This document shows, one piece after another, positions 1 through 64,000 of a DNA stretch of 64,000 nucleotides. Where the stretch lies: assembly GCF_028548475.1 (NCBI RefSeq), contig NZ_JAQQLE010000006.1:62001-126000 (forward strand), read 5' to 3'. The DNA comes from Vogesella margarita. GTDB taxonomy: Bacteria; Pseudomonadota; Gammaproteobacteria; Burkholderiales; Chromobacteriaceae. Position 1 is the stretch's first letter, and each line of letters begins with the position of its first letter. The position numbers and the translations under genes were made by a program. The notes under the pieces are model-generated. The model was not told the origin of the DNA. It made no database searches and saw only the letters and a program-made list of their open reading frames with translations.

Positions 1-1816
1 GGCTGGTCAGCACCTGTGGCAGGCGCCGCGCGTCGTGCACCACACTGTAGCCGCGGCGGCCGAACAGGTGCGGCAGGTACTCGCCGGCCTCCTTGTCCAC
101 CGTGACGCAGAACGGGATCAGCCCTGCCCGCTTCGCCTCCAGTACCGCCTGGCGCGTGTCTTCCACGCCGTAGCGACCTTCGTAGTGGTCGAGGTCGTTG
201 GGCTTGCCGTCGGACACGATCAGCAGCAGGCGGCGCTGCGCCGGCTGCTCCAGCAGGATGCGGGTGGACTGGCGGATCGCCGCGCCCATGCGCGTGTAGT
301 AGCCGGGGCGCAGCGCCAGGATGCGGCCGCGGGTGGTGTCGTCGTAGCGCTCGGCAAAATCCTTCAGCAGCAGGTAGCGCACCTCGTCGCGGCGGATCGA
401 GGAAAAACCGTACAGGCCGAAGGCGTCGCCGCATGCGGACAGCGCCTCGGCGAACAGCAGCAGGCTGTCGCGGATCACGCCGATCACCTGCCCGGCTTCG
501 CCGAGCCAGCTTTCGGTGGACAGCGACAGGTCGGCCAGCAGCAGGCAGGCCATGTTGCGCCCGCCCGGCGGCCACGCCTGGTACAGCGGCGGCTCGGCCA
601 CCGCCACGCCGCTGCGTTTCTCGGCGAGGAAGCGGATCAGGCGGTCAAGGTCGATGTCCGGGCCGCTGGCCTCGCCGCTCTTGCGGGTGCGCTCCGGCGA
701 CAGCGCCTGGAACTGGCGGCGCAGGCGCCGCGCCAGCGGTTGCAGCGTGTCCGGCAGCGGCGCCGGGGTGGCGTCGCGCGGCAGCATCGGCTTCAGGCAG
801 CAGTGCTCGGCCACCAGCCGCTGCCGCCTGTAGTCCCATTCCGGCAGCAGGATGCCGCTGCCCAGCGGCGTGTCGTCGTAGGCGGCAGCCGGCAGGTCGA
901 GGTCGAACTTCAGCCGGCTCGCGCGGCGGCGGTTGTCGCGGCTGATGGTCAGCGTGTTCATGTCCTCGGCGGCGGCGCCGGCGTCGTCCATGTCGTCATC
1001 GTCGGTGTGACGGTTGACGCGCACGTACTCGTCCCAGGTGAAGATGCTCTCGGCGCGGAACACCAGCAGCATGCCGTTCTTGCGCTCGTCGGCGGTGTCG
1101 CGCCGCGCGCGGTAGCGGCGTTTTTTCTTCGCCTCCTTGCTGTCGCTGTCTTCCATCTCCGGCGTCTGCTTGTCGTCCGCGCCGGCGGTCGGCGCGGTCG
1201 GCGGCGTCGGGTGCAGCCACAGCAGCACCGGCTGCGGCGGGGTGCGGCACGGCGGCAGCGCAATAGCGGCCTCCGGCTGCAGCAGTGCCTGGCGGATGGC
1301 CGCCTCCTGCGCCGCGGCGGCAGCGTCGCGCGGCGTGTCACGCAGCGGCAGCAGCGCCGTCACCAGCCGCCGGTACAGCGCGGCAAGGCCGGGCATCGCG
1401 GCAAGGCAGGCGGCGCTGGCGCGGCGGTTGCGCGTCAGCCAGTCCCCATTGCCATCGTCGCCGTCGCCGTGCTGCGGCTGCGCCGCCAGCGCCATCAGCC
1501 AGAAGTACAGCTCGCGGTTGCGCGCCGCGTCGGGGAACAGGTCGATCTTCTCCGGCAGGTACAGCGACTGGCCGTCGCGCCACGCCAGCTCCACCTGCTC
1601 GCCGGTGCCGGCGATGCGTTCCAGCAGCCGGCGCCGCGCGCCGTGGGCGGTGCCAACGGCGGTGCGCAGCGTCAGCGCCGGGTCGCCGCCCATCGCGCGG
1701 AAGAACAGCGGCGCCTGTTTCTCGATCTGGGCCAGCGCCACCGCTGCCTGCGGATAGCCGCGGTAGGCAGTGCGGCGGATCAGCTTGTCCCACCAGCCGC
1801 CAACAAGGTCTTCCAT
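1..1816 (-). CDS. norD: NorD, nitric oxide reductase activation protein (3' end outside window)
   Basis: Von Willebrand factor A protein needed to assemble or activate cytochrome-c-type nitric oxide reductase, presumably acting with the AAA+ protein NorQ. The frame is open from the ATG at 1816 (MEDLVGGWWDK) to the window edge, about 605 residues, and is cut before its stop. The C-terminal third carries the VWA fold, including a MIDAS-like motif ADLSLSTES and a SDGKPND segment typical of NorD. A charged Lys/Arg/Glu-rich linker lies in the middle, as is usual for the family. It is the last visible gene of norF-norQ-membrane protein-norD, 17 bases after the preceding stop. The start has no strong Shine-Dalgarno, so translational coupling is likely. 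Confidence 0.9.
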   Translation of the reverse strand, partial: MEDLVGGWWDKLIRRTAYRGYPQAAVALAQIEKQAPLFFRAMGGDPALTLRTAVGTAHGARRRLLERIAGTGEQVELAWRDGQSLYLPEKIDLFPDAARNRELYFWLMALAAQPQHGDGDDGNGDWLTRNRRASAACLAAMPGLAALYRRLVTALLPLRDTPRDAAAAAQEAAIRQALLQPEAAIALPPCRTPPQPVLLWLHPTPPTAPTAGADDKQTPEMEDSDSKEAKKKRRYRARRDTADERKNGMLLVFRAESIFTWDEYVRVNRHTDDDDMDDAGAAAEDMNTLTISRDNRRRASRLKFDLDLPAAAYDDTPLGSGILLPEWDYRRQRLVAEHCCLKPMLPRDATPAPLPDTLQPLARRLRRQFQALSPERTRKSGEASGPDIDLDRLIRFLAEKRSGVAVAEPPLYQAWPPGGRNMACLLLADLSLSTESWLGEAGQVIGVIRDSLLLFAEALSACGDAFGLYGFSSIRRDEVRYLLLKDFAERYDDTTRGRILALRPGYYTRMGAAIRQSTRILLEQPAQRRLLLIVSDGKPNDLDHYEGRYGVEDTRQAVLEAKRAGLIPFCVTVDKEAGEYLPHLFGRRGYSVVHDARRLPQVLTS

Positions 1817-1833
1817 AGCATGTGTCTTTCAAG

Positions 1834-2223
1834 TCAAGGTTGCCGCCACAGGCCGGGCAGCGGGTAACGGCAGGGCAAGCCGGCCATGGCGCGCGACAGC
1901 GCATAGGCGCCCAGCAACACCAGTGTGGCGTGGATCACGGTGAAATACAGGATCAGCAGCACCCAGGTGACCGGCTGCTGCAGATCGCCCAGCCACACCA
2001 GCAGCAGGCTGACCAGCACGATCAATCCCCCGCTCCACAATGCCGCGCCGAAGGCCTGGTCCAGATGCCGGCGCAGCGCGGTGCTGGCGGCCGCGGCCCA
2101 GCAGCGGCGGCACCACCACAGCACGGCAAAGGCGAGGCCGGGCAGCAGCAACAGGTTCAGCAGGTACAGCGCGTGCGCGGCAATCGCCCGCGGCCGCTCC
2201 GCTTCCGCCAACTCAATGGCCAA
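1834..2223 (-). CDS. Small integral membrane protein of the nor operon
   Basis: A 129-residue hydrophobic protein of unknown function lying between norQ and norD. About three membrane segments are visible (LYLLNLLLLPGLAFAVLWW, SGGLIVLVSLLLVWL, WVLLILYFTVIHATLVLLG). The reading begins at a TTG (2223) inside the 3' end of norQ, an 11-base overlap, so translation is probably coupled. A second TTG four codons later is the alternative start. Position and size suggest a role in assembly or anchoring of the NorQ/NorD complex or of the reductase. That is inference from context, and no catalytic motif is seen. Confidence 0.7.
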   Translation of the reverse strand: MAIELAEAERPRAIAAHALYLLNLLLLPGLAFAVLWWCRRCWAAAASTALRRHLDQAFGAALWSGGLIVLVSLLLVWLGDLQQPVTWVLLILYFTVIHATLVLLGAYALSRAMAGLPCRYPLPGLWRQP

Positions 2224-3022
2224 ACTGGGTATCCACCACCGCCATCAGCGCCGCCAGCGTGTCGGCTTCGTCCGACAGCGGCTCCACCAGCGCGGTGCGG
2301 CAGGCCAGGCGCATGGCCATGCCGCTGGCGATCAGCTTGGCGCAGTACACCAGCAGCCGGGTGCTGACCGCTTCGTCCAGATCGTAGCCGGTGAGGCGGC
2401 GGATCTGGCCGGCAAGCGTCACCAGCTGTGCGGCCAACCTTTCGTCCACCCCGCCCTCGTGCTGCACCACCGCGCGCTCCACTTCCGGCAGCGGGAAATC
2501 GAAGCTCAGCGCGACGAAGCGCTGGCGGGTGGACGGTTTCAGCGTCTTCAGCACGTGCTGGTAGCCGGGGTTGTACGACACCACCAGCATGAAGCCGGGG
2601 GGTGCCTGCAATTCTTCGCCGGTGCGTTCGATCGGCAGGATGCGGCGGTCGTCGGTGAGCGGGTGCAGCACCACGGTGGTGTCCTTGCGCGCCTCCACCA
2701 CTTCGTCCAGATAGCAGATGCCGCCCTCGCGTACCGCGCGCGTCAGCGGGCCGTCGCACCAGCGGGTGTCGCCGCCGGCGATCAGGTGGCGGCCGACCAG
2801 GTCGGCGGCGGACAGGTCGTCGTGGCAGGACACGGTGAACAGCGGCAGGCCGAGCTTGGCCGCCATGTGCGCGACGAAGCGGGTCTTGCCGCAGCCGGTC
2901 GGGCCCTTGATCAGCACCGGCAACTGCTGGCGCCAGGCGGTTTCGAACACCGTGCATTCGTCGGCAACGGGCTGGTAGAACGGAAGGTTGGCCGCAAGCG
3001 CGGCACGGACAGGAGCATTCAT
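2213..3022 (-). CDS. norQ: NorQ, MoxR-type AAA+ ATPase for NO reductase maturation
   Basis: AAA+ ATPase of the CbbQ/NirQ/NorQ family that works with NorD to activate the cNOR complex. The 269 residues match the family length. Walker A GPTGCGKT is at 40-47 and Walker B ICYLDE at 102-107. The substrate-facing segment CHDDLSAADLVGRH is at about 66-79. Starts at ATG 3022, 12 bases after the norF stop. Two exact copies of the dispersed AAGGTTGGCCGC motif sit inside the gene (2429-2442 and 2982-2998). Confidence 0.92.
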   Translation of the reverse strand: MNAPVRAALAANLPFYQPVADECTVFETAWRQQLPVLIKGPTGCGKTRFVAHMAAKLGLPLFTVSCHDDLSAADLVGRHLIAGGDTRWCDGPLTRAVREGGICYLDEVVEARKDTTVVLHPLTDDRRILPIERTGEELQAPPGFMLVVSYNPGYQHVLKTLKPSTRQRFVALSFDFPLPEVERAVVQHEGGVDERLAAQLVTLAGQIRRLTGYDLDEAVSTRLLVYCAKLIASGMAMRLACRTALVEPLSDEADTLAALMAVVDTQFGH

Positions 3023-3034
3023 GGGGGCGGGTTC

Positions 3035-3292
3035 CTAGACGAAGCTGATCAGCAGCCCCCCGCACACCAGCAGCAGCCAGCCGTGGACGATGCCGCGCAG
3101 CCACAGCGGCGCATGGCGCAGCGCCATCAGCGACTCGACGATGGCGACGCCCTTGAGCCAGGCGCCGCCCAGCGCCAGCGTCGCCAGCAGCGTGCTGCCG
3201 TGCCATTCGCTCAACAGCGCCAGCAGCAGGGTCAGCGACGACAGCCACAGCCAGACCGGCCACACCGGTGGGGAGATGCGGGAGGAGTTCAT
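3035..3292 (-). CDS. norF: NorF-like small subunit (COX4-type membrane protein)
   Basis: An 85-residue protein with about three membrane helices, of the prokaryotic cytochrome-oxidase subunit IV type, which in nor clusters is called NorF. The start is taken at ATG 3292 (MNSSRISPPVWPVW), because upstream in-frame sequence is Arg/Pro-rich and overlaps the terminator of the preceding gene. It opens the norF-norQ-membrane protein-norD block. Its separation from norE and norCB by an araC-eamA pair is unusual. The family assignment is based on size, topology and context. Confidence 0.75.
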   Translation of the reverse strand: MNSSRISPPVWPVWLWLSSLTLLLALLSEWHGSTLLATLALGGAWLKGVAIVESLMALRHAPLWLRGIVHGWLLLVCGGLLISFV

Positions 3293-3317
3293 GGCTGCAT
3301 CATGCCGCAACGCCGCC

Positions 3318-3330
3318 GCGGCCAACCTTG
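3318..3330. repeat. Copy of the CAAGGTTGGCCGCAA-type motif
   Basis: Contains the exact 12-base core in the order GCGGCCAACCTT, 26 bases upstream of norF. It is one member of the dispersed family described in the entry spanning 2429-61921. Confidence 0.7.
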
Positions 3331-3346
3331 ACGACAGATAAGGAAA

Positions 3347-3371
3347 GCCCGCCGCCGAGAGGACGGCGGGC
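3347..3371 (-). terminator. Rho-independent terminator after the EamA gene
   Basis: GCCCGCCG (3347-3354) pairs with CGGCGGGC (3364-3371). On the minus strand the stem is followed by TTTCC. It lies just after the EamA stop and separates araC-eamA from norF. Confidence 0.75.
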
Positions 3372-3377
3372 AAGGCC

Positions 3378-4346
3378 TCAGGCGGCGTGGGCGGCGGCGG
3401 CCACCGGCTGCGGCCTGACGCGCAGCGCCGACAGCACGCCGGCAACCAAGAGCGCGATGCCGAGCAGGGTCAGCGGCGCCGGCCACTCGGCGCGCAGCAG
3501 GAAGGCGTAGCCCAGCGCCGCCAGCGTCTCGAACACGATCAGCTGCCCCACCAGCGCGGTCGGCAGCCGCTGGCTGGCCTCGTTCCAGCACAGCGTGCCC
3601 AGCCATGAGGCGAACAGGCCGATCACCGCCATCAGACCGAGAAAGACCAGCGGTCGCGGCCCGAACGGCATCGAGAACGGGCTGTCGGCGACGGCCATGC
3701 CGCCCCACAGCAGCGCGTAGCCCAGCAGCGCCAGCGGCAGCGTCGCCACGCCCTGCGCGGTGGCCCAGGTGCGCGGGCTGCGGCCGGGATGATGGCGCAG
3801 CCAGTCGGCGTTGCGCAGCGGATACCAGGTCCAGCACGCCACCGCCACCGTCGCCAAGAGGGCACCGCCAAGGTAACGGCCGAGGTCACCGCCCGCCTCG
3901 CGCTGCAGCGCCGCCAGCTCGACACTGTTGACGCAGCCGATGCCGGCGCCGATCAGCAGCAGCGACGGCCACAGCTGCCGCCACGGCAGGCGGCCGTCGC
4001 GGCGATGGTCGCGCAGGTTGGCGCTCACCGCGATCACCACCGGCAGCGTGCCGATGATCATGGTCGGCAACGGCGCACCGGCGCGCTGGATGGCGCTGGC
4101 CAGGCACAGGTAGTACAGCAGGTTGCCGACGGCGGCCAGTTTCAGCGCCTCCAGCCAGTCGCCGCGCGTCAGCTCGCGCAGCCGCACCCTATCCAGCCAC
4201 GCCAGCGGCAGCGCGATCAGGCCGAAGGCGAGGTAGCGCCCCACCGACTGCAGCGCCGCCGGATACTCCGGCAGCAGCAAGGGGCCGACGAAGACCAGCC
4301 CCCACATCAGCCCCGCCGCCAGTGCGTACAACATCCCCGTTCCCAT
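3378..4346 (-). CDS. EamA/DMT-family transporter
   Basis: Drug/metabolite exporter-type inner membrane protein with about ten predicted helices in two EamA halves. ATG 4346 (MGTGMLYALAAGLMWG) is chosen over the ATG at 4364 because a GGAGG sits eight bases upstream; this gives 322 residues. It directly follows an AraC-family regulator gene on the same strand, so that regulator is the likely controller. The substrate is unknown. The pair sits between norE and norF without an evident link to NO metabolism. Confidence 0.85.
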   Translation of the reverse strand: MGTGMLYALAAGLMWGLVFVGPLLLPEYPAALQSVGRYLAFGLIALPLAWLDRVRLRELTRGDWLEALKLAAVGNLLYYLCLASAIQRAGAPLPTMIIGTLPVVIAVSANLRDHRRDGRLPWRQLWPSLLLIGAGIGCVNSVELAALQREAGGDLGRYLGGALLATVAVACWTWYPLRNADWLRHHPGRSPRTWATAQGVATLPLALLGYALLWGGMAVADSPFSMPFGPRPLVFLGLMAVIGLFASWLGTLCWNEASQRLPTALVGQLIVFETLAALGYAFLLRAEWPAPLTLLGIALLVAGVLSALRVRPQPVAAAAHAA

Positions 4347-4409
4347 CGCCCCGCCCTCCGCCAAATAGGCACACGGTAGCCGGCGGCGCAGGCGGCGTCT
4401 TGTACCAGA

Positions 4410-4424
4410 TTGCGGCCAACCTTG
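4410..4424. repeat. Copy of the CAAGGTTGGCCGCAA motif
   Basis: TTGCGGCCAACCTTG, a full reverse-complement match to the 15-base consensus, between the AraC gene stop and the EamA start. Confidence 0.75.
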
Positions 4425-4436
4425 GGCCGATGGGTC

Positions 4437-5348
4437 TCAGGCGCGCACCTGTTTCTGGTAGCGCGCCGGGGTCACGCCGTAACGGCACACGAAGGCGCGC
4501 GTCAGGTGCGCCTGGTCGGCAAGGCCGGTGGCGGCGGCCACCTGCGCCGGCGCGACGCCGGCCGTCAGCAGCCGCTTGGCCTCGAACAGGCGCAGCGCCA
4601 TCAGCATCTGCTGCGGCGTGACGTGGTATTGCGCCTGGAAGCGACGCAGGAAATGGAAGGGGCTGAGGCCGGCCACCGCAGCCAGCTGCGGTAGCGTCAG
4701 TTTTTCGGCGAGATGGGCGCGCAGGTAGTCGAGCACCGGCGCGAAGCGGTGCGCCGCCTCGGCCGGCGCCGGCCGCGGCACCTGTGCGTGGCGGCGGAAT
4801 TCGTCCAGCAGCCGGAACAGCAGGCTGTCGAAGGCCAGTGGCTCGGGCGCCTGCCACAGTTCGGCCAGCAGCCGGCTGACGCGCGGCGCGACGTCGGGCG
4901 CGTGGCGCACCGCGTCGTCGAACCACCAGCCGTCCTCGCCGGTGACGCGCGCCACAGCGGTCGGATCGATGTAGACCATGCTGTAGCGCCAGCCGTGCGC
5001 GGTCTCGGCGCGGCCGGTGTGCAGCTCGTCCGGATTCATCAGCAGCAGCGAACCGGTGGGCGCCAGATGCTCGCCGCCACCGTAGCGGAAGCGCTCCACC
5101 CCGGACTCGATCACGCCCAGCCCGAACGCCTCATGGGTATGCGGCTCGAAGGCGTGGCGCACGATATGCGCGCGGTACAGCTCCACCCCCGGCACCGGCA
5201 GGCAGAATTCGGCGCGGTCGATGGTGTGCTCGAACACCTGCGGCACCCCGGCCAGCTGTAGCGGCGGGGTGGCGGCGGCGGAAACGGCGGCAACGGTCAT
5301 GGCGGGCGGCGGGTCGGCAGTGACAAACGGCAAATGCCGAGTATGCAC
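4437..5348 (-). CDS. AraC-family transcriptional regulator
   Basis: An N-terminal cupin sensor domain (about residues 40-150, with HAFEPHTHEAFGLGVIESG) is followed by a C-terminal double helix-turn-helix of AraC type (about 200-300, ending in VTPARYQKQVRA). The first ATG gives 303 residues; ATG 5300 (MTVAAVSAAAT) would give a 287-residue protein and is also plausible. The downstream EamA exporter is its probable target. This class often pairs an AraC sensor with an exporter, but the ligand cannot be read from sequence. It interrupts the nor cluster. Confidence 0.88.
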   Translation of the reverse strand: MHTRHLPFVTADPPPAMTVAAVSAAATPPLQLAGVPQVFEHTIDRAEFCLPVPGVELYRAHIVRHAFEPHTHEAFGLGVIESGVERFRYGGGEHLAPTGSLLLMNPDELHTGRAETAHGWRYSMVYIDPTAVARVTGEDGWWFDDAVRHAPDVAPRVSRLLAELWQAPEPLAFDSLLFRLLDEFRRHAQVPRPAPAEAAHRFAPVLDYLRAHLAEKLTLPQLAAVAGLSPFHFLRRFQAQYHVTPQQMLMALRLFEAKRLLTAGVAPAQVAAATGLADQAHLTRAFVCRYGVTPARYQKQVRA

Positions 5349-5390
5349 CCCGCGCCGCGATCGCGGAAGGCGGCCGCGTGCGGCCGGGCG

Positions 5391-5975
5391 TCAGTGCGCC
5401 ACGTACACCAGCGCGAACAGCACCACCCACACCAGGTCGACCATGTGCCAGTAGGCGGCGGCGGTTTCCACGCCGTCGTGGTTGGCCGCATCGTAGGCGC
5501 CGCGGCGCGCGTTGAGGTAAACCGCGGCCACGATCACCAGGCCGAGGATCACGTGCAGGAAGTGGAAGAAGGTCAGCGACAGGTAGAACATCCAGAAGTC
5601 GCTGCTGGACAGGGTGATGCCGGCGGCGAACTTGCCGGCGAACTCCCAGCCCTTGAGCAGCACGAAACCGCCGCCCAGCAACAGCGTGGCCAGCAGGTAG
5701 CGGCGGCCGGCGGCGACAAGGTTGGCCGCAAAGGCGCGCACCGCGGCTGCCACCGTGGCGCTGCCGGCGATCAGCAGCAGGGTGTTAATCAGCGCCGGCC
5801 ACAGCAGCAACTGCGCCTGGCCTGCGGCGAACAGCGCCGCATCGCGCTGTCGCGCCACGCCGTAGACGGCGAAGAAAATGCCAAACACCGCCAGCTCGGC
5901 GAGGATGAAGAACCACATCGCCAGGTCGCCGGGGACGCGCGGCGGGGCGACAAGGCCGGGGGCGGCTGTATTCAT
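5391..5975 (-). CDS. norE: NorE, heme-copper oxidase subunit III-like protein
   Basis: A 194-residue, five-helix membrane protein of the cytochrome c oxidase subunit III family, the usual NorE accessory of cNOR. Conserved subunit III features include LAMWFFILAELAVFG near the N terminus and SLTFFHFLHVILG and YWHMVDLVWVVLF near the C terminus. Starts at ATG 5975, 62 bases beyond norB, with a terminator hairpin in the gap. Contains one exact copy of the dispersed motif at 5717-5733. Confidence 0.88.
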   Translation of the reverse strand: MNTAAPGLVAPPRVPGDLAMWFFILAELAVFGIFFAVYGVARQRDAALFAAGQAQLLLWPALINTLLLIAGSATVAAAVRAFAANLVAAGRRYLLATLLLGGGFVLLKGWEFAGKFAAGITLSSSDFWMFYLSLTFFHFLHVILGLVIVAAVYLNARRGAYDAANHDGVETAAAYWHMVDLVWVVLFALVYVAH

Positions 5976-5991
5976 GGCAGGCTCCGTCGTG

Positions 5992-6015
5992 AAAAAGGCG
6001 CCCGCAAGGGGCGCC
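5992..6015 (-). terminator. Terminator after norCB
   Basis: GGCGCCC (5997-6003) pairs with GGGCGCC (6009-6015) around a 5-base loop. On the minus strand it is followed by TTTTTC. It would cut norE expression relative to norCB. Confidence 0.75.
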
Positions 6016-6037
6016 CGTGTTGCCGGATGCGGCGGGA

Positions 6038-7959
<1,922 letters not shown>

Positions 7960-8036
7960 CGCGTCCTCCTTTTCTTGCGTCACCGGGAACCCGGCGTGTC
8001 AGGGCGAACTGTACGTTTCCGACCATCCCGATAGCA

Positions 8037-8050
8037 TTGATGCGAATCAA
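8037..8050. promoter_or_regulatory. FNR/DNR-type operator between norC and cobA
   Basis: TTGATGCGAATCAA is a perfect match to TTGAT-N4-ATCAA, the consensus bound by FNR, ANR, DNR and NnrR regulators. It lies 78 bases upstream of norC and 72 bases upstream of the divergent methyltransferase gene, so it can serve either or both promoters. Confidence 0.85.
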
Positions 8051-8121
8051 CGATTCCCGGCCACCCTCCTTCCTACACTGGCGCCATCCCCATAGCGGCC
8101 TCCGGCCAGACTGGAACAGCA

Positions 8122-8916
8122 ATGAACGCCCCTGCCCCCTTCCCCCATCCCTACCCGCTGCGCCACGGCCAGGTCAGCCTGGTCGGCGCCGGCCCCGGCG
8201 ACCCGGACCTCTTGACGCTGAAGGCGCTGCGCCGCCTCGGCGAGGCCGACGTGGTGCTGTACGACCTATTGGTGTCCGACGCGGTGCTGGCGCTCATCAA
8301 CCGCCGCGCCGAGCTGATCTGCGTCGGCAAGCGCGCCAGCCGCCACACCCTGCCGCAGCAGGACATCAACCGGCTGATCGTGGAAAAGGCGCGGCAAGGG
8401 CTGCGCGTGGTGCGCCTGAAAGGCGGCGACCCCTTCCTGTTCGGGCGCGGCGGCGAGGAGCTGGAAACGTTGGCCGCAGCCGGCATCGCCTGCGAGGTGA
8501 TCCCCGGCATCAGCGCGGCGATGGGCGCGGCCGCCGCCGCCGGCATTCCGCTGACACACCGCGACTACGCGCAGGGCGTGAGCTTCGTCACCGGCCATCG
8601 CCGCGAAGGACAGAGCGCACTGGCGTGGACCAGCCACAGCGGCGCCGAGGAGACTCTGGTGGTGTACATGGGGCTGGGCGAGGCGGCCAACATCGCAGCC
8701 CAGCTGCAGGTCGCCGGCCGCGCCGCCGCCACACCGGTGGCCATCATCGAGAACGCCACCACCGTGCAGCAGCGGGTGCTGTGCTGCGAGCTGGCCGGCC
8801 TCGGCGCCTGTGTGCAGCAGCACGCGGTCAAGCCACCGGCCCTACTGATCATCGGTGAGGTGGTACGGCTACAGGCCAGGCTGCAGGCGACGCTGGCCCA
8901 GACGCTGGCGGGCTGA
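8122..8916 (+). CDS. cobA: Uroporphyrinogen-III C-methyltransferase (SUMT; CobA/NirE type)
   Basis: Methylates uroporphyrinogen III at C2 and C7 with SAM to give precorrin-2, the branch point to siroheme, heme d1 and cobalamin. At 264 residues it is the stand-alone form, without the CysG dehydrogenase/chelatase part. Family motifs seen: VGAGPGDPDLLTLKAL near the N terminus, VVRLKGGDPFLFGRGGEE at about 94-112, and GITSAxA-like VIPGISAAMGAAAAAGIPLTHRD. Being divergent from norC across an FNR-type box, it may act as NirE for heme d1 in denitrification; that is inference. Confidence 0.92.
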   Translation: MNAPAPFPHPYPLRHGQVSLVGAGPGDPDLLTLKALRRLGEADVVLYDLLVSDAVLALINRRAELICVGKRASRHTLPQQDINRLIVEKARQGLRVVRLKGGDPFLFGRGGEELETLAAAGIACEVIPGISAAMGAAAAAGIPLTHRDYAQGVSFVTGHRREGQSALAWTSHSGAEETLVVYMGLGEAANIAAQLQVAGRAAATPVAIIENATTVQQRVLCCELAGLGACVQQHAVKPPALLIIGEVVRLQARLQATLAQTLAG

Positions 8917-9050
8917 GCGCGCGTTCACGCAAGACAAGACGAAACGGCTGGGCCTGCTCGTTTATCCAGGGATAAACAAGCAGGCCCAGCCGTTTTCAAC
9001 GCCGTATCACGCCATCGGGATCAAGTCGCAGCAGATCATGAACAGGTTCT
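8917..9050. repeat. MITE-like palindromic element, copy 1
   Basis: Its right end (9033-9050, AGATCATGAACAGGTTCT) matches copies 2 and 3 closely; the left end is degenerate (GTTCACG at about 8923). The centre is an almost perfect hairpin with arms of about 27 bases (8941-8967 and 8970-8997), beginning GAAACGGCTGGGCCTGC. The element reaches the TAG stop codon of the minus-strand gene at 9049. It probably doubles as a terminator for the two convergent genes. Confidence 0.8.
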
Positions 9051-10293
9051 AGGTCGGCAAGGCGCGGCGGGCGGTGTGGTACTGCCGCGCCGCCGCGACG
9101 AAGTGGCGCAGCAGCAGCGCCAGCAGGCCGAGCAGCGCCAGCGCCAGCGGCCAGCCCAGCTGCGGCTGCCACACCCACAGCGCCGCCAGCGGCTGCAGCA
9201 GCAACAGCGCACGCCAGCTGTGCCGCGCGGCGGTTTCCGGCACGAAGGCGTGCAGCGCCGGCACGCGATGGCGCGGCGGCGCCGCATTCTTCAGATGCAG
9301 CCACAGCAGGAAGGGCACGATGCGGTACAGCATGCCGACCACCAGCGTCAGCGCGAAACCGCCGAGCAGGCACCACGCCAGCGCACGCGCCAGCCACGGG
9401 GCCGCCCCCTGCCACATCAGCAGCGGCAGCAGCGCCGCCAGCACGGCCAAGAGTGCAAACGCCAGCCACCAGTACGGCAGCAGCCATTCCTGCGGTCGCC
9501 GGCTGGCGCGCAGCAGGCGCAGGCTGAGCACGGCAAACAGTGCCAGCGGCAGCCACGCCAGCCACCACCACGGCCACTGCGGCTGCCACTGCAGGCCGGC
9601 CGCACCGGCCAGCAAGGCCAGCAGCCACAGCGTGGCGCCGTGGCGCTGCCACCAGGCGGGATAGGCCGGCGTCAGCAGGAACATCGGCGCGATCACCTGC
9701 GCCACCGCCATCACCAGCAGCAGCACCCAGCCCTGTGCCGCCAGCCGGTGCAGCGGCAGCAGGCTCAGCAGCGGCCACGGCCGGCCCCAGCCCAGCACCG
9801 CCAGCATCGACAGGCCCAGCAGCAGGGTCACGAGCAGGAGGCCGAGGGCCAGGCGCAGGCCGCGGCTGCTGCCGTCCGCCGCCGGGCTGCGCCACAGCCC
9901 GTACAGCAGGCCCGCCATCGCGGCGGCCAGCAGCGCAAACAGCACACTGGCCAGCTGCAGCCACGGCGGCGCCAGTCCCTGGTAAAAGCCCCAGCACAGG
10001 CTGGCGGTTGCCAGCTGCCACAAGCTCCACACGCCCAGCCGCCACCACGTTGGCCGCAGGCAGGGCACACCGGACACCACCGCCACCATCTGCAGCAGGG
10101 CGCCCAGCATGGCGTTGCCGAGCACGCCCAGCGCCAGCAGATGCAGCGGCAGCAGCAGGCTCAGCGACGGGTAGTCGCCATCGGTCCGCAGCAGGCTGGC
10201 TGCCAGCGGCAGCAGCCAGAATGCCGCCGCCAAAAAATAACGCACCGGCAGCGAAAGCGGCGGTGCGCGGTCAAAACTGGGCATGGCCTGCAT
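9049..10293 (-). CDS. Polytopic membrane protein of an NO-response operon
   Basis: A 414-residue protein with about 11-12 hydrophobic helices and very high Leu/Ala/Trp content. Scattered conserved-looking histidines (PLHLLALG, LLPLHRLAAQG, LHLKNAAPPRHRVPALHAF) hint at heme or metal binding as in NnrS and heme-copper oxidase relatives, but I cannot assign it to NnrS with confidence. The ATG at 10293 overlaps the stop of the DUF2249 gene by one base, which fixes the start and the operon. Its TAG stop is formed at the edge of the MITE-like repeat. Confidence 0.75.
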   Translation of the reverse strand: MQAMPSFDRAPPLSLPVRYFLAAAFWLLPLAASLLRTDGDYPSLSLLLPLHLLALGVLGNAMLGALLQMVAVVSGVPCLRPTWWRLGVWSLWQLATASLCWGFYQGLAPPWLQLASVLFALLAAAMAGLLYGLWRSPAADGSSRGLRLALGLLLVTLLLGLSMLAVLGWGRPWPLLSLLPLHRLAAQGWVLLLVMAVAQVIAPMFLLTPAYPAWWQRHGATLWLLALLAGAAGLQWQPQWPWWWLAWLPLALFAVLSLRLLRASRRPQEWLLPYWWLAFALLAVLAALLPLLMWQGAAPWLARALAWCLLGGFALTLVVGMLYRIVPFLLWLHLKNAAPPRHRVPALHAFVPETAARHSWRALLLLQPLAALWVWQPQLGWPLALALLGLLALLLRHFVAAARQYHTARRALPT

Positions 10294-10508
10294 CAGGGCA
10301 GCACCAGCTTCAGCACCACCCCGCTCATGTCCGGCAGCATCTCGCTGTCGTAGGCAACCTTGCGCTGCTGCAGCAGCGGGATCAGCGGCCCGGGGAAGTG
10401 CGGCAGCACATAGGCCAGCTGCTGGCCGCTGCTGCCGTTGTCGACGTCGTCGAGAATGATTTCCATCGGTTCCGGCGGCACCAGGCCGCGCAAATCACGG
10501 GGTGACAT
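10293..10508 (-). CDS. DUF2249-type small protein
   Basis: A 71-residue protein starting at ATG 10508 (MSPRDLRGLVPPEPMEIILDDVD), inside the hemerythrin gene by 14 bases. The motif GLVPPEPMEIILD and the closing VVLKLVLP are typical of DUF2249 (TusA-like fold) proteins, which are often linked to anaerobic and denitrification genes. The function is unknown. Position between a hemerythrin and a polytopic membrane protein, all with overlapping ends, indicates one transcript. Confidence 0.75.
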   Translation of the reverse strand: MSPRDLRGLVPPEPMEIILDDVDNGSSGQQLAYVLPHFPGPLIPLLQQRKVAYDSEMLPDMSGVVLKLVLP

Positions 10509-10932
10509 GGCGTAGCTCCTGCAACAGGGCGGCGGCATCCGGGATGCGGCTGTCGCACATCGGGTAAAGGATGTTCTCCTCCTTCATATTGTGCTGCTGC
10601 ATCAGAACCAGCAAGGTGTCGCAGGTGGCGGCCACGCCGCGGGCGTCGCGCTGCAGCAGGTCGCGATTGAGGTCTTCCATCAGCTCGCGCATCTGCTCGT
10701 GCTCGTAGCGCATCACCGCGGTCGGCCCGCCGCGCATGCCGGTGGCCGCTTCCAGCGCCAGGAACAGCCGGTTTTCCTCGTCGGCAAAGTGCTGCGCCAT
10801 GTCCTCGCAAAAGCTGGCACACAGCGCATCGGCGCCGGCCCAGTCCTGCTGGCGCACCGCCTGCTCCAGCGCGGCAAAACAATCGTCGCAGTGGCGGTGC
10901 ACCGCGCTCAGGTGGGTAGTCAGGTTCATCAT
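10495..10932 (-). CDS. Hemerythrin-like HHE-domain protein
   Basis: A four-helix di-iron protein of 145 residues. Candidate iron ligands are seen in order: AVHRHCDDC (about 11-18), QHFADEENRL (about 47-56), RYEHEQM (about 74-80) and QQHNMKEENILYP (about 111-123). Hemerythrins of this type bind O2 or NO, or help repair damaged iron centres. First gene of a three-gene operon. A near-perfect FNR/DNR box lies 55 bases upstream, which supports an NO or anaerobic role. ATG 10929 one codon later is an equal start. Confidence 0.85.
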   Translation of the reverse strand: MMNLTTHLSAVHRHCDDCFAALEQAVRQQDWAGADALCASFCEDMAQHFADEENRLFLALEAATGMRGGPTAVMRYEHEQMRELMEDLNRDLLQRDARGVAATCDTLLVLMQQHNMKEENILYPMCDSRIPDAAALLQELRHVTP

Positions 10933-10986
10933 CGGGCTCCGGTGGGGTGTTGCCGACAGTATTGCCGCGGCGCAGCAGCGCGCTGA

Positions 10987-11000
10987 ATGATGCCGATCAA
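10987..11000 (-). promoter_or_regulatory. FNR/DNR-type operator of the hemerythrin operon
   Basis: Read on the minus strand, TTGATCGGCATCAT matches TTGAT-N4-ATCAA at 9 of 10 fixed positions. It lies 55 bases upstream of the hemerythrin start, a distance fitting an activator site. Confidence 0.7.
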
Positions 11001-11037
11001 GAAACCTGCACCCTGCCCGCCGCCTTGAAATAAATAG

Positions 11038-11049
11038 TAACGTACGTTA
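11038..11049. promoter_or_regulatory. Palindromic candidate operator of the MarR-type regulator
   Basis: TAACGTACGTTA, a perfect 12-base palindrome in an AT-rich stretch 11 bases upstream of the regulator ATG. This is the usual position for MarR-family autorepression; the assignment to this regulator is inferred. Confidence 0.5.
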
Positions 11050-11060
11050 TCATTATCCCC

Positions 11061-11570
11061 ATGAAAGCTCCTGCCTGCGGCCACAGCTTTGCGGCCACCG
11101 AACACGCCATCGACACCATCGCCCGTCGCCTGCCCGGCAGCCCGCGCGAGGAAGTCGTCCTCACCCGTCTGCTGCTGCACATCCAGCCACTACTGCTGGG
11201 CTACTTCAACCAGTCGCTGGCGGTGCACGACATGAACGAGACCACCTGGATGGCGCTGATGGTGTTGTATGCGCACCCGGAAGAGAAGCTGATGCCGTCC
11301 GAGCTGTCCGATGCGCTGGCGTTCTCGCGCACCAATGCCACCCGCGTAGTGGACGATCTGGTAACCCGTGGCCTGATCCGGCGCCAGCCCTGCGGCGTCG
11401 ACCGCCGCCGCACCTATCTGGAGCTGACCGACAGCGGCCTCGCCTTCATCGAACGGGTGATGCCGGGGCAGCGGCAGCAGGTGCGCGAGCTGTGGGCCGT
11501 GTTCGACAACGAGGAACGCGCCCAGCTGGAGGCGCTGCTGCGCAAGCTGATGCAGCAGCTGGGCGGCTGA
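11061..11570 (+). CDS. MarR-family repressor, EmrR/MprA-like
   Basis: A 169-residue winged-helix regulator. The core reads ELSDALAFSRTNATRVVDDLVTRGLIRRQPCGVDRRRTYLELTDSG at about residues 80-125, the recognition helix and wing of the family. It is longer at the N terminus than minimal MarR, as in EmrR. It lies directly upstream of the outer-membrane channel, EmrA and EmrB genes and is presumably their drug-responsive repressor. Palindromes at 11038-11049 and 11673-11686 are possible binding sites. Confidence 0.88.
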   Translation: MKAPACGHSFAATEHAIDTIARRLPGSPREEVVLTRLLLHIQPLLLGYFNQSLAVHDMNETTWMALMVLYAHPEEKLMPSELSDALAFSRTNATRVVDDLVTRGLIRRQPCGVDRRRTYLELTDSGLAFIERVMPGQRQQVRELWAVFDNEERAQLEALLRKLMQQLGG

Positions 11571-11593
11571 GCCGAAAGCCGCACCCGAATCAC

Positions 11594-11607
11594 CAAGGTT
11601 GGCCGCA
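11594..11607. repeat. Copy of the CAAGGTTGGCCGCAA motif
   Basis: CAAGGTTGGCCGCA in the gap between the MarR-type regulator and the efflux operon; single copy, not part of a hairpin. Confidence 0.75.
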
Positions 11608-11672
11608 CGCCCTGCGGCATTGCCGCCAACCGGCAACCCTACCCGCCCCGGCGGTTTTTTTCGACTTAAATA

Positions 11673-11686
11673 GTCACGCAGGTGAC
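11673..11686. promoter_or_regulatory. Inverted repeat before the efflux operon
   Basis: GTCAC-GCAG-GTGAC, 7 bases upstream of the channel ATG. It is a possible operator or a translation-level structure. It does not match the palindrome in front of the regulator, so common binding is uncertain. Confidence 0.35.
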
Positions 11687-11692
11687 AATCAA

Positions 11693-13099
11693 ATGAGAAA
11701 CTACAAGCCACTATTATTACCGCTCGGCGCCCTGCTGACGCTGCTGGCCGTGTCCGGCTGCGCCACCCCGGCGGTGGCCCCGTTGCAGAGCCAGCCGCTG
11801 ACGCCGGCCGCGCTGGCGGTCAGCGAAACCGCCAGCCCCTTTGCCGCCGACTGGTGGCGCGCGCTGAACGACGCCAGCCTCGAACAGCTGCTGGCGCAGG
11901 CGCTGCGCAGCAATCCGGGACTGGACGCCGCCGACGCCCGCCTGCGCGCCGCGCGCGCCGACATCGCCGGCGTCGCCAGCAACGACGGTCTGAAGGTCAA
12001 TGGCAACCTCGGCGCCAGCCGTGCGCGCACCTCGGAATTCGACGCGCTGCCGCCGGCGATGCTCGGCCAGTGGACCACGCTGCAGACCGTGTCCGCCGAT
12101 TTCAGCTACCGCTTCGACTTCTGGGGCAAGACCCGCGCCCGACTCGCCGCCGCCCGCGGCCAGGCCCGTGCCGCCGAGCTGGAAGCCAGCGACGCGCGCC
12201 AGAGCGTGGCCTACGCGCTGGTCGACCGCTACGTGGAATGGCGCGGTGCACAGGCCGCGCTGACACTACTGCAACAAGACCGGCAGCAGGCTGCCAGCCT
12301 GCTGCAAAACGCCGAGCAGCGCGTCAAGCACGGCCTGGCGCAGCCGGACGATGCGCTGCAGGCGCGCGCACAGCTGGCCGACAGCGACGAGCGCCTGCTG
12401 CGCGGCCAGCAGCGCATCAGCGCCGCCGCCCACGCCCTCGCCGCGCTCAGCGCCCAGCCGCAGAGTGCCATCGACGCGCTGCCCGCCGCCGCGCTGCCGC
12501 AGTGGACACTGGACACCGCGCCGCTGCACAGCGGCCAACTGGGTCTGCGTGCCGACGTGCAGGCGGCGCGGGAACGGGTGGAAGCCAGCCGCGGCAACGT
12601 CGCCGCGGCGCGTGCCGACTTCTATCCCGACGTCCGCCTCAACCTGATGGCCGGGCTGTCGGCGCAGGAGCTGGGCGACCTGTTCAATCCCGGCGCGCGC
12701 GTGCTGCGACTGGCACCGGCGCTGACGCTGCCGCTGTTCAGCAACGGTGAGCTGAACGCGCGCCTCGACGGCCGCAGTGCCGAACTGGAAGCCGCCATCG
12801 CCAGCTACAACCAGACGCTGCTGAACGCGATCCGCGACACCGCCGACCGCGGCAGCCAGCTGGCCCAGCTGCGTCAGGCGGAGGCCGCCAACCAGCAGGC
12901 GCTGCTCGCCCACCGCGATAGCGTCACCAGAGTACAAAGCCGCGCCAGCGCCGGCCTCGCCACGCCCGCCAGCCTGCTGGCGGCACAGCGTCAGCTGACC
13001 CAGGCCCGACTCGCCGCACTCGAACTGCACATCCAGCGCCTGCAAAGCCAGGCCGCCCTGATCCGCACGCTGGGCACCGCCCCGGCGGCCACCCGCTGA
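11693..13099 (+). CDS. Outer-membrane efflux lipoprotein, NodT/TolC family
   Basis: Outer-membrane channel of a tripartite efflux pump. It has 468 residues from ATG 11693, with a lipoprotein signal ending LLAVSGC (lipidated Cys about residue 20). Two OEP repeats follow (about 60-250 and 265-460), with alpha-helical heptad-rich stretches, and the family segments ADWWRALNDASLEQLLAQAL and RADVQAARERVEASRGNVAAARADFYPDV are clear. Fifteen bases separate it from emrA, indicating one operon with emrA and emrB. Confidence 0.92.
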   Translation: MRNYKPLLLPLGALLTLLAVSGCATPAVAPLQSQPLTPAALAVSETASPFAADWWRALNDASLEQLLAQALRSNPGLDAADARLRAARADIAGVASNDGLKVNGNLGASRARTSEFDALPPAMLGQWTTLQTVSADFSYRFDFWGKTRARLAAARGQARAAELEASDARQSVAYALVDRYVEWRGAQAALTLLQQDRQQAASLLQNAEQRVKHGLAQPDDALQARAQLADSDERLLRGQQRISAAAHALAALSAQPQSAIDALPAAALPQWTLDTAPLHSGQLGLRADVQAARERVEASRGNVAAARADFYPDVRLNLMAGLSAQELGDLFNPGARVLRLAPALTLPLFSNGELNARLDGRSAELEAAIASYNQTLLNAIRDTADRGSQLAQLRQAEAANQQALLAHRDSVTRVQSRASAGLATPASLLAAQRQLTQARLAALELHIQRLQSQAALIRTLGTAPAATR

Positions 13100-13114
13100 A
13101 TTCCGGAGCAAACA

Positions 13115-14311
13115 ATGGACAACACCACCCCGACTACCGCCCCCGACTCCACCCGCCGCACCGCCCTCACCCGCCTGACCGTGGCACTGGCCATCGCCGG
13201 TCTTGCCGCCGGCGCTTACTGGTTCCTGGCGCTGCGCCACCACCAGAGCACCGACGACGCCTACGTCGCCGGCAACCTGGTGCCGGTGTCGTCGCAAGTG
13301 GCCGGCAGCATCGTCACCATCCACGCCGACGACACCCAGAGCGTGAAGGCCGGCGACCTGCTGCTGACGCTGGATCGCAACGACGCGCAGCTGGCCTACG
13401 CCCGCGCCGAGGCCGAACTGGCGCAGGCGGTGCGCCAGACGCGGCAACTGATCTCGGTCAGCGGCAAGTCCGACGCGCTGGTGGCGCAACGCGCGGCCGA
13501 CGTCGCCCGTGCCGAGGCCGATGTCGCCCGCGCCAATGGCGATCTGGCGCGCCGCGAGGCCGCCGCCCGCGATCAGGCCATTGCCGGCGAAGAGCTGCAG
13601 CACGCCCGCGACGCGGCCAACAGTGCCCGCCTCGCGCTGAGCGCCGCCCGCGCCGCGCTGAAGGTCGGCGAGGAAGAACAGCAGGCCAGCCGCGCGCTGG
13701 TGCTCAGCGACCGCGCCGAGCAACAGCCGGCGGTGGCGCGCGCCGCCGCCGCGCTGCGCGAGAGCTACCTCGCGCTGGCGCGCACCGAGATCCGCGCACC
13801 GGTATCCGGCCAGATCGCGCGCCGCAGCGCGCAGCCCGGCGCCCGCATCCAGCCCGGCACCCCACTGCTGGCGGTGGCGGCACTGGACAGCGCCTGGGTC
13901 GACGCCAACTTCAAGGAAGGCCAGCTGCGCGAGCTGCGCATCGGCCAGCCGGTCGAGCTGCACGCCGACCTGTACGGCGATGACGTCACCTATCACGGCA
14001 CGGTCGCCGGCCTCGCCGCCGGCACCGGCAGCGTGTTCTCGCTGCTGCCGGCGCAGAACGCCACCGGCAACTGGATCAAGGTGGTGCAGCGCGTGCCGGT
14101 GCGCATCGCGCTGCAGCCCAAAGAGCTGCAGCAGCACCCGCTGCGCCTCGGCCTGTCGATGTCGGTCAGCGTCGACACCAGCCAGCAGGACGGCCCGCTG
14201 CTGAGCGCCGCCCGCCGCAATCCGGCGCTGAGCACCAGCGTGTTCGAGCGCCAGCTGGCGCAGGCCGACCAGGCGGTGGCCAAAATCATTGCGGCCAACC
14301 TTGGCCGCTAA
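13115..14311 (+). CDS. emrA: EmrA-type membrane fusion protein (HlyD family)
   Basis: Periplasmic adaptor of 398 residues linking the MFS pump to the outer-membrane channel. One N-terminal membrane helix (about 20-40) is followed by the biotinyl-lipoyl half-motif (STDDAYVAGNLVPVSSQVAGSI), a long coiled coil (about 90-220) and the second lipoyl and beta-barrel parts (RTEIRAPVSGQIARR, AALDSAWVDANFKEGQL). Its last codons contain a copy of the dispersed motif arranged as GCGGCCAA-CC-TTGGCCGC (14291-14308). Twelve bases before emrB. Confidence 0.92.
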   Translation: MDNTTPTTAPDSTRRTALTRLTVALAIAGLAAGAYWFLALRHHQSTDDAYVAGNLVPVSSQVAGSIVTIHADDTQSVKAGDLLLTLDRNDAQLAYARAEAELAQAVRQTRQLISVSGKSDALVAQRAADVARAEADVARANGDLARREAAARDQAIAGEELQHARDAANSARLALSAARAALKVGEEEQQASRALVLSDRAEQQPAVARAAAALRESYLALARTEIRAPVSGQIARRSAQPGARIQPGTPLLAVAALDSAWVDANFKEGQLRELRIGQPVELHADLYGDDVTYHGTVAGLAAGTGSVFSLLPAQNATGNWIKVVQRVPVRIALQPKELQQHPLRLGLSMSVSVDTSQQDGPLLSAARRNPALSTSVFERQLAQADQAVAKIIAANLGR

Positions 14312-14323
14312 GGGAGCCGGATC

Positions 14324-15865
14324 ATGTCGCATCCCCCACTGGAAGGACGCTCGCGCGCGCTGGTGACGCTGGCGCTGTCGCTGGCCACCTTCATGCAGGT
14401 GCTGGACACCACCATCGCCAACGTGGCCATTCCCACCATCGCCGGCGATCTGGGCGCCTCCACCAGCCAGGGCACCTGGGTGATCACCTCCTTCGGCGTC
14501 GCCAACGCCATCTCGGTGCCGATCACCGGCTGGCTGGCCAAGCGTGTCGGCGAGGTGCGCCTGTTCCTGCTCGCCACCATCGGCTTCGTGATCAGCTCGT
14601 GGCTGTGCGGCCTGGCGCCGAGCCTGGAATTGCTGATCCTGTTCCGCGTACTGCAGGGCCTGCTGGCGGGGCCGATGATTCCGCTGTCGCAAAGCCTGCT
14701 GCTGCAGAGCTATCCGCCGGACAAGCGCGCCATCGCCATGGCACTGTGGACGATGACCATCATCGTGGCGCCGATCTTCGGCCCCATCCTTGGCGGCTGG
14801 CTGTCGGACAACTGGCACTGGAGCTGGATCTTCTACATCAACATCCCGATCGGCGTCGCCGCCGCCGCGCTGGCCTGGCGCGAGCTGCGCCACCGCGAGA
14901 CCGCCATCCTGCAGCTGCCGATCGACAAGGTGGGCCTCACCCTGCTGGTACTGGGCGTCGGCTGCCTGCAGATGATGCTGGACCGCGGCAAGGAGCTGGA
15001 CTGGTTCCACTCCGGCGAGATCGTGCTCTACGGCATCATCGCGCTGCTGGCGCTGTCCTATCTGGTGGTGTGGGAGCTGACCGACAAGCACCCGGTGATC
15101 GACCTGTCGCTGTTCCGCGACCGCAACTTCGCGGTCGGGGTGACCTCGGTCAGTGTCGGCTTCATGCTGTACTTCGGCGCCATCGTGCTGATGCCGCTGC
15201 TGATGCAGACGCAGATGGGCTACACCGCCACCGAGGCCGGCCTCGCCACCGCGCCGATCGGCATCCTGCCGGTGCTGCTGTCGCCGGTGATCGGCAAGAA
15301 CGCGCACAAGCTGGACATGCGCTGGGTGGTGACCTTCAGCTTCCTGATGTTCGCCGTGTGTTTTTACTGGCGCTACAGCACCTTCAACCCGGCGATGGAC
15401 TTTGCCAGCGTGGCGTGGCCGCAGTTCGTGCAGGGCTTTGCCATCGCCGGCTTCTTCATGCCGCTGACCACCATCACGCTGTCCAACATGAAGCCGCAGC
15501 AGCTGGCCAGCGCGTCCAGCCTGTCCAACTTCATGCGCACGCTGGCCGGCTCCATCGGCGCCTCGCTGACCACCTGGCAATGGGAGCACCGCGAAGGCCT
15601 GCACCATACCCAGCTGACCGAGCATATCAGCCTGTACGACAGCGCCACCCGCGACACGCTGGCGGCGATGCAGCAGGCCGGGCTCAGCGCCGAGCAGGCG
15701 GCGGCGGTGATCGCGGGTGACATCAGCCGCCAGGGGCTGTTCCTCGGTGCCAACGAGGTGTTCTGGCTGGCAACCGTGCTGTTCCTGCTGCTGACCGGCC
15801 TGGTGTGGCTGTCGCGGCCGCCGAAAGCGGCGCCGGGGACGGTGGTGATCGACGCCGGCCACTGA
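14324..15865 (+). CDS. emrB: EmrB-type drug:H+ antiporter, MFS DHA2 family
   Basis: A 513-residue, 14-helix major-facilitator pump. Signature pieces are LDTTIANVAIPTIAGDLGAS (motif D1), GWLAKRVGEVRLFL (motif A), RVLQGLLAGPMIPLSQSLLL (motif B) and FGPILGGWLSDNWHWSWIFYINIPIG (motif C). Works with the preceding adaptor and channel to expel hydrophobic drugs across both membranes. Last gene of the operon, followed by a copy of the dispersed motif and a strong symmetrical terminator. Confidence 0.94.
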   Translation: MSHPPLEGRSRALVTLALSLATFMQVLDTTIANVAIPTIAGDLGASTSQGTWVITSFGVANAISVPITGWLAKRVGEVRLFLLATIGFVISSWLCGLAPSLELLILFRVLQGLLAGPMIPLSQSLLLQSYPPDKRAIAMALWTMTIIVAPIFGPILGGWLSDNWHWSWIFYINIPIGVAAAALAWRELRHRETAILQLPIDKVGLTLLVLGVGCLQMMLDRGKELDWFHSGEIVLYGIIALLALSYLVVWELTDKHPVIDLSLFRDRNFAVGVTSVSVGFMLYFGAIVLMPLLMQTQMGYTATEAGLATAPIGILPVLLSPVIGKNAHKLDMRWVVTFSFLMFAVCFYWRYSTFNPAMDFASVAWPQFVQGFAIAGFFMPLTTITLSNMKPQQLASASSLSNFMRTLAGSIGASLTTWQWEHREGLHHTQLTEHISLYDSATRDTLAAMQQAGLSAEQAAAVIAGDISRQGLFLGANEVFWLATVLFLLLTGLVWLSRPPKAAPGTVVIDAGH

Positions 15866-15909
15866 GCGGCATCAGGGTTGGCCGCAAGCACGGCCGGCAA
15901 CACCAATGA

Positions 15910-15941
15910 AAACAGGGCATGGTGATCACCATGCCCTGTTT
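15910..15941. terminator. Bidirectional terminator between emrB and the CZB chemoreceptor
   Basis: A perfect 32-base palindrome (arms AAACAGGGCATGGT and its complement around GATC), A-rich before and T-rich after. It suits both convergent genes. A GGGTTGGCCGCAAG motif copy sits just upstream at 15875-15887. Confidence 0.85.
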
Positions 15942-15972
15942 GTCTGACTGCCCTGCTACGGTCTGGCGGCGC

Positions 15973-17064
15973 TTAGTGGCCGAGGTGCACCAGCCGGTCC
16001 AGCAGGCTCATCACCTCGTCGGATGACTGTTCCATGGTCGCCAGCGCCTGCGATGCCGCGCTGTAGTCGGCGGCGTAGAAAGCCTGCAGGGCCGCCTTGC
16101 CGCTCTCGTGCACGCGGGCGTGCGGTGCGTCCAGCTGGCCGTAGCTGGCCTGGTCGCGGCACTGCTGATGGCCGCGGCCCTCGTAGTACCACTTGCCGAG
16201 ACGGCAGTGGGTGTGGCTGGACAGCTGGCCGGCGTCCAGGGTGTGGTAGCCGATGAAGGCCTTGTAGATCTCCATCTTGTAGACGATGTGATCCAGCTTC
16301 ACCACTTCCATGAAGCTCGCGTTGGTACCGGCGGTGATCGCCTTCGCCATCTGCTCGCTGCTGTCGACCAGCTTCTTGATCGCCACCGCGATTTCCTCGC
16401 CGGTGTGGCGATACGTCTCCGCCTGCTCGGCCGCCTCGCTGACCTGCTGCTTGGTGTCGCTGGACGCCTTCTCCACGTCGCCCACCAGGCTGGCGATCTC
16501 GCTGGTCGCCTGCGAGGTGCGCTCCGCCAGCTTGCGCACTTCGTCGGCCACCACGGCAAAGCCGCGGCCCTGTTCGCCGGCGCGTGCCGCCTCGATGGCC
16601 GCGTTCAGCGCCAGCAGGTTGGTCTGGTCGGCCACGTCCTTGATCAGCTGCACAAACTGGCGGATTTCGCCGGTCTTGCTGTTGAGGGTGTCCATCTGCC
16701 GCGCGGTCAGCTGCTGCGCGTTGGCGATGTCGCTGAAGCTGTTGGCGAGGGTGTCGACCACGTTGCGGGTGTGGTCGAGGCCGGCCGCGGTGTCGGTGGC
16801 CAGGCTGTAGCAGCCTTCCATGTCCTCGGCCAGCTTGCTGAAGGTACCGCGCAGCTGCGCGACGCCGTCACAGAACTGCCCGAACGGCTGGCGGTAGCTG
16901 TGGCGCTTTTGCTGGGCGAGCTGGTTTTCGCGGCTCAGTTGTTCGCAGTTGCCCAGCGCCTGGCGCGCCTGATCCAGCTGCTGTTGCAGTGTCGCGCGCT
17001 CCTGGTCCAGGGTGGCGAGGCGTTCTTCCAGTGCGGCGATCTTTTTCTTGCTGTTGCCAAACAT
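15973..17064 (-). CDS. Soluble chemoreceptor with C-terminal CZB zinc-binding domain
   Basis: A 363-residue cytoplasmic methyl-accepting protein without membrane helices. An N-terminal coiled coil (about 5-50) leads to the signalling domain with the highly conserved hairpin (about 140-185, [40 protein letters not shown]). The C-terminal CZB domain (about 255-360) has [28 protein letters not shown] and HARVHESG, carrying the zinc-ligand His and Cys residues. Such receptors (TlpD-like) sense oxidants through the zinc site. A single gene, transcribed alone. Confidence 0.92.
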
Positions 17065-17475
17065 GTTATTGGTTTCTCCAAGTCCCGGTTGCGGCTCTCA
17101 TGCACCGCGATTAGGTATGACGACAGGTCATCGGCCAGCCCGGCGGCGGCCAAGCCGTGAATATTAACGCCTGGCCGCCGGCTTGACGATGGCTTTCCCA
17201 GCGGCATGGCGTACGGATTTCCGGATGCCGCCACGGCAGCGGTTCGGTTTTGCGATGGCCGGTGGCGGCAAGTGCTTGTTATCGCTGCCGCTTGTCTCTG
17301 GCACGAATAGTGCAATACCAATGCACCGCAACGGTGCGCATGACGTACCCCGTTAAACGCGGGGTGCAACAAAAATGACACCCCGCCCTGCCGCAATTTT
17401 GCTGACGCCGGCCATGGCCTGTGTTAGAACCGGAATCCTGTCATCCCAATGTTGGCCGCAACGCTTTTTTCCGCC
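17065..17475. other. Divergent intergenic region, chemoreceptor / dctB
   Basis: 411 bases without a gene. Holds a sigma-54 promoter candidate (17298-17315), a small hairpin ACCCCG-N7-CGGGGT (17347-17365) in the presumed dctB leader, and an imperfect copy of the dispersed motif (AATGTTGGCCGCAA, about 17447-17460) covering an upstream in-frame ATG of dctB. No open frame with coding character was seen. Confidence 0.6.
17298..17315 (+). promoter_or_regulatory. Sigma-54 (-24/-12) promoter upstream of dctBD
   Basis: CTGGCACGAATAGTGCAA: the -24 box CTGGCACG is perfect. The -12 box has the invariant GC (17312-17313) spaced ten bases from the GG (17300-17301), the exact canonical geometry; only one T of TTGC is replaced by G. 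Predicted transcription start is about 17325, some 150 bases before dctB. Confidence 0.65.
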
Positions 17476-19315
17476 ATGTCTGTCCGTATCCGCAAACCGC
17501 TGTTCCTGAGCTGCCTGCTGCTGGGGCTGGTGCTGCTATGCAGCACGCTGACCTACCAGTTCTCGGTGCAGCACGGCATCGACGCCCTGCGCGAACAGGG
17601 CAACCGCCAGCTGGAGCTGCACACCCGCGGCGTGGAAAGCGAGATCGAGCGCTTCGTGTGGCTGCCCGGCCTGCTGCAGCTCAACCCGGTGACGCTGCAG
17701 CTGCTGCAGTCGCCGGACGCCCGCCACCAGCTGGAAGTCAACCGCTACCTGGCGGCGATGAACGAGCGCAGCGGCACGCTGGCAAGCTATGTGCTGGACA
17801 GCAACGGCCGCGTGCTGGCCGCCAGCAACTGGCGCCGCAGCGACAGCTACGTCGGCGAAGACCTGTCGTTCCGCCCCTACTACACCGAGGCCATGGCCGG
17901 CCGCTCCGGCCGTTTCTACGGCATCGGCAGCACCATCGGCGAGGCAGGCTACTACCTGTCCAGCCCGCTGCGTGTGGGCGGCCGCATCGCCGGCGTGGCG
18001 GTGGTCAAGGTCCGCCTCGCCCAGCTGGAGGCCGGCTGGCGCAAGGCCGGCTCCGGCGTGTTCATCGCCGATGAAAACGGCGTCATCATCCTCGCCTCCA
18101 AGCCGCGCTGGCGACTGAACGTGATCCACCCGCTGTCGCAGGAAAGACGCAACCAGCTGGCGCAGAGCCTGCAATACCACTGGGCGTCGCTGCCGCTGCT
18201 GCAGCTGAAATCGCGGCGCACGCTGGCGCCGGGGCTGGAGCGCTGGGAGCTGTCCGATTCCGACGTCGCCGCGCCGGAAGGCCACCTGTTCCTGGCGCAG
18301 TCGCGCACCCTCAACGACACCCGCTGGCAGCTGACCCTGCTCAGCCCGCTGGCACCGGTGAAATCCGCGGCATGGACTCACGCGATGCTGGCCGCCACCA
18401 TCGTCGCGGTACTGACGCTGCTGCTGATCGCGTGGAACGAGCGGCGCAAGGTGATCGCCACCCGCCTGTCGGCGCGCGAGGCGCTGCAGGCGGCCAACAG
18501 CGAGCTGGAACGCCGCATCGAGGAGCGCACCGCCGACCTGTCCGCCAGCAACGAACGCCTGCTGGCCGAAATCCGCGAGCGCGAGCTGGCCGAGCAGACG
18601 CTGCGCAAGGCGCAGAACGAGCTGATCCAGGCTGGCAAGCTGGCGGTGATCGGCCAGATGTCGACCAGCATCGCGCACGAGCTGAACCAGCCGCTGGCGG
18701 CGCTGCGCACCCTGTCCGGCAACACCGTCAAATTCCTCGCCCGCGGCGCCTACGACACCGCTGCGGCCAACCTCAAGACCATTGGCGAGCTGGTCGAGCG
18801 CATGGGCAAGATCACCGGTTCGCTGCGCTCCTTCGCGCGCCGCTCCGAGCACGCCGACGGCCAGGCGCGGCTGGAAACCGCGGTCGACGCCGCGCTGTTC
18901 CTGCTGCAGCCGCGGCTGTCGCGCTACCCGGTCACGGTGCAACGCGAGTTCGACGACGTGCTGCTGGCCATCGACCAGACGCGGCTGGAGCAGATCCTGG
19001 TCAACCTGATCGGCAACGCGCTGGACGCGCTGCAAGGCGTGCCCGCCGCCTGCGTGCGCCTGATCGGCCAGCGCGACGGCGGCCGCTACCAGCTGACCGT
19101 GGCCGACAACGGCGGCGGCCTGCCGGAGCAGGTGCGCCAGCATCTGTTCGAACCCTTTTTCACCACCAAGCCGCAGGGCAGCGGGCTGGGGCTGGGGCTG
19201 ACCCTGTCCGCCAGCCTCGCCGCGGCGGCCAACGGCACACTGCAGGCACAGCCGCTGCCACAAGGCGCCGCCTTCGTGCTGCAATTGCCGCTGTGCCCGG
19301 AACAGGAACTCCATC

Positions 19316-19323
<8 letters not shown>
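17476..19323 (+). CDS. dctB: DctB-type sensor histidine kinase
   Basis: Membrane sensor kinase of 615 residues from ATG 17476. Helix 1 is at about 10-28, with a periplasmic double-PAS/Cache sensor (about 35-290, including SYVGEDLSFRPYYTEAMAGRSGRFYG and GEAGYYLSSPLRV). Helix 2 is at about 300-320, followed by a coiled coil, an H-box SIAHELNQPLAALRTLSGN and N and G boxes LVNLIGNALDA and DNGGGLPEQ. The sensor matches C4-dicarboxylate receptors. It overlaps dctD by eight bases. An upstream in-frame ATG at 17449 lies in a repeat motif and is not preferred. No dicarboxylate permease is adjacent, so the target genes are elsewhere. Confidence 0.9.
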
Positions 19324-20644
<1,321 letters not shown>

Positions 20645-20665
20645 CCCCCTGCCCCTACCCGCCGC

Positions 20666-20705
20666 CACGAAAAAGGCAGCCCGTTCGCGGGCTGCCTTTT
20701 TCGTG
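20666..20705 (+). terminator. Terminator after dctD
   Basis: An 18-base arm (20666-20683) and its complement (20688-20705) around a TTCG loop, with the A-run/T-run forming the stem base. Nearly the same hairpin recurs at 22610-22641. Confidence 0.88.
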
Positions 20706-20715
20706 CGCTCGGTCT

Positions 20716-20735
20716 TGCGGCCAACGTTGGCCGCA
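20716..20735. repeat. Palindromic copy of the dispersed motif
   Basis: TGCGGCCAACGTTGGCCGCA, two head-to-head motif halves forming a perfect 20-base palindrome, 11 bases after the dctD terminator. Confidence 0.8.
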
Positions 20736-20961
20736 GGCCGGCCTGATGGCCAGAACGGTGCCCCGGAGTCAGGAATAAGCACACGGCGTGAAAGCTTGCG
20801 TTACGCGCCCGTGACTAATAACACGCGTTAAAAATCACATTTTTAAGAAAAATTCATTCTGGCATAGTCGCCCGCCGTGTCGTACAAATCAAAAAGACGC
20901 CAAGTTCGACACGAGGCGCGATCCGTCCCGCAAGTAACGCCTGTAGATAGAAAGGGGCACC

Positions 20962-22551
20962 ATGCGCCAGAACTTACCCGTCACCGAGCAAGAGCTGTTT
21001 CTCGACCCACGCAGTCCCATCGTCACCAAGACCGACCTCAAGGGCCGGATCACCTATGCCAACCCGGCCTTTGTCGCCATCAGCGGCTTCACCGAAGAAG
21101 AACTGATCGGTCAGCCGCACAATGTCGTACGCCACCCGGACATGCCGCCCGCCGCGTTTCAGGACCTCTGGGACACTCTCAAGCGCGGCCGGCCGTGGCA
21201 AGGGCTGGTGAAAAACCGGGCCAAGAATGGCGCGTATTACTGGGTGGAAGCCTACGCCACCCCGCTGAGCGAGAACGGCAAGCATATCGGCTACATGTCG
21301 GTGCGCGCCGCCCCCTCGCGTGAAAAAGTCCGCGAGGCCGAACAGCTGTACCGTGCCATCAATACCGGACAAGCCGCCTTTCCCTCGACCAAACACACCC
21401 AAACGCCGTCGTGGCTGAAGCTGCAACTGGTGGTCTTCGCGGCCACACTGCTGGCCGGCGTCATCTGCATGCTTTTGCTGCCAAATGGCTGGCAGCAAGG
21501 CGCCATGTTGCTGTCCTTCCTGCTCGGCTGCCTGGCCACGCTCCGGCTGCAGCAACGGGTACGCGCCACGCTGCTTGACGCCAACGCCGCGCTGCTGCGC
21601 TTTGGCGAGGGCAATTTCAAGGAAGCGGTGGCCGAACAGGGGCCACAGGAATGTGCCGAATTACGGCAGCGCCTGGAAACGACCCGCATCAACCTGCGCG
21701 CCATTCTTGCCGATGTGGTGTCCGCCAGCGCCAGCATCGGCCAGGGTGCCGACAACATCTGCCGTCAGGCAGCCACCTTGCAGGAGCGGGCCGCCGACGA
21801 AAGCAACGACATCGCCCACATCGCGGCCGCACTGGAGCAACTGACCGTTTCGGTCAGCGAGATTGCCGACACCACCCGCACCGGCTCGGACCACGCCAGC
21901 ACCGCACGCCAGCTGGTGCAACAGGGCAGTGTCCACATGCAGCATACGCTGCAGAGCACCGAGAGCATGCTCGGCGCCATCGGCGCGGTCCGTGGCACTC
22001 TGGAGCAACTGAACGGCGCCGTGACACGCATCGGCTCCATCAGCCAGCTGATCGGTGATGTCGCGGAACAGACCAACCTGCTGGCGCTGAATGCGGCGAT
22101 CGAGGCCGCCCGCGCCGGCGAGCATGGCCGCGGCTTCGCCGTGGTTGCCGACGAGGTACGCAAGCTGGCCGAACGTACCAGCCACAGCACCCGTGAAATC
22201 GGCGAATCGATCGGCCAGGTGCGACAGCACACCGATGCCGCGCTGAACTCGATCGACCATGCCGGTCAGGTGACCAGACAGGCGAGCGAGCTGATCGGTG
22301 CAACCTCCAGCAGCCTGACGCAGATCGATCAGGCGAGCCAGGGCGTGGCCAACAGCGCGCAGGATGTCGCCTCCATGCTGGCACAGCAGTCGCGCGCCTC
22401 GACCGAGGTCGCCCACAATATGGAAAAGGTCAGTGCCATTACCGAAAACAATGCTCACAACGTGGCGCAGGCCGCCCACGCTGCGACCGAGCTGATGGAC
22501 ACCACCAGGGCGCTGAAACAGCTGGTCGCCCACTTCGAAAAATCATTGTGA
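20962..22551 (+). CDS. Aer-like PAS chemoreceptor
   Basis: A 529-residue methyl-accepting protein. The N-terminal PAS domain (about 20-120, [37 protein letters not shown]) is typical of Aer-type redox/energy sensors that bind FAD. Two short hydrophobic stretches (about 155-200) anchor it with little or no periplasmic part. A signalling domain follows with [40 protein letters not shown] (about 370-410). Transcribed alone, closed by a terminator. Confidence 0.92.
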
Positions 22552-22609
22552 GCCGGGTGCAGCCACCCGAACTGCCCTCCCCGCGCCACTGCCAAAGCAG
22601 CGACACAGC

Positions 22610-22641
22610 AAAAAGGCAGCCCCTTCGCGGGCTGCCTTTTT
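22610..22641 (+). terminator. Terminator after the Aer-like gene
   Basis: AAAAAGGCAGCCC (22610-22622) pairs with GGGCTGCCTTTTT (22629-22641). Sequence and loop nearly duplicate the dctD terminator. Confidence 0.88.
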
Positions 22642-22652
22642 GTGTGACCAGC

Positions 22653-22676
22653 CTTGCGGCCAACGTTGGCCGCAAG
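22653..22676. repeat. Palindromic copy of the dispersed motif
   Basis: A perfect 24-base palindrome (CTTGCGGCCAAC and its complement) between the convergent Aer-like gene and prmB. It may also terminate prmB transcripts on the minus strand. Confidence 0.8.
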
Positions 22677-22686
22677 CCGCGAGCGC

Positions 22687-23646
22687 TCAGATGTCTTCGT
22701 CCTCGATCACCAGGTCGCCAAAGTCGGCGTCGTTCAGCGGATCGCCGAGGCCAGCGGCGACCAGGTCTTCGCGCGTCAGCAGGAACACGAAGCCGTCGCC
22801 GCTCTGCGTTTCCATCCACATGAACGGCAGGCTCGGGTAGGCCGCTTCCAGCACGTCGCGGTTGTGGCCGATCTCGACCAGCAGCACGCCCTGCGGGTTG
22901 AGCAGGCGCGCGGCGTTCTGCAGGATCACGTGGGTGGCGTCCAGGCCGTCCTCGCCGGAGCCCAGCGCCAGCTCCGGTTCGTGCAGGTATTCTTGCGGCA
23001 GCGCATCCACCGACTCGGCATCGACATACGGCGGGTTGGAGATGATCAGGTCGTACGGTTCTTCCAGCCCTTCCACCAGATCGCTGTGGATCAGCTGGAT
23101 GCGGTCTTCCAGGCCGTAGTTCTGCACGTTGATGCTGGCCACTTCCAGCGCGTCCAGCGAGATGTCGACGGCGTCGATGTCGGCGTCCGGATAGTGGTGC
23201 GCCAGCTGGATCGCGAGGCAGCCGGAGCCGGTACACAGGTCCAGCGCGCGGTGGACCAGCTCAGGATGCTCGATCCACGGTTCCAGCTGCTCGCCCAGCA
23301 GCTCGAAGATGAAGGAGCGCGGCACGATTACGCGCTCGTCGACGTAGAAGTTGAAGTCACCCTGCCATGCCTCGTTGGTGAGGTAGGCCACCGGCACGCG
23401 CTCTTCGGCACGGCGCTCGATCAGCGACACCACCTGCTGCACCTCGTTCGGCAACAGCTGGGCGTCGAGAAAGGGCTCCAAGCGATCGATCGGCAGCTTC
23501 AGCGCCGACAGGATCAGGTAGGCGGCCTCGTCGTAGGCATTGCTGGTGCCGTGGCCGTAGGTCAGGCCGGCATCGCTAAAACGCGACACGGCAAAGCGCA
23601 GCAGGTCGCGGACGGTTTGAAAAGTGCTGGCGGCTTCGGCGTACAT
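22687..23646 (-). CDS. prmB: PrmB, ribosomal protein L3 N5-glutamine methyltransferase
   Basis: SAM-dependent methyltransferase of the HemK family that modifies a glutamine of 50S protein L3. Starting at ATG 23646 (MYAEAASTFQTVRDLLR) it has 319 residues. The SAM loop DLCTGSGC is at 136-143 and the catalytic NPPY at 204-207. The N-terminal helical domain has the PrmB features TYGHGTSNAYDEAAYLIL and ERVPVAYLTNEAWQGDFNFYVDERVIVPRS. An in-frame extension upstream runs through repeat sequence and is not coding. Confidence 0.93.
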   Translation of the reverse strand: MYAEAASTFQTVRDLLRFAVSRFSDAGLTYGHGTSNAYDEAAYLILSALKLPIDRLEPFLDAQLLPNEVQQVVSLIERRAEERVPVAYLTNEAWQGDFNFYVDERVIVPRSFIFELLGEQLEPWIEHPELVHRALDLCTGSGCLAIQLAHHYPDADIDAVDISLDALEVASINVQNYGLEDRIQLIHSDLVEGLEEPYDLIISNPPYVDAESVDALPQEYLHEPELALGSGEDGLDATHVILQNAARLLNPQGVLLVEIGHNRDVLEAAYPSLPFMWMETQSGDGFVFLLTREDLVAAGLGDPLNDADFGDLVIEDEDI

Positions 23647-23703
23647 GGCATTCCCTTTAAAAAGCCGGCGGCACGAACGCGTCGTGCCGCCCTGATAATG
23701 CGA

Positions 23704-23725
23704 AAGGTTGGCCGCGGCCAACCTT
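23704..23725. repeat. Overlapping inverted pair of the dispersed motif
   Basis: Two exact motif cores share their central GC (AAGGTTGGCCGC running into GCGGCCAACCTT) to form a perfect 22-base palindrome upstream of prmB. Confidence 0.8.
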
Positions 23726-23775
23726 GGTCTGATCAGACCGCCGGCGCGGCGGTCAACTGGCGGCGATTATCGCTC

Positions 23776-23928
23776 AGAGTGTACTCACGATCTAGCGAGC
23801 TAGAGCGAGACAAGGCGAAAACGGCTGAGGAAGCGGCATTGATCCAGATACAAACAAGCATTCCGAAGCCGTTTTCAACGCTGTACGCCCCATTGAGATC
23901 AAGCCGCAGCAGATCGTGAACATATTCT
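23776..23928. repeat. MITE-like palindromic element, copy 2
   Basis: 153 bases. The terminal inverted repeats are AGAGTGTACTCACGATCT (23776-23793) and AGATCGTGAACATATTCT (23911-23928). Internally AAAACGGCTGAGGAAGCGG pairs in part with CATTCCGAAGCCGTTTT. It ends at the TAA stop of the phosphomannomutase gene (23928-23930). Confidence 0.82.
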
Positions 23929-25301
23929 TAGAACGGCAGCGCTGCGCTGGTTTCCTTCGCCAGCACGCGGCGGAAGTCGTCCTGGATGCGCTGCAGCGCG
24001 GCGGCGTTGTCGGCCTCGAAGCGCAGCACGATCACCGGCGTGGTGTTGGAGGCGCGCATCAGGCCGAAGCCGTCGGCGTACTCCACGCGCAGGCCGTCGA
24101 TGGTGATGATGTCCTCAGCGCCGTCGAACTGCGCCGACTGCTGCAGACGTTCGATCAGCGCGTGGTTCTCGCCCTCGGCGGTCTTCAGGTTCAATTCCGG
24201 CGTCGACAGCGCGTTGGGCAGCGCATTGAGCAGCGCCGACGGATCGGCCACCTTGGACAGGATTTCCAGCAGGCGCGCGCCGGCGTACAGGCCGTCGTCA
24301 AAGCCGTACCAGCGCTCCTTGAAGAACACGTGGCCGGACATCTCGCCGGCAAGGCCGGCATCCGGATTGGCTTTCAGCGCCGCCTTCATGAAGCTGTGGC
24401 CGGTACGGTTGATCATCGGCACGCCACCGGCGGCGGTGATCGCCGGCGCCAAGAGGCGGGTGCACTTCACGTCGTAGATGATCTTGCTGCCCGGCTGGCG
24501 GCTGAGCACGTCCTGCGCGAACAGGATCAGCTGGCGGTCCGGCCAGATGATGTTGCCGTCCTTGGTGACCACGCCCAGGCGGTCGCCGTCGCCGTCGAAG
24601 GCGAGGCCGATCTCGGCGTCGGTATCCTGCAGCGCGCGGATCACGTCCTGCAGGTTTTCCGGCTTGGCCGGGTCCGGATGATGGTTGGGGAAGGTGCCGT
24701 CGACCTCGCAGAACAGCTTGTGCACCTCGCAACCGAGGCCGCGGAACAGCTCCGGTGCGAAATCGCCGGGCACGCCGTTGCCGCAGTCGACCACCACCTT
24801 CATCGGCCGCGCCAGCTTGATGTCGCCGGTGATGCGATCGAGGTAGGCGTCGACGATGTCGTGGGTGCTGTAGCCGCCGTGGCCGTCGGCAAAGTCGTTG
24901 TCGACGATGCGCTGGTACAGCTTCTGGATCCAGTCGCCGGCCAGGGTGTCGCCGTCCAGCATCATCTTGAAACCGTTGTAGTCCGGCGGGTTGTGACTGC
25001 CGGTGACCATCACGCCGGAGTAGGTTTCCAACTGGTAGGCGGCGAAGTACAGCATCGGCGTGGCGACGCGGCCAACGTCGATCACGTCGACGCCGGCGGC
25101 ACGGATGCCGTCGGACAGCGCGTGGCACAGCTCGGCGCCGGACAGGCGGCCGTCACGGCCGACGCAGATGGTGCCGACCTTGCGCTCGCGCGCTTCGCTG
25201 CCGATGGCGCGACCGATCAGGCGCGCAACGTCGGCGGTCAGGGTGTCGCCGACGATGCCACGGATGTCGTAGGCCTTGAAAATGGAGGGAGAGATGGTCA
25301 T
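23928..25301 (-). CDS. Phosphomannomutase/phosphoglucomutase (AlgC-like)
   Basis: Interconverts hexose 6- and 1-phosphates for surface polysaccharide and LPS sugars. At 457 residues it fits the alpha-D-phosphohexomutase family. The phosphoserine loop TGSHNPPDYNG has the catalytic S102; the metal loop DGDGDR is at 236-241 and the sugar-binding GEMSGH at 319-324. The C-terminal phosphate-binding RASNTTP is present. Its stop codon is immediately abutted by MITE copy 2. Which sugar it prefers in vivo cannot be read directly; the bifunctional PMM/PGM type is likely. Confidence 0.92.
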   Translation of the reverse strand: MTISPSIFKAYDIRGIVGDTLTADVARLIGRAIGSEARERKVGTICVGRDGRLSGAELCHALSDGIRAAGVDVIDVGRVATPMLYFAAYQLETYSGVMVTGSHNPPDYNGFKMMLDGDTLAGDWIQKLYQRIVDNDFADGHGGYSTHDIVDAYLDRITGDIKLARPMKVVVDCGNGVPGDFAPELFRGLGCEVHKLFCEVDGTFPNHHPDPAKPENLQDVIRALQDTDAEIGLAFDGDGDRLGVVTKDGNIIWPDRQLILFAQDVLSRQPGSKIIYDVKCTRLLAPAITAAGGVPMINRTGHSFMKAALKANPDAGLAGEMSGHVFFKERWYGFDDGLYAGARLLEILSKVADPSALLNALPNALSTPELNLKTAEGENHALIERLQQSAQFDGAEDIITIDGLRVEYADGFGLMRASNTTPVIVLRFEADNAAALQRIQDDFRRVLAKETSAALPF

Positions 25302-25324
25302 GGCTCAAACCCGGTAAGAAGGTA

Positions 25325-25340
25325 GAAGGTTGGCCGCAAG
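25325..25340. repeat. Copy of the CAAGGTTGGCCGCAA motif
   Basis: GAAGGTTGGCCGCAAG in the short gap between trpD and the phosphomannomutase gene. Confidence 0.75.
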
Positions 25341-25371
25341 CGCCGGCACTCTGCCGGCGGCCGGGCATTTA

Positions 25372-26394
25372 TTATAGTGACTGGCTCAGTTTTACCAGCG
25401 CGTCCAGCTTGGCGCGTGCCTCGCCGCTGTCGATCACGGAGCGGGCCAGCGCCACGCCGTCGGCCAGGCTGGCCGTGACGCCGGCGGTGTAGATCGCCGC
25501 CGCGGCATTGAGCAGCACGATGTCGCGCGTCGGGCCGCTTTGGCCTTCGAGCACCGCCAGCAGCATGGTTTTCGACTGCTCGGCGCTGTCGGCGCGCAGC
25601 GCGGCCAGCGGCGCGTGGGCGATGCCGAAGTCGGCCGGGTCGATACGGTATTCGCGGATGGTACCGTCCTTCAGCTCGGCGATGCTGGTATAGCCGGACA
25701 GGGTGATCTCGTCGAGGCCGTCCTCGCCGTGCACGATCATCACGTGCTGGCTGCCCAGCTCGCGCAACACACGCGCCTGGATGCCGACCAGGTCGGGGTG
25801 GAACACGCCCATCACCTGGTTGGGCGCGCCGGCCGGGTTGGTCAGCGGGCCGAGGATGTTGAAGATGGTGCGCACCGCCAGCTCGCGCCGCACCGGCGCC
25901 ACGTACTTCATCGCGCTGTGGTAGTTGGGCGCGAACATGAAACCGACGCCGATGTCGTCGATGCAGCGGCCGACCTGCTCCGGGCTGAGGTTGAGGTTGA
26001 CGCCGAGCGCCTCCAGCACGTCGGCGCTGCCGGAACTGGACGACACCGAACGGCCGCCGTGCTTGGCGACGCGGGCGCCGGCCGCCGCCGACACAAAGGC
26101 GGCGGTGGTGGAGATGTTGAAGGTATGACTCTTGTCACCGCCGGTGCCGCAGGTATCCACCAGCCGCGTGGTGTCATTCACCGGCACACGGGTGGCGAAC
26201 TCGCGCATCACCTGCGCCGCGGCGGCGATTTCCGACACGCTTTCCGTTTTCACGCGCAGGCCGATCAGGATGGCGGCGATCAGCGTCGGCGGTACTTCGC
26301 CGCGCATGATCTGGCGCATCAGGTCCAGCATTTCATCGTGGAACAGCTCGTTCTGGTCGATCAGGCGATTGAGGGCGGCCTGCGGTGTGATCAT
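25372..26394 (-). CDS. trpD: Anthranilate phosphoribosyltransferase
   Basis: Transfers phosphoribose from PRPP to anthranilate, the second step of tryptophan synthesis. It has 340 residues, the usual length. The PRPP-binding [14 protein letters not shown] lies at about 84-97, and [21 protein letters not shown] and the anthranilate-site [11 protein letters not shown] are conserved. Thirty-four bases after trpG on the same strand. No trpE or trpC lies in the neighbourhood, so this is a split trp arrangement. Confidence 0.96.
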
Positions 26395-26428
26395 CTTTTG
26401 TTCTCCGGCGTCTGCGACGCTGTGCGCT

Positions 26429-26998
26429 TCAGGCGAATTCTTTCAGGAAGTTGTCCAGCATCCGGTGGCCGTGCTGGGTCAGGATGGACTCGGGGTGGAA
26501 CTGCACGCCCTCGATCGGCAGCGTCTTGTGGCGCACGCCCATGATCTCGCCGTCGTCGGTCCAGGCGGTGATTTCCAGGCACGCCGGCAGCGACGCGCGC
26601 TCGATCACCAGCGAGTGATAGCGGGTGCAGGTCACCGGGTTGGGGATATCACGGAACATGCCGACATCGTGATGGTGCACCGGCGACACCTTGCCGTGCA
26701 TCAGCTGCTTGGCGTGGACGATCTTGCCGCCAAAGGCCTGGCCAATGCTCTGGTGGCCCAGGCACACGCCCATGATCGGCAGCTTGCCGGCGAAGTGGTG
26801 GATGGCCGGCACCGAGATGCCCGCCTCGTTCGGTGTGCACGGGCCGGGCGACAGCACCAGGTACTGCGGCGCCAGCGCCTCGATTTCTTCCAGCGTGATT
26901 TCGTCGTTGCGGAAGACCTTGACTTCCTGCCCCAGCTCGCCGAAGTACTGCACGAGGTTGTAGGTGAAGGAGTCGTAGTTGTCGATCATCAATAACAT
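26429..26998 (-). CDS. trpG: Anthranilate synthase glutamine amidotransferase (TrpG/PabA)
   Basis: Class I glutaminase of 189 residues supplying ammonia for anthranilate, and probably also for p-aminobenzoate. The oxyanion strand [14 protein letters not shown], the nucleophile Cys in [15 protein letters not shown] and the catalytic pair in QFHPESILT are all intact. Co-directional with trpD. Without trpE next to it the partner subunit must be elsewhere, and dual use by PabB is possible. Confidence 0.95.
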
Positions 26999-27305
26999 TT
27001 ATGGATTAACCTCATGATTTGCAGGGGGCTTCCGCCACGCATCACCGATGCCGCACCCGCCTGGGCACCCTGCTTTTCTTGCGCCGTACCGTCACCGCGA
27101 CCGCTGCCGCCATGCGAAGCCGGAAAAGGATACCCTACATAATACCCGATTCACCTGCAACGGCGGACATGGCTTGGCCGACAGCCGCGCCAGTGCTTGC
27201 GGCCAACCTTTGAGCGGGTATGGACAAAACAAAGCGCCGGCAGATGCCGGCGCGGAAACAAACAGCGGACGGCGCACGCTGGCGCCGCCATCTGGAAACG
27301 GGAAC
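26999..27305. other. Intergenic region trpG / dctP
   Basis: 307 bases. Contains a full motif copy CTTGCGGCCAACCTT (27196-27210) and the dctP terminator. The trpG promoter must lie here, but no clear -35/-10 pair could be fixed. Confidence 0.5.
27234..27253 (-). terminator. Terminator of the gntK-dctQMP operon
   Basis: GCGCCGGC (27234-27241) pairs with GCCGGCGC (27246-27253). On the minus strand it is followed by TTTGTTTTG. Confidence 0.8.
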
Positions 27306-28319
27306 TTACTTGCGCACCTGGCCCAGCGCCCCCTGCAGTTCCTTCAGCACCACGGCGCCACCGTTGGCCGCAAACTTGTCGAAGGCCGGCTTGGCCTTCT
27401 CGCGCATGCGTGCCAGCTCGGCGTCGCTGACCATGTTGATCTTCATGCCCTGCTGGGTCAGGAATTTCACGCTGCGCATCGCCTCGGCGCGGGAATCCTT
27501 GCGCTCGAAGGTGCGCGACGCCAGTGCGGCGTCCTGCAGGATCTTCTGCTCGTCGCGCGACAGGCCGTCCCACCACTTCTTGCTGGCGGTCATCACCCAC
27601 GGGCTGTACACGTGCTTGGTTACCGACAGGTACTTCTGCACTTCGTAGAACTTGCTGGACTGGATGGTGTTGACCGGGTTTTCCTGACCGTCCACGGCGC
27701 GGGTCTCCAGCGCGGTGAACAGCTCGGCGAAGGCCAGCGGCACCGCATTGGCGCCGAAGCTGTTGAACATGTCGATGTACACCGGGTTCTGCATCACGCG
27801 CAGCTTGATGCCCTGGAAGTCCTCGAAGCGGGTGATCGGACGCTTGGTGTTGGTTACGTTGCGAAAGCCGTTTTCCCAGTAGGTCAGGCCGACCAGGCCC
27901 CTGGCCGGCAGCCGGGCAATCAGCTTCTGCCCGAACGGGCCATCCAGCACGGTGTCGGCCTCTTTTTCATTCCCGAACAGGAACGGCAGGTCGTAGACGC
28001 CGAAATCCTTTTCCACCCCTACCAGCGTGGCAGTGGAGCCGACCATCATTTCCTGCGCACCGCCGATCAGCGCGTTCTGCATCTGCACGTCGTTGCCGAG
28101 GCTGGCGGAGCCGAAGCCCTTCACCTTCAGCTTGCCGCCGGAGCGCTTGGCCACTTCGTCGGCGAACAGCTTCACCGCACGGCCCTGGTTGCTGTCTTCC
28201 GCGAGGCCATAGCCAAAACGGATCAGACGCGGCTTGATGTCGGCGGCCAGCGCCTGCGGTGCGGCAAGGGCGCCGGCGGTAATAAGGCAGGCCAGCAGCG
28301 GCTTGAACAGTGTTTTCAT
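27306..28319 (-). CDS. dctP: TRAP transporter solute-binding protein, DctP family
   Basis: Periplasmic receptor of 337 residues with an N-terminal signal peptide (MKTLFKPLLACLITAGALAA, cleavage near AQALA-ADI). The family core is seen in VMQNPVYIDMFNSFGANAVPLAFAELFTALETRAVDGQENP at about 165-205; the Arg in LRVMQNP is the conserved carboxylate ligand. Context with gntK and a GntR repressor suggests gluconate or a related sugar acid rather than a C4-dicarboxylate as substrate. Confidence 0.92.
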   Translation of the reverse strand: MKTLFKPLLACLITAGALAAPQALAADIKPRLIRFGYGLAEDSNQGRAVKLFADEVAKRSGGKLKVKGFGSASLGNDVQMQNALIGGAQEMMVGSTATLVGVEKDFGVYDLPFLFGNEKEADTVLDGPFGQKLIARLPARGLVGLTYWENGFRNVTNTKRPITRFEDFQGIKLRVMQNPVYIDMFNSFGANAVPLAFAELFTALETRAVDGQENPVNTIQSSKFYEVQKYLSVTKHVYSPWVMTASKKWWDGLSRDEQKILQDAALASRTFERKDSRAEAMRSVKFLTQQGMKINMVSDAELARMREKAKPAFDKFAANGGAVVLKELQGALGQVRK

Positions 28320-28370
28320 GATTCTCTCCTTGGTTGTGTTGTTTACAGCTGTAATCAGGCTGGCTTGCGC

Positions 28371-29648
28371 TCAGCGGAAGAACTTGGCCGGCACGGTGAC
28401 CAGCTCCGGCACTGCCACCAGCAGGGAAAGCAGCAGCAGGTAGGTCATCAGGAATGGCCATACACCGCGGGTGGCGCTTTCCAGCGAAATCTTGGCCACG
28501 CCGCACACCACGTTGAGCACGGTGCACACCGGTGGCGTGATCAGGCCGATGGAGCCGACCAGCACGAACATCACGCCAAAATAGGTGCTATCGATGCCGG
28601 CCTGCTGCACCAGCGGCATCATCACCGGCCCCAGCACCAGAATGGTCGGCGTCAGGTCCATCACGATGCCGACCACCAGCAGCAGCGCCATCATGGCGGC
28701 CATCAGCAGGCGCGGCTGCTCCATCAGCGGCCCCAGCATTTCGGCGATCTGTGCCGGCAGATCGGCCAGCGTGATCATGTACGACGACACCAGCGCGGCG
28801 GCACACAGGAACATCACCGTGGCAGTGGTGCGCGCGGCGTGCACGAATACCGGCTGCAAGGCCGGCAGCTTCAGCTCGCGATACACCAGCAGGCTGACCA
28901 GCAGCGAATACATCGCCGCCACCACCGCCGCCTCGGTCGGGGTAAAGATGCCGAACTTCAGGCCGCCGATGATGATCACCGGCAGCATCAGCGCCCAGAT
29001 CCCATCACGCAGCACGTAGCGGCGCTGCGCCCAGCTCTGCTTCGGCTGTGGCGTGACATTCAAGCCACGCGACACCAGCAGCCAGGTCACCACCAGGCCG
29101 ATACCCATCAAGAGCCCCGGAACGATACCGGCGAGGAACAGTGCGGTAATCGAGGTATTGGTGGTGACGCCGAAAATGATGAACGGCATGCTGGGCGGAA
29201 TGATCGGCGCGATGATGCCGCCGGAGGCGATCAGGCCGGAGGCGCGGCCCACCGGGTAGCCGTGGTCGCGCATCATCGGGATCAGCAGCGTGGCCAGCGC
29301 CGCGGTATCGGCAATGGCGGAGCCGGACAGGCTGGCCAGCAATACCGAGGCGGCGATGGCGACAAAACCGAGGCCGCCGGGAATGTGACCGACAAAGGCC
29401 ACCGCCAGGTTGATGATGCGCCGCGAAATGCCGCCGGCGTTCATCAGTTCACCGGCGAGGATGAAGAATGGCACCGCCATCAGCGGAAAGTTGTCGGCGC
29501 CGGACAGCAGGTTCTGCGCGACCAGTTGCGCGTCGAAGAAATCGAGGTGGAACATCAGCGCGATGCCGGTCAGCATCAGGGCAAAAGCTACCGGCATGCC
29601 CAGCGCCATGCAGGCAAACAGCACGGCCAGAAAAATCACGATTGTCAT
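28371..29648 (-). CDS. dctM: TRAP transporter large permease, DctM family
   Basis: A 425-residue, about 12-helix membrane subunit that forms the Na+-driven transport channel. Typical DctM segments: MALGMPVAFALMLTGIALMF near the N terminus, PLMAVPFFILAGELMNAGGISRR, LLASLSGSAIADTAALATLLIPMM and GSIGLITPPVCTVLNVVCGVAKIS. Ten bases separate it from dctQ, and it is followed by dctP. Confidence 0.94.
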   Translation of the reverse strand: MTIVIFLAVLFACMALGMPVAFALMLTGIALMFHLDFFDAQLVAQNLLSGADNFPLMAVPFFILAGELMNAGGISRRIINLAVAFVGHIPGGLGFVAIAASVLLASLSGSAIADTAALATLLIPMMRDHGYPVGRASGLIASGGIIAPIIPPSMPFIIFGVTTNTSITALFLAGIVPGLLMGIGLVVTWLLVSRGLNVTPQPKQSWAQRRYVLRDGIWALMLPVIIIGGLKFGIFTPTEAAVVAAMYSLLVSLLVYRELKLPALQPVFVHAARTTATVMFLCAAALVSSYMITLADLPAQIAEMLGPLMEQPRLLMAAMMALLLVVGIVMDLTPTILVLGPVMMPLVQQAGIDSTYFGVMFVLVGSIGLITPPVCTVLNVVCGVAKISLESATRGVWPFLMTYLLLLSLLVAVPELVTVPAKFFR

Positions 29649-29658
29649 GGTGTATTCC

Positions 29659-30177
29659 TTACAAGTCCTGGGCGTTGGAATGGGTGTCCGGACTGCCGGG
29701 GATTTGTGCCTGCGGGTGGCGGATCACGATGCGGTACAGGTTGGCCGCAATCAGCAACAGCATGGCTACCGCGCACAACAGCCCGGCGCCGGCAAACAGC
29801 GCCATCGGGAAGCCGAGCACGGTGGAGTAGGTTTCCAGCCCGATCAGGGTCTGGTTCCAGCTGCCCTGCAGGAACAGCCACAGCGCATACAGCATCAGCA
29901 GATGGCTGAGCACGGCACAGCCACGGCGCCACGCCGCCGGCAACCGCGCCTGCACCATTTCCACGCCCAGGTGCGCGTTCTGCCGCAGCGCGAGAATGGC
30001 GCCAAGAAATACCAGCCACACGAACATCAGCCGCGAGACTTCCTCGGCGGCAGCGATGCCGGAATCGAACACGTAGCGCAGTACCACGTTGCCGAACACC
30101 AGCGTCACCATTACCGCCAGCGCCAGCGCCATCAGCCATTCAACAAGCCGTTCGATACGGGATAAGCAGTTATGCAT
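29659..30177 (-). CDS. dctQ: TRAP transporter small permease, DctQ family
   Basis: A 172-residue, four-helix subunit pairing with DctM. The N-terminal half has LMALALAVMVTLVFGNVVLRYVF and the conserved EEVSRLMFVWLVFLGAI, matching the family. Nine bases after gntK, so the kinase and the transporter are co-transcribed. It carries a variant of the dispersed motif (29738-29750). Confidence 0.92.
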   Translation of the reverse strand: MHNCLSRIERLVEWLMALALAVMVTLVFGNVVLRYVFDSGIAAAEEVSRLMFVWLVFLGAILALRQNAHLGVEMVQARLPAAWRRGCAVLSHLLMLYALWLFLQGSWNQTLIGLETYSTVLGFPMALFAGAGLLCAVAMLLLIAANLYRIVIRHPQAQIPGSPDTHSNAQDL

Positions 30178-30186
30178 GATTGCTCC

Positions 30187-30699
30187 TCACGACAGTGCAG
30201 CCAGCTGCTGCAGGATGTGCCGGACCAGCTCGTCCGGCGGCAGGGTGATGTCGCCGGCAATGGCGCGTTCGTCCGCCGCCGGCGGCTGCAGATCGGCAAA
30301 CTGGCTGTCGATCAGGCCCAGCGGCATGAAATGGCCCTGCCGCGCCTGCATCCGCAGCCCGATCAGCGCCCGGCTGCCGTGCAGGTGCACGAACACGGTG
30401 GCGGCATCGCCCTCGCGCAGCAGGTCGCGGTAGCGCCGTTTCAGCGCCGAACAGGACAACACCAGCCCGCGGCCATCCGCCGCGGCGGCGGCGAGCTGGT
30501 CGCGCAGCGTTTCCAGCCACAGCTGGCGGTCGGCATCGGTCAGCGGCGTGCCCGCCTCCATCCGCGCCACATTGTGCGGCGGATGGAAGTCGTCGCCTTC
30601 GACAAAGCCGGTGTCCAGCGCCGCGGCCAGGCGGCGACCGATCTCGCTCTTGCCGCAACCGCATACGCCCATCACCACAATCATCGGTGCTTTATTCAT
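30187..30699 (-). CDS. gntK: Gluconokinase
   Basis: Phosphorylates D-gluconate to 6-phosphogluconate. The 170 residues match GntK. P-loop GVCGCGKS is at 11-18, followed by the gluconate-binding EGDDFHPPHNVARMEAGTPLTDADRQLWLETL and the conserved CSALKRRYRDLLR. First gene of gntK-dctQ-dctM-dctP. A GntR operator overlaps the start codon itself, so repression is expected to be tight. Confidence 0.95.
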   Translation of the reverse strand: MNKAPMIVVMGVCGCGKSEIGRRLAAALDTGFVEGDDFHPPHNVARMEAGTPLTDADRQLWLETLRDQLAAAAADGRGLVLSCSALKRRYRDLLREGDAATVFVHLHGSRALIGLRMQARQGHFMPLGLIDSQFADLQPPAADERAIAGDITLPPDELVRHILQQLAALS

Positions 30700-30713
30700 G
30701 TTAGCGTTAACAT
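30698..30713. promoter_or_regulatory. GntR operator 1
   Basis: ATGTTAGCGTTAACAT, close to the known GntR site ATGTTACCGGTAACAT. It overlaps the gntK start codon. Confidence 0.75.
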
Positions 30714-30797
30714 ATTCAGGTGAATGAAAAGCCGCATCGCGCGGCCACTGGTGTCCGGTGCTTGAGCAAAGCGGTACCGGGTGCTAAGGTTGCTCGA

Positions 30798-30813
30798 AGG
30801 TTAGCGCTAACAT
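30798..30813. promoter_or_regulatory. GntR operator 2
   Basis: AGGTTAGCGCTAACAT, with a perfect TTAGCGCTAA core. It lies exactly 100 bases from operator 1 and 85 bases upstream of gntR, suiting looping and autoregulation. Confidence 0.75.
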
Positions 30814-30897
30814 TCAACCAGGTAAAGCAGTTTTGATCGTGCAGCGCAACATCGAATCCGGCGATGCAAGCCGCCCACCCCCTTACAATGGCAGCCC

Positions 30898-31920
30898 ATG
30901 AGCGAACGCAAACCCCGCACCGGCCAGAGCCGGACCACCTTGAGCGATGTTGCCAACCATATCGGTGTCAGCGCCATCACCATTTCCCGCGCGCTGAACA
31001 AGCCGGAGCTGGTCTCGGAGGCGCTGCGCCAGCGCATCGACGACGCGGTGCAGCTGCTGGGCTATGTCCCCAACCGCGCCGCGCGCTCGCTGGCATCGGC
31101 CAAGTCGCACAGCGTGGTGGTGCTGGTACCGTCGCTGTCCAACACCGTGTTCGTCGACACCCTCGCCGCCATCCACGACACGCTGCACCCGGCCGGCTAC
31201 CAGATGCTGATCGGCGACACCCGCTACTCGCCGCAGGCCGAGGAAAAGCTGCTGCGCACCTATCTGGAGTACAACCCGGACGGCATCCTGATCACCGGCT
31301 TCGACCACACCCCGGCAGCGCAGACGCTGCTGCAGACCGCCGCCATTCCTACAGTGCACATGATGGAACTGACGGAACAGGGCGACAGCCCCTGCGTCGG
31401 CTTCTCGCAGTACGACAGCGGCTACGCCCTCACCCGCTTCCTGCTGGACAAGGGCTATCGCCGCATCGCCTTCCTAGCCGCGCAGCTGGACCCGCGCACC
31501 CTCAAGCGCGGCGAGGGCTACCGTGCCGCGCTGCGCGAAGCCGGCCTGTATCAGCCGCATCGCGAGCTGGCCGAGGCCAGCCCGTCCTCGGTCGGACTCG
31601 GCTCGCGGCTGCTGGATCGCCTGCTGCTGCAGGCACCAGACTGCGACGCCGTGTTCTGCAACAACGACGACCTGGCGCTGGGCGTGCTGTTCCAGTGCCA
31701 GCGCCGCCAAATAGCCATCCCGCAGCAGCTGGCGATTGCCGGCTTCAACGGCCTGGACGCCTCGGCGTGGAGCAATCCGTCGCTGACCACGGTCGACACC
31801 CCGCGTTACGACATCGGCAAGGCCGCGGCCGCCATGCTGCTGCAGCTGATGGCGGGCAAGGCACCGGCGGCGACGCGGGTCGATCTCGGCTACCGGCTGC
31901 TGGCGCGCGACAGCACCTGA
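30898..31920 (+). CDS. gntR: LacI-family gluconate repressor GntR
   Basis: A 340-residue regulator. The N-terminal helix-turn-helix reads TTLSDVANHIGVSAITISRALNKPELVSEALRQRI (about 14-48), with a hinge helix YVPNRAARSLASA, then a periplasmic-binding-protein-like effector domain (about 65-330). The recognition helix ITISRALNKP agrees with GntR, and both operators between it and gntK fit the GntR consensus. Divergent from gntK-dctQMP, which it should repress until gluconate appears. Confidence 0.92.
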   Translation: MSERKPRTGQSRTTLSDVANHIGVSAITISRALNKPELVSEALRQRIDDAVQLLGYVPNRAARSLASAKSHSVVVLVPSLSNTVFVDTLAAIHDTLHPAGYQMLIGDTRYSPQAEEKLLRTYLEYNPDGILITGFDHTPAAQTLLQTAAIPTVHMMELTEQGDSPCVGFSQYDSGYALTRFLLDKGYRRIAFLAAQLDPRTLKRGEGYRAALREAGLYQPHRELAEASPSSVGLGSRLLDRLLLQAPDCDAVFCNNDDLALGVLFQCQRRQIAIPQQLAIAGFNGLDASAWSNPSLTTVDTPRYDIGKAAAAMLLQLMAGKAPAATRVDLGYRLLARDST

Positions 31921-31936
31921 GCGGCACGCTTTGCCT

Positions 31937-31956
31937 TGCGGCCAACGTTGGCCGCA
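31937..31956. repeat. Palindromic copy of the dispersed motif
   Basis: TGCGGCCAACGTTGGCCGCA between the converging 3' ends of gntR and the VanZ gene; the only dyad in that 40-base gap, so probably the terminator for both. Confidence 0.8.
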
Positions 31957-31960
31957 CGCG

Positions 31961-32332
31961 TCACCGGCCCTGGCTTCGCCGCCACAGGTACAGGCCGATC
32001 AGCGCGCCGGCCATGTCGGCCACCACGTCGCCCGCCTCGGCGCTGCGGGTCAGCGTCAGGCTGCCCTGCGCCAGCTCGGACAGCAGCGCCCAGCCCAGGC
32101 ACAGCCACAAGGTTGGCCGCAACTGCGAGCGCTGGCGGGCGGCGAGGCTGCGCGCCAGCAGCCATGCCCACACCGCGAACAGCAACGCGTGGCCCAGCTT
32201 GTCGAAATGGGGAATCGCCGACGGCGCACCGGCCGGCTTCAACAACAACAGGTAAACGGAAAACAGCCACCAGCCGGCGGCAGCCAGACTGCGGCGTAAC
32301 GGGAGCGACAACACGACCTCACCTTGTTTCAA
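31961..32332 (-). CDS. VanZ-like membrane protein
   Basis: A 123-residue inner membrane protein with three to four helices. The VanZ-like features are HFDKLGHALLFAVWAWLLA and a final GDVVADMAGALIGLYLWRR. Members outside glycopeptide resistance clusters have unknown roles. Carries a full copy of the dispersed motif in coding sequence (32108-32122). Transcribed alone or with the guaC region upstream. Confidence 0.8.
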   Translation of the reverse strand: MKQGEVVLSLPLRRSLAAAGWWLFSVYLLLLKPAGAPSAIPHFDKLGHALLFAVWAWLLARSLAARQRSQLRPTLWLCLGWALLSELAQGSLTLTRSAEAGDVVADMAGALIGLYLWRRSQGR

Positions 32333-32402
32333 GCGCGCCGCCCGTCACCCTGCGGCGCAAACCGGGCCGGCCTGCCAACGGGCAGACCGCCCCCTCTCCG
32401 AC

Positions 32403-33353
32403 CTAGTGCGCGACGGCGATTATCTGCACCGTGCGCAGCGCGGATAGCTCGCGGCCGCCGGCGTAGCTGACCGACGACTGCAGGTCTTCCTGCAGCTCCA
32501 GCAACAGGCGGGCGATGCTGCCCTTGTACTCGACCAGGATCTTCTTGCCTTCCACGTTCTTGTACTCGCCCTTGTTGAACTGCGAGGCGCTGCCGAAGTA
32601 CTCCTTGTAGCGCTTGCCGTCGATCTCGACGATCTCGCCCGCCGATTCGTCGTAGCCGGCAAACAGCGAGCCGGCCATCACCATGCTCGCGCCGCAGGCC
32701 AGCGCCTTGGCCACGTCGCCGTGCTCGACGATGCCGCCGTCGGCGATCACCGGCACCGACACCGCGGCGGCGCAGTCGCGCACGGTGGCCACCATCGGGC
32801 GGTGGAAGCCGGTCTTGTTCTTGGTGATGCACACCCGGCCGCCGGCGATACCGGCCTTGATCGCGTCGCAACCCCACGCTTCGAGATCACGCGCCGCCTC
32901 AGCGGTGGCGATGTTGCCGCCGATCAGGAAGCAGTGCGGGAATTCGCGCTTGATGAAACGGATCATCTGCTCCGCCTTCACGCACCAGCCGTTGGCGACG
33001 TCGAGGGTGATGTACTCCGGGCTCAGCCCGGCTGCCTTGAGCGCCGCCAGCTGCTGCAGGGTGTCGCCGTTGACACCGACGCTGATCGAGGCGAACAGGC
33101 CCTTGGCCTGCATGTCGCGCACGAAGGCCACGGCGTCGACATCGAAGCGGTGCATTGTGTAGAACCAGTTGCGGCGCGCGAAGTACTCGCAGGTCTCGGC
33201 ATCGACCACGCTCTTCATGTTGGCCGCATAGAGCGGCATCACGAAACGGCGCGGGCCGAACTGCACCGAGGTGTCGCACTCCTTGCGGCTGTCGACAACG
33301 GTTTTTTTCGGAACGAGATAGACATCGCCGTAATTGAGTTCGGTGTGGATCAT
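32403..33353 (-). CDS. guaC: GMP reductase
   Basis: Reduces GMP to IMP with NADPH in purine salvage. It has 316 residues in an IMPDH-type TIM barrel without CBS domains. The active-site loop has the presumed catalytic C175 in GIAGGRVCITKNKTGF; the usual GxGPG before the Cys reads GIAGG here, a mild variation. VIADGGIVEHGDVAKALACGASMVMAGSLFAGYDES is the conserved phosphate-binding region. The leader (33354-33446) contains two stem-loops. Confidence 0.9.
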   Translation of the reverse strand: MIHTELNYGDVYLVPKKTVVDSRKECDTSVQFGPRRFVMPLYAANMKSVVDAETCEYFARRNWFYTMHRFDVDAVAFVRDMQAKGLFASISVGVNGDTLQQLAALKAAGLSPEYITLDVANGWCVKAEQMIRFIKREFPHCFLIGGNIATAEAARDLEAWGCDAIKAGIAGGRVCITKNKTGFHRPMVATVRDCAAAVSVPVIADGGIVEHGDVAKALACGASMVMAGSLFAGYDESAGEIVEIDGKRYKEYFGSASQFNKGEYKNVEGKKILVEYKGSIARLLLELQEDLQSSVSYAGGRELSALRTVQIIAVAH

Positions 33354-33381
33354 CAGCTGTCACTCCATGTGCATTCGGGAA

Positions 33382-33426
33382 ACCATTCGTGGAATGGTGC
33401 CGCACCGCCGTTCCGGATAGCGGTGC
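33382..33426 (-). promoter_or_regulatory. Two stem-loops in the guaC leader
   Basis: ACCATT/AATGGT (33382-33398, 5-base loop) and GCACCGC/GCGGTGC (33402-33426, 11-base loop) lie in tandem between the upstream terminator and guaC. They do not match the purine riboswitch core that I know; their function is open. Confidence 0.4.
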
Positions 33427-33445
33427 AGATTTCGGGAGCCCCCAA

Positions 33446-33476
33446 ATAAAAAGCGAAAGCCGGGCGGCTTTCGCTT
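33446..33476 (-). terminator. Terminator of the ParA-like gene
   Basis: AAGCGAAAGCC (33451-33461) pairs perfectly with GGCTTTCGCTT (33466-33476). On the minus strand it is followed by TTTATTT. Confidence 0.88.
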
Positions 33477-33558
33477 GCAATTTTCCTGCCCTGCGGCGCT
33501 GATGGGCGCAGGGCAAACGGTACTGACTCTACGCCGCGCAAAATCGGGGCGTCAAGCG

Positions 33559-34182
33559 CTAATTGTCGAGCCAGGACAGGATCGGGCGCCACGCCTCGAT
33601 GTCGCGCCGCACCCGTGCCGGCGGCAGATCGAACAGCGTCAGCCCAGCGCCGGCGGCCTGCACGTAGAACTGGGTGTCGCGGATCCAGCCCAGCACCGGC
33701 ACCTGGTAGCGAGACAGGAAGCTTTCCAGCTCACGCGCGGAGCGGGTGCGCGGATCGACGCGCATGCCGACCACGCCGACGAAGGTCTTTTCCTTGCGCA
33801 CCGCCTTCTCTGCCAGCAAGGCGTCAAAGAATTCGCTGCTGGCCCACATGTCGAACGGCGACGGCTGGATCGGCACGATGACGCGGTCGACCTTCTTCAC
33901 CAGCGCGCGCAGCCGCTTGCCGTCCAGCCCGGCCGGGCTGTCGAGGATCACCACCTGGGTGTCCTTCGGCGGCTTGGCCAGGCCCTCGGTCATCTGCCAG
34001 CCCTGGATAGGTGGCGCCGCCGGCGGCCGCTGCGCCAGCCAGCTCAGCGACGACTGCTGCTTGTCGATATCGCCCAGCATCACCCTGGTCGACTGCGACG
34101 CGTAAAAACCGGCGATATTGGTCGACAGCGTCGACTTGCCGCTGCCACCCTTGGGGTTCGCCACCAGTATCGAATACGCCAT
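33559..34182 (-). CDS. ParA/MinD-family ATPase
   Basis: A 207-residue deviant-Walker ATPase: KGGSGKST at 11-18, with the signature lysines, and VVILDSPAG as the Walker B region. It is short and lacks an N-terminal DNA-binding domain, and no ParB or centromere-like array is adjacent. It is therefore unlikely to be the chromosome-partition ParA and may position another cargo such as a chemotaxis or secretion assembly. Single gene closed by its own terminator. Confidence 0.85.
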   Translation of the reverse strand: MAYSILVANPKGGSGKSTLSTNIAGFYASQSTRVMLGDIDKQQSSLSWLAQRPPAAPPIQGWQMTEGLAKPPKDTQVVILDSPAGLDGKRLRALVKKVDRVIVPIQPSPFDMWASSEFFDALLAEKAVRKEKTFVGVVGMRVDPRTRSARELESFLSRYQVPVLGWIRDTQFYVQAAGAGLTLFDLPPARVRRDIEAWRPILSWLDN

Positions 34183-34306
34183 AACACCTTTCGCTGTGTT
34201 TGCTTGCCGCCCGCGGCGGCGCCACTACCCTTCGGGCATTTTATGATAAAAGACAGCAGGCCACGCGGCTTTACCACCCCACCCGCCCCATAAGGATAAG
34301 CACACC

Positions 34307-34969
34307 ATGCCGTACGACGCCATTTTGCTGGACATGGACGGACTGATGATCGACACCGAGCAGCTCTGCGCCCAGGCCTGGCGCGATGCCGCCAGCGAGC
34401 TGGGCACCCGCATCGGCGAGGACACCCTGCACCAGCTGGTCGGCCTCAGTCACCAGCACTGCCTGCGCCACCTGCAGCAGCACCCCGAGCTGTCCACACA
34501 CATGCCGGCGCTGGCACAACTGAACCGGCAGTACTACCACCAGCAGCTGCAGCACGGCGACATTCCGCTCAAGCCCGGCATTACCGCACTGCTGGACTGG
34601 TTGCGGCAACAGGCCATTCCCCGTGCCGTTGGTACCGCCACCGAAGGGCAACTGGCACAGCTGAAACTGCAACGCAGCGGGCTGGCCCCCTATTTCCAAC
34701 ATGTGGTCAGCGCCAGCGACGTTGCCAACAGCAAGCCGGCGCCGGACATCTACCTGGCGGCAGCGGCGCGGCTACAGGTGGCACCGCAGCGCTGCATCGT
34801 GCTGGAAGACTCGGTGCATGGCGCCAGCGCCGCGCTGGCGGCCAACATGCGGGTCATCATCGTGCCGGACATCGTACAGCCGCCGGCCAGCATGGCAAAA
34901 CAGGCCCTGGCGGTATGCGAGGACCTGTTTGCCGCACGGGAATTGCTGCAACAAATGAGGGGGGCTTAA
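34307..34969 (+). CDS. HAD-superfamily sugar-phosphate phosphatase/mutase-like protein
   Basis: A 220-residue HAD hydrolase of the beta-phosphoglucomutase/CbbY/Gph type. The nucleophile loop is LDMDGLMIDTE (Asp9 and Asp11). A helical cap lies at about 18-90, motif II Thr is in GTATEG, motif III Lys in SKPAPDIYL and motif IV in VLEDSVHGASAA. The substrate is not readable. Its stop overlaps that of the converging DHH-family gene by three bases. Confidence 0.85.
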   Translation: MPYDAILLDMDGLMIDTEQLCAQAWRDAASELGTRIGEDTLHQLVGLSHQHCLRHLQQHPELSTHMPALAQLNRQYYHQQLQHGDIPLKPGITALLDWLRQQAIPRAVGTATEGQLAQLKLQRSGLAPYFQHVVSASDVANSKPAPDIYLAAAARLQVAPQRCIVLEDSVHGASAALAANMRVIIVPDIVQPPASMAKQALAVCEDLFAARELLQQMRGA

Positions 34970-35901
34970 CCCTCGTTGGCATTGATTTGCGCCACCAGCT
35001 CGGCCAGCACGCGCTCGGCCTGGTCGTTGTCGACCTGGCAGGTACCGGCGGCCTCGTGACCGCCACCGCCGTACTTCAGCATCAGTTCACCGACGCTGGT
35101 GCGGTTGCTGCGATCGAGGATCGACTTGCCGGTGGCGAATACGGTGTTCTGCTGGTTCAGCCCCCACAGCACGTGGATGGAAATATTGGCCTGCGGGTAC
35201 AGCGCGTAGATCATGAAACGGTTGATCGGGTGGATCAGCGTCTCGTTGCGCAGGTCCAGCACCACCACCTTGCCCTCGACACGGGCGCAGCGCTGGATCT
35301 GCGCCTTGGCCGCCGCCTCGTGCTCGAAATACAGCTCGACACGCTCGTGCACGTCCGGCAACCGCAGGATCTCGTCGATGGAGTGGTCGCGGCAGTACTT
35401 GATCAGGTCCATCATCAGCGCGTAGTTGCTGATGCGGAATTCGCGGAAACGGCCCAGCCCGGTGCGGGCGTCCATCAGGAAGTTGAGCAGCACCCAGCCG
35501 CTCGGATCGAGGATCTCCTCGCGCGAAAACTGCGCGGCGTCGGCCTTGTCCACCGCCGCCATCATATCGTCCGAGATCATCGGGAAGCGCTGCTTGCCGC
35601 CGTAGTAGTTGTACACCACGCGCGCGGCGGATGGCGCCGCGGCGTCGATGATGTGGTTCTGCTTGCCGGAGGCGTTGCGCAGGGTTTCGGACAGGTGGTG
35701 GTCGAAGGCCAGATGTGCGGCTTCGACGTACGGCAGGTTGGTGGTGATGTCGCGCTCGGTGATGTCGACCTTGCCGTCCTGCATGTCTTTCGGGTGCACG
35801 AACTTGATGTCGTCGATCAGCCCGAGCTCGTTGAGCAACACCGCGCAGACCAGACCATCGAAATCACTGCGCGTCACCAGACGAAACGGCCCTGTTGTCA
35901 T
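34966..35901 (-). CDS. DHH/DHHA1-family phosphoesterase
   Basis: A 311-residue protein starting at ATG 35901 (MTTGPFRLVTRSDFDGLVCA), chosen for the GGGAACA just upstream. Metal ligands of the DHH domain are DFDG at 13-16 and FDHHL (Asp67-His69). The DHHA1 end has the GGGGHEAAGT motif at about 278-287. Relatives include exopolyphosphatase-like and nanoRNase/pAp-phosphatase proteins; the exact substrate cannot be decided. Confidence 0.85.
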   Translation of the reverse strand: MTTGPFRLVTRSDFDGLVCAVLLNELGLIDDIKFVHPKDMQDGKVDITERDITTNLPYVEAAHLAFDHHLSETLRNASGKQNHIIDAAAPSAARVVYNYYGGKQRFPMISDDMMAAVDKADAAQFSREEILDPSGWVLLNFLMDARTGLGRFREFRISNYALMMDLIKYCRDHSIDEILRLPDVHERVELYFEHEAAAKAQIQRCARVEGKVVVLDLRNETLIHPINRFMIYALYPQANISIHVLWGLNQQNTVFATGKSILDRSNRTSVGELMLKYGGGGHEAAGTCQVDNDQAERVLAELVAQINANEG

Positions 35902-36235
35902 TATCTGTTCCCTACCCTGTTTCCATGAATGATGATTCAATCGTGCTACCACTTGGCACGATTAATGCCGAAGTCAACTCTACCCCACTCTACTCCACTC
36001 GACAGCCCCGCGGTAGCCCCGCCGGCTTGTCAGCCACTAACCGGCACCGCATAATCCTGACATATTGTTGCCCCCTCCGGCCCAGCCGCTTGAAATCGCA
36101 GCCACGGCCGCCATTTCAGCAGATACCGCGCAGTGATTCCGGTGCCCGCCAGTGCAGAACCGCGGCCCGCCTTCACCGCCCCCGCAGCAGGTCTGCCACC
36201 GGCCGGACCGCTTTTGAGAGACACAGAAAGGCACC
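35902..36235. other. Intergenic region DHH gene / yciI
   Basis: 334 bases without a convincing gene. Holds a perfect inverted repeat AATCGTGC-N9-GCACGATT (35939-35963), close to the DHH-gene start. This could be an operator or the promoter-proximal hairpin of either divergent unit. Confidence 0.5.
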
Positions 36236-36538
36236 ATGCTGTACGCAATCACAGGCACCGACGCCCCCGACTCCCTCGACAACCGCCTGGCGGCACGTCC
36301 GCAACACCTGGCCCGCCTGCAGGCACTGCAGAATGACGGCCGGCTGCTGCTGGCAGGCCCGTTCCCGGCCATCGACAGCAACGACCCGGGCCCAGCCGGC
36401 TTCACCGGCAGCCTGATCGTCGCCGAATTCGAATCGCTGGCCGCAGCCGAGCAATGGGCGCAGGCCGATCCTTATGTCGCCGCCGGCGTCTACGCCAGTG
36501 TCATCGTCAAGCCATTCCGCAAGGTGCTGCCGGCATGA
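36236..36538 (+). CDS. YciI-family protein
   Basis: A 100-residue dimeric alpha-beta barrel protein of the YciI type. It opens [29 protein letters not shown], with the conserved Asp and the His in RPxHLxRL, and ends in [36 protein letters not shown]. The function is unknown in general. Its stop overlaps the bolA start (ATGA), so it begins a yciI-bolA-ppiC-ppiC operon. Confidence 0.88.
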
Positions 36539-36798
36539 GCGCCATCATCGATACCATGCGCCAGCGCCTGGCGGCACTGGCGCCGGAACACCTCGACATC
36601 GAGGACGACAGCGCATCCCATGCCGGCCACGCCGGTGCCAAAAGCGGCGGCCACTACAATGTGCTGATCGTCAGCGCCTGTTTCAGCGGCAAGTCGCGCA
36701 TCGAGCGGCAACGCATGGTGTACGATGCGCTCGGCGACCTGATGCAACAGGGCATCCACGCGCTGGCACTCAAAACCCTTACTCCGGACGATCTCTGA
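36535..36798 (+). CDS. BolA-family protein
   Basis: An 87-residue BolA protein, starting at ATG 36535 within the yciI stop. The helix-turn-helix-like core [52 protein letters not shown] is characteristic. The HAGHAGA loop offers His ligands for shared [2Fe-2S] binding with monothiol glutaredoxin. Whether BolA or IbaG orthologue is not decided here. Confidence 0.9.
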
Positions 36799-36808
36799 AA
36801 TCCACTCC

Positions 36809-37600
36809 ATGAAGAAATCACTCACTATCGCGGCCCTGCTGCTGGCTGCCCTCGGCAGCACCCCGAGCCTGGCCGCACCGGTAGCCACCGTCAACGGTAG
36901 CGCCATCGACAGCAGCACCCTGGACCAGGCCGTGAAGCAGCTCATCGGCAACAGCGGCGGCCAGCTGAAAGACAGCCCGGCCCTGCGCGAAGAAGTGCGC
37001 CAGCGCCTGATCAACCGTGAACTGATCGTGCAGGCCGCCACCAAGGCCGGTCTCGACAAGAAGCCGGAATTCCAGCAGCAGCTAGCCGAGGCACGCACCG
37101 AATTGCTGCAGCAGGCCTTCTTCCAGCAAAGCGTCAACACCAACCCGGTGTCGGACAGCGCGCTGAAGGCGGCCTACCAGCAGTACAGCGAGCGCTTTAA
37201 CGGCGTGAAGGAAGTAAAAGTCCGCCAGATCATCGTCAACAGCGAAGCCGACGCCAACAGCGTGCTGGCCGAGCTGAAAAAAGGCGCCAAGTTCGAAACC
37301 CTGGCCGCCAGCAAATCCATCCACCAGCCTAGCCGCGAACGTGGCGGTGACCTGGGCTGGGGAAACCTGGCGTCCATGGAACCGCCGCTGGCTGCCGCGC
37401 TCCAAGCCATTCCCAAAGGCAAGTTCAGCGCCCAGCCGCTGCGCTCCGGCCTGGGCTGGCACCTGTTCAAGGTAGAGGACATCCGCGACGCGAAGCCGCT
37501 GCCTTTTGAAACCGTCAAGCCGCAGATCGCCCGCGATCTGCAGGACAAAGCGATTAGTGACGCGATCGGCGAATTGCGTCAGAAAGCCAACATTCAATAA
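36809..37600 (+). CDS. Periplasmic parvulin-type peptidyl-prolyl isomerase, paralogue 1
   Basis: A 263-residue SurA/PpiC-like foldase with a signal peptide (MKKSLTIAALLLAALGSTPSLA). A SurA N-like helical part (about 25-125, VATVNGSAIDSSTLDQAVKQL) is followed by a rotamase domain (about 130-235, VKEVKVRQIIVNSEADANSVLAELKKGAKFETLAASKS, GGDLGWGNLASMEPPLAAAL). Helps outer-membrane protein folding. Tandem with a second paralogue 15 bases downstream. Confidence 0.9.
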   Translation: MKKSLTIAALLLAALGSTPSLAAPVATVNGSAIDSSTLDQAVKQLIGNSGGQLKDSPALREEVRQRLINRELIVQAATKAGLDKKPEFQQQLAEARTELLQQAFFQQSVNTNPVSDSALKAAYQQYSERFNGVKEVKVRQIIVNSEADANSVLAELKKGAKFETLAASKSIHQPSRERGGDLGWGNLASMEPPLAAALQAIPKGKFSAQPLRSGLGWHLFKVEDIRDAKPLPFETVKPQIARDLQDKAISDAIGELRQKANIQ

Positions 37601-37615
37601 CCACTGGAAACCCCG

Positions 37616-38392
37616 ATGAACTTCCCTTTGAAAAAGACCCTGATTGCCGTCAGCCTGCTGACCGCCACCGCTAGCGTGTTCGCCACTTCGGTCAATGGCG
37701 TGGCCATCAGCCAGCAGCGTATCGACGCCATCACCCGCATGATGGAAGCGCAAGGCCAGAAATCGACGCCGGAAATGGCGCAAATGGTCAAGGACCAGCT
37801 GATCACCGCTGAAATCCTGCGTCAGGAAGCCGTGAAAAAGGGCCTGGACAAGTCCGCCGACTACCTCGCCGAAATCGAGAACGCCAAGGCGATGGCGCTG
37901 GCCAACCGCCTGATCAAGGAACACCTGCGCACCAACCCGGTGACCGACGCCCAGGCCCGTGCTGAGTACGACAAGGTGAAAGCCGAGTTCCCGGAGCGCA
38001 AGAGCTTTGATGCCAGCCACATCCTGGTGAAGACCGAAGCCGAAGCCAAGGCCGTGATCGAGGCGCTGAAAAAAGGCAAGCCGTTCGCGCAGCTGGCCAA
38101 GGAAAAATCGCTGGACCCGGGCTCCAAGGACAACGGTGGCAACCTGGGCTGGAACGAGCCGGGCACCTTCGTGGCCCCGTTCTCCGAGGCGATGGTGAAG
38201 CTGGCCAAGGGCCAGGTGACCGCCACCCCGGTGAAGACCGATTTCGGCTTCCACGTCATCAAGCTGAACGACGTGAAAGTGGAAGCGGCACCACCGCTGG
38301 AAACCCTGCGCCCGCAGCTGGAGCAGCGCATCCAGTCGCAGCGCGTCGAGGCACTGATCAAGTCGCTGAAAGCCAGCGCCAAGGTCCAGTAA
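37616..38392 (+). CDS. Periplasmic parvulin-type peptidyl-prolyl isomerase, paralogue 2
   Basis: A 258-residue paralogue of the preceding protein with its own signal peptide (MNFPLKKTLIAVSLLTATASVFA). The rotamase domain has the conserved FDASHILVKTEAEAKAVIEALKKGKPFAQLAKEKSLDPGSKDNGGNLGW and FGFHVIKLNDV. The His of ASHILV, present here, is replaced by Gln in paralogue 1 (RQIIV), so this copy looks the more classical isomerase. Last gene of the operon. Confidence 0.9.
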   Translation: MNFPLKKTLIAVSLLTATASVFATSVNGVAISQQRIDAITRMMEAQGQKSTPEMAQMVKDQLITAEILRQEAVKKGLDKSADYLAEIENAKAMALANRLIKEHLRTNPVTDAQARAEYDKVKAEFPERKSFDASHILVKTEAEAKAVIEALKKGKPFAQLAKEKSLDPGSKDNGGNLGWNEPGTFVAPFSEAMVKLAKGQVTATPVKTDFGFHVIKLNDVKVEAAPPLETLRPQLEQRIQSQRVEALIKSLKASAKVQ

Positions 38393-38410
38393 CAGGCCGC
38401 GCTGCCCGAG

Positions 38411-38445
38411 CATGAAAAAACCGGCCACTGGCCGGTTTTTTCATG
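38411..38445. terminator. Terminator after the ppiC pair
   Basis: CATGAAAAAACCGGCC (38411-38426) pairs with GGCCGGTTTTTTCATG (38430-38445) around ACT. It is symmetrical, so it also serves the converging enoyl-CoA hydratase gene. Confidence 0.9.
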
Positions 38446-38466
38446 GACAGACGGGCCGCGAGACGT

Positions 38467-39252
38467 TCAGTCGTCGTCCTGCTCCGCCCAGCCAGGCTCG
38501 CGTTTCTCCTTGAAGGCGCGCACGCCTTCCAGCTGCTCCGCACTGCCAATCAGCGCTAGGAACGCCGCCTTTTCCGCCGCCAGCTGTGCGGCCAACGTTT
38601 GCGACGGACTGGCCTCAATCAGCCGCCGTGCCGCATGGATCGCCTGCGGCGACTGTTCGCGCACCCGCGCCGCCAGACTCAACGCCACAATCTTGGCCAA
38701 GCCGCTTTCCACCACTTCTTCCACCAGCCCGATGGCCAGCGCCTTGTCGGCGGTGACGAACTCGCCGCCGAGGATGAGCCGCTTCGCCCACGGCACGCCG
38801 ACGCGGTCGGTCAGCGCCTTGGTGCCGCCGGCACAGGGGATCAGCCCGACCCGCGCCTCTGGCAACCCCAGGCTGGCGCCGCGCTCGGCCACGATGTAGT
38901 CGCAGGCCAGCGCGCACTCCAGCCCGCCGCCCAACGCGAAGCCGTTCACCGCCGCCACCGTCACGCCGGGGTAGTGGCGCACCGCGTCAAATGCCAGCGC
39001 AAAGGCGTCCGCCACCTTGCCGGCCTGCGCCGCCGCTCCGTCGCCGAACAGCGCGAGATCGGCACCAGCCGAGAAGTAGCGGTCGCCGGCACCGGTCAGC
39101 ACCACCGCGCGAATGGCGTCATCGGCCGTCAGCGCATCCATCGCCCTGGCCAGCTCCTGCAACGACTCTATCGTCCACACATTGGCCGGCGGATTATTGA
39201 TCGTGACAATTGCTGATTGCCCAAGACGTTCGACAATGATTTTTTGTGTCAT
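38467..39252 (-). CDS. Enoyl-CoA hydratase/isomerase family protein
   Basis: A 261-residue crotonase, starting at ATG 39252 (MTQKIIVERLGQSAIVTINNPP) with GGAG eight bases upstream. The oxyanion-hole segments are YFSAGADLALFG and VNGFALGGGLECALACDYIVAE. Glutamates equivalent to the two catalytic ones sit in GGGLEC and GLPEARVGLIP. A hydratase of fatty-acid oxidation is the plainest reading. An in-frame extension upstream is not supported by a ribosome binding site. Confidence 0.88.
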   Translation of the reverse strand: MTQKIIVERLGQSAIVTINNPPANVWTIESLQELARAMDALTADDAIRAVVLTGAGDRYFSAGADLALFGDGAAAQAGKVADAFALAFDAVRHYPGVTVAAVNGFALGGGLECALACDYIVAERGASLGLPEARVGLIPCAGGTKALTDRVGVPWAKRLILGGEFVTADKALAIGLVEEVVESGLAKIVALSLAARVREQSPQAIHAARRLIEASPSQTLAAQLAAEKAAFLALIGSAEQLEGVRAFKEKREPGWAEQDDD

Positions 39253-39551
39253 GTGGCACTCCTCCAGCCTCGGCAATGCCCGGCTGAGGCGCAATATCCA
39301 GCAGCGTTATTCAGCGTGGATTCACCGGGGAAAACAGCTACTTTTCGAGCATTGGCGCGGTTTTGCTAGCTTTAACCATGGACTATGTCGCTGATTTTGC
39401 AAGCCCCGTCCCACCGGCAAAACAGCGCCACAATGTGCCGCCGGCCATTCAATAAACAGCGTTTACAAATGGCCGGCCACGACAAGTTCCACGCCGCAGC
39501 CGGGCCCGGCTGCTACACTAGCGGCCATCTTTTTTGCCTGCGTTGTCACCC
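39253..39551. other. Divergent intergenic region
   Basis: About 300 bases between the crotonase gene and the TauE/SafE-like gene. Contains an inverted repeat GCCGGCCATT (39440-39449) / AATGGCCGGC (39468-39477). No open frame of coding character was seen. Confidence 0.5.
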
Positions 39552-40223
39552 ATGCTGGAAATCAGTCTGCTGTCCCTGTTTCTTGCCGGCCTGCTTGGCG
39601 GCGTGCACTGCCTCGGCATGTGCGGCGGCATCGTCACCGCCATTTCGCTGGGCAAGTCGCAAACGGCGCCGCTGTGGCACCTGCTGTGCTACAACGTTGG
39701 CCGCATCGGCAGCTACGTCTGTGCCGGCGCGCTGCTCGGCGGCCTAGCGCAGTGGGGACTGAGCCAGGCGGCGTACCAGCCGCTGCAAACCGCGCTGTTC
39801 ATTGCGGCCAACCTGCTGCTGATCCTGCTCGGCCTGTACCTGGCCGGCCTGTCCGCCGCCATCACCCGCATCGAACACCTCGGCCGGCCGCTGTGGCGGC
39901 GCCTGCAGCCGCTGACCCGCCGCTACCTGCCGGTGCGCACCGCCCGCCAGGCGCTGCTGGCCGGCGCGATCTGGGGCTGGCTGCCGTGCGGGCTGGTCTA
40001 CACCGCCAGCATCGCCGCGCTGGCCTCCGGCGGTGCCGGCCAGGGCGCGCTGGTGATGCTGGCCTTCGGCCTCGGCACCCTGCCCAACCTGCTGCTGATG
40101 GGGCTGTTTGCCAGCAAGCTGCAGCAGCTGAAACAGCAACGGCCAGTCCGCCTGGTGGCGGGACTGGCCGTGATGGCACTCGGTGGCTGGCACCTGTGGC
40201 TGCTGCTTACATCGACTGGCTGA
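39552..40223 (+). CDS. TauE/SafE-type membrane protein (COG2836-like)
   Basis: A 223-residue protein with about six helices. The N-terminal GGVHCLGMCGGIVTA and the mid WGWLPCGLVYTASIAALASGGAGQGALVMLAFGLGT are the hallmark repeats of the small TauE/SafE group often found near cytochrome cbb3 and copper genes. The HC and MC residues may bind a metal. Ends 17 bases inside the converging znuA gene. Function inferred only as metal or heme-centre related. Confidence 0.8.
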   Translation: MLEISLLSLFLAGLLGGVHCLGMCGGIVTAISLGKSQTAPLWHLLCYNVGRIGSYVCAGALLGGLAQWGLSQAAYQPLQTALFIAANLLLILLGLYLAGLSAAITRIEHLGRPLWRRLQPLTRRYLPVRTARQALLAGAIWGWLPCGLVYTASIAALASGGAGQGALVMLAFGLGTLPNLLLMGLFASKLQQLKQQRPVRLVAGLAVMALGGWHLWLLLTSTG

Positions 40224-41100
40224 GCGCGGTCACGTTGCTGCGGAACATCTCCAGATAGCTGCGCGCGCCGGGCTGGCTGGACAACGCATCGGAGTACAGC
40301 TTGCCGCCAACCTTGACGCCGGCTTCTTTCGCCAGCTGGTCGATCAGGCGCCGGTCGGACATGTTCTCGATGAACACCGCCTTTACCTGTTCCTTTTTCA
40401 CCTGGCGGATCAGCTGCGCCACCGACTTGGCCGAGGCCTCGGCGTCGGTGCTCACCCCTTGCGGTGCCATGAAGCGGATCGCGTAGCGCTGGCCGAGGTA
40501 GGCGAAGGCATCGTGCGAGGTCAGCACCTTGCGCCGCGCCGCCGGCACCGCGGCAAACTGCTTGCCGGCCCAGCTGTCCAGCTCCTGCAGCCGCGCCTTG
40601 TAGGCGGCGGCGCGCTCGCGGTAGTAGCTGGCGCCTGCGGCATCCGCGCGGCTGAGGCCGGCGGCGATGTTGTCGACGTAACGCAGCACGTGCTGCGGGT
40701 TGTGCCAGGCGTGCGGATCGGCATGGCCGTGGTCGTGACCATGCTCGTCGTGGCCGTACCCGTCTTCCGCCACCTCTAGCGGCTTGATGCCGTTAGCGGC
40801 GGTGATGGTCACGCCCTTGAAATTGGCCGACTTGTTCAGGCGATTGATCCAGCCCTCGAAGCCGAGGCCGTTGACCACGAACACCTTGGCCTCGGCCAGC
40901 TTCTTGACGTCGGCCGGTTTGGGCTGGAACACGTGGGCGTCCTGATCTGCACCGACCAGCGACACCACGCTGACGCGCTCGCCGCCGACTTCGCGGGTGA
41001 TGTCGGCCATGATGCTGAAGCTGGCGACCACCGGCAGGTTGGCCCACGCCGCCAGCGGCGACAACAGCAGGCTGCTCACAATAATTTTCCGTACGTTCAC
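40207..41100 (-). CDS. znuA: ZnuA-type zinc-binding protein
   Basis: Periplasmic zinc receptor of 297 residues. The GTG at 41100 (MNVRKIIVSSLLLSPLAAWA) is taken as start, because GGAGAG lies upstream and the gap to the permease stop is four bases. Zinc ligands are in DQDAHVFQPKP, NPQHVLRY and SHDAFAYLGQRY; a His-rich loop (HDEHGHDHGHADPHAWH, about 118-134) marks zinc rather than manganese specificity. Last gene of the zur-cobW-His-rich-znuCBA operon. Confidence 0.92.
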   Translation of the reverse strand: MNVRKIIVSSLLLSPLAAWANLPVVASFSIMADITREVGGERVSVVSLVGADQDAHVFQPKPADVKKLAEAKVFVVNGLGFEGWINRLNKSANFKGVTITAANGIKPLEVAEDGYGHDEHGHDHGHADPHAWHNPQHVLRYVDNIAAGLSRADAAGASYYRERAAAYKARLQELDSWAGKQFAAVPAARRKVLTSHDAFAYLGQRYAIRFMAPQGVSTDAEASAKSVAQLIRQVKKEQVKAVFIENMSDRRLIDQLAKEAGVKVGGKLYSDALSSQPGARSYLEMFRSNVTALSQSM

Positions 41101-41104
41101 GCGC

Positions 41105-41983
41105 TCAACTCTCCAAATGACGTTGCCGCAGCAGGCGGGGCAACACGCCGCCCTGCGGGGCAACAAACAGCGAAACGATATAAAACAGGCCGGCTAGCAG
41201 GATGATGCACGGCCCGGACGGCAGCTCGACGTGATAGGACAGCAGCAACCCACCCATGCCCGCCAGCGCGGCGATCAGGAAGGCCGCCAGCATCATGCCG
41301 CCGACCGTGGCCGCCCACAGCCGCGAGCAGATCGCGGGCAGCATCATCAGCCCCACCGACATCAGCGTGCCCAGCGCCTGGAAGCCCGATACCAGGTTCA
41401 GCACCACCAGCAGCAGGAACAGCAGGTGCCACACGCTGCCGTGGCCGCCGACCGCGCGCAGGAACACCGGGTCCAGGCTTTCCAGCAACAGCGGGCGGTA
41501 GATCACCGCCAGCGTCAGCAGCGTCACGCTGGCGACGCTGGCCACCAGCAGCAGCGCGGCGTCGTCCACGGCCAGCACCGAGCCGAACAAGAGGTGCATC
41601 AGGTCGACATTGCTGCCGCTGCCGGACACCAGCAGTACGCCGATGGCCAGCGACAGCAGGTAGAAGGCGGCAAAGCTCGCGTCTTCCTTGATCTCGGTAA
41701 AGCGCGTCGCGAGGCCGGCAAAACCGGCCACCAGCACGCCGGCGACAAAGCCGCCAAGGCTCATCGCCGGCAGGCTCAGGCCGGCGATCAGGAAGCCGAC
41801 GGCAGCGCCGGGCAGCACCGCGTGGCTCATCGCGTCACCGACCAGGCTCATGCGCCGCATCACCAGGAACAGGCCGACCGGCGCGCTGCCCAGCGCCAGC
41901 GCCAGACACGCCACCAGCGCGCGGCGCATGAAGGCGAATTCGACAAAGGGTGCCAGCACCCATTGGTACAGGAAATCGATCAC
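41105..41983 (-). CDS. znuB: ZnuB-type zinc ABC permease
   Basis: A 292-residue, eight-to-nine-helix ABC-3 family permease. The start is the GTG at 41983, which overlaps the znuC stop by four bases (GTGA); the longer upstream frame is antisense noise. Family features are RRMSLVGDAMSHAVLPGAAVGFLI and SGFQALGTLMSVGLMMLPA. Works with ZnuC and ZnuA for high-affinity zinc import. Confidence 0.92.
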   Translation of the reverse strand: MIDFLYQWVLAPFVEFAFMRRALVACLALALGSAPVGLFLVMRRMSLVGDAMSHAVLPGAAVGFLIAGLSLPAMSLGGFVAGVLVAGFAGLATRFTEIKEDASFAAFYLLSLAIGVLLVSGSGSNVDLMHLLFGSVLAVDDAALLLVASVASVTLLTLAVIYRPLLLESLDPVFLRAVGGHGSVWHLLFLLLVVLNLVSGFQALGTLMSVGLMMLPAICSRLWAATVGGMMLAAFLIAALAGMGGLLLSYHVELPSGPCIILLAGLFYIVSLFVAPQGGVLPRLLRQRHLES

Positions 41984-42720
41984 GGCGTTACTCCATCCAC
42001 GCGGCACACCGGGGCATTGGCCGACCAGTGCGCGGCGGTATCGCTGGCGCGGCGCAGCTTGTCCGCGGTCAGTACCTCGGCGGTGTCGCCCCAGGCGATC
42101 ACCTCGCGCGCCATCAGCAGCGTCTGCGGAAAGTGCTCGCGCACCTGCTGCTCGTCGTGCAGCACCGCGATCACGGTGCGCCCTTCCGTCTTCCAGCGCT
42201 CGACCAGGCGCAGCAGGTCGGCGGTGGTGGCGGCGTCGACGGCGTTGAACGGCTCGTCGAGCAGAATCAGCGGCGCGTCCTGCACCAGGATGCGGGCGAA
42301 CAGCACGCGCTGGAACTGGCCGCTGGACAGCGCGGAGATCGGGCGGGTGGCGAAGTCCTCCAGACCAACGGTCACCAGCGCGTTCCACGACGCGTCGTCA
42401 TCGTTGCGGCCAACCTTGCCGAACAGGCCGCTGCGCTGCCAGTGGCCGCTGGACACCAGATCGATCACCGATACCGGCAGCGAGCGGTCGATTTCCGACT
42501 GCTGCGGCAGGTAGGCGAGGTCGCGGCGTGCGACGCCGCGCATCTCCACACGGCCGGAGTCCGGCTTCAGCGCGCCCATGATGGTTTTCAGCAGGGTGCT
42601 CTTGCCGGCGCCGTTGGGGCCGAAGATCGCCGTGGCCTGGCCGTCGGCAAAGCTGCCGCTGACGTGGTGCACGGCGGGGTGGCGACGGTAGGACACCGTC
42701 AGGTTTTCCAGCCGGATCAT
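41980..42720 (-). CDS. znuC: ZnuC-type zinc ABC ATPase
   Basis: A 246-residue ATP-binding subunit starting at ATG 42720 (MIRLENLTVSYRRHPAVHHV). Walker A is GPNGAGKS (about 34-41), the ABC signature LSSGQFQRVLFAR, Walker B LILLDEPFNAVD and the switch His in VLHDEQQV. Overlaps both neighbours by four bases. Contains a full motif copy at 42404-42418. Confidence 0.93.
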   Translation of the reverse strand: MIRLENLTVSYRRHPAVHHVSGSFADGQATAIFGPNGAGKSTLLKTIMGALKPDSGRVEMRGVARRDLAYLPQQSEIDRSLPVSVIDLVSSGHWQRSGLFGKVGRNDDDASWNALVTVGLEDFATRPISALSSGQFQRVLFARILVQDAPLILLDEPFNAVDAATTADLLRLVERWKTEGRTVIAVLHDEQQVREHFPQTLLMAREVIAWGDTAEVLTADKLRRASDTAAHWSANAPVCRVDGVTP

Positions 42721-42920
42721 GCCACCTCCTGCAGTGCCCAGTGCACCAGCAGCCACAACGCGGCCAGCGGCAGCGCGGCCAGCAGCAGGCGCTGGCCGGC
42801 GGACAGCGACAGCAGGCGCCAGCGCGGCAGGTGCGAGGTTTCGCCGGCGGCGTGCGGGTGCGGATGGGAGTGCGCATGGTGCTCGTGTGCGGGGTGTTCG
42901 TGCTGATGGGAGTGTGTCAT
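42717..42920 (-). CDS. Small histidine-rich membrane protein of the zinc operon
   Basis: A 67-residue protein starting at ATG 42920. The first 27 residues hold 10 or more histidines (MTHSHQHEHPAHEHHAHSHP), followed by an Arg/Ser patch and a single hydrophobic helix (LLLAALPLAALWLLVHWAL). The start lies five bases after the cobW stop, and its stop overlaps the znuC start (ATGA), so it is almost certainly translated. The His tail probably faces the cytoplasm or periplasm as a zinc buffer or docking site. I know no named family for it. Confidence 0.75.
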   Translation of the reverse strand: MTHSHQHEHPAHEHHAHSHPHPHAAGETSHLPRWRLLSLSAGQRLLLAALPLAALWLLVHWALQEVA

Positions 42921-42925
42921 GCCGC

Positions 42926-43867
42926 TCACGCCCCGTTCCCGCTGCCGGCCGGCAGCACGCAGGCCTGGATGGCGGCTTCCAGCGCGTCGGCGTCGATGCG
43001 GCTGCCGATCACCTCGAAGCGGCTGTCGCGGCGCCACGCCACCTGGTTGGCCGCCCACTGCCCTTCGGTCCAGTTCAGCCACAGCCAGGTGTCCAGCACG
43101 CGGAACACGCCCTTGGCGCGCACCAGGCCGTCGACCCGTTGCGACAGGCTGTCGAACAGGTCGGTCAGCGCCTCGCCGGAGAACTCCGCGTCCGGCGCGA
43201 AGGTCCAGCCCTGCGATTGCCAGCCGGAGGCGTCGCCCGGGCGCACCGCCGGCCGGTAGCGCGACTTGTTCTGCACAGCCGCATCCAGCCATGCCGGATC
43301 GGCGGCGCCATCGCTGATCTCGGCGATCAGCGACTTGGGCGGAAACAGCGCGGCGGCCTTGTCGCGGTATGCGGCCAACGTTGGCGCGTCGGCAAGGTCG
43401 CACTTGGTGGCCAGCAGCACGTCGGCGATCATCACCTGGTCGCGGTACAGCGGCTGGCGGAAGTAGTCGTTGTTGGCGAACTGGCGCGGATCGACCAGCG
43501 TCATCACCGCGCCGACCTGCAGCGCGTTGCCCAGCGGCTCGGCGCGCAGCTCGTCGATCAGCCCGGCAGCGTGGGCGAGGCCGCTGGCCTCGATGATCAG
43601 CCGGTCCGGCCTCTCGCGGCGCAAGAGGTTGGCGACGGTGACCGTCATCTGCGGCCCGGCGACGCAGCACAGGCAGCCGCCGGCGATTTCGGCCACCGGC
43701 AGCTCGCCGTTATCCAGCACCGCGCCGTCGATACCGATCTCGCCGAACTCGTTGACGATGATCGCCCATTTTTCATGTTGCGGCCGCTGCGCGATCAGGT
43801 GGCGCAGCGCCGTGGTCTTGCCCACCCCGAGAAAGCCGGTGAGCACGTTGACGGTGGTTTTTTTCAT
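42926..43867 (-). CDS. COG0523 (CobW/ZigA-type) GTPase zinc metallochaperone
   Basis: A 313-residue G3E GTPase: P-loop GFLGVGKT at 11-18, metal motif GGCLCC (CxCC at 65-68), Walker B LIIEASGLAHA and base-specificity TKCD. A C-terminal CobW_C domain ends the protein. Within a Zur-regulated operon this family (ZNG1/ZigA) delivers zinc to client proteins under zinc shortage. ATG 43867 overlaps the zur stop; ATG 43885, with AGGA five bases upstream, is an alternative start. Confidence 0.9.
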   Translation of the reverse strand: MKKTTVNVLTGFLGVGKTTALRHLIAQRPQHEKWAIIVNEFGEIGIDGAVLDNGELPVAEIAGGCLCCVAGPQMTVTVANLLRRERPDRLIIEASGLAHAAGLIDELRAEPLGNALQVGAVMTLVDPRQFANNDYFRQPLYRDQVMIADVLLATKCDLADAPTLAAYRDKAAALFPPKSLIAEISDGAADPAWLDAAVQNKSRYRPAVRPGDASGWQSQGWTFAPDAEFSGEALTDLFDSLSQRVDGLVRAKGVFRVLDTWLWLNWTEGQWAANQVAWRRDSRFEVIGSRIDADALEAAIQACVLPAGSGNGA

Positions 43868-44298
43868 ACTCGACATGCCTGGCATAGTCCTGTCAGTAAA
43901 AGGTTTTGCTGGCGGATGGCGAAGCCCTGCAACAGCGCCTGCTCGCGCAGCACGTCCAGCGCTGGACTTGCGTCCACCTCGCTGACGTCGCCGCAGGCGG
44001 AGCAAACCAGGATTAGCCCTTCGTGGCAGCAGCCGACGTGGCGGCACACGATATAGCCGTTGAGCGCGTCGACCTTGTGCAGCAGGCCGGCTTCCACCAG
44101 GAAATCCAGCGCCCGGTACACCGTCGGCGGGGCGGCGATGCCGCGCTCGCGCTGCAGGTCGGCCAGCACCTGATAGGCCTTGACCACGCCTTCGTGCGCC
44201 AGCACCAGCTCCAGCACCTGACGGCGCAGCGCGGTCAGCTTCACGCCCTGTTGCTGGCACTGCAGGTCGGCCGCGGCAATAAAGCCAGCTTTATCCAT
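43864..44298 (-). CDS. zur: Zur, zinc uptake regulator (Fur family)
   Basis: A 144-residue Fur-type repressor. The winged helix has APPTVYRALDFLVEAGLLHKVDALNGYIVC; structural zinc cysteines are CSAC (99-102) and CQAC (139-142). The position at the head of the cobW-znuCBA operon, rather than near iron genes, identifies it as Zur. Candidate Zur sites lie 55-90 bases upstream, so the operon is likely autoregulated. Confidence 0.9.
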   Translation of the reverse strand: MDKAGFIAAADLQCQQQGVKLTALRRQVLELVLAHEGVVKAYQVLADLQRERGIAAPPTVYRALDFLVEAGLLHKVDALNGYIVCRHVGCCHEGLILVCSACGDVSEVDASPALDVLREQALLQGFAIRQQNLLLTGLCQACRV

Positions 44299-44352
44299 GA
44301 CAAGTCACCGGGAGTTAAAAGAATGAGGAGATAAATAGCAGCAATTCTTAAA

Positions 44353-44367
44353 TGTTACTATATAACA
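44353..44367. promoter_or_regulatory. Candidate Zur box
   Basis: TGTTACTATATAACA, an AT-rich palindrome resembling the GTTATA-N-TATAAC type of Zur site, 55 bases upstream of zur. A further GTTAAC-AACT-GTTAAC pair (44373-44388) follows. It is also within reach of the cytochrome c' promoter. Confidence 0.6.
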
Positions 44368-44468
44368 ACACCGTTAACAACTGTTAACCGCCCGCCGCTT
44401 CGATGCTGCAGTGCGCTGTGCTAAGCTGCCGCCATCGATTGCCTATCCCATCCGCAAGGAGCCCACAG

Positions 44469-44900
44469 ATGAAACAGCTACTGCTCACCGTGTTGTCCTG
44501 TACCGTGCTGCTGAGCCCGGCGTTTGCCGCCGACCCGGTGACCCAGCGCCAGGAAATCTTCAAGCAGTACAAGCAAACCGTCGCCACCATGGCCAAGACC
44601 GTGAAGGGCGAAACGCCGTACAGCAAGGACGAATTCGCCAAGCTGGCCGCGCATCTGGATGCGCTGGCACAGCAGCCGTGGCAGCACTTCCCGGCTGGCA
44701 GCGACAAGGGCAAGACCGGCGCCCGCGCCGAGATCTGGAGCAAGCCGCAAGACTGGAAGGCCGCCATCGACAAACACAAGACCGAGACCGCCAAGCTGAA
44801 ACAGACCGCCGCCGGCGGCGACCTCACCGCGATCAAGGCCCAGTTCGGCGCCACCCAGAAGACCTGCAAGGCCTGTCACGACAGCTTCCGCAACGACTGA
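44469..44900 (+). CDS. Cytochrome c', paralogue 1
   Basis: A 143-residue class II cytochrome c with a signal peptide (MKQLLLTVLSCTVLLSPAFA). The single heme site CKACH is at 133-137 near the C terminus, the hallmark of c' four-helix bundles. The segment ARAEIWSKPQDWKAAI matches the family. Cytochromes c' bind NO at five-coordinate heme and protect against NO, which fits a denitrifier. Followed by a terminator and a second paralogue. Confidence 0.92.
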   Translation: MKQLLLTVLSCTVLLSPAFAADPVTQRQEIFKQYKQTVATMAKTVKGETPYSKDEFAKLAAHLDALAQQPWQHFPAGSDKGKTGARAEIWSKPQDWKAAIDKHKTETAKLKQTAAGGDLTAIKAQFGATQKTCKACHDSFRND

Positions 44901-44919
44901 GTCCAGCCATCGCCACCGC

Positions 44920-44949
44920 GTTCAGCCCCGGGCGGGGCTGAACTTTTTT
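44920..44949 (+). terminator. Terminator between the two cytochrome c' genes
   Basis: GTTCAGCCCC (44920-44929) pairs with GGGGCTGAAC (44934-44943) and is followed by six Ts. Confidence 0.85.
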
Positions 44950-44993
44950 GGCGCGCGGCTTCCTGAAATCCGTCTCCCACCCGCATCAAGACC

Positions 44994-45422
44994 ATGAAAA
45001 AAATTCTCCTGCTTGCCACCCTCGCCCTCGTCGCCACCACCAGCCAGGCCGGCCCGGGCGAAGACCGCCAGAAAGCCTTCAAACAGGTATTGCGCAGTTT
45101 CGAACCGATGGGCGTGATGCTGCGCGGCAGCGGCTACCGCAAGGATGTGTTCATCCAGCACGCCGACGCGCTGAAGGCCGTCGCCGCGGCGCCGTTCGGC
45201 CAGTTCAAGCCGGGCACCATCGACGACGTCAGCCGCGCCAAGCCGGCGATCTGGAGCGAACCGGCAAAATGGAAGGCCGAACAGGACAAGTTCCTGCTCG
45301 CGGTTGGCCAGCTGCAGAAAACCGCGCGCGGCGACGACCTCGCCGCCATCCGCCGCGACTACGGTGCCGTGGCCGCCAGCTGCAAGGCCTGTCACGACAG
45401 CTTCCGCGGCCCGATGCGCTAA
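44994..45422 (+). CDS. Cytochrome c', paralogue 2
   Basis: A 142-residue class II cytochrome with a signal peptide (MKKILLLATLALVATTSQA) and CKACH at 130-134. Shares the IWSEPAKWKAEQDKF and KACHDSFR segments with the first copy but is otherwise diverged (MGVMLRGSGYRKDVF at about 39-53), so the duplication is old. It is separately terminated, suggesting independent regulation. A cytochrome b561 gene converges on it. Confidence 0.92.
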   Translation: MKKILLLATLALVATTSQAGPGEDRQKAFKQVLRSFEPMGVMLRGSGYRKDVFIQHADALKAVAAAPFGQFKPGTIDDVSRAKPAIWSEPAKWKAEQDKFLLAVGQLQKTARGDDLAAIRRDYGAVAASCKACHDSFRGPMR

Positions 45423-45459
45423 GCGCCGCCAGGCACAATCACGCTGCCAGAAACAAAAA

Positions 45460-45488
45460 CCGCCAGTCGATAAGGACTGGCGGTTTTT
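45460..45488 (+). terminator. Terminator after cytochrome c' 2
   Basis: CCGCCAGTC (45460-45468) pairs with GACTGGCGG (45475-45483), followed by five Ts. Confidence 0.88.
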
Positions 45489-45498
45489 CATTTCCGCA

Positions 45499-45640
45499 AG
45501 AACGTGTTCACGATCTCGCGAGCTAGAGCGAGACAAGGCGAAAACGGCTGAGGAAGCGGAGTTTACAAGTGGTAAATGAGCATTCCGAAGCCGTTTTCAA
45601 CGCGGTATCGCCGAAGCGCAGCAGATCGTGAACAGGTTCT
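45499..45640. repeat. MITE-like palindromic element, copy 3
   Basis: 142 bases, the best-preserved ends. Terminal inverted repeats AGAACGTGTTCACGATCT (45499-45516) and AGATCGTGAACAGGTTCT (45623-45640) differ at one position. The inner AAAACGGCTGAGGAAGCGG...CATTCCGAAGCCGTTTT can fold, with a small GTTTAC/GTAAAT hairpin at the centre. It ends nine bases before the TGA of the cytochrome b561 gene. Confidence 0.85.
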
Positions 45641-45648
45641 AAGGCGCT

Positions 45649-46326
45649 TCAGGCCGCCACGCTGGCCGCCAGCCACGGCACGCCGCCAAACACCAGCAGC
45701 GCCACCAGCAGCAGCAACACCAGCGCCCGCCACGGCGAGGCAAAGCGCAAGGGCGCGACCTCGCCCGGCAGCGCCTTCATCCCGCTGAACATCGGGCGCA
45801 CCAGGTCGGTGTTGCGGCCAACCTTGTAGAACGCCACCGCCAGCACGTGTACCGCTGCCAGCAGCAGCAGCACATCGAACCAGTCCTTGTGCCAGCCGGT
45901 GATCTGCTCGGCCAGATCGCCGTCGATCAGCACCTTCAGCGGGCCGTCGTAGAGATAGCTGTTGACGTCGGCGGCAAACAGCCCCAACCCGGCCTGCAGC
46001 AGCAAGGCCAGCAGCAGCGCCAGCACCATCCAGCCACCCAGCGGGTTATGCCCCGGCTGCGCCGTCACCGGCAGCTGCCCTGCCAGATAGGCGAGGATAC
46101 GCGCCGGCCCGGCAAGAAAATTGCCGAAGCGCGCCGTCTGGCTGCCGCACAGCCCCCACAGCACGCGGAACAGCACCAGCACCAGCATCAGCATGCCAAG
46201 ACGCAGATGCCACTCCATCCAGTCGCCCCCCTGCTCGGCGGTAAACCACAGCCCGGCAAACACCGGCACCATCGTCCAGTGAAACAGCCGCGTCGGCACA
46301 TCCCACACCTTGATCATCCTGCTCAT
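45649..46326 (-). CDS. Cytochrome b561-type membrane protein
   Basis: A 225-residue di-heme cytochrome b starting at ATG 46326 ([17 protein letters not shown]). Candidate heme histidines: LFHW in helix 1, MEWHLRLG in helix 2, TGWHKDW and [11 protein letters not shown] in helices 3 and 4. This Ni/Fe-hydrogenase-b-like family is frequently encoded next to cytochrome c', probably as its quinol-side electron donor. Contains a full motif copy (45812-45826). Confidence 0.9.
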
Positions 46327-46523
46327 GTTTGCTGCATCCTTTCCAGTTTGCGCGCTTGGCGGCCAAGCCCGGCATTGTTCACCCAAAGCCAGCCCGTCGC
46401 CAGAGCGCACGTTACGAAGCGTCATTTTCGGTTAAAATCGCCATCTTTTGTTGCAACGCCAACAGGCGCAATCGTCAACGCGCGGCCCACGGCCCGCGTC
46501 CTGCTCATGTGGAGAAGAAATAC

Positions 46524-47798
<1,275 letters not shown>

Positions 47799-47801
47799 GC
47801 G

Positions 47802-47823
47802 TTGCGGCCAACGTTGGCCGCAA
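47802..47823. repeat. Palindromic copy of the dispersed motif after tyrS
   Basis: A perfect 22-base palindrome with the TGCGGCCAACGTTGGCCGCA core, three bases after the tyrS stop; 11 bases further a true terminator begins. Confidence 0.8.
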
Positions 47824-47834
47824 TCCTGCCGCCG

Positions 47835-47861
47835 ACAGCCATGCCTTTGCATGGCTGTTTT
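47835..47861 (+). terminator. Terminator of tyrS
   Basis: ACAGCCATGC (47835-47844) pairs with GCATGGCTGT (47849-47858), followed by TTTT. Confidence 0.85.
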
Positions 47862-48067
47862 CATTTCTGCCACGGAATCGGATGAATTAGCTATCCAGCG
47901 TAAGCAAGGCTATCTATCATCCTCCATGGCATGAGAAAAACAAGCACAGCCAAGCCGGCATCGCCGGCCGGCGCAGCACCCGAGACAGCAACACAGCGAC
48001 AAGGCCTGACCTGAACGACCGCGAGCAGCACCTCTGCTGCCCGCCACTTGCCGGGGTGAGCAAGGGC

Positions 48068-50584
48068 ATGACACGACACCGCAATCGCAACACCGCACAG
48101 CTGCCCGGCCTGCTCTGGCCGTTCATCGCCGTCGCCCTGCTGCTGGCGACGCTGGCCGGCATCAGCCTGGAGATCCAGTCCGCGGTACGCGCCTACGTCA
48201 GCGGCGAGAGCCTGTGGTCGAAAGGGCAAAAAGACGCCATCTACTATCTCAACCTGTACGCCGACAGCCGCAACCCGCGCCACTTCCGGCAATACCAGAC
48301 CGCCATCGCCCTTCCGCTTGGCGACCACATCGCCCGCATGGCACTGGAGCAGCCGGAGCCGAACCTGGCACTGGCCCGTGCCGGCTTCCTGCAGGGCGGC
48401 AACCACCCGCAGGACATCGCCGGCCTGATCTGGCTGTACCAGAACTTCCGCCAGTTCAGCTACCTGCAGCAGGCGATCTCCTACTGGGAGTTCGGCGACC
48501 GCAACCTGCAGGAGCTGACGGAGCTTGCGGAACAGATGCAGCGCCAGATCAGCGCCGACCTGGTCGCCCCGCCCGACATCGCTGCCTGGAAGGCTGAAAT
48601 CTACGCCATCAACAGTCGCGTCACCCCGATGGAGAAAGCCTTCTCCGACACCCTGGGCGAAGGTTCGCGCGTCATCCAGCGCGTGCTGCTGACCGCCAAC
48701 CTGCTCAGCGCCGCCCTGCTGATCCTGCTTGCGCTGCTGCGCACGCGCAAGCTGCTGAATCAGCGTCACGCCTCCGAGAGCGCGTTGCAGGCGGAAAAGG
48801 AACGGGCGCAGGTCACCCTCGCCTCCATCGGCGACGCGGTGATCACCATCGACGCCGACGGCCTGACCTCCTACCTGAACCCGGCGGCGGAAAAGCTGAC
48901 CACCTGGACGCTGGAGCAGGCGCTCGGCTTGCCGCTCGTCTCGCTGTTCCGCATCGTGGACGAGAGCGCCCGGCAGGATGGCATGGCGCTGATCGAACAG
49001 ATCCTGGCCGGTGGCCAGCGCACCAGCAGCAGCCACTCGCTGCTGCTGGTGCGCCTGGACGGCAACACCGTGCCGGTGGCACTGGTGGCGGCGCCGATCC
49101 ACAGCAACGGCCAGCCCAGCGGGGCAGTGCTGGTGCTGCACGACATGACACGGGAACGGCAGTACATCGCCAGCCTGTCATGGCAGGCTTCGCACGACGC
49201 GCTGACCGGGCTGGTCAACCGCCGCGAATTCGAATACCGGCTGGAACAGGCGCTGGGCAATCTGGCGCCCCAGCACGCAGGCCAGCAGCAACACGTGCTG
49301 ATGTTCCTCGACCTCGACCAGTTCAAGGTGGTGAACGACACCTGCGGCCACGCCGCCGGCGACGAGCTGCTGCGCCAGATCTGCCTGCTGCTGCAACAGC
49401 GGCTGCGCGACAGCGACACCCTCGCCCGCCTCGGCGGCGACGAATTCGGCATCCTGCTGGAGCACTGCCCGACCGATGTCGCACTGGAGATTGCCGAATC
49501 CCTGCGCCAGACGGTGCAGGACCTGCACTTCGTGTGGGGTGGCCGGCCGTTCAACGTCAGCGTCAGCATCGGCCTGGTGCACCTGACCGGCGCCCTGACC
49601 ACGCTGAGCGAGGCGCTGCGCGCCGCCGACGTCGCCTGCTACATGGCCAAGGAGAAGGGGCGCAACCGGGTACAGCTCTACCATCCGGACGATTCGGAAC
49701 TGTCGCTGCGCGTCGGCGAGATGGCCTGGGTGCAGCGCATCCACCAGGCCATGGAAGAGCAGCGGCTATGCCTGTACGCGCAGCCTATCGCGCCGCTGGA
49801 CAAAGACCACGACGATAGCCGCCATGTCGAGCTGCTGCTTCGCCTGCACGACGAAACCGGCAGCCTGGTACCGCCGGCAAGCTTCATCCCGGCGGCAGAG
49901 CGCTACGGCCTGATGCCGCTGATCGACCGCTGGGTGGTGCAAAGCGCGTTTGCCATCCTCGCCGCGCGACTGCGCTGCGGCAAGGCGACGCCGATCAGCA
50001 CCTGCGCCATCAACCTGTCCGGCACCACCATCGGCGACCAGGCATTCCTGGACTTCCTGCACGAGCAGTTCCGCCTGCACGCAATCCCGCCGCGCATGAT
50101 CTGCTTCGAGATCACCGAGACCAGCGCCATCGCCAACCTCGCCAGCGCCATCCACTTCATCACCGAGCTGCAAAAGCTGGGCTGCCGCTTCTCGCTGGAC
50201 GACTTCGGCGCCGGCATGTCCTCGTTTGCCTACCTGAAGCACCTGCCGGTGGACTACCTGAAGATCGACGGCAGCTTCGTCAAGGACATGCTCGACGACC
50301 CGATCGACCGTGCCATGGTCGAGGCCATCAACCACATCGGCCACGTGATGGGCAAGCGCACCATTGCCGAGTTCGTGGAAACGCCGGCCATCCTGCGGGC
50401 GCTGGCCGACATCGGCGTCGACTACGCACAGGGTTATGCCGTGGCCAGGCCGCAGCCATTCGATTGCGACTGCGAGCTGCAGCACGACGTCCGCCATGCC
50501 TGCGCGCCGCCAGACCGGACAGACACCGTCCCGGCGCCGTCCGCAGGCGGCAGGAATGCCGGCGCCGAGACCCCGCCCGCCTGA
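48068..50584 (+). CDS. Membrane-bound PAS-GGDEF-EAL c-di-GMP enzyme
   Basis: An 838-residue protein from ATG 48068; a GTG at 48056 is an alternative. Helix 1 is at about 14-34, with a periplasmic sensor domain, helix 2 at about 206-226, a PAS domain (about 245-360), GGDEF intact at about 456-460 (RLGGDEFG) and an EAL domain (about 575-815). The EAL signature reads ELL, but the other catalytic landmarks are present: [29 protein letters not shown] and [12 protein letters not shown]. Both synthase and phosphodiesterase activity are therefore possible; the net output is unknown. Transcribed alone. Confidence 0.9.
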
Positions 50585-50612
50585 ACGGCGACCGGGCCCG
50601 CTAGCGGACACC

Positions 50613-50626
50613 CAAGGTTGGCCGCA
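50613..50626. repeat. Copy of the CAAGGTTGGCCGCAA motif
   Basis: CAAGGTTGGCCGCA between the converging c-di-GMP gene and the orphan gene at 50627. Confidence 0.75.
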
Positions 50627-51274
50627 TCAGCCAAGGCTGACACGCAGCTCCCGCTCGCCGTCGATCTCCACGTCGTGGTAGCGTAGCAGCCCCGGCACAG
50701 CGGCCGGCAGCGCCTCGTCCAGCGGCTGCCCCTGCAGCAGCGCCAGTGCCGGCCGCACCACCGCCGCCAGCAAGGCCTCGTCGCCCTCCAGCGCCGACAG
50801 CTGCAGCGTATAGGTCCACTCCGCGCCGAAGTGCGACTCGCTCTCTTCCCACCACAGCAGGCGGTTGCCGCGGTTTTCCCACGGCTGCCACGCACTGGCC
50901 GGGAAGCCGACAAAGGCGTCGTACTCGAAGGCAAACTCGCAGGCCCAGTGTGCCACGTGCAGCACCGCGCCCACCGGCGTGCCATCCTGTTGCAGCGGCA
51001 CGCCGTCACCGGCAAGGCTGATCTGGTAGTTGAGCCAGCCGCCGATGAATTCCTTCCTTTTCTTGTTGCGCACGATCAGCGGCAGGCTGCTGGCCAACGC
51101 CACCCGCCCCAGCGCCGGCACTTGCTGCACGCTGTGCTCGACACTGCCCAGCTTGTGGCACAGCTTGGCCGCACCGAGCGTCTCGCCCAGCAGCCCATCC
51201 AGCTGCTGTTGCAGCGCCTTGGCTTGACGCCATTGTTCGTTACTGACGGCAGCGGCCTGGGCGTCATGGTTCAT
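50627..51274 (-). CDS. Uncharacterised 215-residue protein
   Basis: A soluble, acidic, Trp-rich protein starting at ATG 51274 (MNHDAQAAAVSNEQWRQAKALQQQLDGLLGETL). An N-terminal helical part is followed by a beta-rich part (GAVLHVAHWACEFAFEYDAFVGFPASAWQPWENRGNRLLWWEESESHFGAEWTYTLQLSALEG). No motif lets me assign a function; no signal peptide or membrane helix. Normal codon usage and a sensible 5' end argue that it is a real gene. Confidence 0.65.
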   Translation of the reverse strand: MNHDAQAAAVSNEQWRQAKALQQQLDGLLGETLGAAKLCHKLGSVEHSVQQVPALGRVALASSLPLIVRNKKRKEFIGGWLNYQISLAGDGVPLQQDGTPVGAVLHVAHWACEFAFEYDAFVGFPASAWQPWENRGNRLLWWEESESHFGAEWTYTLQLSALEGDEALLAAVVRPALALLQGQPLDEALPAAVPGLLRYHDVEIDGERELRVSLG

Positions 51275-51308
51275 GCGATGGTGTCCTTGTATTGCGGAAT
51301 CGGAAACA

Positions 51309-51334
51309 ACAACGGCGCCCACTGGCGCCGTTGT
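51309..51334. terminator. Hairpin upstream of the orphan gene
   Basis: ACAACGGCGCC (51309-51319) and GGCGCCGTTGT (51324-51334) form a perfect stem with a 4-base loop. On the minus strand it is followed by TGTTTCC. It may be the terminator of a gene lost with the neighbouring deletion, since no minus-strand gene now ends here. Confidence 0.5.
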
Positions 51335-51430
51335 CGGAGGGTTGCGGCCAACATTATGTGGCTTCCAATACTTGATTGTACTTGAAGGCGATTTTACCAG
51401 CCGTTTTACATCACTCATCGCGACTAGGCA

Positions 51431-52011
51431 ATGGACTTCGACGGCATTATTCCGGCGTTGCAGGCGAAGAAATTCGAAGTGGCCATCGCCTCGATGAGCA
51501 TTACCTCCGATCGCGCCAAGGTAGTTGATTTCAGCGACATGTACTTCAACGTCCCCGGCCGCCTGCTGGCCAAGGCCGGCGCCCAGATCAATGACGCCTG
51601 GTACAAGGGCAAGAACATCGGCGCGCAGCGCAGCGCAGCGCGGTGCAGGAGCAGGAGCAGGAGCAGGAGCAGCAAGGCAGCGACAAGATGAAGCCGAAAG
51701 ACGCCAGCATCAATATCTACGGCAAGATCACCGATGCCTTCCTCGACCTGTCCAGCCAGTGCCTGGATGCGGTGTTCCTGGAGTCCACCGTGGGTGAGGA
51801 AGACTTCCTGAAAACCGGCAAGGGCTACGCCTTTGTCGGCCCCATCTTCAACGACCCGAAGTACTATCAGGGTTGCGGCATTGCGGTACAGAAAGGCAAC
51901 AAGGATCTGCTGGCCAAGATCAACGTAGCACTGAAGAAAATCCTGAAAGACGGCACCTACAAGAAGATTCAGGACAAGTACTTCAGCAACGACATCTACC
52001 CATTCAAGTAA
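51431..52011 (+). pseudogene. Decayed amino-acid ABC transporter substrate-binding protein gene (HisJ/ArgT type)
   Basis: Reading MDFDGIIPALQAKKFEVAIASMSITSDRAKVVDFSDMYF in one frame and KITDAFLDLSSQCLDAVFLESTVGEEDFLKTGKGYAFVGPIF to the stop at 52011 in another, this is the C-terminal two-thirds of a lysine/arginine/ornithine-type binding protein. The signal peptide and first lobe (about 90 residues) are missing, and an in-frame TAG lies just before 51431. The two frames join at a tandem GCAGC repeat (about 51633-51650), where one extra 5-base unit explains the shift. A GGAGCA microsatellite (about 51651-51674) encoding Gln-Glu repeats follows. Confidence 0.85.
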
Positions 52012-52269
52012 GCATCAGGCTGCGGCCAACCGCCGTACCCGGACTCCGCAACCCGCACCGCATCGGTGCGGGTTTTGTTTTGCCGCCCGCCGTCAGCACG
52101 CCGGCCAAGCGGAATAAAAACGGTAAAACCGGCACCATTGCGCAATAAAAATACGTCAACTCGCGCGGGGGCCGCGACCACTCGCCACCTAATTGAAATC
52201 AATTTGTCGCGGCCAAACAGCGGCGCCCCCGGCAACCCGGGCGCGGCAGTACCTCGCGGATGCCGGCCC

Positions 52270-53136
52270 CTACTGCAGCATATGCCAGGAGAACAGCGCC
52301 TCCTGTTTCAGCGCCGGCCACCGCTGCTGCCAGCAGCAGGGGTGGTCAAATCCCGGAACCAGCACCACCGCCGGCCGTTTTGTTGCCGGGAAACGCGCGG
52401 CGTAGGACAGCACCGGCCCGCTCCCGACCTGCCGGTCGGCGACACCGACATAGTGGCGCTGCGGCACATGCTGCAGACGTTGCCAGCTGTCAGCCGGGTT
52501 GAGCGAGCCCGTCAGCGGTGAAAGATGCTTGGCCGCGGTCCACGCCTGGTGATCAAGGTTGGCCGCAAGGGTAATCAGCCCGGCCACGTCCTGGCGCCGC
52601 GCGGCCAGCAGGCTGGCCAGCGTCCCGCCACCGGAATAGCCGACCAGAACCAGCCGCTGTGCCTGAAAGCGCTGCTTGAGTTGATCAAGCGCCTGATTAC
52701 TCGCCTGCACCACTTCCGGCGCAAAGCGGTGACTGGTCCAGTATTTTTGTGCGCAAAGCTCGCTACCGACACCTTCGTACTGGCATGGCCGCGCCAGATA
52801 CGCCGCCGGCTCCGGATCCTGCAGCGCCAGCAGCAGCGAGAGAGGCGTAAGCGGCGTCGGATCCAGCGATGGCGTATCCGCCGATAGCCACGCCAGGCCG
52901 TCCCCCTCCAGATACACCGTCAGCGTACCGGTAGCGGGAACGCTGGCCGGCAGATAGGCCCGCAGGCTAAAGCTGCCGGTATGCAGGCTGAGCGGCTGCC
53001 AACCGCGTGCCGCCGCCAGTTGCAGCGCCTGGCCGTTACGCTCTGCCGCATCCGGAATATGCACGCAGCCTGCCAGCAGCCCCAGCAGCAGTCCGCCACC
53101 AGCCAGCCGGCGTGAGCTCTTTCGCCATCTATTCAT
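52270..53136 (-). CDS. Alpha/beta-hydrolase lipoprotein
   Basis: A 288-residue protein starting at ATG 53136, eight bases inside the upstream ATP-grasp gene, so translationally coupled. Lipobox LLAGC puts the lipidated Cys near residue 26. The nucleophile elbow GYSGGG (in RLVLVGYSGGGTLASLLAARR), a late PGFDHPCCW carrying a plausible catalytic His, and YLEGDGLAW resembling an oxyanion strand indicate a serine hydrolase. Last gene of the autotransporter/ATP-grasp operon. Its substrate could be the product of those enzymes; that is inference. Contains a motif copy (52554-52568). Confidence 0.8.
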   Translation of the reverse strand: MNRWRKSSRRLAGGGLLLGLLAGCVHIPDAAERNGQALQLAAARGWQPLSLHTGSFSLRAYLPASVPATGTLTVYLEGDGLAWLSADTPSLDPTPLTPLSLLLALQDPEPAAYLARPCQYEGVGSELCAQKYWTSHRFAPEVVQASNQALDQLKQRFQAQRLVLVGYSGGGTLASLLAARRQDVAGLITLAANLDHQAWTAAKHLSPLTGSLNPADSWQRLQHVPQRHYVGVADRQVGSGPVLSYAARFPATKRPAVVLVPGFDHPCCWQQRWPALKQEALFSWHMLQ

Positions 53137-54874
53137 GTTCAGCATCCCCACACTGCTGCACCCGCACCGCCCGGTCCAGCGGCAGCGCCTCCTCTCGCCA
53201 CTGCGCCGGTGTGACGGCGATCGTCAGTGCGTCAACACTGCGGTCGCTCAAGAGCGCCAGGCAGCGCTGGTACAGGCTGCTGCAGGCCAAGTGATGGCGC
53301 TGCCCGGTAGCGTCCTCGCTGTGCTGCGCAGTGGTGAAGTAGCACGCCACCCCGGCACGCTGCAGCTCGTCGCGGCGCTGCCGTGCCGCCACCTCGGCCA
53401 TGGCGCCGCCGACGAACAGCTCAACCGGAATACGCCCCCCCGTCGGGAACAGCTGCTGCATCAGCAGCGGCATCGCGTCGTGCGAACTCTGGCTGGCGCC
53501 CAGCGCCGGCGCGGCATTGACCTCGTTGATGATGGCACCGTTGGCATGCCAAGGCTGGCCGATATCAGGTGTGATCATGTCGATGCCGGCCACCTCCAGG
53601 CCGAACAGCGCCGCCGCACGCAGTGCCAGCGCCAGATTGTCCGGATGGGCGGCGGCCAGCATGTCTTCATCGCGGCCGCCATCGGCCGACGATTCGATCG
53701 CGCGCAACGCTATCCACGCCCCCGCCGCCGGCACCGACGCCAGCTGCAGACCCGCCGCGCGCAGGCAGGTGTGGGTGTCGTCGTCGGCCCGCAACGGCGG
53801 CGTGCGCCGCCACGGCGGCAGGGCCAGCTGCTGCAAGTTGGCCGCATCGATCAGCGCCTGGATGCTGCGCACGCCATCGCCTTGCACCGACACCGGCAGG
53901 CGCTTGACCACATACATCACCCGCCCTCCGACCACCAGAATGCGATGACAGACGCCGGGAGCCTGCTGCTCAAGCAACAGCGGCCAGCCATAATGCGCAG
54001 CCTTGTCCAGCGCCAGTTGCAGCTGCGAGTGGTTGCCGATCCCGGTGCTGACGCCTTCGCCACGATCACGCGCCAGCGGTTTCACCACCAGCGGCCAGCC
54101 CAGCTCCTGCGCCGCGGCGCTGGCCTGTTCGCCATTGCCGACCAACCGCTGCACTGCCGTGGGCAGCCCCGCCTGCCGCAACCACTGCGCGGCCAGCTGC
54201 TTGTTGCCCGCCGCGCGGATGCCGATCGAGGAGTCGCTATCCAGCCGGCTGGTGAAGGCGTGTCGCAGCTGCACGCCCCAGCCCAGCTGGAACACGCCGT
54301 TGCCCTCGTGCCACCACGGGATGCCAAGGTTGGCCGCAGCCTGCAGCAGTGCCATGCTCGACGGCGCGGCGATGGCGTGCGGCAGAAGCCGCGGCAGGAT
54401 GTCCTGCGCCAGCGACTGGAAAAACGCGGCCAGCGGATCACTGCCCGCCGCCTGCCAGGCCACCGCCTGCAGCCAGCGGACACAGTAATCACAGGCCTGC
54501 AGCAGCAGCGTGGCCGCTACGCCATCCAGTTGTGCAAAGGCGATGTCGCACTGCCATGGTGCTGCCGCATCCTGCGGCGGCACCATGGCCAGCACCTTGC
54601 CGTCGGCCAGCAGCGGTATGCCGCAGCCGCGCAACAGCGCCGGCGTGGCGACGGCAATGCGCCAGGCAAGACGCTGCAGCTGCGCCTCGACCGGGTCGTG
54701 CGGTGTGTCCGGCCGCGCGGGCTCGACCAACGGCGACTCCAGCCAGGCATGCAGCCAGGCATCGAGTAAAGGCCAACTCATGTCGGCCGGCAGCGGGCCG
54801 AGGCGGATGCTCAACACCTGTTGTGGTTGCCGGAGCGTACTGTCAGCAAGGGAAGGCAAGGTCGTAATCGTCAT
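53129..54874 (-). CDS. Cyanophycin-synthetase-like ATP-grasp protein, second of tandem pair
   Basis: 581 residues. An N-terminal CphA-like domain (about 1-205) is followed by an ATP-grasp ligase domain (about 206-475) with SIGIRAAGNKQLAAQWLRQAGLPT, LVVKPLARDRGEGVSTGI, HRILVVGGRVMYVVKRLPVSVQGDGVRSI and the Mg-binding INEVNAAPALG. In CphA the sequence GRIP leads into a Mur-ligase P-loop. Here GRIPVELFVGG (from residue 480) has no P-loop, and only about 100 residues remain, ending VDALTIAVTPAQWREEALPLDRAV, which echoes the CphA segment before its final domain. Overlaps the first paralogue by four bases. Likely joins an amino acid to a carboxylate; the product is unknown. Confidence 0.75.
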   Translation of the reverse strand: MTITTLPSLADSTLRQPQQVLSIRLGPLPADMSWPLLDAWLHAWLESPLVEPARPDTPHDPVEAQLQRLAWRIAVATPALLRGCGIPLLADGKVLAMVPPQDAAAPWQCDIAFAQLDGVAATLLLQACDYCVRWLQAVAWQAAGSDPLAAFFQSLAQDILPRLLPHAIAAPSSMALLQAAANLGIPWWHEGNGVFQLGWGVQLRHAFTSRLDSDSSIGIRAAGNKQLAAQWLRQAGLPTAVQRLVGNGEQASAAAQELGWPLVVKPLARDRGEGVSTGIGNHSQLQLALDKAAHYGWPLLLEQQAPGVCHRILVVGGRVMYVVKRLPVSVQGDGVRSIQALIDAANLQQLALPPWRRTPPLRADDDTHTCLRAAGLQLASVPAAGAWIALRAIESSADGGRDEDMLAAAHPDNLALALRAAALFGLEVAGIDMITPDIGQPWHANGAIINEVNAAPALGASQSSHDAMPLLMQQLFPTGGRIPVELFVGGAMAEVAARQRRDELQRAGVACYFTTAQHSEDATGQRHHLACSSLYQRCLALLSDRSVDALTIAVTPAQWREEALPLDRAVRVQQCGDAEHE

Positions 54875-56688
54875 TGCAGTTCGTCAGCAGAAGGTTGCAG
54901 GTATGGTTGCAGCAGTGCCAGCCATTGCCCGGCATCCGGCGGCGCTTGGCCGCACGGGGTCTCGGCCACCACCTCCAGCCGAGAAATGCGGTCGAGCGGC
55001 AGCCCAGCCGCCAGCCAGTGACCATTGCTCACCAGCAGCACGCCCTGCACCCGCTGCTCCAGCAACAGCGCCTGCAGCCGGTGAGCCGCGTCTCCCGTCA
55101 TCGCCAGCGGCTGGCCGTGCACGTCAAGACAGAACTCGTCCGTGCAGATAAAGCAGCTGACGCCCTGCGCCGCCCACGCCGCCTGCCGCTGGCGTGCCGT
55201 TGCCAGTGCGGCCGCGCCGCCGACGTAGACCTCGACCGGGATGCGGCCACCAGCAGGCCACAGCTGCCGCAGCATGGCGGGCAGATAGCACCGGTAGCGC
55301 GTGCCAGCGCCCAGCTGCGGCGCATGATTGACCTCGTTGATTACCGCGCCGTTTTCATGCCACGGACGCCGGATATCCGGCGAAATGATATCCACCCCGG
55401 CCATCGCCAGCCCCAGCCGGCGGGCGGCACGGCAGGCCAGCGCGATGTTGTCCGGATGCACCAGCCCGGTCACATCCTCGTCCAGCGCACCGTCGATATT
55501 GCTGGGGATGTCGCGCAGGAAGAGCGGCGTGCCGGCGGGCGGGATGCTGTGCCAGTCATAGCCCTGCCGGGCGAGGCAAGCGGTCGCGGCCTGATCCTGC
55601 GGCAGCGGCGGCAGGCACCACCACAGCATCTCCTCCTGTCGCCGGTGATTCTCCGCAGCCAGGCAGTGCGCGAGATCATGGTGACCATCGGCAACCAGCG
55701 CCGCCGGCCGGCGGCGCATCACGAACAGCAGTTCGCCATCCACCACCTGCAGGTGATGGGTATCGCCGGCGACCTGGCGCTCGACAATCACCTCGCCGGC
55801 CACGGCTGCCGCCAGCCGGAAGGCCTGGCGTGCGTCGGCCTCGCTCGCCACGTCGACACTCACCCCCTGCCCGCCCTCGCCGCTTGCCGGCTTGAACACC
55901 AGCGGTGCCGCCATGTCGCGCCATGCCAGCACCGCATCGGCCTCCGTCGCCACCAGCCGCTGCTCCGGCACCGGCATGCCGCCGCTGGCCAGCCAGCGCC
56001 GGGTCAACACCTTGTTGCCGCTGACCTGGATGCCGAGCATCGAATCCGTCTCCAGCCCCCCCTGCTGCAGCCGTCGAGCATGACCGCCCCAGCCGATCTG
56101 GTAGCAGCCCTGCCCCAGATGCTGCCACGGCAGTTCGGCCACCGTGGCGGCAGCCAGCAGCGACAAGGTGGTGTCGTCAGTCGGATTGTGCCGGCACAAC
56201 GGCCCGATCAGGGTCGCCTCCAGTTGCCGGTACAACACTTCGCTGGCGGCAAAGTGGCCGGGGTTGGCGAGATAGCCGCTCAGCACGATGGCGGCGGCTT
56301 CGTAACAGCGTGAGACATCCGCCGCCGGGAAATACGCCACTTGCGCAATCGCCGCCTCAACCTGCCAGCCATCCGCCGCCGCCGGCAGCCGCGTGATCAC
56401 CCCCGGCGTGAATACCGGGATGCGCGCCAGCCGCTGCAGCTGTGCGGCCAACTGCAGCACACGCCAGGCCCACTGTGCCACGCGCTGTTCGGCTTCAGAC
56501 CACAGGGGGTCCATGGCTGCGGGCGTAACCACCAGCCGGAATGTCGCCGCCAGCCAGCGGTCGGCCGCCTGCCAGTCGGAGTCTGGTACTAGCACCACAG
56601 AGCGGAAGCGGAGGGTCTGTACCGGCTGGGACAGCCCGTAGCGGTAGACCGGCGAACGGGCAGGCTGCAACTCAAGTATGTAGGTCAT
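54871..56688 (-). CDS. Cyanophycin-synthetase-like ATP-grasp protein, first of tandem pair
   Basis: 605 residues from ATG 56688 (MTYILELQPARSPVYRYGL). Same architecture as the next gene: N domain, ATP-grasp domain (MLGIQVSGNKVLTRRWLASGGMPVPEQRL, LVFKPASGEGGQGVSVDV, AGDTHHLQVVDGELLFVMRRRPAALVADG, INEVNHAPQLG), then GRIPVEVYVGG at 481 without a Mur P-loop and a 125-residue remnant. The two paralogues are well diverged, so they may make different bonds in one product. No Shine-Dalgarno precedes ATG 56688. An in-frame ATG at 56730 lies inside the upstream hairpin. Confidence 0.75.
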   Translation of the reverse strand: MTYILELQPARSPVYRYGLSQPVQTLRFRSVVLVPDSDWQAADRWLAATFRLVVTPAAMDPLWSEAEQRVAQWAWRVLQLAAQLQRLARIPVFTPGVITRLPAAADGWQVEAAIAQVAYFPAADVSRCYEAAAIVLSGYLANPGHFAASEVLYRQLEATLIGPLCRHNPTDDTTLSLLAAATVAELPWQHLGQGCYQIGWGGHARRLQQGGLETDSMLGIQVSGNKVLTRRWLASGGMPVPEQRLVATEADAVLAWRDMAAPLVFKPASGEGGQGVSVDVASEADARQAFRLAAAVAGEVIVERQVAGDTHHLQVVDGELLFVMRRRPAALVADGHHDLAHCLAAENHRRQEEMLWWCLPPLPQDQAATACLARQGYDWHSIPPAGTPLFLRDIPSNIDGALDEDVTGLVHPDNIALACRAARRLGLAMAGVDIISPDIRRPWHENGAVINEVNHAPQLGAGTRYRCYLPAMLRQLWPAGGRIPVEVYVGGAAALATARQRQAAWAAQGVSCFICTDEFCLDVHGQPLAMTGDAAHRLQALLLEQRVQGVLLVSNGHWLAAGLPLDRISRLEVVAETPCGQAPPDAGQWLALLQPYLQPSADELQ

Positions 56689-56704
56689 GAAAAAAACATA
56701 AAAA

Positions 56705-56730
56705 ATGGCAGTGGCGCGCGCCACTGCCAT
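56705..56730 (-). terminator. 26-base perfect palindrome between autotransporter and ATP-grasp genes
   Basis: ATGGCAGTGG-CGCGCG-CCACTGCCAT; on the minus strand it is followed by TTTTTTATG and another T-run. It reads as a terminator of the autotransporter gene, yet it ends 16 bases before the next start codon in the same operon. Confidence 0.75.
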
Positions 56731-56753
56731 GGTCAATCATAAAACCGGCTGGC

Positions 56754-58715
56754 TCAGAACATCCAGCGCAGTTTGACCGACACGGTCTGGTTCAGGAAGT
56801 CGGTCTTGTACAGCGCATCGTAACGGCCGGTGATTTCCATGCCGCTGGCGGTTTTGTGGGTCAGGCCGAAGCCGCCACGCACCTGCCACGGGCTGGGTTC
56901 CGCACCGTAGGTGACAAACGCCGCATTGGGCGCGCCGGCAAAGGCCGACACGATGGACGAGCGCTCGTTGAGAGTATCGTAACCGACACCGAGGTTGGCC
57001 TGCAGCTGGGTGCCGTTGCCGAGATCCTTGTTCAGCTTGCCTTCCAGCGCCAGCACCAGTGCATCCGACGTGCGGCTTTGCACCTGCAGGTTCAGTGCGC
57101 CGGCACCGGTTTCGCTGTAGGCCTGATCCTTGATCCAGGTGTAGTCGGCACGCAGTGATGGAATGACCGTGGTACTGCTATCCAGCGCATAGCTGCGACC
57201 GATACCCAGGCCGGCATGCGCGGTGAAGCTGTCATAGTCGGAAGAGGCCGTGGACTGGGTGAATGCGATCCGGCGTTCGCCCTGCGAGTTGCCCTGGCCA
57301 ACGTCCACCTGGAAATTCAGATTGGTGCGCTCGTCCAGGCTGTAGCTGCCGTAGCCGACCAGCTGATAGACATCCACTTCGCTGCTCTGCTTCGCCACCG
57401 TGGACTTGCCGTCGATATCGATATTGGCATAGGCCAGCGCGCCACCCAGACGCAGCTGCGGCGACAAGGCACCGTCGACCCCGACCGTCAGACCACGGGT
57501 GCGCGCATCATAGCCGGCTACGCCGTCACGGTTTTCCTGCTCCGCCCAAGAGCCGAACGGTTTGACCCACACATAACGGTCGCTAAACGCCTGGTCACCG
57601 GCCGACAGACCGGTACTGCCTTCGATACGTGCCTGTACGATCTGGTTGACGCTTGCCAGTGCATCCTGCGTCGCAGTGATAGAAGCGCCGGTATGCAGCG
57701 GCAGGGTCTGCGACACCGCGTCGGACACTTCCTGCGCGGTAGCCAGCTGGCCCAGTGCATCGACCACCTCTTGCAGACCGGACGCACCGGAATCCAGCAC
57801 CTGTGCCGCACCCAGCCCCGGGGTATTGCTGTTGTCACGCGCCGCCTGCTCCACCGTCAGTGCGCGCACGGCGTCGATATACAGGGTGTTGGAAACCACT
57901 TGCTGCGTGAAGTTGAACAGTGCGCTGTTGTCGGTGATCTGCGAGAAGGTGCCGGTGAAGGTATTCGTCGCGTGGATGATGCCGAAGGAGTGGAGGCCAG
58001 AGCTCAGGCTCAGCCCGCTGTTGGCTTTCACGTCCACATCCAGTGTGCCATCCAGCTCAACGTTGGCCGCCTGCAGGTAGCTGTAGCTGCCTTCACTGCT
58101 GGTCGACACGATGCCTACCCGCAGCGTGGCACCAGACTCCTGGCTGAAGTCACCACTCAGCACCGCTGAGCCAGCGCTACCGCTGTTACGCAGGTCGTCC
58201 CTGTCGACGCCATTCTTGAGCGTCACCACGCCGCCGTTCTGGTTGAACAGGTCGGTGGCGACGATGGAGCCGGCGATCTGGCCCTGGTTATAGATACTGA
58301 TGTCCTGCGCTTCCAGGCCGCCGGCACGGTTCACGGCATAGCTCTGCCCCACAATCACGCCACTGCTACGGTTGTAAATCTGGGTGTCAAGACTGCTCGA
58401 ATCATCCTGCAAGTAGATCGCCGTGCTACCGGTAATCCGGCCACTGTTGTCAACGGAAGTCGACACTTCGTTGCCAGAATTGATGGTAACGGCAGTGTTG
58501 CCGCTCACATCGATGGCACCGGCAGAGCTAACGGACAGGTCGCTGCATACCGTCGCCGCAGTGGTTGTCTCGGTGGTGACGGAGGTGGTGCAAGGAGTCG
58601 CCTGCGCCGAACCGGCGGCCAAGGCAAAACAGGCGGCGGCGGTGGCCAGCACCAGCAGTTTTTGCTTGCTGCCAGGTTGGCCGCAGGCAGGACGGGTGGA
58701 GAATAGGGTAGGCAT
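56754..58715 (-). CDS. Autotransporter (type Va) outer-membrane protein
   Basis: 653 residues from ATG 58715 (MPTLFSTRPACGQPG). A long signal region (about 1-40, ending AAGSAQA) is followed by a Ser/Thr/Asn/Gly-rich beta-helical passenger (about 41-330) with repeats such as VDNSGRITGSTAIYLQDD and NQGQIAGSIVATDLFNQNGG. A linker leads to a C-terminal autotransporter barrel (about 385-653) ending in KLRWMF, with the terminal Phe needed for BAM insertion. The passenger is short and has no protease motif, so adhesion or surface display is more likely. First gene of the minus-strand accessory operon. Confidence 0.88.
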   Translation of the reverse strand: MPTLFSTRPACGQPGSKQKLLVLATAAACFALAAGSAQATPCTTSVTTETTTAATVCSDLSVSSAGAIDVSGNTAVTINSGNEVSTSVDNSGRITGSTAIYLQDDSSSLDTQIYNRSSGVIVGQSYAVNRAGGLEAQDISIYNQGQIAGSIVATDLFNQNGGVVTLKNGVDRDDLRNSGSAGSAVLSGDFSQESGATLRVGIVSTSSEGSYSYLQAANVELDGTLDVDVKANSGLSLSSGLHSFGIIHATNTFTGTFSQITDNSALFNFTQQVVSNTLYIDAVRALTVEQAARDNSNTPGLGAAQVLDSGASGLQEVVDALGQLATAQEVSDAVSQTLPLHTGASITATQDALASVNQIVQARIEGSTGLSAGDQAFSDRYVWVKPFGSWAEQENRDGVAGYDARTRGLTVGVDGALSPQLRLGGALAYANIDIDGKSTVAKQSSEVDVYQLVGYGSYSLDERTNLNFQVDVGQGNSQGERRIAFTQSTASSDYDSFTAHAGLGIGRSYALDSSTTVIPSLRADYTWIKDQAYSETGAGALNLQVQSRTSDALVLALEGKLNKDLGNGTQLQANLGVGYDTLNERSSIVSAFAGAPNAAFVTYGAEPSPWQVRGGFGLTHKTASGMEITGRYDALYKTDFLNQTVSVKLRWMF

Positions 58716-58958
58716 AGCGATTCCTAGTCTGGTACGGGTGGCGACATTGTGATTACATAAGGACAACTTGAAAATAAAATGTCATAGCAACGGCCGCCTT
58801 ATTATCCAGACTGTGGTTTTTCACACCCGAAAATCGGGGGCAAAAGGCTGTCAATACAGGCGTTACACCGCCAAGAACCCAAACTGTCGGCACACAGCCC
58901 TCACAGCAAAACCGCTGTTATCCAGTACATTTTATAAAAAAAACTGAAAAATACCTCG

Positions 58959-59552
58959 ATGCAACAACTCAATCTTGCCCACATGGAGCTGTTTCCGACC
59001 CGGGTCTGGTCGGTCAGCCTGTCAGCCCTGAACGAACACGTGCCGCAATGGACGGCACAGGTCGAATTGTGGCGGCAGCAGCATCCAGTTGCGGAGGGAC
59101 GCTCCAACCGCATGGGCTGGAACAGTGCACAGACACTGTTTGACGACCCGCTTTTTCTGCCGCTGACACAGGCGGTACGGAGCGTTTTCGATTTCATCTT
59201 CAACGAAATGGGCCCGCCACTGCATCGCTACCAGCTGAAAGCCTGGGCCAATGTGCATGACGCCGGCGGCTACAACACCTTTCACAATCACGCCGGTGCC
59301 CTGCTCAGCGCCTGTTACTACCTGAAGGTACCCGCCGGCAGCGGACCCATCGTGCTGCGCGACCCGCGCCCCGGCGCGCTGCTGTCACCGTGGCAAGGCA
59401 GCCTGCGCCCCAACGCCGGCAGCGAGATTTCCATTGCCCCGGAAGCTGGCCAGCTACTGGTGTTTCCCAACTGGCTGGAACATGGCACCGAAGCCCATGC
59501 CGGCAGCGAGTCGCGCATCTCCATCCCGATCAATGCCATCTTGGGCCCTTGA
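58959..59552 (+). CDS. Putative 2OG-Fe(II) oxygenase (TIGR02466-like)
   Basis: 197 residues in a double-stranded beta-helix. The iron-binding region is YNTFHNHAGALLSACYYLKVP (His at about 109-111) with the distal His in NWLEHGTEAH and the 2OG-binding Arg in SRISIPINA. The opening MELFPTRVWSVSL resembles the usual start of this family, so ATG 58983 is an alternative to ATG 58959. Neither has a clear Shine-Dalgarno. Divergent from the autotransporter/ATP-grasp operon; it could hydroxylate an amino acid or the peptide product. Confidence 0.8.
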   Translation: MQQLNLAHMELFPTRVWSVSLSALNEHVPQWTAQVELWRQQHPVAEGRSNRMGWNSAQTLFDDPLFLPLTQAVRSVFDFIFNEMGPPLHRYQLKAWANVHDAGGYNTFHNHAGALLSACYYLKVPAGSGPIVLRDPRPGALLSPWQGSLRPNAGSEISIAPEAGQLLVFPNWLEHGTEAHAGSESRISIPINAILGP

Positions 59553-60019
59553 GCCGCAGCCGACATTATCGTTTCCGGTATCTCCAAGGCCACATGGGTT
59601 CTCACTTAAGCTGGCGACTAGCCTGTTGCGGCAGATAGCCATCTCGCTTGATGAAGCGTTATCGGATCCGCCAATGCCAAAGCCCACCGGAAATCCGCAC
59701 CAATATTTGCCCAACGTCGAAGACTGGCTTGTCCTGCTCGTCAGTACATGAGCCTGTCCGAAAATCACGCCGCGCTACCCAGCAGGATTCGTATCGACGA
59801 AAATCCGCACAAGCAGCCTTGGCGTTGCTCCACATGCGTAGCAACACTTCATGCAAACTAAAAAGCCGACCAAAAGGTCGGCTTTTTAGAAAACCTGACA
59901 GCTAGCGCCCAAAAAACACTATTAAAGATGCATTAGTGATCTGTATCGGCCAGTAGCCAGTAGCAATGTAGAGTACAAATTATCGTTGTTCAGTACACTC
60001 AAGCGTTGGAAGTGTCACC
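59553..60019. other. Intergenic region, oxygenase / lipA
   Basis: 467 bases, more AT-rich than the surroundings. A perfect terminator occurs at 59858-59889, and an inverted repeat GTTGCT/AGCAAC lies at about 59824-59845. Short open frames on both strands show no recognisable family and no ribosome binding site; decayed coding sequence is possible. Confidence 0.5.
59858..59889. terminator. Symmetrical terminator upstream of lipA
   Basis: CTAAAAAGCCGACC (59858-59871) pairs perfectly with GGTCGGCTTTTTAG (59876-59889) around AAAA; suits both strands. Confidence 0.88.
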
Positions 60020-60967
60020 TTACACGCCGGCCTCGTGCGCCTGCACGTCAGCGTGATAGCTGGAACGTACCATGGCGCCGACGGCGGCGTGCTTGAAGCC
60101 CATTTCGTAGGCACGGGTTTCGTACTGCTTGAACACGTCCGGGTGCACGTAGCGCAGCACCGGCAGGTGGCCGTCGGTCGGCTGCAGGTACTGGCCGATG
60201 GTGATCATGTCGATATCGTGGGCGCGCATGTCGGCCATCACTTCGTACACTTCTTCATCGGTTTCGCCGAGGCCGACCATGATGCCGGACTTGGTGCGCA
60301 CTTCCGGATTGCGCGCCTTGTACTCTTTCAGCAGCGTCAGCGAGTGCTGGTAGTCGGAGCCGGGACGGGCCTGCTTGTACAGGCGCGGCGCGGTTTCCAG
60401 GTTGTGGTTCATCACGTCCGGCGCGGTGGCGCTGAGGATGTCCAGCGCGATGTCGAGACGGCCGCGGAAGTCCGGCACCAGCACCTCGATCTGGGTGCCC
60501 GGCGACTGCTTGCGCACTTCGCTGATGCAATCGGCAAAGTGCTGGGCACCGCCGTCACGCAGGTCGTCGCGGTCAACCGAGGTGATCACCACGTAGCGCA
60601 GCTTGAGCGCGGCCACGGTTTCGGCGAGGTGGATCGGCTCCTGCGCGTCCAGCGGGTTCGGACGGCCGTGGCCGACGTCACAGAACGGGCAGCGGCGGGT
60701 GCAGATGTCGCCCATGATCATGAAGGTGGCGGTGCCCTTGCTGAAGCATTCGCCGATGTTCGGGCAGGTCGCCTCTTCACAGACGGTGTGCAGTTTCTGC
60801 TCGCGCAGGATCTGCTTGATCTCGTTGAAACGCTGGCCGTTCGGCAGCTTGGCGCGAATCCACTCCGGCTTTTTGAGCTTTTCGTCCAGCGGCACGATCT
60901 TGATCGGAATGCGTGCCGTCTTGTCGGCGCCCTTGTGTTTTACGCCAACCTGGTTTTCCAGTTTCAT
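60020..60967 (-). CDS. lipA: Lipoyl synthase
   Basis: Radical-SAM enzyme inserting two sulfurs into octanoyl groups. 315 residues from ATG 60967 ([23 protein letters not shown]). The auxiliary cluster cysteines are C63, C68 and C74 ([12 protein letters not shown]); the radical-SAM cluster is C89, C93 and C96 (CTRRCPFC). The C-terminal RSSYHAD carries the conserved RSSY serine ligand. Overlaps lipB by four bases. Confidence 0.97.
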
Positions 60968-61587
60968 GCTGTCTCCTTCATCACCGTCAGGTGTCGCTCC
61001 AGCTGCGGCAGCAGCCGTTCGGCGGCTTGCGCAACGGTCAGCGCAACGCCTTGGTCTTTGATTTGAGTGACCTTGAGGCCGGCATAGCCGCAAGGGTTGA
61101 TCCACAGGAAGGGCGTCAGGTCCATGTCCACGTTCAGGCTCAGCCCGTGGTAGACGGCGCCGTTCTTGATGCGCAGGCCCAGTGACGCGATCTTCTCGCC
61201 GCCTACATAAACGCCGGGGGCGTTGACATCGCCGTAGGCGGCGATACCCAGCTCGCCCAGCATGTCGATGATCGCCTGCTCGATGCGGCGCACCAACTCA
61301 CGCACGCCGATGCCCATACGCTTGAAGTCGATCAGCAGGTAGACCACCAGCTGGCCGGGGCCGTGATAGGTGACCTGGCCGCCGCGATCGCACTTCACCA
61401 CCTCGATGCTGCTGGGCATGATCAGGTGCTCCGGCTTGCCGGCCAGGCCCAGGGTGTACACCGGAGGGTGCTCGACGCACCACAGCTCGTCCGGCGTCGC
61501 CGGCGTGCGGCTGTCGGTAAAGGCCTGCATGGCCTGCCAGGTCGGCGTGTAGTCGACCAGACCCAGCTGTTTGACGAGGCGGCTCAT
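60964..61587 (-). CDS. lipB: Octanoyl-ACP:protein octanoyltransferase
   Basis: Transfers octanoate from ACP to lipoyl domains. 207 residues. Conserved [12 protein letters not shown] at 68-79, with catalytic Lys132 in [12 protein letters not shown] and catalytic Cys166 in NPCGYAG. Directly upstream of lipA; together they make the de novo lipoylation route. Three bases after the DUF493 stop. Confidence 0.96.
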
Positions 61588-61590
61588 GGC

Positions 61591-61860
61591 TTACAGTGCA
61601 AACTTGACGAGGGCATGGCTGGATAGCGCGCGATAGATGTCGTCCAGCTGCTCGCGCGACATCGCGGTCACGGTGACGGTCAGCGACACGTAACGGCCGC
61701 TGGAGCTGTCGCGCGCCACGATGTCGGTGATGTCCAGATCCGGCGCATGCACGCGCACCACTTCGAAAATGGTGGGGTGGAAGTCAGGATGTTTCTCGCC
61801 CATCACCTTGATCGGGAAGCGGCACGGAAACTCCATCAACTCTTTCTGCTCTTCACTCAT
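61591..61860 (-). CDS. DUF493/YbeD-family protein
   Basis: 89 residues, MSEEQKELMEFPCRFPIKVMGEKHPDFHPTIFEVV, ending DDIYRALSSHALVKFAL. YbeD relatives have an ACT-like regulatory fold and are regularly encoded between dacA and lipB in proteobacteria; the biochemical role is unsettled. Closely coupled to lipB. Confidence 0.9.
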   Translation of the reverse strand: MSEEQKELMEFPCRFPIKVMGEKHPDFHPTIFEVVRVHAPDLDITDIVARDSSSGRYVSLTVTVTAMSREQLDDIYRALSSHALVKFAL

Positions 61861-61888
61861 TGCTCTGTACTCGGCTATTCCTGATGGT

Positions 61889-61921
61889 CAAGGTTGGCCG
61901 CAATGGCTGCGGCCAACCTTG
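61889..61921. terminator. Inverted pair of the dispersed motif between dacA and DUF493
   Basis: CAAGGTTGGCCGCA (61889-61902) and its exact complement TGCGGCCAACCTTG (61908-61921) form a 14-base-pair stem with a 5-base loop. This is the clearest case of two motif copies building a terminator-like hairpin; no T-run follows. Confidence 0.75.
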
Positions 61922-61930
61922 CGTGGCGGC

Positions 61931-63073
61931 TTACCAGCCCAGCCACAACTTGATGCTGTCCCACAGACGGCTGAAGAAACCACCCTCTTCCACCGCCTTC
62001 AGCGCCTGCACCGGGCGCTCCAGCAGCACCTTGCCGTCCAGCGACACGGTCAGCTTGCCGACTTCCTGGCCCTGCTTGATCGGCGCGATCACCGGCTGCA
62101 GCGTCTTCATCTCCGCCTTCAGGCGGCTGGTTGCGCCCTTGGCGACGGTCACGTGCACGTCGCGATCAAAACCGATGGCCAGCGTCGAGGCGGCACCCTT
62201 GTACACCGGCAGCGTCGAGACGGCTTGTCCGGCAGTATACAATTTGGGCGTTTCGAAAAACTGCAAGCCGTAGTTGAGCAATTTCGAGCTTTCCACCGCG
62301 CGGGCTTCCGGGCTGGCGGTGCCGACCACCACCGACAGCACGCGGCGGCCGTCGCGGCGGCTGGAGGCGATCAGGTTGTAGCCGGCGCCCTCGGTATGGC
62401 CCGTCTTCATGCCGTCCACGTTCGGATCGCGGTACAGCAGCAGGTTGCGGTTAGGCTGGGTGATGTTGTTATAGGTAAACGACTTGATCGAATACGTCGG
62501 GTAGTACTGCGGGAAATCATGGATGATCGCCGCCGATAGCGTGGCCAGGTCGCGCACCGAGGTGAAGTGCTCGGGGTCCGGCAGGCCGGTGGAATTCTTG
62601 AAGTTGGTGGCCTTCATGCCCAGGCGCTTGGCCTCGGCCGTCATCATCTGCGCGAACACCTGCTCGCTGCCGGCAATGGCTTCGGCCAGCGTCACGCAGG
62701 CGTCGTTGCCGGACTGCACGATCATGCCCTTGATCAGGTTATCGACCGTGACCGGCACTTTCGGGTCGAGGAACATGCGCGAGCCTTCCTGCTTCCAGCC
62801 CACCTGCGACACGGTCAGCGTCTGCTCCAGTGTCAGGCGTTTTTCCTTCAGCGCCTTGAAGGTGAGATAGGCCGTCATCAGCTTGGTCAGCGAGGCGGGT
62901 TCGACACGCAGGTCCGGATCGCGGGCCGCGATGATCTGGCCGCTCTGGAAATCCATCAGGAAATAGGCCTTGCCCGCGATTTCCGGCACCGGCGGCACGA
63001 AAGCGGTATTGGCCTGGGCCAGCGTGGAGAGAGACAGGGCGGCAACAAGCAGTGCAGAGGTAATCTTTTTCAT
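61931..63073 (-). CDS. dacA: D-alanyl-D-alanine carboxypeptidase (PBP5/6 type)
   Basis: Trims pentapeptide stems of peptidoglycan in the periplasm. 380 residues from ATG 63073, with a signal peptide MKKITSALLVAALSLSTLAQA. Active-site motifs: SLTK at 61-64, SGN at 121-123, KTG at 223-225. The C-terminal PBP5 beta domain is followed by an amphipathic anchor helix (FFSRLWDSIKLWLGW). The dacA-DUF493-lipB-lipA order is the usual one. Confidence 0.95.
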   Translation of the reverse strand: MKKITSALLVAALSLSTLAQANTAFVPPVPEIAGKAYFLMDFQSGQIIAARDPDLRVEPASLTKLMTAYLTFKALKEKRLTLEQTLTVSQVGWKQEGSRMFLDPKVPVTVDNLIKGMIVQSGNDACVTLAEAIAGSEQVFAQMMTAEAKRLGMKATNFKNSTGLPDPEHFTSVRDLATLSAAIIHDFPQYYPTYSIKSFTYNNITQPNRNLLLYRDPNVDGMKTGHTEGAGYNLIASSRRDGRRVLSVVVGTASPEARAVESSKLLNYGLQFFETPKLYTAGQAVSTLPVYKGAASTLAIGFDRDVHVTVAKGATSRLKAEMKTLQPVIAPIKQGQEVGKLTVSLDGKVLLERPVQALKAVEEGGFFSRLWDSIKLWLGW

Positions 63074-63304
63074 CAGAGGCAAAACACGATTAGGGTGGGT
63101 TCAAGGCAAAGCAGGCGGGGATTATACACCCAAGCCCGCGCTTCATTCGCGCTGCGGTACAGGTTTTTCTATACAAAACAAGCCCGCGCGCCGCGCCGAC
63201 CGCCGCATTGCAGCAATCTTTGCCTTACGGCGCTTTTCGCTGGCACTTGGTTCCTGTTAATCTGGTGATTCATAAAAAAAGACATCATCCGGACACCGAT
63301 CACC

Positions 63305-64000
63305 ATGCCGCATCCCAAGGACTATCTAGAACGCATTCTTACTTCCAACGTCTACGACGTGGCCATCGAGAGCCCGCTGGACGTGGCCGCCAATCTCAGT
63401 CGCCGCACCGGCAACACCATCCTGCTCAAGCGCGAAGACTTGCAGCCGGTGTTCTCGTTCAAGCTGCGCGGCGCCTACAACAAGATGTCCAAGCTCACGC
63501 CCGAGCAGCTGGCCCGCGGCGTGATTACCGCCAGCGCCGGCAACCACGCGCAGGGCGTGGCGCTGTCGGCGCAGCGCATCGGCTGTGAAGCCACCATCGT
63601 GATGCCGGTCACCACCCCGCAGGTGAAGATCGACGGCGTCACCCGCCGCGGCGGCAAGGTGGTGCTGGCCGGCGAATCGTTCAGCGACGCCTATCAGCAC
63701 ACCATGAAACTGGTGGCCGAAAACGGCATGACCTACATCCCGCCGTTTGACGATCCGGACGTGATCGCCGGCCAGGGCACCATCGGCATGGAAATCCTGC
63801 GCCAGCACCCCGGCCCGATCGACGCGGTATTCGTAGCCATCGGCGGCGGCGGCCTCGCCGCGGGCGTGGCCAGCTACATCAAACGCCTGAAGCCGGAAAT
63901 CAGGATCATCGGCGTGCAGCCGGTCGATTCCGACGCCATGAGGCAGTCGATCGAGGCCGGCCACCGTGTCGAGCTGAAGGACGTCGGCCTGTTCGCCGAC
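63305..64000 (+). CDS. ilvA: Threonine deaminase, N-terminal part (runs off window)
   Basis: PLP enzyme converting threonine to 2-oxobutyrate, the first step to isoleucine. 232 residues are visible from ATG 63305. The PLP lysine is K53 in FSFKLRGA, with the phosphate or substrate loop SAGNHAQG at about 77-84 and the Gly-rich VAIGGGGLAAG at about 178-188. PLP-only catabolic forms share these motifs, but the MPHPKDYLERILTSNVYDVAIESPL opening is that of biosynthetic IlvA; the C-terminal ACT domain would lie outside the window. Confidence 0.93.
   Translation, partial: MPHPKDYLERILTSNVYDVAIESPLDVAANLSRRTGNTILLKREDLQPVFSFKLRGAYNKMSKLTPEQLARGVITASAGNHAQGVALSAQRIGCEATIVMPVTTPQVKIDGVTRRGGKVVLAGESFSDAYQHTMKLVAENGMTYIPPFDDPDVIAGQGTIGMEILRQHPGPIDAVFVAIGGGGLAAGVASYIKRLKPEIRIIGVQPVDSDAMRQSIEAGHRVELKDVGLFAD

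What the first reader, a model, noticed from the sequence alone, without database searches (positions are those of the whole stretch)
2429..61921. DNA-uptake-sequence-like motif CAAGGTTGGCCGCAA
By hand count about 19 exact copies of the 12-base core AAGGTTGGCCGC occur in 64 kb, where chance predicts well under one, plus palindromic GTT variants. They lie in intergenic gaps and in conserved genes (norQ twice, norE, emrA, vanZ-like, znuC, cyt b561). Some form inverted pairs at gene ends (61889-61921, 23704-23725, 22653-22676, 31937-31956, 47802-47823). This is the behaviour of Neisseria DUS and Pasteurellaceae USS, but the sequence is unlike either. It may be a lineage-specific uptake or recombination signal. 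Other options are a chromosome-organising site or a selfish palindrome.
Basis: partly seen in the sequence, partly recalled or inferred. Interest (0 to 1): 0.82.

Follow-up and report, generated by a model that had tools for sequence, protein, structure and literature searches.

The report
DNA-uptake-like signal dialects in Vogesella relatives
About two thousand copies of a short DNA word mark the chromosome of Vogesella, a relative of Neisseria, and some related genera carry their own spellings of it, which looks like a previously unrecognised 'own DNA' label for taking up DNA from kin.

Summary
AAGGTTGGCCGC occurs 19 times in the window (0.02 expected) and 1025 times in the 3.33-Mb genome (507/518 by strand; reversed control 0). 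The genus is Vogesella (Chromobacteriaceae, Neisseriales). The sharp unit is the 10-mer GTTGGCCGCA: 1871-2895 copies in 13 of 13 genus genomes, 8-58 in the other 48 family genomes. Other genera carry the same 8-mer with another ending: GTTGGCCGAA in 8 genomes (183-2168), GTTGGCCGAG in 2 (1590, 1940); 38 of 61 family genomes carry none strongly. Copies show no local strand bias, are evenly spaced, 8-fold denser between genes, paired as inverted repeats mostly behind genes, and 24-fold rarer on one plasmid-like replicon with conjugation genes. A relative of ComP, the neisserial DNA-uptake-sequence receptor, is encoded; a loop signature is in 20 of 22 ComPs read from motif genomes and 0 of 16 from motif-free ones. 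Best reading: a DNA uptake sequence with three dialects, lacking the neisserial CTG core. Uptake itself is untested.

The parts
2429..2441 (-). 12-mer AAGGTTGGCCGC plus following A (10-mer GTTGGCCGCA), inside norQ-like gene 2213-3022(-)
2984..2996 (+). 12-mer/10-mer copy inside norQ-like gene
3318..3329 (-). 12-mer copy, intergenic, followed by G (not the 10-mer)
4411..4423 (-). 12-mer/10-mer copy, intergenic
5481..5490 (+). 10-mer GTTGGCCGCA in COX3-like (norE-like) gene 5391-5975(-)
5718..5730 (+). 12-mer/10-mer copy in the same COX3-like gene
8469..8478 (+). 10-mer, coding
10049..10058 (+). 10-mer, coding
11595..11607 (+). 12-mer/10-mer, intergenic
14290..14302 (-). 12-mer/10-mer near the 3' end of the HlyD/EmrA-like gene 13115-14311
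15877..15886 (+). 10-mer, intergenic, convergent gap
17451..17460 (+). 10-mer, intergenic
18762..18771 (-). 10-mer, coding
20716..20735 (.). abutting inverted pair, perfect palindrome TGCGGCCAACGTTGGCCGCA, behind gene 19316-20644(+)
22655..22674 (.). abutting inverted pair (same palindrome) in a convergent gap
23704..23725 (.). two inverted 12-mers overlapping by two bases (AAGGTTGGCCGCGGCCAACCTT) between divergent genes; both lack the final A of the 10-mer
25326..25338 (+). 12-mer/10-mer, convergent gap
27198..27210 (-). 12-mer/10-mer, intergenic
27363..27372 (+). 10-mer in DctP-like gene
29740..29749 (+). 10-mer, coding
31937..31956 (.). abutting inverted pair (same palindrome) in a convergent gap
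32109..32121 (+). 12-mer/10-mer, coding
33219..33228 (+). 10-mer, coding
38587..38596 (-). 10-mer, coding
39696..39705 (+). 10-mer, coding
39803..39812 (-). 10-mer, coding
42405..42417 (-). 12-mer/10-mer in gene 41980-42720, next to znuB (znuC-like by position, not tested)
43370..43379 (-). 10-mer in CobW-like gene
45813..45825 (-). 12-mer/10-mer in cytochrome b561 gene
47803..47822 (.). abutting inverted pair (same palindrome), 4 nt behind the tyrosyl-tRNA synthetase gene 46509-47798(+)
50614..50626 (+). 12-mer/10-mer, convergent gap
51343..51352 (-). 10-mer, intergenic
52021..52030 (-). 10-mer, convergent gap
52555..52567 (+). 12-mer/10-mer, coding
53837..53846 (+). 10-mer, coding
54326..54338 (+). 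12-mer/10-mer, coding
56443..56452 (-). 10-mer, coding
58676..58685 (+). 10-mer, coding
61890..61920 (.). inverted pair of full 12-mers with a short loop, between two tandem - strand genes, behind gene 61931-63073(-)

Best explanation
The motif is a DNA uptake sequence (DUS): a self-DNA watermark that makes competent cells take up their own kind's DNA preferentially through the type IV pilus. The proposed receptor is a ComP-type minor pilin, encoded outside the window at G000 C1:11036-11470 (L115). DNA carrying GTTGGCCGCA is bound, pulled in and recombined into the chromosome, so copies spread and are kept wherever sequence tolerates them (between genes, as hairpin stems behind genes, in permissive codons). 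Elements that arrive by conjugation lack it. Genera have diverged in the last two bases (CA, AA, AG), giving dialects. Shown here: abundance, sharpness, dialects, layout, depletion on one plasmid-like replicon, turnover, presence of comP, comEC and comEA relatives. Inferred: that ComP reads this word, that uptake is biased, and that this drives the accumulation.
For: Abundance and specificity. Three near-exclusive dialects over one 8-mer in 23 of 61 family genomes. Most single mutants of the 10-mer are rare in the ten genome samples looked at. No significant strand bias of single copies in 8 of 8 stretches. Spacing more even than 1000 of 1000 class-matched simulations (CV 0.71 against 0.97). 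Density 2.8 per kb between genes against 0.34 in genes. All 42 close pairs (starts at most 45 bases apart, 464 kb) are inverted, 41 intergenic, 23 of them in convergent gaps and 1 in a divergent gap; of 434 called genes, 53 have such a pair within 100 nt behind the stop and 13 within 100 nt before the start. The second replicon of G003 holds 3 copies in 120 kb against 60 in a 100-kb chromosomal stretch; 11.7-fold by odds ratio against same-composition words. Copies are kept better than matched 10-mers in three relatives: intergenic 40 of 50 against 0.43, coding 38 of 47 against 0.62. ComP: best solved match is a ComP, 2NBA, 4e-10; the g2 relative's top three matches are the three ComP structures. 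ComEC in 59 of 61 family genomes; ComEA in 13 of 13 Vogesella. The loop N-x-D-x-G-x-[YF] is in 20 of 22 ComPs from motif genomes and 0 of 16 from motif-free genomes.
Against: No uptake or binding data. ComP relatives also occur without the motif: read in 9 g6 and 7 g7 genomes, and profile matches in all g6, g7 and g8, so having the gene does not predict the motif. G021 has 1851 copies but neither of its two ComP copies has the loop. The loop-motif association is confounded by phylogeny; the only within-genus contrast is G017 against nine other g6 genomes. ComEC also rings in 10 of 14 and ComEA in 8 of 14 control genomes, so they say little. Prophage regions are not clearly depleted: all four portal genes found have motif copies in their own 5-kb bin. 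The plasmid result rests on one replicon. The largest motif-free stretch of the own sample is a flagellin region, not a mobile element. Only 14 of 42 pairs have a T-rich flank, so most are not obvious intrinsic terminators.
Confidence: 0.82

Rival explanations
1. Uptake signal as above, but read by another surface protein (a FimT/GspH-like or other minor pilin, or one of the other ComP_DUS paralogues), with the ComP relative playing another part.
For: Family genomes have 1 to 5 PF16732 matches each; a second ComP_DUS pilin, beside a GspH-type and other pilins, lies at G000 C10. Motif-free genera keep ComP relatives.
Against: The clade member L115 is the one that resembles solved ComP best, and its loop tracks the motif. 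The paralogue at L185 matches geopilin and major pilins; no ComP structure is among its 28 listed matches.
Confidence: 0.15
2. A highly iterated site of the HIP1 kind in cyanobacteria, kept by DNA methylation, repair or nucleoid binding and not by uptake.
For: Many copies, even spacing, in genes and between them; a GGCC core that methylases often use (recalled).
Against: The unit is not a palindrome, yet close copies are always inverted and mostly behind genes; the last two bases differ between genera; 24-fold fewer on a second replicon; copies turn over between species. None of these excludes it alone.
Confidence: 0.07
3. A chromosome-organising or strand-oriented signal (KOPS, Chi or a nucleoid protein site).
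For: High count, even spacing, chromosome preference.
Against: Both strands are mixed at every place sampled: single copies are not significantly biased in 8 of 8 stretches and neighbours share a strand about half the time. Most of the other genomes of the family do without it.
Confidence: 0.02
4. A family of small mobile palindromes or terminator hairpins that multiplied as repeats.
For: Inverted pairs behind genes.
Against: Half of the copies lie inside genes (142 of 282), and little beyond the word is shared: only weak preferences in the few bases next to it.
Confidence: 0.02

Closest known systems
DNA uptake sequence (DUS) dialects of Neisseriaceae, read by the minor pilin ComP (Frye et al. 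2013, PMC3630211, passages read)
   Same: 10-12 base word, here about 200 to 2900 copies per carrier genome, both strands, inverted pairs behind genes, head-to-head dyads (Frye describes overlapping dyads in Simonsiella), genus dialects, ComP relative encoded, scarce on one replicon with conjugation genes
   Different: No shared core: the conserved word here is GTTGGCCG, without the CTG (or CAG) that all eight neisserial dialects keep; it lies in the neighbouring family Chromobacteriaceae, which that paper (using C. violaceum) held to have split before the DUS system arose
Uptake signal sequence (USS) of Pasteurellaceae (AAGTGCGGT, ACAAGCGGT; words from PMC12616744, passages read)
   Same: Proposed function class; high copy number (recalled)
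   Different: Sequence not enriched here (1 and 2 copies in 464 kb); different bacterial lineage; receptor only predicted (PMC12616744)
HIP1 of cyanobacteria (recalled)
   Same: Highly iterated short word inside and between genes
   Different: HIP1 is itself a palindrome (recalled); this unit is not, and its close copies are inverted pairs behind genes

Membership tests
Neisserial DUS | Hundreds to thousands of copies, far above chance | tested here: met
Neisserial DUS | Both strands equally, no local polarity | tested here: met
   507/518 genome-wide; 8 stretches
Neisserial DUS | CTG core shared by all dialects | tested here: not met
   Core GTTGGCCG / CGGCCAAC holds neither CTG nor CAG; canonical GCCGTCTGAA 0 in 464 kb
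Neisserial DUS | Inverted pairs at gene ends / terminators | tested here: met
   42 of 42 close pairs inverted, 41 intergenic; 53 three-prime against 13 five-prime ends of 434 genes; but a T-rich flank in only 14 of 42
Neisserial DUS | Dialect constant within a genus, differing between genera | tested here: met
   exceptions: G017 alone among 10 g6 genomes, G023 with 579 AA and 165 AG; CA/AA/AG were the only endings counted genome-wide
Neisserial DUS | ComP receptor homologue encoded | tested here: met
   (by sequence; also met in motif-free genera)
Neisserial DUS | ComP binds the motif | not testable with these tools
   needs protein and DNA
Neisserial DUS | Motif raises uptake and transformation | not testable with these tools
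   needs an assay
Neisserial DUS | Scarce in mobile elements | tested here: inconclusive
   One replicon with conjugation genes clearly depleted; regions around four phage portal genes not clearly
Neisserial DUS | Occurs in Neisseriaceae | tested here: not met
   Genus Vogesella, family Chromobacteriaceae; strong enrichment only in family f1 among 399 genomes drawn from the order
Pasteurellaceae USS | AAGTGCGGT or ACAAGCGGT enriched | tested here: not met
   1 and 2 copies in 464 kb
HIP1-type iterated palindrome | The repeated unit is itself a palindrome | tested here: not met
   10-mer not self-complementary; 36 of 73 AACGTTGGCCGC sites lie in palindromes
KOPS / Chi-like polar motif | Local strand polarity | tested here: not met

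The most novel reading that the evidence does not exclude
Uptake sequences are not an invention of Neisseriaceae. The neighbouring family uses the same ComP-type receptor with an entirely different word, so ComP has switched its whole recognition core at least once, and within this family has switched endings (CA, AA, AG) and lost recognition in some genera while keeping the gene. The uptake-signal system, or at least the receptor, would predate the split of the two families.
Probability: 0.6. Interest if true: 0.85.

Novelty: new variant of a known kind. Interest (0 to 1): 0.77.

Why it matters
The papers whose passages I read know uptake signals in two families, Neisseriaceae and Pasteurellaceae. 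Frye et al. 2013 placed the neisserial origin after the split from C. violaceum and found no ComP there by BLAST (PMC3630211, passages). A third, unrelated word with three dialects and matching receptor relatives in a neighbouring family gives natural variants, in both signal and receptor, for working out how a pilin reads DNA, how such a code changes and how it sets barriers to gene exchange. Motif-poor stretches could also flag recently acquired DNA in these genomes.

Tried and rejected
Rejected: (1) artefact or composition effect: shuffles, reversed control, and 12,599 same-composition words in 100 kb of G003, none of which reaches the motif's count (60; next 27, a shifted form of it). (2) A 12-mer unit: the 10-mer is sharper and genus-wide. 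(3) Strand-polar motif. (4) The truncated listing seemed to show only + copies beyond 119 kb of C1; this was the listing limit, since C1 300-400 kb holds +28/-32 of the 10-mer. (5) The PF16732 paralogue at L185 as receptor: matched geopilin and major pilins, not ComP. (6) The 12.3-kb motif-free gap as a mobile island: a flagellin region. (7) Prophage depletion: not clear. (8) Known uptake words: absent or at chance level in the samples.

Not done: structure prediction of ComP. ComP was read from 21 of 23 motif-positive genomes (not G002, G006) and from 16 of 38 motif-negative ones (9 g6, 7 g7). Word discovery in motif-free genera used only 40 kb each of g6, g7, g8 and g9, so another word there is not excluded. 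Only the endings CA, AA and AG (and CG together with them) were counted genome-wide.

Literature: 'Vogesella' with 'DNA uptake sequence' gave 0 papers; the motif strings gave 124 papers, of which the 25 listed have titles that show nothing about uptake signals; ComP+DUS+Chromobacterium+natural transformation gave 2 papers, one being Frye 2013; Chromobacteriaceae with DNA uptake terms gave 226, of which 20 were listed; Vogesella+competence+transformation gave 7 listings. Frye's Table S1D (over-represented words in the five DUS-less genomes) could not be opened, so a listing of one of these words there is not excluded.


Full report
CHECK OF THE OBSERVATION. The 12-mer AAGGTTGGCCGC occurs 19 times in the window against 0.02 in shuffles. 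The whole genome (G000, 3.33 Mb, 26 contigs) holds 507 forward and 518 reverse copies; the word read backwards occurs 0 times. Contig lengths of G012 (145449, 84010) and G005 (106023, 799755) equal those of V. fluminis KCTC 23713 and V. indigofera DSM 3303, so genus g1 is taken to be Vogesella, which NCBI places in Chromobacteriaceae, Neisseriales, as it does Chromobacterium.

WHAT THE UNIT IS. In 464 kb of own sequence (window plus 400 kb) the sharpest word is GTTGGCCGCA, 282 copies. Its single mutants number 0-8 each except at the last base (G 41, C 22) and C at the first (15). In front stands a weaker preference, A at -2 (86%) and -3 (81%) in this species, weaker in G001, G003 and G010. That fits the 12-mer count of 485-635 in eight Vogesella genomes against 965-1050 in the other five, while the 10-mer count is 1871-2895 in all 13. 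In the other carriers sampled single mutants are also mostly few, with exceptions: C at the first base 13-25 in G014, G016 and G024, and one mutant at 12 beside 29 exact copies in G017.

DIALECTS. Samples of other genera of the family showed a related word, then counted in all 61 held genomes. GTTGGCCGAA: G014 2168, G021 1851, G017 1368, G016 1245, G013 1104, G022 893, G023 579, G029 183; the rest at most 78. GTTGGCCGAG: G024 1940, G015 1590; then G023 165, G027 92, G036 85, the rest at most 67. GTTGGCCGCA: 13 of 13 Vogesella, 8-58 in the other 48. So 23 of 61 genomes carry one dialect strongly (G029 least); the 38 without are 9 of 10 in g6, 19 of 19 in g7, 6 of 6 in g8 (two with a weak excess) and 4 of 4 in g9. 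Among 399 genomes drawn evenly from the order, the 386 outside this family (family labels f2-f51) have at most 223 matches to GTTGGCCGMR, which covers four endings, against 1304 or more for the eight carriers in that draw; a carrier as weak as G029 could hide there.

LAYOUT. Genes were called with my own hexamer script. The 10-mer is at 2.8 per kb between genes and 0.34 per kb in genes (142 of 282 in genes). Spacing is more even than in any of 1000 simulations that keep the coding/intergenic split (CV 0.71 against 0.97 with sd 0.06). Single copies show no significant strand bias in any of 8 stretches (lowest p 0.09). All 42 close pairs are inverted: 41 are intergenic, 23 in convergent gaps, 16 in tandem gaps, 1 divergent, 1 with an unread neighbour. 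Of 434 genes, 53 have such a pair within 100 nt behind the stop and 13 within 100 nt before the start. Fifteen pairs abut as the palindrome TGCGGCCAACGTTGGCCGCA. A T-rich flank was found for 14 of 42 pairs, against 15% of random intergenic 12-mers, so terminator use is likely for some but not shown for most.

TURNOVER AND MOBILE DNA. In three relatives about 94% identical over the 72-78% of the window that aligned (G004, G005, G011), motif copies are kept more often than matched 10-mers: intergenic 40 of 50 against 0.43, coding 38 of 47 against 0.62; the counts pool the same sites over three relatives, so they are not independent. In G001 and G010 (76-80% identical) 5 of 19 alignable sites are kept, yet 50 and 47 copies stand in the 80 kb around, so copy number is kept while places change. 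The second replicon of G003 (164.5 kb, 120 kb read) carries ParA, a type IV coupling protein, an ArdC-like protein, a topoisomerase and a secretin (a relaxase was not sought), and holds 3 copies against 60 in one 100-kb chromosomal stretch and 46 in another; same-composition words differ only 2-fold. Phage portal genes were found in 4 of 13 genomes; the 60-100 kb around them hold 2.7, 4.6, 5.2 and 4.8 copies per 10 kb, with motif copies in the portal's own 5-kb bin each time, so prophages are not clearly depleted.

RECEPTOR AND MACHINERY. PF16732 (ComP_DUS) hits all 61 family genomes (1-5 matches each) and none of 14 control genomes. A tree separated a clade with an ENAxFxE-like stretch. Its Vogesella member (L115:11036-11470, G000 C1) has ComP 2NBA as best solved match; major pilins come next, and ComP 2M3K and 5HZ7 stand ninth and tenth. 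The g2 member and the g7 member G035 have the three ComP structures as their top three. G035's contig length of 4,751,080 equals, from recall, that of C. violaceum ATCC 12472. A profile of the clade finds near-full-length matches in every genus except g9, whose four genomes show only shorter, lower-scoring ones; the g8 matches (90-123 bits, one with a stop inside) and the weaker g7 ones overlap the score of a paralogue (100 bits) and were not read. Between the strands that align with solved ComP, motif genomes show N-x-D-x-G-x-[YF]: 20 of 22 distinct ComPs from 21 of the 23 motif genomes (the two exceptions are both copies of G021), and 0 of 16 from motif-free g6 and g7 (that script's total of 24 lists the G021 copies twice). 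Within g6 only G017 has the motif and only G017 has the loop. A 2025 paper reports the highest signals on DUS binding in the first strand-strand loop of neisserial ComP (PMC12616744, passage); that this is the same loop is my inference from the alignment. ComEC was found in 59 of 61 family genomes (missing in G002 and G008, partial in G004) and in 10 of 14 controls; ComEA in 13 of 13 Vogesella and 8 of 14 controls.

COMPARISON. Frye et al. 2013 (PMC3630211, passages) describe eight neisserial dialects that all keep CTG, inverted pairs tied to terminators, and overlapping dyads in Simonsiella. They report no obvious DUS in Laribacter, Lutiella, Pseudogulbenkiania and two Chromobacterium genomes, no ComP by BLAST in C. 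violaceum, and an origin after that split. Here g7, which includes G035, also lacks the motif, in agreement, but ComP relatives are present through most of the family, and six genera plus G017 carry a non-CTG word. It works like a DUS; it is not a member of the neisserial DUS set, because the CTG core was tested and not met.

WEIGHT. Shown: count, sharpness, dialects, layout, depletion on one replicon, genes. Inferred: that the word is read by ComP and biases uptake. The main doubts are the retained ComP in motif-free genera, the G021 exception, the unclear prophage result and the lack of any assay.

Noticed in passing
L115:11036-11470: The comP of the window's own genome has a two-residue insertion in its N-terminal helix compared with G004, G005, G011 and G012, which might affect pilus assembly.
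   Followed up: no
G023 and G014 (genus g3): Two genomes of one genus differ nearly four-fold in GTTGGCCGAA (579 against 2168), and the poorer one also has 165 GTTGGCCGAG: possible decay or dialect change.
   Followed up: no
G027 and G036 (genus g8): Weak excess of GTTGGCCGAG (92 and 85, controls 21 and 17) and GTTGGCCGAA (62 and 45, controls 13 and 11): perhaps a relic or start of a dialect.
   Followed up: no
Family f49 (for example G288): GTTGGCCGMR modestly above its reversed control (139 against 31 in G288; 91 against 28 in G151), far below most motif carriers; meaning unclear.
   Followed up: no
G000 C1:88937-101217 (L119-L120): Longest motif-free stretch of the own sample, 57% G+C, holding flagellin, fliD and fliS genes.
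   Followed up: partly
G003 C2, 164.5 kb (L315-L320): Low-G+C second replicon with ParA, type IV coupling protein, ArdC-like protein, topoisomerase and a secretin; 4 of 10 long proteins scanned had no Pfam match.
   Followed up: partly
window, whole: CAGCAGCA/TGCTGCTG is also over-represented (76 against 8.7), probably codon repeats; not studied.
   Followed up: no
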